A stretch of DNA of 26,308 nt from a virus. Location of the stretch: positions 1-26,308 of the IMG/VR virus record IMGVR_UViG_3300042691_003293, one strand, 5' to 3'. Positions 1-26,308 of this stretch are shown here, one piece after another. Below the pieces are notes generated by a model. The model was not told where the DNA came from and ran no database searches. It saw only the letters and a program-made list of their open reading frames with translations. The position numbers and the translations under genes are program-made. Position 1 is the stretch's first letter, and each line of letters opens with the position of its first letter.

Positions 1-2047
1 CACAGTCTTTTTGTTCCCACATCATTTGATATTTGTTTTTAAGTTTATGATATTCTGGAACAACTTGTGTAAATGATCCTGCTTTACTTTCTTTTGTACT
101 AATTAAACTCATTGGCATTTCAATGCCGTTAGTTGAATTAATAACAACACTAGAAGATTCTACAGGAGCAATTGCCATAAGTGTTGCATTGCGAACACCA
201 TACTGTTTCATGTTAACACGTAAGGTTTCCCAATCTAGTTCTGGGGTAAAGTCTGCTAGTTCATTAGCACCTTCAGCTCTTAGCTCCCACGGAAACATAC
301 CCTGGCCATATCGTGTGTGTGAGCTATGCTGACAAGCACCACGTTCTTTAGCCAACTCGACTGTTGCTTCCGTTAAGTAGAATGCCTGATGTTCCATCCA
401 CGCTTTAACATCTTGTAGTGCATCCTTTTCGCCGTAGCGTAGTCCACGCTTGGCGTGCCAGTAGGCTAGATTAGTAACACCAATACCCAGTGGCTGAATC
501 TCGTCATTGCTTAGTTTACTTTGTATGCTTAGGAAATCTTGGTAATCAAGGATATTACACAGACTACGCTGAAGTATACGGCAAGCCCTACGCATATCTT
601 CTGGATTCCTGAAAGCTCCCCAGTTAATACTACCCAACGTGCATAAAGCAATACGACCATCAGGATCATCGAGACGTTTAAAAGACTTAGTAGGTAATAG
701 GATTTCACAGCAGAGATTACTTTGGTAAATTGTATGGTACTCTGGGTCAAACGGACCCTGGTTCATAACATTGTCAATGAACACTAGATAGATACGTCCT
801 GTATCAGTACGCTCTTTCAGTATGCCCGACTTGAAGACTTCTTCAGCGGACATGGTCTTCTTACGAAGTCCTTTTTGTTTTTCATATTTTACATACAGTT
901 CTTCAAAGCGTTGTGTATTTTGATAGAAGGCTTCGTATAAGTCTGGAACTTCATTAGGATCAAAGAAGGTTATGTCTTCTTTGTTTTTAAATCGTCTCCA
1001 GAAGAAAGCACTAAGCACAACCCCATAATCCATATGACGGACTCGGGTTTCTTCTGTTCCTTGATTGTTCTTAAGGACAATAAGGTCATCAAACTGATGA
1101 TGCCAAATAGGATAAAAAACAGTAGCACTTGCATTACGAATACCTCCTTGACTGCAACTACGTAAATCGCCAAACCATTTCTTTAAGAAAGGTATCATAC
1201 CAGTATGCATGATTTCGCCACCGCGAATTGGGGAGCCCAATGGGCGTAGTCGACCGATTTCCAATCCGATCCCCGCACGTTTACTGGCATACTTTGCCAT
1301 CATCTCTCCAGAAGCAAATATGCTATCCAAATCGTCGTCACTGCGGATAAGCACACAACTAGAAAACTGTTTAGTAGGAGTGCCAAGCCCAGCCAAGACA
1401 GGTGTAGCAAGAGTAAACAAACCATCGGATGCCGCTGTATAGTATTCTTTAATGAAACGCATTCTTGCGCTATTCGGCTCCTCTTTATGGAAGACAGTCG
1501 CGGCTGCAACCATGTATCTAATTTGTGGAGTTTCATAAATTTCCTTTGTCGCACGATTGCGTACCAAATATTTTTCTATCAACTGCTCAATTGATGCATA
1601 CCCATACTGCTCGTCTTTCTCGTGGTCCAACATGTCGTTCATTTTGTTCCAATCTTCTTCACTATACCATTCAAGAAGTTCACCAGTATACAAGCCAGTG
1701 GCAACATTCTTTTTGATAATTTCATAAAGGTGGGGAACTTTGTAGTCTCCGTACACGTCTTTTCGTAGCATACTCAATCGCTGTTTACCTGCTACATATT
1801 GGTAGTTGGTATGTCCAACATCTGGGTTATTTTCAACGTCAATTAAGTCTACTATAGCACGTAAAGTTATGTCGTCGATTTCTTGTGTCGTAATGCCATC
1901 ATAAAAATGAGGCTGACTTTTGATTTCAATCATTGACTGACTTACGTCAGCAATGCCACTGCAAACTTTGGCTATCTGAGCTTGCCATTTTTCAACTGCC
2001 AATGGCTCTTTTTTTCCTGATCTTTTAATTACTGTAATATTATTCAT
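1..2047 (-). CDS. nrdA: Ribonucleoside-diphosphate reductase, class I large (alpha) subunit, C-terminus missing at the window edge
   Basis: Reduces ribonucleotides to deoxyribonucleotides in the cytoplasm with a small NrdB subunit (not in this window), supplying dNTPs for phage replication. An open frame of 682 codons runs from ATG at 2047 to the left edge with no stop. The N-terminal ~95 residues resemble an ATP-cone (VIKRSGKKEPLAVEKW). Catalytic motifs match E. coli NrdA: FSSCVLI (Cys231, equivalent to Cys225), SNLCCEILLPT (Asn444, Cys446, Glu448) and ALCTLGS (Cys469, equivalent to Cys462). RNR motifs SPIRGGE and CSQGG are also present. About 80 C-terminal residues, including the terminal redox cysteines, should lie outside. 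The Shine-Dalgarno sequence is weak (GACGAG directly before the ATG). A sigma70-type promoter at 2214-2242 and a TAAATA box at 2095 lie upstream. Identification is secure. Confidence 0.95.
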   Translation of the reverse strand, partial: MNNITVIKRSGKKEPLAVEKWQAQIAKVCSGIADVSQSMIEIKSQPHFYDGITTQEIDDITLRAIVDLIDVENNPDVGHTNYQYVAGKQRLSMLRKDVYGDYKVPHLYEIIKKNVATGLYTGELLEWYSEEDWNKMNDMLDHEKDEQYGYASIEQLIEKYLVRNRATKEIYETPQIRYMVAAATVFHKEEPNSARMRFIKEYYTAASDGLFTLATPVLAGLGTPTKQFSSCVLIRSDDDLDSIFASGEMMAKYASKRAGIGLEIGRLRPLGSPIRGGEIMHTGMIPFLKKWFGDLRSCSQGGIRNASATVFYPIWHHQFDDLIVLKNNQGTEETRVRHMDYGVVLSAFFWRRFKNKEDITFFDPNEVPDLYEAFYQNTQRFEELYVKYEKQKGLRKKTMSAEEVFKSGILKERTDTGRIYLVFIDNVMNQGPFDPEYHTIYQSNLCCEILLPTKSFKRLDDPDGRIALCTLGSINWGAFRNPEDMRRACRILQRSLCNILDYQDFLSIQSKLSNDEIQPLGIGVTNLAYWHAKRGLRYGEKDALQDVKAWMEHQAFYLTEATVELAKERGACQHSSHTRYGQGMFPWELRAEGANELADFTPELDWETLRVNMKQYGVRNATLMAIAPVESSSVVINSTNGIEMPMSLISTKESKAGSFTQVVPEYHKLKNKYQMMWEQKDC

Positions 2048-2094
2048 CTCGTCTTCGCTCGGTTAATTGATTGGGTCGATTGTTGTTTAGGAAG

Positions 2095-2100
2095 TATTTA
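2095..2100 (-). promoter_or_regulatory. T4-like late promoter box TAAATA upstream of nrdA
   Basis: CACTAAATACTT on the minus strand, 47 bases before the nrdA ATG. It matches the core of the T4 late -10 element (TATAAATA) and the CTAAATAC form repeated elsewhere in this window. It would give nrdA a second, late start in addition to the sigma70-type promoter. Confidence 0.45.
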
Positions 2101-2136
2101 GTGACTCGTATCAAAACTCAAAAGCATTGTGGTAAC

Positions 2137-2152
2137 CAACGCTGTAGCGTTG
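2137..2152 (-). other. Hairpin in the nrdA leader
   Basis: Perfect 6-bp inverted repeat CAACGC / GCGTTG with a 4-base loop. It lies in the transcript expected from the sigma70 promoter at 2214-2242 and is not followed by a T tract, so it is not an intrinsic terminator. Role unknown. Confidence 0.4.
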
Positions 2153-2213
2153 ATTTCATAGGAATTTGAAAATGATTTTTAAAGTCAATGACCTTATCAC
2201 ACCAGCGTATTAA

Positions 2214-2242
2214 ATTATATACGCATTTATTACAAAGGTCAA
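2214..2242 (-). promoter_or_regulatory. Sigma70-type promoter for nrdA within a two-arm dyad
   Basis: TTGACC (complement of 2237-2242), 17-base spacer, TATAAT (complement of 2214-2219). An inverted repeat GCGTAT-ATAATTTA-ATACGC (2205-2224) is centred on the -10 box. A second pair of arms, TGACCTT (2189-2195) and AAGGTCA (2235-2241), flanks it almost symmetrically and includes the -35 hexamer. The inner repeat spans about -14 to +3, so it is more likely an operator acting on DNA than an RNA hairpin. The rest of the gene-free stretch 2048-2269 holds only the hairpin and late box listed separately. Confidence 0.75.
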
Positions 2243-2269
2243 GACCAATTGGTATCAATTGTAGCCAAA

Positions 2270-4480
2270 TTAATGAGTAGCTCGATACGAGTATGTCATT
2301 TCGCTAAGTGCTTCGCCTAACAACTCTTGTTTGTATCTTAGAGCAATCGAAGAAGGAATATCGCTAAGTCCAGACAATTCTTCGCCGTATTGATTTAATA
2401 ATACAACCGAAAATTCTAATTTTAATGCATCGTCATCGGACAAACCAACAACACTATAATCATCTGATAACTGTACTTGTGTTGCATGAAGCGTTGCACT
2501 TCTATCAACATCAACTACAAACGATATTATACCAGTTCTTGTAAAATCATTGGCATTACTTTTATATTTGTAATTTATATTATAGCCAACCGCGCCAGAT
2601 GGGTTACCGGTTATATTTGACGGTATTGGAAGAACAGAAACTAAGGACCAACTAGGCATATACCCTGTTAATACTTTGTTAGTTCCATATGAAGAATATG
2701 AAACTTCGCCAGTTATTTCCGGAATATAAGGAACCATAGTTAAATCTCCAACGCTTGTAGGAGTTACTGTTGGTTTATAATTTGCGTTTACTACACCAGT
2801 AAATGTTGTAAGTTGTCTAGGCACAGTGACCGCAGGATCAACAGCGGCTAGGTATGTGTTTACAATAGTAAAGTGAGTTGAATCGATGACTTCTTTTACG
2901 TAGTATGTTGTTCCCTGTACAACTCCGCCGGGTGTTCCATTAAATGTAATAGCTGCACCCACAATCATAAAAGTTGTCGGTGTTGATCCGCTAACTTCAA
3001 ATGCATTAGTTACTGTACTGGCAGAGTTAATTTCGATTTGAGTTACATCTCCAGGATTGTATATGTTGCTGATTACAATACTGTTGAAATTAGTAAATGG
3101 AGTTACGTATTGAGTGACAACTGTAATTGTTGTGGCTCCATCGTAATCTTCTTTAAGCGTAGCCTGAACATTAGATCCATTTTGTCTAACTAAACTTCCC
3201 TTAGTTGCTGTAATTGGTTGGTTCAAATTTAAGTCAACAGTAAATGCTTTTGTTACTAAAAACTCTTGTCTATCAGACTGATCGTTGTTACTTGAATTAC
3301 CAACAGACGCAAAATAAATTTGAGGATACTGTGGGAAATATACGCCAGCGCCGTTGTTTCCAACATTGGTAAACTTACAATTATTAGTCGAATTACCATT
3401 TCCTCTTTCAACAACTAGTCCCTGACGTTTGATATCTTCAAATTTACAAGTTATCAATTGAGTTTCGCGTGGACCGTATTGTTCGCCAACTGTTGTACCA
3501 TCTGCACCACCACCTAAATACATGCCATGTCTTAAATTATAAAAACGGCAATTTTCAAATGTGTTGTTTAAGATATCTTGTTTTGCCCACACACCGTAAC
3601 TAAATCCAGATACTGAAACATTTTTAAAAATATTATCAGTACATGAAACCAATGCCGATACGGCATTAAGAGACAGGCCCTTGCTGTCAGCATCGAACAC
3701 TTCTCCCCAATTGCCCGCAATAATTATATTTTCAAATAAACTATTACGCACAGCATCTAATTGTAATCCAATTTGATCATCAGTAGATGTTAAAAACGAA
3801 ATATCTTTAACGGTAATGTATCGAGGTTGTGTATTGCCTAATGTATTTCCAATTGTGCTAGGGTTTCCAATAGTAGAATCATCATTGATAAATTGTACTG
3901 CGGTTCCAGTTCCTTGATAAGAAATAATTGTTTTGTTTGCGCCAGAACCAACAATAGTTGCATAACTTGGAATGTACAAAGTTTCAGTTGTTCTATATAT
4001 ACCAGGACCTAATTCCAGTGTTACACGAGCCTTAGTTCCGTCTGCTGTATTTGACGAAGCGGCTGTAGTTGGATTTAAGAATAATTGATCGATGGCACGT
4101 TGAAGAGCTTCTGTGTCATCTGTTGATCCGTCAGCTTCTGTTCCAAAGTCTGTAGCAGTTACACGATCATCTAAACGATCTTGTGTTTGTCTTGAAACCG
4201 GATCGTTACTAGTTGGCCCTGTTTGAATTGCAGGGTCATTTGATTTGTAAATGTATTGGATTAGGTTTAGTAAGTTTCCCTGAACAGTTAAATCTCGTTC
4301 TGTTAGAATCTTAGTATTACCTACGGCAGGGCTACCTTCTGCAACAGACCCGTTACCAATGTATAATTCTTGGGTATCAAGCGACCATGCTAATTCACCC
4401 GAAGCTAGTTGGGGTAAGCCTGTTCCACTTAATGATTTTCCTCGACGTATTTGAATACGGCTGATTTGCACAACTGCCAT
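2270..4480 (-). CDS. Tailspike / tail fibre protein with pectate-lyase-like beta-helix
   Basis: Predicted virion receptor-binding or polysaccharide-degrading spike of 736 residues. Residues ~1-60 (ISRIQIRRGKSLSG ... LASGELAWSLDTQELYIGNG) match the short N-terminal attachment domain common in T4-like phage fibres, in which an RRG motif is followed by GE(L/I)A and LYIG. Residues ~108-130 carry the start of a pectate-lyase superfamily helix (DFGTEADGSTDDTEALQRAI). Then come repeating short strands rich in Asn, Gly and Thr with NCRFYNL- or NCKFTNV-type rungs to about residue 390. The C-terminal ~340 residues are beta-rich and unassigned. There is no enzymatic motif I can point to. A good SD (AGAGGA) sits 8 bases before the ATG. 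A hairpin covers this SD and a TAAATA box lies just upstream. Confidence 0.85.
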   Translation of the reverse strand: MAVVQISRIQIRRGKSLSGTGLPQLASGELAWSLDTQELYIGNGSVAEGSPAVGNTKILTERDLTVQGNLLNLIQYIYKSNDPAIQTGPTSNDPVSRQTQDRLDDRVTATDFGTEADGSTDDTEALQRAIDQLFLNPTTAASSNTADGTKARVTLELGPGIYRTTETLYIPSYATIVGSGANKTIISYQGTGTAVQFINDDSTIGNPSTIGNTLGNTQPRYITVKDISFLTSTDDQIGLQLDAVRNSLFENIIIAGNWGEVFDADSKGLSLNAVSALVSCTDNIFKNVSVSGFSYGVWAKQDILNNTFENCRFYNLRHGMYLGGGADGTTVGEQYGPRETQLITCKFEDIKRQGLVVERGNGNSTNNCKFTNVGNNGAGVYFPQYPQIYFASVGNSSNNDQSDRQEFLVTKAFTVDLNLNQPITATKGSLVRQNGSNVQATLKEDYDGATTITVVTQYVTPFTNFNSIVISNIYNPGDVTQIEINSASTVTNAFEVSGSTPTTFMIVGAAITFNGTPGGVVQGTTYYVKEVIDSTHFTIVNTYLAAVDPAVTVPRQLTTFTGVVNANYKPTVTPTSVGDLTMVPYIPEITGEVSYSSYGTNKVLTGYMPSWSLVSVLPIPSNITGNPSGAVGYNINYKYKSNANDFTRTGIISFVVDVDRSATLHATQVQLSDDYSVVGLSDDDALKLEFSVVLLNQYGEELSGLSDIPSSIALRYKQELLGEALSEMTYSYRATH

Positions 4481-4483
4481 AGT

Positions 4484-4505
4484 AATATCCTCTATATAGG
4501 ATATT
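4484..4505 (-). promoter_or_regulatory. Hairpin over the ribosome-binding site of the tailspike gene
   Basis: 7-bp inverted repeat AATATCC / GGATATT with an 8-base loop. On the mRNA the 3' arm GGATATT includes the end of the Shine-Dalgarno AGAGGA, so folding would mask ribosome access. The late box TAAATA overlaps the 5' arm, so RNA starting at that box would lack this arm and escape the hairpin; only read-through RNA from the exonuclease gene would form it. Confidence 0.45.
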
Positions 4506-4507
4506 TA
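4502..4507 (-). promoter_or_regulatory. T4-like late promoter box for the tailspike gene
   Basis: GATAAATATCC on the minus strand, 21 bases before the ATG at 4480 and directly after the TGA stop of the exonuclease gene. It has the position and spacing of the other TAAATA boxes that precede a normal SD. Confidence 0.5.
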
Positions 4508-5194
4508 TCAGTTTTGTTTGTAATATTGTTCGACCCGTTTGCACCACTCTTCAGTCCAGTAATCAAAGTCTTTAGGTTCCATGATAAATTCTTGATATTC
4601 ATAGTCCTTGCTACACATTAAAATAACACCCTTACGTATGTTAGTTCCGTGTACTTCGTTATGGGCCATGGCGTAGGCTGTAAGTTGTAGGAAGTAATCC
4701 CCAATCCACTCTAATTTCTTAGGCTTATTAGTTTGCTTAAAATCTAGTATGCTTTCATCGCCGTCATGTATACCACAGCAATCAGTAGTTCCCGCATATA
4801 ATCCAGGAAAGTATAAAGGTACTTCACTGCCCCACACTTCACTAATTTTAGGAAATCCTTTTTCAATGACAATTCTAGCCATAGCTAAACTTTGTTGTGC
4901 AAACGGATTTGTTACAGATTCGCGAAGCGGTTCGCCTTTAACATAGTCTTCTAGGTACTTGTGCATCCTAGTGCCACGTCCTGCAGCTTCAGTTACAATT
5001 TCTTGTGCTTTCTTTTCACCAACTGCTTTTTTCCAACGGGCTAATGCCTCTTTGGCTTCTGCTGGTTTTGTTTTGTCTAAGATAGTTGTAACGCTTGGAA
5101 CTTTAGAACCATCAGGCGTAGCGTATAATCGCTTGCCTGATGACTCATCTCTTGAAAGTTTGGTATATGTATACTTTGATATTAATAGGCTCAT
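4508..5194 (-). CDS. PD-(D/E)XK (RecB/MGME1-like) exonuclease
   Basis: Probable cytoplasmic DNA exonuclease of 228 residues, likely acting in phage recombination or DNA processing. The RecB-type nuclease motifs are in order: GRGTRMHKYLE (His78), WGSEVPLY (Glu124), YAGTTDCCG (Asp138), ILDFKQT (Asp151-x-Lys153) and the downstream QLTAYAMA (Gln170, Tyr174). The N-terminal PSVTTILDKT resembles the start of mitochondrial-genome-maintenance-exonuclease-like phage proteins. A good sigma70 promoter ends only 6 bases before the ATG, so the transcript may be leaderless; no SD is visible. The single-gene early promoter fits a DNA-metabolism gene. The fold assignment is strong; substrate polarity is unknown. 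Confidence 0.85.
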   Translation of the reverse strand: MSLLISKYTYTKLSRDESSGKRLYATPDGSKVPSVTTILDKTKPAEAKEALARWKKAVGEKKAQEIVTEAAGRGTRMHKYLEDYVKGEPLRESVTNPFAQQSLAMARIVIEKGFPKISEVWGSEVPLYFPGLYAGTTDCCGIHDGDESILDFKQTNKPKKLEWIGDYFLQLTAYAMAHNEVHGTNIRKGVILMCSKDYEYQEFIMEPKDFDYWTEEWCKRVEQYYKQN

Positions 5195-5200
5195 AGAACG

Positions 5201-5229
5201 ATTATATAGCCTATTGCTCTAAAGAGCAA
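5201..5229 (-). promoter_or_regulatory. Sigma70-type promoter of the exonuclease gene, with an inverted repeat on the -35
   Basis: TTGCTC (complement of 5224-5229), 17-base spacer, TATAAT (complement of 5201-5206). The -35 hexamer is itself one arm of a perfect repeat TTGCTC-TTTA-GAGCAA (5214-5229), which could be an operator. The -10 ends 6 bases before the ATG at 5194, so transcription should begin at or next to the start codon. Confidence 0.7.
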
Positions 5230-5232
5230 GTA

Positions 5233-5556
5233 TTATTTGCCTAACTTGGTAGCACGTTTAGCCATTTTGCTAACTTCGCCACCTTCTTCTCCGCCTACTT
5301 CGGGTTGTTGTTTAGCATCTTGTGTTTTAACAGTTACACCACTACCGTCAAATTTTACTACTAGATTGTGTAAAATTTGTTGTTCTGGGGGTAATGTTGC
5401 TTCTTGTTCCCAACGAGCTGCAAATGCCTCATAAGAAATTGGGATGCCCATATTTTGTAGGGCACCCCAAGTCATTGGTGCTTTTGTTTGTTGATTATCG
5501 CCTGCCCCTTGAGCTGTGAACAAAGTTCTAACTAAAGGATCGATTGTTTCAATTAC
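5233..5556 (-). CDS. Conserved phage protein reached by probable -1 frameshift from the upstream ORF
   Basis: The frame opens after a TAA (complement of 5569-5571) just upstream of the A9 run and encodes about 107 residues from 5556. The first in-frame usable start is a TTG at 5523 with no SD, yet the protein-like sequence VIETIDPLVRTLFTAQGAGD begins before it. There is no ATG. The preceding gene ends in A9G followed by TAA. A -1 slip on A-AAA-AAG joins the two frames exactly and would give a ~443-residue fusion. The C-terminus GGEVSKMAKRATKLGK is basic. Alternatives are a TTG or ATT start, transcriptional slippage, or a homopolymer error that split one gene. Function unknown; probably virion-associated like its partner. 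Confidence 0.6.
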   Translation of the reverse strand, partial: VIETIDPLVRTLFTAQGAGDNQQTKAPMTWGALQNMGIPISYEAFAARWEQEATLPPEQQILHNLVVKFDGSGVTVKTQDAKQQPEVGGEEGGEVSKMAKRATKLGK

Positions 5557-6563
5557 TTTTTTTTTGAGTTAAGTAACATTGCTAGGCGTCGACTGTAGTC
5601 AACGCTTTCGCGTTTTTCTCTGCCTACTTCTGGTGCTGGAGGAGTTGGTAACTCTTCTGCTCCCATTTCGCCTTCTGCGCCAGGCATTGGGGGTAATCCG
5701 CCTGCTGCTGCGCCTGGTACTGCACCGCCTGGGGCTGCGCCCATAGTTGATACTTCGCCGCCTGAAACGATTGAAAGAGCATTTGAAAGGCCTTGACGAC
5801 TTGATTCTAAAGCTGTATAAATTGCTTCTAGTGAAGGTTTAACTGCTTCTTGATATTGTTGAGCAACATCGCTGCCTTGAGTCTCTCTTATAGAGTCTAA
5901 CAATTCTAATAACTGTTCGGCCTTCATTGCGGCTACATCTTCTAGCCAGCCTGTAATACGGTCAACCATATCTTTAGTTGCCATGATAGTTTCAGCTTTG
6001 TCTTCTTCGCCTTCTAGTAAAATCCAGCTAGCTTGTGCTTCATTTAAATCATAACGTAATGATAGTTCAGCCTTTAGTTCTTCACGATCTACACCTTCGC
6101 CTAAATTAATTTGAGCAATCGTTTTGTTAATCCAGCTTAATGGAACTGAATGTGATAATGCGCGGCTACGAACTGTGTTAACAATGTAACCTTCGTCGGT
6201 TTTTTCTGCTTTAGCTTTTTTAATAGCTTTATCTCGTGAACCCATGTATTCGTCCTTTCCAGATTCGACTTCGCCATCTCCGTCGTAATCTTTATCTGCT
6301 TTGTCAGAATCGTCACGCTCTAATATCTCTTGGTTGATACAGTCAAGCATCAAACGAGTTTTTTGATATTGTGGGCTTTCAAGCACAGAATCAAAAGCTT
6401 CTGAAAGCTCCATCTGGCTCAACTTTGTACGCAGTTTGTTACGTGCATCTTCAAGTTGCACATCGTTAAACTGTTCGAAGTTGATTTTGTAACCAAACTT
6501 CTTTGCCAAGTTCTCGTTGAGTACTTTAGCTGTTACGGGTTTATGAAATTCTCTAATTTGCAT
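5553..6563 (-). CDS. Uncharacterised virion/prohead-type protein with capsid-targeting-like N-terminus
   Basis: 336 residues, function not recognised. It begins MQIREFHKPV, one of the shared N-terminal peptides of this window, with LNE at residues 15-17 as a possible prohead-protease site. Residues ~50-240 are acidic and helical, with an Asp/Glu-rich stretch (DDSDKADKDYDGDGEVES). Residues ~270-315 are a Pro/Gly/Ala-rich linker (PGGAVPGAAAGGLPPMPG). It ends RRLAMLLNSKKK on an A9G slippery run leading into the next frame. The start is supported by SD TAGGA 9 bases upstream and a full TATAAATA late box at 6591-6598. Acidic helices with a flexible tail suit an internal or scaffold-like protein, but that is inference. 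Confidence 0.7.
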   Translation of the reverse strand: MQIREFHKPVTAKVLNENLAKKFGYKINFEQFNDVQLEDARNKLRTKLSQMELSEAFDSVLESPQYQKTRLMLDCINQEILERDDSDKADKDYDGDGEVESGKDEYMGSRDKAIKKAKAEKTDEGYIVNTVRSRALSHSVPLSWINKTIAQINLGEGVDREELKAELSLRYDLNEAQASWILLEGEEDKAETIMATKDMVDRITGWLEDVAAMKAEQLLELLDSIRETQGSDVAQQYQEAVKPSLEAIYTALESSRQGLSNALSIVSGGEVSTMGAAPGGAVPGAAAGGLPPMPGAEGEMGAEELPTPPAPEVGREKRESVDYSRRLAMLLNSKKK

Positions 6564-6590
6564 GATTCTGTCCTAGAATTCTTATACGTG

Positions 6591-6598
6591 TATTTATA
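6591..6598 (-). promoter_or_regulatory. Full T4-type late promoter box TATAAATA
   Basis: TGTATAAATACACG on the minus strand, the complete T4 late consensus octamer, 27 bases before the ATG at 6563. It overlaps the stop codon of the upstream gene (6594-6596). Confidence 0.65.
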
Positions 6599-7049
6599 CA
6601 AAACTCCACTTAAACATCTTGGATATTTCTTCCTTGTAGTGGGTTTCTTTTAATTCGCTTTCTTCTAACTTATTTAACAAAATTAAGTACCTTGTAAAAT
6701 CTTTTGCAAGTTTAATATTGTGTTTGAAAACTTGTGTGTCGCAATGTTTGGCCCAGTAGCAAGTGTCTAACCGCTTAATTTCGTGAAACTTATCAAGCTG
6801 TACATTGTTATAAGCCTTAGCTGCCATTAGGGCGCAAGTTTTTAGAAAGAACTGTTCTATAAGATTTCGATCTTTATAATTGTACATGGCCCAATTGCCG
6901 TTTTTTATCTGTTTGACTAGGTATTGTTTATAAACAATGCCGCCATCAGGCAATACAGTTAAAGGCAATTTCTGTTCTAGTTCAGAGCTTAACTCCTTGG
7001 CTAGTTCTTTAATACGGATTGTTGGTATTTTACGTTTTGATTTTTTCAT
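6594..7049 (-). CDS. Conserved hypothetical phage protein, basic N-terminus
   Basis: 151 residues, not recognised. It starts with a Lys/Arg-rich stretch (MKKSKRKIPTIRIKEL), followed by mixed helix/strand sequence with many Lys and aromatic residues (NGNWAMYNYKDRNLIEQFF) and a helical, charged C-terminus. There is no signal peptide or membrane segment. The start overlaps the end of the upstream gene by 20 bases and lacks a clear SD, so translational coupling is likely. Co-linear with genes 5233-8691 and probably part of the same late, virion-related operon. Confidence 0.65.
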   Translation of the reverse strand: MKKSKRKIPTIRIKELAKELSSELEQKLPLTVLPDGGIVYKQYLVKQIKNGNWAMYNYKDRNLIEQFFLKTCALMAAKAYNNVQLDKFHEIKRLDTCYWAKHCDTQVFKHNIKLAKDFTRYLILLNKLEESELKETHYKEEISKMFKWSFV

Positions 7050-7287
7050 TGGCTACTACTAAAGGATCTTCCATTCCTATCTTAGTTACCAAACTTTTGC
7101 GGATCATGGCCTGAATCCTGAACTGCTCGTGCTCGCTCAGAGTTGCCAGTTTGATAGGTTTTGATAATTTCTTAAGTATATCAGATTCTTCTAGTGTTGT
7201 CCATATTTCAAAGTCATCAATAAGAGCACGTTTGCTCTGTGGCGAATGTGCTTCTTCAAATCCAGTTAGCAAATCGCTAATTTTCAT
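7030..7287 (-). CDS. Small hypothetical protein with shared N-terminal tag
   Basis: 85 residues starting MKISDLLTGFEEA, which fits the common N-terminal pattern (M-K/R-hydrophobic-x-acidic-hydrophobic), with Glu at 11-12. The rest is helical and charged (SKRALIDDFEIWTTLEESDILKKL). No known domain recognised. Its ATG overlaps the TGA of the preceding gene as ATGA, so the pair is translationally coupled. Possibly a small capsid-packaged or assembly protein. Confidence 0.65.
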   Translation of the reverse strand: MKISDLLTGFEEAHSPQSKRALIDDFEIWTTLEESDILKKLSKPIKLATLSEHEQFRIQAMIRKSLVTKIGMEDPLVVANEKIKT

Positions 7288-8000
7288 TTTAGTCCTGCAA
7301 TGGTTAACATTTTATCAAGTAACTTGTTGTCAGCAGATTCTTCAAATCCTGTGTATTTCATAATACCCTGACTGACTGCGCCGCCCATCTTTTGTTTGAA
7401 TTCTGGACTTAGTCCGGGGCCATTGACTCCACAAATCTTTAAAACAGTTTGTGGATCCATTTTAGCTTCCCACTGAGCTGGGGGTAATACAGCAATAGCT
7501 TTTCCGTTAGGATCTTTTGGAACCCATCCGTCTTGTGTGACTGCTTTAATACGTGCTTCAATTTGTGCTTTTTCCCAAGGCTGTTTTACTTGTGATAGCA
7601 TCGATTGTAGTTGTGATGAGTACTGTTTGACTAAGCCTGCTTCATCTGCTGGTTGTTCTTCGATAGTTTTAGAAGCATCTACTTGTTGTCCAGGTTGAAT
7701 CTTTGGCACTTGCATAGTTAATTTATTGTTGTCGCCTGGCTGTAGTGCTGTGGCTTGTACAGTAGTTGTATCGCCGCTAGGTTTTTGAATGTCAACTGTA
7801 CCGTCTGGTTTAACTTGTTGTACTTTACCAACCATTGCCCCTGGCATTTCTTCATTAACCTTTACAGGCTTTAACTTAGCATCTTGTTTACCTGGGCCGT
7901 ATAACGGAACTGGGCCTTGAGCTTTGGTAGTAGCTTTCTTATTGTAGATGTGAGCCTTAACACCTTTTTTATGCTCGCTTACGACTTGATTAACTTTCAT
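7284..8000 (-). CDS. Hypothetical protein with shared N-terminal tag and SH3-like segment
   Basis: 238 residues from ATG at 8000, preferred over an in-frame upstream start at 8027. GGAG lies 6 bases before it, and the resulting N-terminus MKVNQVVSEHKKG joins the shared tag family with VSE as a possible cleavage site. Residues ~50-95 contain a repeated strand pattern (GKVQQVKPDGTVDIQKPSGD) resembling a small SH3/KOW-like barrel. The middle is Pro/Gln-rich and the C-terminal ~110 residues are helical (YSSQLQSMLSQVKQPWEKAQ). The gene overlaps its upstream neighbour by 11 bases and the downstream gene as ATGA. Function unknown. Confidence 0.7.
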   Translation of the reverse strand: MKVNQVVSEHKKGVKAHIYNKKATTKAQGPVPLYGPGKQDAKLKPVKVNEEMPGAMVGKVQQVKPDGTVDIQKPSGDTTTVQATALQPGDNNKLTMQVPKIQPGQQVDASKTIEEQPADEAGLVKQYSSQLQSMLSQVKQPWEKAQIEARIKAVTQDGWVPKDPNGKAIAVLPPAQWEAKMDPQTVLKICGVNGPGLSPEFKQKMGGAVSQGIMKYTGFEESADNKLLDKMLTIAGLK

Positions 8001-8691
8001 TTTGTTCTCCAATGCTGAGTTTAGCACTTTCTAATTTGTCTATGTATTTACGCAATTTGTCTATCTGTCCGCGAGCCCTGAGCAGTTTAAATGCTAAGTT
8101 TTCTACACTGTATTCTCCGCCTTGCTCTAAACCTGCTTGGCGCAATTTACGTATGCTTGCCATAGTTTGCTTGGCTTTGTCTAGCTCATTAGACTTTAGT
8201 GCTTGATTAATGTGGCTAGCATAGTTCCTAGCTTTGGCTTTAACTTCTTTGTGTGTTGCTTTAGGAGCATCACCTTTTGGTTCACTTAACCATTTGTCGT
8301 TAAGCACACTATAAATGCCAGACGAATGATGTGTTTGTTTGTAGTCCTGTACGTACAGTTCTACATCTATGTCTTTGATAGTAATATTATATTTGCTGTT
8401 GTAGACATTTTTCTTTGCATCAAACAATTCTGCTTGTTCTGCATCTTTAACGACTGCAACTAAGTGTAAATCCAAGTCGCTGTTGTCGCTGTAACCATAG
8501 CTGGCATTACTGCCGCTGATTGTAATGTCTTTTAAGTTTAATCGTTCTACGTTCAAATACTCGGCAAAATGCTTGGCAATGACCATGAGCTTGTGACGTA
8601 TTTCTGGAATGAGTTTACTGTCCTCCCAAAGTTTGGGATTCAGTTGCTTGTGATGACTAATTGGATCGACTGAAAGTTCTTGGAAGTTCAT
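7990..8691 (-). CDS. Nucleotidyltransferase-fold protein (DNA polymerase beta superfamily)
   Basis: 233 residues. The hallmark of the superfamily is SGSNASYGYSDNSDLDLHL at ~59-77: Gly60-Ser61 and the metal-binding pair Asp72-x-Asp74, with IKDIDVELYVQD supplying a third acidic residue at Asp109. It would transfer a nucleotide to an unknown acceptor (RNA, protein or small molecule). A C-terminal helical region (~150-233) is rich in Lys, Arg and Glu. The N-terminus MNFQELSVDP loosely fits the shared tag. The start has no SD and lies 4 bases after a TAAATA box, so the mRNA may be leaderless. The fold is convincing; the substrate cannot be read from sequence. Confidence 0.8.
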   Translation of the reverse strand: MNFQELSVDPISHHKQLNPKLWEDSKLIPEIRHKLMVIAKHFAEYLNVERLNLKDITISGSNASYGYSDNSDLDLHLVAVVKDAEQAELFDAKKNVYNSKYNITIKDIDVELYVQDYKQTHHSSGIYSVLNDKWLSEPKGDAPKATHKEVKAKARNYASHINQALKSNELDKAKQTMASIRKLRQAGLEQGGEYSVENLAFKLLRARGQIDKLRKYIDKLESAKLSIGEQNES

Positions 8692-8695
8692 TCTG

Positions 8696-8701
8696 TATTT
8701 A
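8696..8701 (-). promoter_or_regulatory. Late promoter box 4 bases before the nucleotidyltransferase start codon
   Basis: TTAAATACAGAATG on the minus strand. The box lies inside a perfect inverted repeat TTCTGT-ATTTA-ACAGAA (8691-8707). With so short a gap, any RNA starting here would be leaderless. Confidence 0.5.
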
Positions 8702-8707
8702 ACAGAA

Positions 8708-9115
8708 TTATAAGCCTATGAACTTTAAAATGTGGGGAAGATTTACTGAATGTCCACTGAGCCAACCTGTACCTGCGATGAACGCCATTGCGGCCATGGC
8801 ATACATAGTCCATTTGCTTTTGATTTTTTCTAGCTCACCAATGCGGCTTGCTAATTTATTGTGAGTCTCAACATCTTCTGCGTGTAACTTGTCTGCATGT
8901 TCAAAATACTTGCCACTGTTAAGGCGATATTCTTCTTGCATTTTTTCTAGTTTGTCTGCTAGTAGGTCACGAGTGTTATCTAAACAGTCGTGCATGTCTT
9001 TGACATCAGCTTTGAGGTCAACTAATTTTTCGTTGATGTTTTCAACTTGTGTTTCTAATACGCTTACACGCTCGGGTAAGACTGCTAGTTGTGCTACAGC
9101 TTCTTTCGTGGCCAT
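8708..9115 (-). CDS. Coiled-coil protein with C-terminal membrane anchor
   Basis: 135 residues from ATG at 9115; a longer reading would need a TTG at 9130. Residues ~15-100 are heptad-like coiled coil (VLETQVENINEKLVDLKADV ... SRIGELEKIKS). One hydrophobic segment follows at ~104-122 (YAMAAMAFIAGTGWLSG) and a short C-terminal tail. The layout resembles small phage tail-anchored proteins such as XhlA-like lysis accessories or inner-membrane spanin-like proteins, but no family is certain. A long structured leader (9131-9175) and a TAAATA box at 9211 precede it. Coiled coil and anchor are seen; a lysis role is inference. Confidence 0.7.
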   Translation of the reverse strand: MATKEAVAQLAVLPERVSVLETQVENINEKLVDLKADVKDMHDCLDNTRDLLADKLEKMQEEYRLNSGKYFEHADKLHAEDVETHNKLASRIGELEKIKSKWTMYAMAAMAFIAGTGWLSGHSVNLPHILKFIGL

Positions 9116-9134
9116 TGAAGACTCGTCCAATATT

Positions 9135-9175
9135 AATTAATGTGTCTGGGCACGTTACCCAGTGTATGATTAATT
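9135..9175 (-). promoter_or_regulatory. Structured leader hairpin before the coiled-coil gene
   Basis: Two nested pairs of arms: AATTAAT (9135-9141) with ATTAATT (9169-9175), and CTGGG (9146-9150) with CCCAG (9158-9162). It ends shortly before the ATG at 9115. There is no T tract, so it is not an intrinsic terminator; it may stabilise the mRNA or control translation. Confidence 0.4.
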
Positions 9176-9210
9176 GCCTAAATAGTTGTTTTATATGAGC
9201 CTTCTACGAG

Positions 9211-9216
9211 TATTTA
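9211..9216 (-). promoter_or_regulatory. T4-like late promoter box before the coiled-coil gene
   Basis: TGACTAAATACTCG on the minus strand, overlapping the stop codon of the upstream ORF (9214-9216) and about 95 bases before the ATG at 9115. Confidence 0.5.
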
Positions 9217-9618
9217 GTCACGTTGCGAAAAAATTATGTTGCGTGATGGGCCATCTGTAACGAACACATCGTAATTTTGTTCCATGCTTTCGTCAAGACC
9301 GCTGATGTATGGAACGCCGTCAAAGTCTTCGATTAGATAACCAATTGGATTGTCATTGCTTTGGAAGAAGTTTTCACGCTCTGTATGGAATTCAAATTGC
9401 CAAACACGAATAATATTATTTGTATTAAAGCCAAATACATTTCCGCTTATTTCTATGACTTTAGGTTTTTTGTTAAAACTGATGTTTGCTCTCATACCTA
9501 GTGTTTGTAGTACTGTTTGAAAGTTTTGTTCCTTCCAACGGTCAGCTTCTTTGCCAGGCTCGGTTCTATACTGTCCTGTATTTGTTATATCAACTGTTGT
9601 GTATAGCATATATTCCAT
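9214..9618 (-). CDS. Conserved hypothetical T4-like phage protein
   Basis: 134 residues beginning MEYMLYTTVDITNTGQYR; residue 4 is an alternative ATG at 9609 with GGAA in front. It resembles a family of small hypothetical proteins in T4-like marine phages that share a TTVDITNTGQ-like start and an EQNFQTVLQTLGMRANI segment (from memory, unchecked). The sequence looks like a compact alpha/beta fold with no catalytic motif, signal peptide or membrane segment. A TAAATA box ends 5 bases before the first ATG, so the transcript may be leaderless. Function unknown. Confidence 0.7.
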   Translation of the reverse strand: MEYMLYTTVDITNTGQYRTEPGKEADRWKEQNFQTVLQTLGMRANISFNKKPKVIEISGNVFGFNTNNIIRVWQFEFHTERENFFQSNDNPIGYLIEDFDGVPYISGLDESMEQNYDVFVTDGPSRNIIFSQRD

Positions 9619-9623
9619 GCCTA

Positions 9624-9629
9624 TATTTA
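9624..9629 (-). promoter_or_regulatory. Late promoter box 5 bases before an ATG
   Basis: TGTTAAATATAGGCATG on the minus strand. It lies directly downstream of the terminator at 9638-9664, so it restarts transcription after that stop. Confidence 0.5.
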
Positions 9630-9637
9630 ACAGAGGT

Positions 9638-9664
9638 AAAAAAGCCTACTATGAAAGTAGGCTT
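9638..9664 (-). terminator. Intrinsic terminator of the 120-residue protein gene
   Basis: 8-bp perfect stem AAGCCTAC / GTAGGCTT with a 7-base loop, followed on the minus strand by a run of T (complement of A at 9638-9643). It sits 30 bases after the stop codon of gene 9694-10056. Confidence 0.85.
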
Positions 9665-9693
9665 AGTCTTCCCATCCCTGAGAAATTTAACTA

Positions 9694-10056
9694 TTAAACA
9701 GCTTGGTAGTTGTCTACGAAAATAGCTTCGATAGTAACTGTTAGGCCGCCAATACCTTGATCTGCTGTACCAACTGTAACATCGCCTGTACCTTGCAATG
9801 CTAGGTAAACTGTGTCAGTTGTTCCGCTTACAAAAGCTGAACCGTCAGCTGTACCTGTACCAGCTACAACGAATGCGCTGTCGCCTGCACCGTTAGAACC
9901 TTGAGCTGAAGTTACATAGTTGATAACTGCATTCAAGTTAGCGTCTGTTAAATTAGTACCAGCTAATTTTAAGATAACTGTGCGTGGGCCTAAACCGTTT
10001 GCACGAACATTTTTTAAGTAGTTTGTTGCTACTGTTGATCCGACTAATGATGGCAT
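9694..10056 (-). CDS. Small, probably abundant virion or decoration-like protein, function unknown
   Basis: 120 residues, rich in Ala, Gly, Thr and Val, with few charges and beta-strand-like alternation (DGSAFVSGTTDTVYLALQG). No Cys, signal peptide or membrane segment. It starts MPSLVGSTVATNYLKN. It stands alone: late box at 10113, 5' leader of about 50 bases, strong SD AGAGGAG 7-8 bases before the ATG, and its own intrinsic terminator. That arrangement indicates high, independent late expression, as for a capsid decoration or other abundant structural protein. This role is inferred from context, not from homology I can confirm. Confidence 0.75.
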   Translation of the reverse strand: MPSLVGSTVATNYLKNVRANGLGPRTVILKLAGTNLTDANLNAVINYVTSAQGSNGAGDSAFVVAGTGTADGSAFVSGTTDTVYLALQGTGDVTVGTADQGIGGLTVTIEAIFVDNYQAV

Positions 10057-10112
10057 AATAATCTCCTCTGAATATGCTTATCAAACTCACGACTCTGTGA
10101 GCTTTGTATATG

Positions 10113-10118
10113 TATTTA
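10113..10118 (-). promoter_or_regulatory. T4-like late promoter box of the 120-residue protein gene
   Basis: TACTAAATACATA on the minus strand, 56 bases before the ATG at 10056. A 5-bp hairpin CTCAC / GTGAG (10086-10101) lies in the leader. Confidence 0.6.
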
Positions 10119-10140
10119 GTATTGGTACAAAAAAATGGGT

Positions 10141-10926
10141 TTATACAGCTATTTTTTGGGAGATATTTTTGAACCAAACAAGTGCATCTTCTTGCACAGG
10201 CGCACGGTTCTTTTCAACCCAGTTTTTATCTTGCTGTACATGAGCCAGTAAAGCCTGTGCATCTTCAGCTGGCAGGCTCTTCATAATAGCTTCTACGCTA
10301 CCTAGATTATTGCCGTTAGCATTAGGACCTAACAGTACCTTTGCCATCTCGTCCCAATCGTCTGCAACCAGTTCACCTTTCTTGTTTTCAGGTGTACGGG
10401 CATATAGTCCTTCCCATGCTGAGTAAACGTAGCCTTTTTGTTTGGCTAGGCTGGCCAGCATTAGTTGTTTGCTAACACCCTTGTATGGGCTACCGCGTGG
10501 AATTCTGTGTTGATGATAACGACTTACTTTACCTACTTTACGAATACACTCTAAGTCTATTTGATGTGCATTAGGGCCATAGGGCATACGTACAAATACA
10601 TTAACACCAGCTTGGCTTGTTTGTAATCCTAACTGTTGGATTGCATCTGACAATGCTCTACGTGCGGCTTTTTCAACTGTGTCTTTTTTATCTGCTGGAT
10701 TGGGTTGGACCTCAAGTGCTTGGATAATGCTGTCTAAGTCTACCATAGTGTCTAAGTCGCTGGCTAATTCTTCTGGATCTTTATCCGGGTCGCTGTTAGA
10801 ACCAACCATAACTGATTGTAACCCTAGCTTATCCAAATACTTGTCCATTTTAGCTTTTAGTTCATCAGAATGTTTCTTCTGAAATGGAACGGTGTCACCA
10901 AAGATCTTACTGCCTTTTTCAGCCAT
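10141..10926 (-). CDS. Probable nucleotidyltransferase-like protein
   Basis: 261 residues from ATG at 10926 (ATGGCTGA overlap with the upstream stop); the longer in-frame start at 10980 would put 18 residues inside the neighbouring gene. MVGSNSDPDKD...ASDLDTMVD gives Gly42-Ser43 and a SDLD pair (Asp57, Asp59), and AHQIDLECIRK gives a third acidic residue at Asp124, as in polymerase-beta-type nucleotidyltransferases. A following region (SPYKGVSKQLMLASLAKQKG, then SAWEGLY) resembles the helical part of phage members of this fold. The insertion between GS and DxD is longer than usual, so the call is moderate. Substrate unknown. Confidence 0.6.
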   Translation of the reverse strand: MAEKGSKIFGDTVPFQKKHSDELKAKMDKYLDKLGLQSVMVGSNSDPDKDPEELASDLDTMVDLDSIIQALEVQPNPADKKDTVEKAARRALSDAIQQLGLQTSQAGVNVFVRMPYGPNAHQIDLECIRKVGKVSRYHQHRIPRGSPYKGVSKQLMLASLAKQKGYVYSAWEGLYARTPENKKGELVADDWDEMAKVLLGPNANGNNLGSVEAIMKSLPAEDAQALLAHVQQDKNWVEKNRAPVQEDALVWFKNISQKIAV

Positions 10927-11176
10927 TGTTTTTTGATTCCTGTATGCGTTTAATGCCACGTTTAAACTTGGTGCCGTCACCGGATTTAATACTGTTAATA
11001 AAGCGGCGCTCTAGCTCTGCGGCTGTTTCGATGTCATAGTTCTCTTTGATCAAAGTTAATAAATTAATAGCACTTTGAATAAGATTTGAGCCGCGGCTCT
11101 CTACAACTAAATCGGTATCGCGACTTATGCCTAAGTCTGATAGTTCTTGCAGAATTGATCTGGTGCTTTTTCGCAT
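10919..11176 (-). CDS. Small hypothetical protein
   Basis: 85 residues from ATG at 11176, with SD AAGGA or AGGAAG just upstream; a longer reading from 11230 would cross the promoter region and is rejected. Mostly helical and charged (MRKSTRSILQELSDLG ... ETAAELERRFINSIKSGDG) with a basic C-terminus (FKRGIKRIQESKNNG). No domain recognised. First gene of the minus-strand operon that continues into the nucleotidyltransferase-like gene, coupled by an 8-base overlap. Both a TAAATA box and a weaker sigma70-like promoter precede it. Confidence 0.65.
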   Translation of the reverse strand: MRKSTRSILQELSDLGISRDTDLVVESRGSNLIQSAINLLTLIKENYDIETAAELERRFINSIKSGDGTKFKRGIKRIQESKNNG

Positions 11177-11196
11177 ATTCCTTTTCTTCCTACGTG

Positions 11197-11202
11197 TATT
11201 TA
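11197..11202 (-). promoter_or_regulatory. T4-like late promoter box, minus strand
   Basis: AAATAAATACACG on the minus strand, 20 bases before the ATG at 11176. It is divergent to the plus-strand box at 11272. Confidence 0.5.
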
Positions 11203-11206
11203 TTTG

Positions 11207-11235
11207 ATTGTAACATAACTGTTTGGACAAATCAA
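11207..11235 (-). promoter_or_regulatory. Possible sigma70-type promoter, minus strand
   Basis: TTGATT (complement of 11230-11235), 17-base spacer, TACAAT (complement of 11207-11212): five of six consensus bases in each hexamer. It lies just upstream of the late box for the same operon. Confidence 0.45.
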
Positions 11236-11271
11236 GTGGGTTGGTTTAATCTTACTGTAACATTACATGAC

Positions 11272-11277
11272 TAAATA
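11272..11277 (+). promoter_or_regulatory. T4-like late promoter box, plus strand
   Basis: TGACTAAATACTCAG on the plus strand, opening the rightward block 11291-12667. Confidence 0.55.
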
Positions 11278-11290
11278 CTCAGTAGAAACC

Positions 11291-11326
11291 ATGAGTTACT
11301 ACACACACTTACAGAGGAAAGTATGA
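11291..11326 (+). CDS. Possible 11-residue leader peptide
   Basis: Short ORF MSYYTHLQRKV starting 13 bases after the TAAATA box, with its TGA overlapping the next ATG (ATGA). The SD of the next gene (AGAGGA) lies inside it. It could be a coupling peptide or a chance ORF. Confidence 0.3.
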   Translation: MSYYTHLQRKV

Positions 11327-11505
11327 AAACTATATCAAAACGTATGCTAGGTATGTTAGAGCGACTAGCAGAAATGTTCCCATCTTGTTCTTATCAAACA
11401 CGCTTGGATCAATATCTAAGCTCAAAAGGCATTACCGATGCCGCACAGTTGGAAGGCTATATTCAGCAATTCAACTACAATTCTCACAAGGAAAATACAG
11501 TATGA
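11323..11505 (+). CDS. Small hypothetical protein
   Basis: 60 residues beginning MKTISKRMLGMLERLAEMF, a basic amphipathic helix, then a polar region with repeated Gln and Tyr. SD AGAGGA lies 6 bases before the ATG. It ends ATGA into the next small gene. No domain recognised. Position directly after a late box and tight coupling support it as a real gene. Confidence 0.6.
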   Translation: MKTISKRMLGMLERLAEMFPSCSYQTRLDQYLSSKGITDAAQLEGYIQQFNYNSHKENTV

Positions 11506-11621
11506 AAAACTTTTTAAATTCAGTTGGCAATTTTTTATTAGCAGTAGGCGAAGCAAGATATGCTTCTTGGCTAGCACGTCAAGGGCGAATAGAAGAAGCT
11601 AAAGCAATAATGATTAAGTAA
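11502..11621 (+). CDS. 39-residue hypothetical protein
   Basis: MKNFLNSVGNFLLAVGEARY begins a single helix that continues ASWLARQGRIEEAKAIMIK. Start at 11502 by ATGA overlap with the preceding gene and SD AAGGA about 9 bases upstream; the longer frame that opens at 11385 is a shadow. It resembles very small phage proteins with a hydrophobic helix followed by an ARxGxxxEAKAxM-type segment (from memory). May be peripherally membrane-associated. Function unknown. Confidence 0.6.
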   Translation: MKNFLNSVGNFLLAVGEARYASWLARQGRIEEAKAIMIK

Positions 11622-11626
11622 TATAT

Positions 11627-11642
11627 TGCGCCGCAAGGCGCA
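11627..11642 (+). other. GC-rich hairpin with GCAA loop before the cupin gene
   Basis: Perfect stem TGCGCC / GGCGCA closed by GCAA, a GNRA-type tetraloop. It lies between the stop at 11621 and the late box at 11644. There is no T tract; it may protect the 3' end of the upstream mRNA. Confidence 0.45.
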
Positions 11643-11643
11643 C

Positions 11644-11649
11644 TAAATA
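11644..11649 (+). promoter_or_regulatory. T4-like late promoter box of the cupin gene
   Basis: CACTAAATACACA on the plus strand, 22 bases before the ATG at 11672, with SD GAGAGAGG between. Confidence 0.55.
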
Positions 11650-11671
11650 CACACAGAGAGAGGTCTTATAG

Positions 11672-12088
11672 ATGACTACAAAATTTTCACACGTCAAAGG
11701 ATCAGAACTAGAGTTTAAAGGTGGCGGTTTACGTGACTTTTTTCTTTACAAAGATCTTGGCGTAGCAGATGCAACACACGGGCGTGTGCTTGCTCATATC
11801 ACTAAAGCTAATTTACCCCCAGAGAATTCGGGCGGTACAGGTTGGCACATTCACGTAGCTGAGTTTCAAATCGTTTATATGTTAAAGGGTTGGGCTAAGT
11901 TCATGTATGAAGATAAGATCCACTTAGTTGAAGCAGGCGATTGTGTACAACAACGTCCAGGGATTGTACACTATTTGTACGACTACAGCCCAGACATGGA
12001 ATATTTGGAAATCATTACACCGGCAGATTACGGCACAGAACCTGCAGAAGGTCCTTGCGATATACCAGCACCCGCAGCTTGGGAGTAA
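11672..12088 (+). CDS. Cupin-domain protein
   Basis: 138-residue single-domain cupin (double-stranded beta-helix). Metal-binding candidates fit cupin motif 1, WHIHVAEFQIVYMLKG (His59, His61, with Glu64 or Gln66), and motif 2, VEAGDCVQQRPGIVHYLYDY (His100). Small cupins bind a metal and act as isomerases, dioxygenases or ligand sensors; nothing here fixes the substrate. Strong SD (GAGAGAGG) and late box upstream. The following hydrolase gene has its SD (GGGAG) in the last codons of this gene, so the two are co-translated and may act in one pathway. Confidence 0.8.
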   Translation: MTTKFSHVKGSELEFKGGGLRDFFLYKDLGVADATHGRVLAHITKANLPPENSGGTGWHIHVAEFQIVYMLKGWAKFMYEDKIHLVEAGDCVQQRPGIVHYLYDYSPDMEYLEIITPADYGTEPAEGPCDIPAPAAWE

Positions 12089-12091
12089 GCG

Positions 12092-12667
12092 ATGACTTTA
12101 GTTTACATTCACGGAGCTAGTGCTACTAGTGAAAGTTTTAATTATATCAGAAGTAAGTTAGGTAATGGCATAGACATTAATTACGACAGCCGCAATGGAT
12201 TTGAAAACAATCTAGCAGATATTGTAGAACAACTAAAAGGTGTCAAAGACATGGCATTTGTAGCACACAGCTTGGGCGGTATTTATAGTTTACACATTGC
12301 CAACGCTTTGCCCAATCAAGTTAAAGGTGCTGTTACATTAAGTACTCCATATGGTGGTGCCGAAGTAGCAGACTATGCCAAATACTTTTTACCCTTTAGT
12401 CGATTGATGCGTGATATTGGGCCGACTAGTTGGGCGTTCAAACAGGCCAGCCAGATTAAAATTCAACACCCTTGGACTAATGTTGTTACTATAAAAGGAC
12501 AAAGCCCTTTTATGTTAGCGCACAATGATGGTGTAGTTACAGTTGCTAGTCAAAAACATCACGAGGATATGGAACTGATAGAAGTGGACTATAACCACTA
12601 CGAAGTTGTACTAGCAGAACCGGTAGTTAATATTATTAAAGAACGAATAAAAAAGTTCAGAAAATAG
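12092..12667 (+). CDS. Alpha/beta hydrolase (lipase/esterase-like)
   Basis: 191 residues with a full serine-hydrolase layout: oxyanion-hole motif VYIHGAS (~4-10), nucleophile elbow AHSLGG (Ser60), acid HNDGVV (Asp146) and DYNHYE (His169). It is shorter than most lipases and has no signal peptide, so it acts inside the cell. The AHSLGG elbow and NDGVV motif resemble lipase or PGAP1-like hydrolases acting on acyl esters. It is co-translated with the cupin and precedes the sigma70 cassette with a phasin-like gene, so polyester or lipid turnover is possible, but this is inference only. Confidence 0.8.
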   Translation: MTLVYIHGASATSESFNYIRSKLGNGIDINYDSRNGFENNLADIVEQLKGVKDMAFVAHSLGGIYSLHIANALPNQVKGAVTLSTPYGGAEVADYAKYFLPFSRLMRDIGPTSWAFKQASQIKIQHPWTNVVTIKGQSPFMLAHNDGVVTVASQKHHEDMELIEVDYNHYEVVLAEPVVNIIKERIKKFRK

Positions 12668-12696
12668 TTGCTTTTTTACTGAAAAGCATATATAAT
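12668..12696 (+). promoter_or_regulatory. Sigma70-type promoter of the two-gene cassette
   Basis: TTGCTT (12668-12673), 17-base spacer, TATAAT (12691-12696). An inverted repeat TGCTTTT / AAAAGCA (12669-12688) covers the -35 and spacer. A leader of about 50 bases follows before SD AGGAG and the ATG at 12751. Confidence 0.8.
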
Positions 12697-12750
12697 AGTA
12701 CAACAGCAGAAGTTGTTGTAACACACAAACATAACACACAGGAGAATAAT

Positions 12751-12966
12751 ATGTTTAATATTGAAACAATCATCGACACCGTTCAAGGTGCTCAAAAGTC
12801 TTTCGTAGAAACTTACGTATCGGACAAAAAAGTTCAAGCAGAACTAGTTAAACTAACAGAAGCCCAAGCTAAATTTGCTAAAGGTTCTTATCAAACTAGC
12901 TTGACACTTGCTCAAGCAGTGTTTAAAAACGTTAACGATACAGTATACGCTAAGAAAGGAGCTTAA
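12751..12966 (+). CDS. Phasin-like small helical protein (tentative)
   Basis: 71 residues, almost wholly amphipathic helix, starting MFNIETIIDTVQGAQKSF and ending AVFKNVNDTVYAKKGA. The length, MFN start, Gln/Ala/Lys-rich helices and lack of Cys recall phasins, the coat proteins of polyhydroxyalkanoate granules, but it is shorter than typical phasins and the resemblance could be compositional. It has a strong SD (AGGAG), its own sigma70 promoter and shares a terminator with the next gene. High, early, host-polymerase-driven expression is therefore likely. Confidence 0.55.
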   Translation: MFNIETIIDTVQGAQKSFVETYVSDKKVQAELVKLTEAQAKFAKGSYQTSLTLAQAVFKNVNDTVYAKKGA

Positions 12967-12968
12967 TC

Positions 12969-13235
12969 ATGTCATTTGAAACTCCAAAACTTCCAGAAGT
13001 TAAATTTAGTAAGAACGGCTACGAGATCCGTACAGATGTGTTGGCCATGGCCAAAGACGCTGTTATGGAAGAATACCACAGTAAGTTCCGTGGCTGGGAA
13101 ATGTCAGTGGCCAAGGACGAAAAGACTGGTCAAGTTGTTACTAAAGTAGATATGCCAGAGTTTCCAGGTCTAGATAAGATCATGGAAGCGGCTGAAAAGT
13201 TCTATGGGTTTGTTAATACAGGCACAAAGAAGTAA
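12969..13235 (+). CDS. Conserved hypothetical protein, partner of the phasin-like gene
   Basis: 88 residues, soluble, acidic/basic mixed: MSFETPKLPEVKFSKNGYEI then a helix (LAMAKDAVMEEYHSKF), a short beta segment (GWEMSVAKDEKTGQVVTKV) and a C-terminal helix ending in KK. No known domain recognised. SD AAGGAG lies in the last codons of the preceding gene, 2 bases separate stop and start, and the intrinsic terminator at 13273 ends the pair. The two products are likely to be made together in similar amounts. Confidence 0.65.
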   Translation: MSFETPKLPEVKFSKNGYEIRTDVLAMAKDAVMEEYHSKFRGWEMSVAKDEKTGQVVTKVDMPEFPGLDKIMEAAEKFYGFVNTGTKK

Positions 13236-13272
13236 GCATAGCTTTTAGTAGGTTGATACTATAAAAACACTA

Positions 13273-13298
13273 AAGGACTCTTAGGAGTCCTTTTTTTT
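13273..13298 (+). terminator. Strong intrinsic terminator closing the cassette
   Basis: 8-bp perfect stem AAGGACTC / GAGTCCTT with loop TTAG, running into eight T (13291-13298). It also separates the convergent minus-strand gene, whose stop codon (13297-13299) overlaps the T tract. Confidence 0.92.
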
Positions 13299-13701
13299 AT
13301 GCTATTGATTCGTTGTCAAACAAGTTGGGATATTTCTTGCCCCAGTTACGCATGATAATAGCCGCTTGTGCATTGGCTTCATTTTCTTGTGGACTACCAG
13401 TTGCGCCCGGATCTTCACCGTCTAGTTCTTTGTTTAGATCTTGTTTGTAGTGGACAAGTTCATGTGCCAATGTGCGGCACACATCCATAATGTGGCGATT
13501 CTTAACTGTAACGTCGATGTGTTCACCACCGTACCCACCAAAGCTCTTACGTTCAACGCTGACAGCACTATCAAACTTAAAATCAAACTTGGGTAATGAT
13601 TTAAGTTCTAAGTGTTCTGCAGCAAATTTAACAAAGGCAAGTAGGACCTTGTACGTTGTCGTACGATCCATTCCTTCAGTTAATACTTCACGGATTTTCA
13701 T
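13297..13701 (-). CDS. HExxH zinc-metallopeptidase-like protein with shared N-terminal tag
   Basis: 134 residues. TLAHELVHYKQDLN gives the zinc motif His80-Glu81-x-x-His84, and PQENEANAQA about 25 residues later offers Glu106 or Glu108 as third ligand, a gluzincin-like order. The N-terminus MKIREVLTEG fits the shared tag, with LTE-Gly as a near-ideal T4 gp21-type cleavage site. No signal peptide. If active, it may be carried in the virion or process phage proteins. SD AGGAAAG lies just before the ATG, and the start overlaps the previous gene as ATGA. Confidence 0.75.
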   Translation of the reverse strand: MKIREVLTEGMDRTTTYKVLLAFVKFAAEHLELKSLPKFDFKFDSAVSVERKSFGGYGGEHIDVTVKNRHIMDVCRTLAHELVHYKQDLNKELDGEDPGATGSPQENEANAQAAIIMRNWGKKYPNLFDNESIA

Positions 13702-14135
13702 TTCTTTCCTGTTGGCACACAGTTGTCCACTGTCTTGCCACCTTTCTTCTTAGTGCCCATGCGTTTGTAACCATCCCAGCAGGCTTTGCCATCAACACCT
13801 TTTTGTTTAGCTTCGCCAATGTTCTTATCAATGCCACGACTAGCAACACCACCTTGCTTACGCTTGGCCGCTAGTTGTTCAATACCATGACGAATCTGTT
13901 CTAAGTTCTGTTCCAAACCCATGAACATGCCGCCTTTGGCTAGACGTGTAATCTTTTCCCAAGCTACTAAATCATCGCTTTCTGCTAACTGTGCTAGTTC
14001 TTTAAGCTGATTACGTGCTTGAACAATGCGTCCTTTAAGACTCATTGGATTAGCTTTTTCATGTCCGTACACAACAGGATCATTAGGATCACCTGTCATG
14101 TCAATTGGAGTTTCTAGTAGTTGATTGATCTTCAT
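13698..14135 (-). CDS. Basic-tailed protein with shared N-terminal tag
   Basis: 145 residues from ATG at 14135; the longer frame from 14162 overlaps the upstream gene and lacks the tag. It starts MKINQLLETPID (LLE as possible cleavage site). A helical middle follows (~30-100). The C-terminal ~30 residues contain the module CWDGYKRMGTKKKGGKTVDN followed by Cys-Val-Pro, a Cys-flanked, Lys-rich motif that I recall from the ends of many unrelated marine-phage proteins. Possibly a DNA-binding, capsid-packaged protein; function unknown. Confidence 0.7.
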   Translation of the reverse strand: MKINQLLETPIDMTGDPNDPVVYGHEKANPMSLKGRIVQARNQLKELAQLAESDDLVAWEKITRLAKGGMFMGLEQNLEQIRHGIEQLAAKRKQGGVASRGIDKNIGEAKQKGVDGKACWDGYKRMGTKKKGGKTVDNCVPTGKK

Positions 14136-14143
14136 AATATTAC

Positions 14144-15481
14144 TTATCCATGTTCCTGCCAAGATACCGAAGCTACGGCATCATCGTTGTTAGTTGTGGC
14201 AATAGCGGCCAAACACCATATGTCTGATACGCCTGCTATAGTACGGCCCAGTTGATTGCTGAAATCTACATCACTGCTACTGACACTGGCTGTACCGCCT
14301 TTGTTAGATCCTACAAATATACCTTGATCAATTACTGTGCCGCCAGTTAAGGCTGTAGCAGATAGATCATACTCTACTGAACTGTTGTCGCCTGCTGTAG
14401 TCCAGTTAGCATCAGTTAGTGTAGGGTTTAAGATTACTCTGTAACCAAACGCTGCCAGTTGTAAGCCGTAGAGGTCAAACTTAGTTGGCACCACAATACT
14501 GTCTATGTTGGCAGACTTTAGTCTAATACAAACTAACGGACGATATACTGTGTTGCTTAATTCTCGGCCAGCTAAACTAGTTCCTATTGCTCTGCTTTGA
14601 CTTCGATTACTGTAGCCACCTTCTGATATCACTGTGGAGCATATGGCTCGCATAGTACCCGCGGCACCTGTGCTGGTTAGTTCATATCTAACTGGCAATG
14701 ACGCGGTGGTCATATAAACTTTATCTAATATATTGGCATGATGGAATATATGACAAACAATAAACTGTCCGTTGATAACAAACCCGCAACGCACTGATCC
14801 TACACCTAACCATTCAACATCGCACCAAAAGATCTGTGCTTTTGTCACATCTAGTGTTACACCACTGATGTTACTCTGACCACCTAGACCATTCATTTTA
14901 TCGCCGTTCCATTGACTACGAGGAATTTTTTCACTAGTGTCGTCTACTGTTCCGCCTGTGTATTTTCTAATCACAAGATTAATATCAACGCCGTCTACTT
15001 CAAAGTACACACCATTCTGTGCGCCAAAGTATCCCGCACGTTGACGCAAACCCGCAGTAGGAGTGTTCATCACAAATGTAATCATGGTTAACAAACTCTT
15101 ACCAGGTTGATAACTAAACACCTGCTTGGTTTGTCTCACAGAACTGTCACCCGTGCCCGATACTGTCATCAACATAGTGCTTTCATTAGGTTGGAACACA
15201 CTAAGACCTTCACCAGTATCTACTTGATCCCATCTAAGAGCATCGTCTCTGTAGCGTAGGTTACCGTCAAATAAAGTAAACGGATTGCTAACACGCATAC
15301 GACCAAACGCATCTATACTGGCTGAGATGTTGCCGGCGTTATTATAACTAACACCACCTACATTGTTTACTCGTAATAGTGGCTCACCCGATGCGGTGTA
15401 ATCCATCGCATTGTGTAAGTCTAATAAATTAGACTCATGCGGATGTTGGTAGTTGGTTGAATTAGGTTGTTGAACACCCAT
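14144..15481 (-). CDS. Virion structural protein of a family common in T4-like aquatic phages
   Basis: 445 residues, beta-rich, without signal peptide or membrane segments. The region SIDAFGRMRVSNPFTLFDGN, QTKQVFSYQPGKSLLTM, RAGYFGAQNGVYFEVDG, VEWLGVGSVRCGFVINGQFI and HIFHHAN matches, from memory, a family of large virion-associated proteins in cyanophage-like and other aquatic phages. The exact virion location is unknown to me; a fibre or baseplate-linked role is plausible. No SD; its ATG follows the upstream stop by 2 bases (TAACAATG), so translation is coupled to the GLEYA-like gene. Confidence 0.75.
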   Translation of the reverse strand: MGVQQPNSTNYQHPHESNLLDLHNAMDYTASGEPLLRVNNVGGVSYNNAGNISASIDAFGRMRVSNPFTLFDGNLRYRDDALRWDQVDTGEGLSVFQPNESTMLMTVSGTGDSSVRQTKQVFSYQPGKSLLTMITFVMNTPTAGLRQRAGYFGAQNGVYFEVDGVDINLVIRKYTGGTVDDTSEKIPRSQWNGDKMNGLGGQSNISGVTLDVTKAQIFWCDVEWLGVGSVRCGFVINGQFIVCHIFHHANILDKVYMTTASLPVRYELTSTGAAGTMRAICSTVISEGGYSNRSQSRAIGTSLAGRELSNTVYRPLVCIRLKSANIDSIVVPTKFDLYGLQLAAFGYRVILNPTLTDANWTTAGDNSSVEYDLSATALTGGTVIDQGIFVGSNKGGTASVSSSDVDFSNQLGRTIAGVSDIWCLAAIATTNNDDAVASVSWQEHG

Positions 15482-15483
15482 TG

Positions 15484-16242
15484 TTAGAATCCGTTGGTTG
15501 TTGAGTTATGAAATATTCTACCTGTCCATGTGGATGTTTTGGTAATAGTAGGTGTAGAATAACTCACAATCATTGTGCCAGGTCCAGTGTTATTACCGAA
15601 CATGATCCTAATTGGATAATAGATATTTTGTGTCAGGCTGATAGTGCCACTTTGTTCAGTGGTACCATGTAGGCCTCCGTTTTGCACCACAGCGTTGGTA
15701 TGAGTATATCCTTCAATAGCATTGGGACCTATCCACATGTAACTGGCATCGTCTGTATTGGTGAAAAAGGTATATGTTTCTGTTGTTGGGGCAAGGAAAT
15801 ATCCTAGCAACATAATAGAATTGTATTGAGGCTGTGCAGTGATATTCAATGATACCAAGGTGCCTTGTGTTTCAGTCACAGGTGCAACCACAGGGTTGTC
15901 GAAGAACTCTAGATCATCATTTGTTGGTGTGAAATCGAGGCCAAAATAACCGTTTTCATTAGTAGTACCGACTCTGTTGTAGAAATAAATGTCCGGATCA
16001 AAAGTAATCCCTGCAACGTTAATCCAGGGACGTCCCTGGATTAATCCTCCAACGTTAGGATTGTCAACTACAGTATTACCACTATATTTTGTAGGCAGAG
16101 CACCTATGTTGTATGTATTATTCACACGATAATACGGCTTAGTAGTGTCGCCACCAGCTTGTCTTTTTGTTTGTGCTAAATCTAATTTAGCTTTCTGACG
16201 TAATTCTCTAGTTGATAGTGTTGATATTCCGTTTGCTGACAT
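15484..16242 (-). CDS. Virion protein with PA14/GLEYA-like carbohydrate-binding domain
   Basis: 252 residues from ATG at 16242 (SD GGAG 6 bases upstream); the longer reading to 16341 lies inside the upstream gene. A basic N-terminal helix (TRELRQKAKLDLAQTKRQAG) is followed by a linker and a beta-sandwich with PA14/GLEYA features: GYFLAPTTETYTFFTNTDDA, SYMWIG and IYYPIRIMFGNN. Such domains bind glycans, so a role in host-surface recognition is likely. It lies between two other virion-type genes. Confidence 0.75.
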   Translation of the reverse strand: MSANGISTLSTRELRQKAKLDLAQTKRQAGGDTTKPYYRVNNTYNIGALPTKYSGNTVVDNPNVGGLIQGRPWINVAGITFDPDIYFYNRVGTTNENGYFGLDFTPTNDDLEFFDNPVVAPVTETQGTLVSLNITAQPQYNSIMLLGYFLAPTTETYTFFTNTDDASYMWIGPNAIEGYTHTNAVVQNGGLHGTTEQSGTISLTQNIYYPIRIMFGNNTGPGTMIVSYSTPTITKTSTWTGRIFHNSTTNGF

Positions 16243-16243
16243 A

Positions 16244-16600
16244 TTACTCTCCAAAGCCGTGTTGATGTGCTGGATACATACTTGGATGCTCTCCACGAAT
16301 ATCTGCTGGGTGTTTAGGTGCTTGCATACCACCGCCTGCATCTACAGTAACAGCATCAATATCTGCGTACTTTTCCTTAGGAGTGTTGCCGTAAGGCTCA
16401 CATCCGTCATTGTCTGCTAGATCTACAATCTGTCGTAATCTACGCATATCATCGCCTGCATGTGATAATGGGCTAGCATCTTCTGGTTCATCTATAGTAG
16501 CTGTTGGGTGGGCAACAATAACTGTGGTTGTTTGTTCAGGTTCTTGCTCTACACCATCAATCATGTCTATCATGTTACGAATAATATCTTGGATTCTCAT
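16244..16600 (-). CDS. Acidic hypothetical protein with shared N-terminal tag
   Basis: 118 residues from ATG at 16600, with AGGA about 8 bases upstream; the longer frame from 16666 runs across the promoter and into the divergent gene. It starts MRIQDIIRNMIDMIDGVEQE, an amphipathic helix fitting the tag pattern, then a low-complexity acidic and Pro/His-containing tail (EPEDASPLSHAGDD, HPADIRGEHPSMYPAHQHGF). No domain recognised. First gene of the leftward virion operon 16600-14144. Confidence 0.65.
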   Translation of the reverse strand: MRIQDIIRNMIDMIDGVEQEPEQTTTVIVAHPTATIDEPEDASPLSHAGDDMRRLRQIVDLADNDGCEPYGNTPKEKYADIDAVTVDAGGGMQAPKHPADIRGEHPSMYPAHQHGFGE

Positions 16601-16619
16601 ATTTTTATCCTGTATCCTA

Positions 16620-16625
16620 TATTTA
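16620..16625 (-). promoter_or_regulatory. Late promoter box, minus strand, of the virion operon
   Basis: CACTAAATATAGG on the minus strand, 19 bases before the ATG at 16600. It lies back to back with a plus-strand box at 16630, four bases away. Confidence 0.55.
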
Positions 16626-16629
16626 GTGT

Positions 16630-16635
16630 TAAATA
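16630..16635 (+). promoter_or_regulatory. Late promoter box 7 bases before the ALAS start codon
   Basis: GTTAAATAGTCTACTATG on the plus strand. No SD lies between box and ATG, so an RNA starting here would be leaderless or nearly so. Confidence 0.45.
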
Positions 16636-16642
16636 GTCTACT

Positions 16643-17842
16643 ATGATAAACAAAGAACCCTTTCAAAAACTAATAACAGAACTTAAAGAAAACGGCAAAT
16701 ATCGTGTGTTTAACGACATTGTGCGTGAAAACGGCAAATTTCCCCAAGCTATCTGGTATGGCCCTTACAATATTAAAAACATTGTAAACTGGTGCTCAAA
16801 CGATTACTTGGGTATGGGACAGCATAAAGTTGTGTTAGATGCTATGCACACAGCATTAGATCACACAGGTTCAGGTTCTGGCGGTACTCGTAACATTGGC
16901 GGTACTAGTCACTATCACGTGGCATTAGAACACGAACTTGCCACATTACACAAGAAAGAAAAAGCCATACTATTTTCAAGTGCTTATGTAGCCAACGAGT
17001 GGACCATAATTGCCCTAGCTAAAATTATTCCTAACATTGAATTTATCAGCGATGAAAACAATCATAACAGTATCATTGTGGGCATCCAACATAGTAAGGC
17101 TAAGAAAGTTATCTTTAAGCACAATGACTTAGAAGATCTAGAACAGAAACTTAAGATTAGTTTTGCTATGGGCAATGTTCCTTGTGTAATTTTTGAAAGT
17201 GTTTATTCAATGGATGGCGATTGCGGACATATCAAAGAAATATGTAAACTTGCTGAAAAATATCGAGCTATTACCTACATTGATGAAGTGCATGCCGTAG
17301 GCTTATATGGGCCAACTGGTGCTGGTAAAGTAGAACAACTTGGACTTGAAAATAAAATTGATATAGTCAATGGTACCTTGGGAAAGGCCTACGGAGTTCA
17401 AGGCGGATATATTGCTTGTGATAAGATTGTAGGCGATGCTATCCGTAGTGTTGCAGCTGGATTTATATTCACTACAAGTATGAGTCCAGTTACTTGTGCT
17501 GGTGCATTGGCTGCAATTAAGTATCTTAAAGCGCATCCTGAGATACGTGAGAAACATCAAGAACGTGCTCGTAAACTAAAGCATCGTTTAGGTGTTGCTG
17601 GTATTACTGTTATGGACTGTGCTACAGAACATATTGTCCCTGTGCTTGTAGGTGATGCTAAACGTTGCAAGGCCATGAGTGATGCATTACTCAACGAGTA
17701 TAACATCTATGTACAACCAATCAACTATCCTACAGTTGATGTGGGAACGGAGCGGCTACGATTTGCGCCCACTCCGTTTCACGATGATGGTATGATTGAA
17801 GACCTAGTTGAAGCTCTGGTTAAAGTGTTTAATACAAACTAA
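16643..17842 (+). CDS. hemA: 5-aminolevulinate synthase (Shemin pathway)
   Basis: PLP enzyme condensing glycine and succinyl-CoA to 5-aminolevulinate, the first step of tetrapyrrole synthesis in alphaproteobacteria; cytoplasmic. Full length at 399 residues. Signatures: GKYRVF with Arg21, [12 protein letters not shown], the ALAS-specific [13 protein letters not shown] (Thr82, Asn84, Ile85 at the succinyl-CoA pocket), [12 protein letters not shown] (Asp214, His217) and GTLGKAYG (Lys248, PLP lysine). KBL and AONS, its close relatives, lack the TRNIxGT motif, so ALAS is the better call. It is the lone plus-strand gene here, flanked by leftward phage genes: an auxiliary metabolic gene that could raise haem or (bacterio)chlorophyll precursor supply during infection. 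Confidence 0.93.
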
Positions 17843-18059
17843 GAAGTTGTGTAACACCAAACACTAATGCGGCACGTGCCTGTTGATCAGCGGCTGCTTC
17901 TTCTAGTTTCTCTGTACTAATCAAATCTTGTAATATCTCTTTGGCTTCGCTAGGACTTAGTTGTCCTGCGCCCACAGCTTCGTGTACTTGCAATGCATAC
18001 TGGGCACGTTCTGCGGCCCAAGTATTACCACTGTTCATTAATTCAGATAATGCGCTCAT
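17829..18059 (-). CDS. Small helical hypothetical protein
   Basis: 76 residues, all-helical by eye: [20 protein letters not shown], then [20 protein letters not shown] and a C-terminal hydrophobic-leaning helix ([13 protein letters not shown]). No Cys and no recognised domain; the layout suggests a small phage structural or assembly component. The 3' end overlaps the ALAS gene tail-to-tail by 14 bases. The start is coupled to the lipoprotein gene by TAATG. May be co-produced with the lipoprotein for an envelope or lysis function, but nothing proves it. Confidence 0.65.
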
Positions 18060-18442
18060 TAGAATCTCCCTTGTACTGACTTAGCAAGTATGTCAGATTG
18101 TTGTTGTATGATCTTTAATTTCAAGTCACAGTATAACGGACTTACTGGACCTTTTGCCGCACGGTCTTGTAACTCTTTAACTGTGTTAGTAAGTGTGCCG
18201 TTTAGTTTGGCAATATCTCGTGTAGGTTTAGTTTTAGAATAGATATCGAACCACTCTACATCTTGTGATAAACGTTTAATTTGTGGTGCCAAGTCTGCCT
18301 TACAATCAAAGTTTCTACTCTGTTGTTGTATGTCTGTGATTACTTTGGCTTGATTAACATCCCATCTGCTAGGAACATATTCCATTATTGTACTACAGCC
18401 TGTTAAACTTAAAAATGCTAATACTACTATAAGTCTTTTCAT
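18059..18442 (-). CDS. Lipoprotein (signal peptidase II type)
   Basis: 127 residues with a lipoprotein signal: MKRLIVVLAFLSLTGC, lipobox LTGC with Cys16 as lipidated residue. Mature part is ~111 residues, helical and polar, with two further Cys (NFDCKAD, PLYCDLK) that could form a disulfide in the periplasm. Phages of Gram-negative hosts use outer-membrane lipoproteins as outer spanins in lysis, but those are usually shorter and Pro-rich, and no inner partner is adjacent. Superinfection exclusion is another option. SD AAAGGAAA precedes the ATG. Localisation is secure, role open. Confidence 0.75.
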   Translation of the reverse strand: MKRLIVVLAFLSLTGCSTIMEYVPSRWDVNQAKVITDIQQQSRNFDCKADLAPQIKRLSQDVEWFDIYSKTKPTRDIAKLNGTLTNTVKELQDRAAKGPVSPLYCDLKLKIIQQQSDILAKSVQGRF

Positions 18443-18453
18443 TTCAATTTCCT

Positions 18454-19089
18454 TTAATCGTATGTTACAGTATCACTGTCACCTAACGCCCATTTAGGGT
18501 TTGTTTCTACTACGTATTTTTTAGTACACACTTTAAAGTCTGGGTGCAACATTTCTTTAGGGTTACTGGCAGCGTCTAAAAATATACAACGGTTGTTTGG
18601 TTGAGCTGCATACTGTCCGTTATTTAACTCTATAAAGTTAAAACTCTTATGATCTTCTGGCCATTCGCTATAGCTAGTATCTAGAATATTAACATCTGGG
18701 CTTGCATTGTCTACAGTAAACATATAGTTGCCTGTGTGTAGCTGACGATCTTTCGCATAAAATTTACAGCTGAGATTTCGCAAGAATGTTTTTTGTATTA
18801 CTGCAATGTCATAACTAAAACAGTCCCAAATTTGCAGTGTGTCTAGCGGCAAGAACTTTTCTGGTTCTAAGTCATCAGTTCTGCTTACATAAGCATGAAG
18901 TGGTAACTTATCATACAGTGCTCCATATCTAGGAAGATACGCTTCTATACGAAATGCTTGACTACGTAGACTTTTAATACTAACCCATATACAAGGTTCA
19001 TACTCGCCGTGTCCTTGTTTAAAATCATACAAGAACTCTCTACGTACAAAACAATGTACCGGCGGTAGGTTCGCTACCAAAAAGCTCAT
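18454..19089 (-). CDS. Conserved hypothetical protein of T4-like aquatic phages
   Basis: 211 residues, soluble. The pattern MSFLVANLPPVHCFVRREFL, then GHGEYEPCIWVSIKS, YGALYDKLPLHAYV, PLDTLQIWDCFSYD, SFNFIELNNGQYAAQPNNR and a C-terminal HPDFKV...YVVE is, from memory, a widely conserved but uncharacterised family in cyanophages and related T4-like phages, supporting the phage assignment. No catalytic motif is evident. It ends shortly before the lipoprotein gene and starts ATGA-coupled to the HAD gene. Confidence 0.75.
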   Translation of the reverse strand: MSFLVANLPPVHCFVRREFLYDFKQGHGEYEPCIWVSIKSLRSQAFRIEAYLPRYGALYDKLPLHAYVSRTDDLEPEKFLPLDTLQIWDCFSYDIAVIQKTFLRNLSCKFYAKDRQLHTGNYMFTVDNASPDVNILDTSYSEWPEDHKSFNFIELNNGQYAAQPNNRCIFLDAASNPKEMLHPDFKVCTKKYVVETNPKWALGDSDTVTYD

Positions 19090-19985
19090 TTTTTCTTGGC
19101 CTTTCCTGCTTTCATGTTAGCCATCCAATGTGCTAACTGTCCTTTGCGGCCACCTTGTTTAGCAACCTTACGTAGTGTGCTTACACTTGCTTTAGTTGGA
19201 ACTCCGTGACGTTTGCTATCGCCTTTGTCTTGTGGATTTTTTCCATCCGCAAAATTTTCGCCTACTCCTCCGCCGTCGCCACCTGCACCGCCACCATCGC
19301 CGCTATATCCAGTGGCATAACCATACCCACCAAACGGTCCTGGGCCATATGCCGCATAACGAACTCGACGTTTTTTCTTACGCTCTTCTAATGTTTCGTT
19401 TGTTCTGTCGTATTCGCTTGCTTCACCTTCTAAACTTACATGCCACGCATAGAATTTAGTCTTAGGATATTCTTTCTTAAGTTCTACAAAGGACTGCAAA
19501 TTGGGTTCAGCATCATCATACATGATTGCTTTGTTATAACGACCTTTGTTTAGTAGATTACGAATAATAATCTTTTTCTTTTCTTCTGTTTGAATTTTAC
19601 CAGTCATGTTGCCTGCGCGATAGACATGCACCTTGTTCATGTCTACACCGTACTTACGGAATGTATCTAAAAACAATTCTCTATCATCAAAGTCTGCACG
19701 AGCAGTAACCATTACTACCTTGTTGCCAGTAGCAATGTCTTGTTTGAGTTGATTCAACATTGGTATGATTGGTTTAGCGTTATCAAAGAACTCTTTAGCA
19801 TTTCGAAACGCACCAAAGTCAAAAGATTCGCCGTCTTGTAATTTGTAATGTGTGAACTCGTGGCTGTTAAGACTCTTAACTATTTGTCCGTCTTTAACCA
19901 CATGCACTTTCGTTTGTGTGTGGACCAGCGTGTCATCTATATCAAAGATGACTAATTTGCTTGGAGTAAACTCTTGTGCTCTCAT
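19086..19985 (-). CDS. HAD-superfamily phosphatase with Gly-rich linker and basic C-terminal module
   Basis: 299 residues in three parts. Residues ~10-185 form a HAD domain: motif I FDIDDTLVHT (Asp15, Asp17), motif II VMVTARAD (Thr94), Lys-rich motif III near 130-138 and motif IV IMYDDAEPN (Asp157-Asp158). It should hydrolyse a phosphomonoester; substrate unknown. Residues ~212-242 are a Gly/Tyr-rich linker (GPGPFGGYGYATGYSGDGGG). Residues ~245-299 are a basic module (NPQDKGDSKRHGVPTKASVS, then RKVAKQGGRKGQLAHWMANM) that I recall at the ends of other marine-phage proteins. The N-terminus MRAQEFTPSK fits the shared tag. ATGA overlaps on both sides. Confidence 0.8.
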   Translation of the reverse strand: MRAQEFTPSKLVIFDIDDTLVHTQTKVHVVKDGQIVKSLNSHEFTHYKLQDGESFDFGAFRNAKEFFDNAKPIIPMLNQLKQDIATGNKVVMVTARADFDDRELFLDTFRKYGVDMNKVHVYRAGNMTGKIQTEEKKKIIIRNLLNKGRYNKAIMYDDAEPNLQSFVELKKEYPKTKFYAWHVSLEGEASEYDRTNETLEERKKKRRVRYAAYGPGPFGGYGYATGYSGDGGGAGGDGGGVGENFADGKNPQDKGDSKRHGVPTKASVSTLRKVAKQGGRKGQLAHWMANMKAGKAKKK

Positions 19986-20269
19986 TCACAGTTCCAACGG
20001 CTTAATGCTTTTGCTTTAGGAGTAGGGCGACCTTTCTCGTCTTTCATTGGACCTTTGTTGCCACTCATACGAGCACAAAAACTCTTACGGCGTTTAGCAT
20101 CCTTACTGCCTGCTTTTAGTTTACTAGGCTTAGTAGTTACTGCTGTCTTTAACTTACTACCTGGATTCTCTCTACGATAAGCATTGACAGCTTTCTGACT
20201 AAGACCGTCTGTCTTATCTTTTTTATTAACTTTGTTCCAATCTTCGTTAATGATTTCATTGATTTTCAT
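19982..20269 (-). CDS. Small basic protein with shared N-terminal tag
   Basis: 95 residues. The tag MKINEIINEDW (INE-Asp, gp21-like site) precedes a very basic domain: LSQKAVNAYRRENPGSKL, VTTKPSKLKAG, KRRKSFCARMSGNKGP, ending ALSRWNCE. This module is, from memory, common in marine T4-like phages, often as a C-terminal domain of larger proteins. Net positive charge and two Cys suggest DNA binding or a small structured knuckle. SD AGGAG 7 bases before the ATG. Candidate internal capsid protein. Confidence 0.7.
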   Translation of the reverse strand: MKINEIINEDWNKVNKKDKTDGLSQKAVNAYRRENPGSKLKTAVTTKPSKLKAGSKDAKRRKSFCARMSGNKGPMKDEKGRPTPKAKALSRWNCE

Positions 20270-20435
20270 TTGTTACTCCTGGTGGGCAACAAAATCTAGG
20301 ATCGCACCAATCGTATTGTGGATCATAGTCTTGTCCAATGTAGCCAGCATAGGCTAGGCTCATGCTGATGCCATACATGGCTAACCCTGTAATGAATTTA
20401 TTACACAGGGCTGTAAGGATTTTTTGGAGTGTCAT
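20256..20435 (-). CDS. 59-residue membrane or exported small protein
   Basis: A short gene from ATG at 20435 with SD AGAGGA 9 bases upstream. MTLQKILTALCNKFITGLAM then YGISMSLAYAGYIG forms one hydrophobic segment (~5-34), with LAYA-Gly as a possible signal-peptidase site. The tail is acidic, aromatic and Cys-rich (YDPQYDWCDPRFCCPPG). Its stop overlaps the start of the next gene by 14 bases. No family recognised. It fills the gap between the SNase and basic-protein genes. Confidence 0.6.
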   Translation of the reverse strand: MTLQKILTALCNKFITGLAMYGISMSLAYAGYIGQDYDPQYDWCDPRFCCPPGVTNENQ

Positions 20436-20469
20436 AGCCGTCGTCCTCTGGATATACTGGATAGTCCAT
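20401..20469 (-). CDS. Possible 22-residue ORF
   Basis: MDYPVYPEDDGYDTPKNPYS ending PV. Its ATG overlaps the SNase stop as TAATG and it contains the SD of the next gene. Pro/Tyr/Asp-rich with no homology I know. It may serve only to carry ribosomes to the following ORF. Confidence 0.3.
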   Translation of the reverse strand: MDYPVYPEDDGYDTPKNPYSPV

Positions 20470-20903
20470 TATTGGCACCAACTTTGTTTAGCTTCGCCAT
20501 AATACTCTCTAGCGAATCCATTTGCAATTAACATTGCACGTAGACTTTGTCCATCTAGGATCATATCGCCTAGCACACGACCGCCAAACTTGTCCCAACT
20601 GTACAGAACAACTTGACGCTTTAACGATTTAGCAACAGCATTTTTAGTAAATGCCGAAGCCTGCTCACCACGTTGTGCTTCGCTTGGGCACAGAGCGCGA
20701 TGTCCTTTTTCTGGAGTATCAACACCAAATACCCTAACTGCTAATTGCGGCTTAAGGGGTGCTGGTAAAAACGGTGCAGCGATTACAACAGTATCACCAT
20801 CCGTAACACTTAAAATTTGTGCGTCATACATTACGCCCTGTGGTGTTTTTTGTGCAAATGCTAATGCTGGTAATGCCAGCAGTATTAATAGAAACTGTTT
20901 CAT
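20469..20903 (-). CDS. Secreted staphylococcal-nuclease-like (SNase/thermonuclease) protein
   Basis: 144 residues. Signal peptide MKQFLLILLALPALAFA, cut before Gln18, so the enzyme acts in the periplasm or outside. SNase motifs: VTDGDTVVI (Asp35, Asp37), VRVFGVDTPE (Arg57, Asp62, Thr63, Glu65, matching SNase Arg35, Asp40, Thr41, Glu43) and FGGRVLG (Arg109, matching Arg87). It should cleave DNA or RNA in a calcium-dependent way. Last main gene of the HNH-DUF454-SNase operon. SD AAAGG before the ATG lies near a 7-bp inverted repeat (20906-20932). A role against competing phage DNA, or nucleotide scavenging, is inference. Confidence 0.88.
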   Translation of the reverse strand: MKQFLLILLALPALAFAQKTPQGVMYDAQILSVTDGDTVVIAAPFLPAPLKPQLAVRVFGVDTPEKGHRALCPSEAQRGEQASAFTKNAVAKSLKRQVVLYSWDKFGGRVLGDMILDGQSLRAMLIANGFAREYYGEAKQSWCQ

Positions 20904-20905
20904 TA

Positions 20906-20932
20906 GTAGTACCTTTTTAATTTAAGTACTAC
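20906..20932 (-). promoter_or_regulatory. Inverted repeat in the SNase leader
   Basis: GTAGTAC (20906-20912) and GTACTAC (20926-20932), perfect 7-bp arms with a 13-base loop. The arm next to the ATG includes the end of the SD AAAGG, so folding could restrict translation. Confidence 0.4.
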
Positions 20933-20938
20933 TATTTA
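20933..20938 (-). promoter_or_regulatory. Possible late box before the SNase gene
   Basis: GGTAAATAGT on the minus strand, 29 bases before the ATG at 20903. The flanks are less like the CTAAATAC/TTAAATA consensus of the others, so this is weaker. Confidence 0.3.
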
Positions 20939-20939
20939 C

Positions 20940-21359
20940 CTAGAAACTATTGTTGAACCAGCCTATCTTGCGATTTTCAGAAATGCGGCTATCGTATTCG
21001 GCAATAGAGCCAGGAAAACGCCAAGCCCAAATAGCAACAAGTCCCATAAAAATTGCGGTGCTGAGAATTCCAATTGGTTTTACTCCTGTGAAGAACATGA
21101 TGAGTAAACTAGTACTCATCATTCCTAGCATAAAAAACTTCATCTTGGTTGGAAAAACACGTTTAGTATTCCAGTTAGTCAAGAATGGGCCAAATAATTT
21201 ATGATTATACAACCAGGCGTGCATCTTTGGACTGCCCTTGGCAAAGCAATAAGCCGCAAATACAACAAAGATACTGTAAGGTATGCCGGGCGTGATTAGC
21301 CCAACATACGCCATGCCTAAACTTAAAAAGCCCAGGATCTTCCATAGAAATTTTTTCAT
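20940..21359 (-). CDS. DUF454 (YbaN-type) inner-membrane protein
   Basis: 139 residues matching the DUF454/YbaN family: the N-terminal helix then GLITPGIPYSIFVVFAAYCF, AKGSPKMHAWLYNHKLFGPF and NW correspond to the family's LPGLPTTPF, FAxSSPxxHxWLxxHxxFGP consensus. Three to four membrane segments (~5-22, ~27-42, ~76-92, ~95-112) with a basic loop between. The family is common in Proteobacteria and of unknown function, so this is a bacterial-type gene in a phage setting. Start is ATGA-coupled to the HNH gene. It may alter the host inner membrane early in infection. Confidence 0.85.
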   Translation of the reverse strand: MKKFLWKILGFLSLGMAYVGLITPGIPYSIFVVFAAYCFAKGSPKMHAWLYNHKLFGPFLTNWNTKRVFPTKMKFFMLGMMSTSLLIMFFTGVKPIGILSTAIFMGLVAIWAWRFPGSIAEYDSRISENRKIGWFNNSF

Positions 21360-21868
21360 AAATTCATAAACTGTAACCAGCCCTCATGTCTAACTTGAAA
21401 CGGTTGTTTCTTACGCTTATTTACAAGTTCGTAATAGTCAGGCTTATAAGGTTTGATTCGAGGTTTCCAGTGCTTGTCAGCCTTGTTAGCATTGCATGGA
21501 GCACATGCAGTCACAGTATTTTCCCAAGTGGTCTTACCACCCTTTGAAACTGGTTGTACATGATCTAGTGTAGAAACTTTACGTTCTATATGCGAACCAC
21601 AGTATTGGCAATGTCCGTTGTCTCGTAAGTATACATTACTACGGCTAAAACGAACTGTAGTTTTTGCTTTCATGTACTCGCGAAGCATGATAACGCTTGG
21701 GACTGGGGTTTCCCATGTAGCTGAATGTACAATCCAATCGTCGTGCCATGCTAGTACATCAGCCTTATCTAAGACCATGTATCTGATGGCATCTTGCCAA
21801 TTAATTACACTTAATGGAAGAAAGCTAACTGGTTGTCCGTCAGCATTCAAGACTAGAGTGTCCGACAT
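21356..21868 (-). CDS. HNH endonuclease family protein
   Basis: 170 residues. An N-terminal ~75-residue region (MSDTLVLNADGQPVSFLPLS ... AIRYMVLDKADVL) is typical of a bacterial and phage HNH subfamily. The HNH domain has zinc-binding Cys87-x-x-Cys90 (HCQYC), the catalytic STLDHVQPVSKGG (His103), WENTVTACAPCNANKADK (Asn117, Cys122, Cys125). It should nick or cut DNA. It is a whole gene in an operon, not sitting inside an intron, so a homing role is not evident. SD AAAGGAAA and a consensus sigma70 promoter precede it; likely an early gene. Confidence 0.85.
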   Translation of the reverse strand: MSDTLVLNADGQPVSFLPLSVINWQDAIRYMVLDKADVLAWHDDWIVHSATWETPVPSVIMLREYMKAKTTVRFSRSNVYLRDNGHCQYCGSHIERKVSTLDHVQPVSKGGKTTWENTVTACAPCNANKADKHWKPRIKPYKPDYYELVNKRKKQPFQVRHEGWLQFMNL

Positions 21869-21916
21869 TTTTATTTCCTTTTGATTGTGTTTACAGACCC
21901 AACCGACTGAGCATTA

Positions 21917-21945
21917 ATTATATGCTCATAAAGTACTTATGTCAA
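21917..21945 (-). promoter_or_regulatory. Consensus sigma70 promoter of the HNH-DUF454-SNase operon
   Basis: TTGACA (complement of 21940-21945), exactly 17 bases, TATAAT (complement of 21917-21922): a full consensus match. Inverted repeat GAGCAT-ATAATTA-ATGCTC (21909-21927) is centred on the -10, the same layout as at the nrdA promoter. The ATG at 21868 lies about 42 bases beyond the expected transcription start. Confidence 0.9.
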
Positions 21946-21951
21946 GCCCGT

Positions 21952-22500
21952 TTAGGCCAGCATGTTTTGGGCAAATTCTAGTCCAGATCGATCCAAAGCA
22001 TTGCACCATTGGTCTTTATTATCTGAACCATACACTAATTCTTCATCTGCCGACGATAAACACCAACTGTGTTGTTGGTTCCAAGGAGGAGTACCGTTTA
22101 TTTCACCTTGTAGTTGGCCTTGCGCCCATCCACACATACCTAAAAATAGTCGCCATTGATATGGACGATCTCCCATAGCCAGTCTAGGTAATATATCATC
22201 TGCACTACTCACGCTAAACTTATCATTAATTCTGAGTGTGTTTTTACTTACCCATTCGTTTGAATGTAAGAAGCTAAGACTTTTTACATTAACTGGGCCA
22301 CCAAGGTAAACAAATCCAGGAACATCTATTTGGAATCCTAGTTGTTCGCCAAACTCTGGAATACTCATTTGACTTCGTTTGTTTAATACAAGACCAACAC
22401 TACCTTGGTTGTGATGCTCTGTAATCAGTATTACAGTCTTGTACCAAAAATTGCCTTTGACCGCAGGCGGCGCAATTAAAAGATTGCCAGTTAAGTTCAT
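21952..22500 (-). CDS. YqgE/AlgH family protein (UPF0301)
   Basis: 182 residues matching the UPF0301/DUF179 family: NLLIAPPAVKG, TVILITEHHNQGSVGLVLNK (family LLIAMP, VILxCEHxxxGAxGLVIN), VYLGGPVNVKSLSFLH and RLFLGMCGWAQGQLQGEI (family GGPV, FxGYAGWxxGQLExEI). AlgH was named as a regulator of alginate genes, but its molecular function is not established. Cytoplasmic. Members occur in some large myophages. No SD; a full TATAAATA box ends 5 bases before the ATG, so leaderless late expression is likely. Confidence 0.88.
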   Translation of the reverse strand: MNLTGNLLIAPPAVKGNFWYKTVILITEHHNQGSVGLVLNKRSQMSIPEFGEQLGFQIDVPGFVYLGGPVNVKSLSFLHSNEWVSKNTLRINDKFSVSSADDILPRLAMGDRPYQWRLFLGMCGWAQGQLQGEINGTPPWNQQHSWCLSSADEELVYGSDNKDQWCNALDRSGLEFAQNMLA

Positions 22501-22505
22501 GAAGT

Positions 22506-22513
22506 TATTTATA
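22506..22513 (-). promoter_or_regulatory. Full late promoter octamer 5 bases before the YqgE start codon
   Basis: CTATAAATAACTTCATG on the minus strand: TATAAATA is the exact T4 late consensus. Any RNA started here has essentially no leader. Confidence 0.6.
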
Positions 22514-22515
22514 GA

Positions 22516-23172
22516 TTAGCGGTTGCGTATAGAAGATTTTACATCACCAACTGTAAAATAATTTTTACCTTTGCTTTTTGCAAATGCTGGATTCTGTTCC
22601 CATACTTTATGCAAACTGAGTCCTGATGATTTTCCGCTAGGAAGAATTAAATCGCCGCCGCCTTTCTTACCTAATACTGTGCTGTCTGATGCATGTACAA
22701 ATGCCGGCATAAAGGTTCGCATATAGATAGTTCCAATATCTTCGCCTGGTTGCACTCCTGCATTTTTATAAAACTGATATACATAATCAAGTTGCTGTAC
22801 TGCTGTCATCTTTGCAAGTTCAGCCTTACTAGTTCCGAGGCCTCTTGCAGTTCTTTCAGTAAAACCAATTAAGCCTACTGAAACATTATTAGGATCTTTT
22901 GAACTTGGACTAAACGATCCTGCTGTTTCAAATTTAATAATCTTATATAGGGTATCGTAACTAATGCCTAATGCTTGAGCAATCTTGTGTAATTTTTTGT
23001 TGAAGTCTGGGTCTTGTATATTTGCATTTGGTTTAGCAGGATCAGTTTTTCCTGCAGCTTTTTCACCTGAACTGCCGCTAGCACTAGTTCCTATACTAAA
23101 TGGTTGTTTGCCCAGCAATGCACCCATAAATTTATCAATGTCTTCTTTGATTTTAAATTCGTTGAATCGCAT
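22516..23172 (-). CDS. Lytic-transglycosylase/lysozyme-like peptidoglycan hydrolase with shared N-terminal tag
   Basis: 218 residues. Tag MRFNEFKIKEDIDKFMGALL with IKE-Asp as possible prohead-protease site, a disordered Ser/Gly/Lys/Pro linker (~25-55), then a lysozyme-fold domain: ALGISYDTLYKIIKFETAGS (candidate catalytic Glu82), SVGLIGFTERTARGLG, and a helical segment LDYVYQFYKNAG. It should cleave the glycan strands of peptidoglycan. No signal peptide, so it is probably carried in the virion for entry or released by a holin. It stands next to an M23 peptidase with a related first 20 residues. SD AGGA 7 bases upstream; 3-base gap after the M23 gene. Confidence 0.82.
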   Translation of the reverse strand: MRFNEFKIKEDIDKFMGALLGKQPFSIGTSASGSSGEKAAGKTDPAKPNANIQDPDFNKKLHKIAQALGISYDTLYKIIKFETAGSFSPSSKDPNNVSVGLIGFTERTARGLGTSKAELAKMTAVQQLDYVYQFYKNAGVQPGEDIGTIYMRTFMPAFVHASDSTVLGKKGGGDLILPSGKSSGLSLHKVWEQNPAFAKSKGKNYFTVGDVKSSIRNR

Positions 23173-23175
23173 ACA

Positions 23176-23703
23176 TTATCCTATATTGGCCATTGGGTCT
23201 ACTGGACGGCCAGCAACACGTTTTGACCAATGTAGATGAGGACCTGTTGAGTAGCCAGTGTTTCCAGATAAGCCAACAACCTGACCTTTCTTTACTTGTT
23301 GCCCTGATGATACTTTAGATTGTGACAAGTGTAATAATGAATGTATTACTCCTCCAGAATTAATTTCAACAAATGTTCCGTTCATGTTGTCAGATCCGGA
23401 CCTTGAAACAACACCATCTTGCGGTGCTTTTACTGGAGTACCAATTGGAACTGCAAAATCTGTACCCAAATGCATTCCACTAGAACGTCTTCCAAATGGA
23501 CTAGATACTGGTCCGTTAACTGGAAGTATTTCTCCATCTGTTGATCCTGGTGAATTGGGTTGAGTTTTATCTGATTTGTCGGTTGCGTCAGATGTTCCTG
23601 ATACTTTATCAACAACATCTGAAATGGCAGTTGACGGGGTTCCAAGTATGGATCCCATAAAACGATCTATTGATTCACTAGTTGCAAACTCTTTGTATCT
23701 CAT
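23176..23703 (-). CDS. M23 (LytM-type) peptidoglycan endopeptidase with shared N-terminal tag
   Basis: 175 residues. N-terminus MRYKEFATSESIDRFMGSIL aligns with that of the neighbouring transglycosylase-like protein. After a Ser/Thr/Asp/Pro linker (~30-58) comes a complete M23 domain: PVSSPFGRRSSGMHLGTDFA (His78, Asp82), HSLLHLS (His125) and GPHLHWSK (His156, His158), the zinc ligands and catalytic histidines of LytM. It should cut peptide cross-links in peptidoglycan. No signal peptide. Paired with the glycan-cutting enzyme downstream, it forms a two-enzyme wall-degrading module. ATGA overlap with the preceding basic-protein gene. Confidence 0.9.
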   Translation of the reverse strand: MRYKEFATSESIDRFMGSILGTPSTAISDVVDKVSGTSDATDKSDKTQPNSPGSTDGEILPVNGPVSSPFGRRSSGMHLGTDFAVPIGTPVKAPQDGVVSRSGSDNMNGTFVEINSGGVIHSLLHLSQSKVSSGQQVKKGQVVGLSGNTGYSTGPHLHWSKRVAGRPVDPMANIG

Positions 23704-23966
23704 TTGCGTGTTCCATAATCAGGTAGAGGTCCGCCGTATTTGCGGCCTTTAATCTTTTTGCCGCCCACGGTTACACGAACCTTTCGTTTTCCAGCAGTTA
23801 TTAAATGACTCTTTTCGCCATCACGGGCACGGAGTCCTTGACTCTTACAACTTGCTAGATTACTTGCACCTAAGTCTTTATCAGGGGTTCCGCCTGTACA
23901 TAATGCACGGCTGGCTTTTTCGTCTAGTTTTAATTCAACAGGAGTGGTAAATTCGTTTGCTCTCAT
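23700..23966 (-). CDS. Small basic protein with shared N-terminal tag
   Basis: 88 residues. Tag MRANEFTTPVELKLDEK, then a basic module: ALCTGGTPDKDLGASNLASC, KSQGLRARDGEKSH, KRKVRVTVGGKKIKGRKYGG and PLPDYGTRK. The SNLxSCKxQGLRxRDG and KGxKYGGPLPDY elements recur, from memory, in marine T4-like phages. Strongly basic, two Cys. No SD: a TAAATA box ends 7 bases before the ATG. It begins the operon basic protein-M23-transglycosylase, so it may be packaged with them. Confidence 0.72.
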   Translation of the reverse strand: MRANEFTTPVELKLDEKASRALCTGGTPDKDLGASNLASCKSQGLRARDGEKSHLITAGKRKVRVTVGGKKIKGRKYGGPLPDYGTRK

Positions 23967-23973
23967 AGTTATG

Positions 23974-23979
23974 TATTTA
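23974..23979 (-). promoter_or_regulatory. Late promoter box 7 bases before the basic-protein start codon
   Basis: CAATAAATACATAACTATG on the minus strand, with no SD in the gap. It drives the basic protein-M23-transglycosylase operon. Confidence 0.5.
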
Positions 23980-23985
23980 TTGTTC

Positions 23986-24804
23986 CTACTGTGCTAGGAA
24001 CTCAAACACATTGAGCCATTTACGTTTACCTATAGTTTGTTTTAGATGTGTTAAATCTGCACACGTTTTGTTACGAAATCGGGTGAGTTCTTTAGCTGGA
24101 ACTGGTTCAAACTCTATTTCTACACCCTCTTGCTCTGCTATTTCTTCAGCAATGTCTAAGAAGCTGTGTGCTAGTCCTGCTCCGCAGTTCCAGATTCCCG
24201 ACCCATTAACTGTTTTAATGAAATCAATATGTAGACGACATACATCGCCAACCCAAGTCCAATCACGCTTAACATTTTCTGCTGTCTCCCATACAGTTAT
24301 CTTACCTTCTTTACGTGCTTGATTACGCCATTTAACAATAGCATTGGCACGATTGCCTCGTAAATGCATCCACTTACCGTACACATTAAAATAACGGAAT
24401 CCATGCACCATTATTTTTACATCTTGTTGTGGCCACCAACGATCAAATAGATATTTACTCCAAGCATACGGAGTTTGTGGATAGCAGTTAGCATGTTCAC
24501 TAAAATCCCTAGTATCTCCGTATACAGAGCTTGAACTGGCATATTGCAAGTGTACACCATGATGATTGCACTCGTCAAATAACCACTGACTGAACTCATA
24601 ATTTTGTTTCATTATGGCTTCAACATCTGTACAAGTCATATCGGCAATGGCACCCAAATGTATTACCCAATCATATCCGCTAACATCAGGATAGTCTTTT
24701 GGATCCCATTCCCACCCGTCAACGTGCCATCCTTCTTCAGCTTGGCACCAAGCGAGCATGTTACGACCTATAAAACCTTCATGGCCGGTTATTAATATTT
24801 TCAT
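23986..24804 (-). CDS. NAD(P)-dependent sugar epimerase, HldD (heptose-6-epimerase)-like
   Basis: 272-residue short-chain (extended SDR) enzyme. NAD(P)-binding TGHEGFIGRN (GxxGxxG), catalytic YASSSSVYGD (Ser91-93) and YAWSKYLFD (Tyr113, Lys117). GFRYFNVYGKWMHLRG, VKRDWTWVGDVCRLHIDF and SGIWNCGAGLAHSF follow HldD, the ADP-L-glycero-D-manno-heptose 6-epimerase of LPS core synthesis. It is about 40 residues shorter than E. coli HldD. The phage may modify the host LPS or make a nucleotide sugar. Another sugar epimerase or dehydratase is possible. SD AGAGG and a late box precede it. Confidence 0.82.
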   Translation of the reverse strand: MKILITGHEGFIGRNMLAWCQAEEGWHVDGWEWDPKDYPDVSGYDWVIHLGAIADMTCTDVEAIMKQNYEFSQWLFDECNHHGVHLQYASSSSVYGDTRDFSEHANCYPQTPYAWSKYLFDRWWPQQDVKIMVHGFRYFNVYGKWMHLRGNRANAIVKWRNQARKEGKITVWETAENVKRDWTWVGDVCRLHIDFIKTVNGSGIWNCGAGLAHSFLDIAEEIAEQEGVEIEFEPVPAKELTRFRNKTCADLTHLKQTIGKRKWLNVFEFLAQ

Positions 24805-24821
24805 ATGTACCTCTTACTGGG

Positions 24822-24827
24822 TATTTA
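24822..24827 (-). promoter_or_regulatory. Late promoter box of the epimerase gene
   Basis: CATAAATACCC on the minus strand, 17 bases before the ATG at 24804, with SD AGAGG between. Confidence 0.5.
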
Positions 24828-25277
24828 TGAAGCAGTGCCTTTGAGGTAGTCTTTTTCTTTATAAGTCTTAATCATATGGCAACGGCAACACAATGTTTGG
24901 ATATTTTCTGCTGTATCTGCACCACCATCGCTTTTACGCTCTAGGTGGTCCCCATGCATTACTCCTCGCATACAACGTAACTTATGGAACGGATCTTCAA
25001 TGTCATCAAACTGTGGATCAACACGTGGATCGTATTTGCAACACTCGCATACCCATCCACGATAAAATGTATGTGGACGGTCTGCTTTACCCATACCGCC
25101 ATACTCTGCAAGTTGTAATTGATGTTCACGGCAGTAACCATCACTGCCTGGACCATCAAAGATTGTAATATCGTTATCACAATCTTCTAACTTACACTTA
25201 CATTGTAGGCGATACTGTTCCTTGAGGATGCTTTGACTTTTAAGTTTATCCTTGCTTGGATCACGTAGCATAGACAT
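24825..25277 (-). CDS. HNH endonuclease-like protein with Cys clusters
   Basis: 150 residues from ATG at 25277, one base after the upstream stop (TAATATG); a longer frame to 25367 lies inside the upstream gene. An N-terminal Cys cluster (LQCKCKLEDCDN, DGYCREH) is followed by WVCECCKYDP and an HNH core: GVMHGDHLERKSDGG (His108, His111), ENIQTLCCRCHMIKT (Asn125, Cys130, Cys133, His134). Likely a zinc-binding DNA nicking enzyme. It is distinct from the HNH protein at 21356. SD AAGGAC about 11 bases upstream. Confidence 0.78.
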   Translation of the reverse strand: MSMLRDPSKDKLKSQSILKEQYRLQCKCKLEDCDNDITIFDGPGSDGYCREHQLQLAEYGGMGKADRPHTFYRGWVCECCKYDPRVDPQFDDIEDPFHKLRCMRGVMHGDHLERKSDGGADTAENIQTLCCRCHMIKTYKEKDYLKGTAS

Positions 25278-25278
25278 A

Positions 25279-26308
25279 TTACCACAAGTCCTTCTTAGCA
25301 ACAGTAAAACCGTTGTTAGCAGAATATGTAGGAACAGACAGCTTGGTACTCTTCTTAACTTGTGCAATCAAAAACGGGATACCTGTACGCATTTCTGAAG
25401 TAAAGCCACGCAAGCCTGACTCAGCGTATGACTCTGGGTTAGCCTTCTTGTACCATTCTTCGTATGACATTTTAACTTTATCCCAGAACGGACCATTAGG
25501 ACCAAAGTCACCATCAAAGTATTCTTTTGTAAATGCCGCAAACTCTAGCAAGTATGCTTCATCAACAGTAATGTTTTGTTCAAAGCACAAGTTGAAGTAC
25601 TCATACAACTGTCTAGCTTCTTTCGGTTCAACAGCACGTTCCTGATTTAGGTAAGTCCAATACGTGGCAAACATTCGAGTAACTTCTGGATCCTTGCGGG
25701 TCTTCAAGCTCTTACTCATAAGTGTGTCAGCCAGCAAACTAAACGCACCGGGCTGATCTTCATCGCCAAACTTACTGTGCGTAGCAAACAAGCCTGCAGA
25801 CGCAAGGTAGTCGTTCTTCTTAGCTGTGTCAGTCCATTCAGTGTCGTCTGCTCCGTCAACTTTAGAACCGTATACCATCTGCTTGTATTTGTCAATAAAA
25901 TCTAGTTCTTCTTTAGCATCGCCGTTCAACAAAATAAAGTTACGACGAATTTCTAGTTTGTGTTTTACATTGTACACAACTACTGGAATCATTGTTTGCG
26001 CTGTACGTTCGCCAAACACCTTTGTAAGAATAATATACAAACTGATTGCGGTGTGCTGCCCGTCCCATGCAATGTAATAACCAGGCTTACTAGCATCTTC
26101 ATATACTTGAATAGCCATAGTCATTGTGCTACGGAAGTGTTGCAGAATATTCAATACATGTCGCAGATTAAGACTACGTTGCATTGTAGTATCAATTAGA
26201 ATCTTATCCATTGGAACCATAATTGCTTTACACAACAACAAGTCTGTAAAGGTAGTCCAATCTTTATGTCGACGTTTAAATTCGTCAACTACACCAGTTA
26301 GTAGTCCA
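25279..26308 (-). CDS. DGQHT-motif (ParB/Srx-like) protein, N-terminus missing at the window edge
   Basis: The frame is open from its stop at 25279 to the right edge (343 codons), including about 22 residues before the first possible start (TTG at 26241), so the true start is outside. MVPMDKILIDTTMQRSLNLR, HVLNILQHF and YYIAWDGQHTAISLYIIL follow the ParB/sulfiredoxin-like fold: a fixed ID...QR strand, then the DGQH(R/T) motif that binds a nucleotide in this superfamily. The C-terminal ~200 residues are helical and unassigned. Phage members are thought to be DNA-binding or nuclease-like, but activity is unknown here. Co-transcribed with the HNH gene. Confidence 0.72.
   Translation of the reverse strand, partial: GLLTGVVDEFKRRHKDWTTFTDLLLCKAIMVPMDKILIDTTMQRSLNLRHVLNILQHFRSTMTMAIQVYEDASKPGYYIAWDGQHTAISLYIILTKVFGERTAQTMIPVVVYNVKHKLEIRRNFILLNGDAKEELDFIDKYKQMVYGSKVDGADDTEWTDTAKKNDYLASAGLFATHSKFGDEDQPGAFSLLADTLMSKSLKTRKDPEVTRMFATYWTYLNQERAVEPKEARQLYEYFNLCFEQNITVDEAYLLEFAAFTKEYFDGDFGPNGPFWDKVKMSYEEWYKKANPESYAESGLRGFTSEMRTGIPFLIAQVKKSTKLSVPTYSANNGFTVAKKDLW

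Follow-up and report, generated by a model that had tools for sequence, protein, structure and literature searches.

A shared T4-like N-terminal leader probably marks packaged, enzyme-rich cargo in an uncultured lineage of jumbo T4-superfamily phages

The DNA analysed here, referred to as the window, spans the 26,308 bases of IMG/VR virus record IMGVR_UViG_3300042691_003293, in which 40 genes were identified with a simple custom caller. The original prediction, made from the letters alone, stated that twelve proteins share the N-terminus M-[KRQN]-[IVFAY]-x-[EDQ]-[FILV], and all twelve were found at their coordinates on the minus strand with ATG starts and a matching N-terminus (12/12), three of them requiring an internal ATG. 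The custom caller gave 11 tagged genes of 40, or 12 with the start used in the original prediction for 7990-8691, which the caller places too late. The features are as follows, where a slash marks the predicted cut site.

4508 to 6563, minus strand: gene block of 5553-6563, 5233-5523 and an exonuclease (4508-5194), followed by NrdA, which was recognised by eye.
5553 to 6563, minus strand: MQIREF; 336 residues; homologous to gp247, a virion protein of PA5oct; LNE17 is a possible site of late cutting.
7030 to 7287, minus strand: MKISDLL; 85 residues, function not assigned; weak cut-like FEE12 only.
7284 to 8000, minus strand: MKVNQVVSE/H; 238 residues, function not assigned; start at the internal ATG at 8000.
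7990 to 8691, minus strand: MNFQEL, without cut site; nucleotidyltransferase-fold protein.
13297 to 13701, minus strand: MKIREVLTE/G; HExxH metallopeptidase-like protein.
13698 to 14135, minus strand: MKINQLLE/T; 145 residues, basic; C-terminal CWxGYK-type motif; internal ATG.
16244 to 16600, minus strand: MRIQDII, without cut site; 118 residues, acidic; internal ATG.
19086 to 19985, minus strand: MRAQEFTPS directly preceding the HAD phosphatase strand KLVIFDIDDTL, without space for a cut site.
19982 to 20269, minus strand: MKINEIINE/D; DUF6321 basic protein.
22516 to 23172, minus strand: MRFNEFKIKE/D; lytic-transglycosylase/lysozyme-like protein.
23176 to 23703, minus strand: MRYKEF; M23 peptidase; hydrophobic-x-E absent (TSE10 only).
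23700 to 23966, minus strand: MRANEF; 88 residues, basic.

The body classes named earlier (HAD, M23, transglycosylase, HExxH, nucleotidyltransferase and basic proteins) were recovered, the nucleotidyltransferase being only a weak match to an AAD(9)/MNT-like fold. The HAD phosphatase is of the polynucleotide-kinase type (phrog_415, 6e-12), the 5553-6563 protein matched phrog_14154 (virion structural, 1.9e-9), and the HExxH protein weakly resembled the folds of SPRTN and abylysin. The bodies are unrelated in sequence as claimed, apart from the 22516 and 23176 proteins, which have about 25 N-terminal residues in common.

The 5553-6563 protein has more than 100 relatives in IMG/VR, some of them on contigs between 116 and 356 kb long. 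Four large relatives, gene-called with the same kind of caller (G003, 356 kb; G005, 266 kb; G001, 191 kb; G002, 142 kb), are large T4-superfamily phages, of which G002 and G003 encode a gp21-type protease (PF03420) and gp23 (PF07068) flanked by gp20-, gp67- and gp22-like genes. The nearest cultured gp23 relatives are Sinorhizobium phage Phosso (72%), Vibrio phage 2.275.O (71%) and Pseudomonas phage PA5oct (70%), and those of the CBB/GAP32 group reach 65-67%. Of the features that the original prediction proposed to look for in the full genome, the gp21-like protease was present in two of the large relatives and further tagged genes in all four, the window itself being a fragment of a phage genome in which no head genes were found.

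The motif is strongly enriched in this lineage. When residues were shuffled within the first 15, a mean of 0.13 matches was expected in the window, and a position-wise permutation gave 2.05 with a maximum of 7. The four relatives contained 18/414 (4.3%), 7/148 (4.7%), 13/270 (4.8%) and 11/305 (3.6%) tagged genes, for which 0.5 to 1.2 were expected, while the control phages contained 3/256 in T4 (1.2%), 8/570 in CBB (1.4%), 1/314 in S-SRM01 (0.3%), 0/186 in HTVC008M (0%) and 1/350 in phiKZ (0.3%). Taken together, 49 of 1137 genes were tagged in the relatives versus 13 of 1676 in the controls (p=4e-10), so that an equal frequency in shuffled or unrelated sets, which had been named beforehand as refuting the idea, was clearly not observed. 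Tagged members occurred in 34 body clusters. The motif density is higher in the window than in its relatives, probably because the window spans a virion gene cluster. Modelling the N-termini as a free mixture of two components was also tried and rejected; it did not separate the leader from signal peptides or Rossmann starts, exceeded its null only moderately, and was replaced by a held-out test on the predicted pattern.

That pattern covers residues 1-6 only, leaving residues 7 onward for independent testing. Among the 25 tagged families without a window member, Glu was found at residue 9 in 44%, compared with 3.8% of untagged families (p=7e-9), and other Glu positions were at or near background. 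The sequence [ILVFM]-x-E at residues 7-9 occurred in 40% versus 0.7% (p=3e-12), and an L/I-x-E cut site at the leader end in approximately 50% of tagged versus 6% of untagged families. T4 gp21 cleaves after L/I-x-E (PMC9026906). The leader register is that of the T4 gp24 propeptide (MAKINELLRE/S) and is one residue shorter than that of T4 IPIII (MKTYQEFIAE/A), in which residues 4 and 7 direct targeting and residues 8 and 10 control cutting, so that L7 and E9 here are the equivalents of I8 and E10. Used as an unfitted query, MAKINELLRE scored at least 16 in 6 of the 40 window genes, against 0.12 expected. Within the HExxH family (23 sequences), M1, E5, L7 and E9 are the sole invariant residues before residue 16, and in the structure model of the window protein residues 1-8 are of low confidence and the fold begins after them. 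Its homologue in cyanophage B23 starts with MNYKQFLRE/S, in register.

The earlier statement that many of the twelve carry a hydrophobic-x-Glu step at residues 7-12 stood in part. Such steps were found as VSE9, LTE9, LLE8, INE9 and IKE10, giving a good cut site by residue 10 in 5 of 12 proteins; the 7030 protein has only the weak FEE12, the steps of the 5553 and 23700 proteins (LNE17 and LDE16) are late, and the 7990, 16244, 19086 and 23176 proteins have none. Several tags without a cut site are conserved, as in the HAD protein, so that trimming of the tagged proteins is probably not general as judged from these leaders. The tag itself is present in 44 of 48 members of the 7030-7287 family, and some homologues of the 7990-8691 protein begin with MKILDFTE/A or MFIKDFTE/A. 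When fused cargo proteins were searched for internal tags, most of what was returned was a single match of the tag-plus-cut pattern within the exonuclease, ascribed to chance.

The leader behaves as a module separate from the body. The 23700-23966 protein is 89% identical to a G002 protein from residue 17 onward only, the two being preceded by different leaders, MRANEFTTPVELKLD in the window and MKIHEIISE/E in G002. Similarly, the DUF6321 protein and a protein of G001 share 91% identity, and the differences lie mostly in the leader (KINEIINE versus RAKDILNE). The HAD phosphatases of different phages carry MRAxE[FI]xP, MKVTEILKE, MKISELNAN, MISFKEYLTE or MKNFKQFF, of which the last two represent the T4/cyanophage dialect. 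Homologues of the lysozyme-like 22516-23172 protein were tagged at 38 of 38 loci with 23 different leaders and very unequal spacers, 30 of these loci aligning to the window query only from residue 33 or later. In G005, a tandem pair consisting of an M23 peptidase gene and a gene whose body has no Pfam match is alike over about the first 90 bases (81%) and falls to background thereafter, which indicates that a second gene acquired the leader by copying.

Further observations connect the leader with the head and the virion. The gene between portal and protease (gp67 slot) is homologous in four phages, and its product starts with MKINDIITE/G in PA5oct and MRYNEF in Phosso, both leader dialects being present in the window; CBB gp22 starts with MSKLDKFLNE/S. 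The ESI-MS/MS flags of the PA5oct record were read except for the stretch 245-255 kb. The predicted motif plus a cut site was found in 3 of 93 MS-detected and 0 of 238 other called genes (p=0.022), one of the three lying between portal and protease, and a motif broadened after seeing the relatives gave 8/93 versus 4/238 (p=0.005). Cut-like steps in PA5oct leaders are ITE9 in gp333, LVE9 in gp246 and LTE10 in gp104. The MS counts are small, replication enzymes (ribonucleotide reductase, ligase) are flagged too, and the flags do not separate head from tail, so that MS detection is not proof of a location in the head interior. A hydrophobic-x-E near the N-terminus, with the tag ignored, was not enriched among MS-detected PA5oct proteins (11/93 versus 30/238), and a cut site without the tag is therefore uninformative. 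CBB_299 (MRFSQITE/D) is listed in the published CBB virion MS table (PMC5259590). The 5553-6563 protein gave no match to cultured phages by tblastn and was linked to MS-detected PA5oct gp247 via gene order and direct comparison (BLASTP E=4e-9): the 4508-6563 block and the NrdA-like sequence at the left end of the window, the latter identified by eye only, are arranged similarly to gp247/gp246 (both MS-detected), exonuclease and NrdA in PA5oct, with small proteins among the neighbours in each case. The late-promoter-like NATAAATA ranked with the most strongly enriched signals upstream of genes in these phages, and in the four relatives tagged genes lay in its units more often than other genes (24/57 versus 248/1080, p=0.0014), which is a modest link.

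These results favor a reading in which the proteins share a capsid-targeting leader of the T4 type and the cargo bearing it is packaged and rich in enzymes; we assign this reading a probability of roughly 0.77. It is supported by the motif enrichment, the T4 gp24/IPIII register, the gp21, gp22 and gp23 of the relatives, and the PA5oct MS data. An alternative is that the leader docks proteins to the baseplate, tail or another virion site, the lysozyme and M23 proteins being tail enzymes. The best PHROG match of the 22516-23172 protein is a baseplate hub, the matches of the 23176-23703 protein include tape-measure proteins, and the PA5oct MS leaves head and tail together; nevertheless, we regard tail docking as unlikely, because the leader also occurs on the head-core-slot genes between portal and protease and resembles T4 head propeptides, and the 22516 protein has, as its second solved-structure match, a chain that bears the name 'Internal protein'. 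A search for the gp5 OB-domain gave no match anywhere, control genomes included, and was uninformative. Slightly less probable still is a role of the leader as a propeptide in maturation or activation, marking proteins for the gp21-type protease or for some other factor of host or phage, and not as a packaging signal. Such a role would agree with L7 and E9 being among the most constrained positions, but many conserved tags lack a cut site, the HAD leader MRAxE[FI]xP even abutting its domain, and in T4 one peptide both targets and is cut, with Asp at position 10 stopping the cutting while targeting is kept.

We consider it highly improbable that the similarity is a by-product of how translation starts are composed (A-rich early codons) or of the duplication of a few genes. 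Lys/Ile-rich starts are common, and both the residues common to 22516 and 23176 and the DNA-level likeness of the G005 pair would agree with such an origin. However, in 25 families whose bodies are unrelated, Glu is confined to residue 9 and goes together with residues 1-6; this pattern, the shuffles and control phages, and the 38/38 conservation in the lysozyme-like family refute composition or duplication as the whole explanation, duplication being still a route of leader spread.

Under the capsid-targeting reading, the leader would comprise 9-12 residues, most commonly M-K/R-hydrophobic-x-E/D-hydrophobic-hydrophobic-x-E, and would dock unrelated proteins to the gp22/gp67 prohead core as the head assembles. 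The gp21-type protease would then cut after hydrophobic-x-E in about half of the tagged families to free the body into the head, and families without this step would probably retain the leader. The head would take up the bodies (lytic transglycosylase, M23, HAD, HExxH, nucleotidyltransferase and small basic proteins) along with the DNA for delivery at infection, and head-borne cell-wall hydrolases may act at entry. Since the leader matches T4 head-targeting leaders, the phage probably packs an enzyme set, several members of which are cell-wall cutters, and injects it with its DNA. What the data show is the leader with its statistics, register and modularity, and the virion presence of tagged proteins in a cultured relative; trimming is probably not general, and that the proteins encoded in the window are themselves targeted, cut and injected is inferred. 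No experiments on these proteins were found in the open-access literature. Somewhat better than even, in our estimate, is the broader proposal that in this uncultured jumbo T4-superfamily lineage the leader is an exchangeable module that loads heads with a broad enzyme set delivered with the genome, a cargo far more enzymatic than that of T4 and with both cuttable and permanent leaders.

Ejected internal virion proteins of the T7 gp16 type carry a transglycosylase domain and are housed inside the head, resembling the head-borne lytic transglycosylase proposed here; we know of no shared leader or protease trimming for that type. The closest parallel is the gp21-processed capsid-targeting sequence of T4 IPI-IPIII and Alt, which is alike in placing a short leader on unrelated bodies, in E/Q-hydrophobic-hydrophobic-x-E, in leader exchange between genes, and in the gp21, gp22 and gp23 that the window's relatives possess. 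The leaders here differ in being usually one residue shorter (E9 instead of E10), in K/R-[IVAF]-x-E in place of the K-T-Y-Q-E of T4, in many more enzyme bodies, including cell-wall hydrolases, and in several conserved leaders without a cut site. The T4 gp24 propeptide is nearly the same as MKINEIINE, MRISELLNE and MKITELVRE, although gp24 is a shell vertex protein, unlike the proposed cargo. The cultured jumbo relatives PA5oct and CBB have the same leader on a few MS-detected proteins and a similar order around the exonuclease, but fewer tagged proteins than the window lineage. Ejection proteins of phiKZ/SPN3US are packaged and trimmed by a gp21-related protease (PMC5694885); they are cut at A/S-x-E and several have propeptides of more than 100 residues, whereas the present leaders have 9-12 residues and [ILVFM]xE and so do not fit the phiKZ-type combination of an A/S/G-x-E cut site and a long propeptide; phiKZ, for its part, lacks this leader (1/350). 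T-even phages carry at least 10 leader-bearing internal proteins (PMC12373910), so that the principle is already known; judged against the open-access literature, the novelty here lies in the lineage, in its shorter dialect, in how densely the leader occurs and in the range of enzymes.

With a leader that can be read from sequence, genes of jumbo T4-like phages annotated only as 'hypothetical protein' become a list of candidate injected proteins that can be tested, for which the T-even anti-restriction proteins are a precedent. If enzymes including cell-wall hydrolases do reside inside a T4-type head, views of head delivery would be altered, and the natural leader variants offer a ready test of targeting versus cut-permitting residues. 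Tagged cargo added by the relatives includes a GH19-type hydrolase, a LysM-lysozyme and a deaminase. One M23 peptidase was present in each of the five uncultured records checked, the window included, and was tagged in all five if Leu is permitted at residue 3; the M23 peptidase of PA5oct is untagged and was not MS-flagged. The enzyme set of the exchangeable-module proposal comprises lytic transglycosylase, M23, GH19-type, metallopeptidase, HAD, nucleotidyltransferase and deaminase bodies.

In the large uncultured relative G005 (266 kb), a tandem gene pair (2189–3317 of its fetched stretch L129) is 81% common over the first 90 bases and diverges completely beyond them: the leader has been copied. 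The relative G001 (191 kb) encodes a single tagged protein of 280 residues (L118:12218–13060), in which a DUF6321 body, a CWxGYH-type segment and a KASRxLC body are fused, whereas the window has separate tagged genes for them.

Three further genes were noted in the window:
16643–17842, +, 5-aminolevulinate synthase (TIGR01821, E = 6e-170, above cut-off)
21952–22500, −, YqgE/AlgH-family protein (NF001266, E = 2e-28, below cut-off)
12751–12966, +, 71-residue protein resembling phasin (PHA granule protein) as judged by eye, with no NCBIfam match

The synthase gene is a haem/tetrapyrrole gene carried by the phage, and the YqgE/AlgH-family protein is an uncommon find for a phage.

In the cultured Pseudomonas phage PA5oct, a second gene annotated as "head maturation protease" (180349–181020; L211:30349–31020), whose product is flagged by mass spectrometry as a virion protein, lies distant from the head cluster and is possibly a diverged paralogue comparable to SPN3US gp117.
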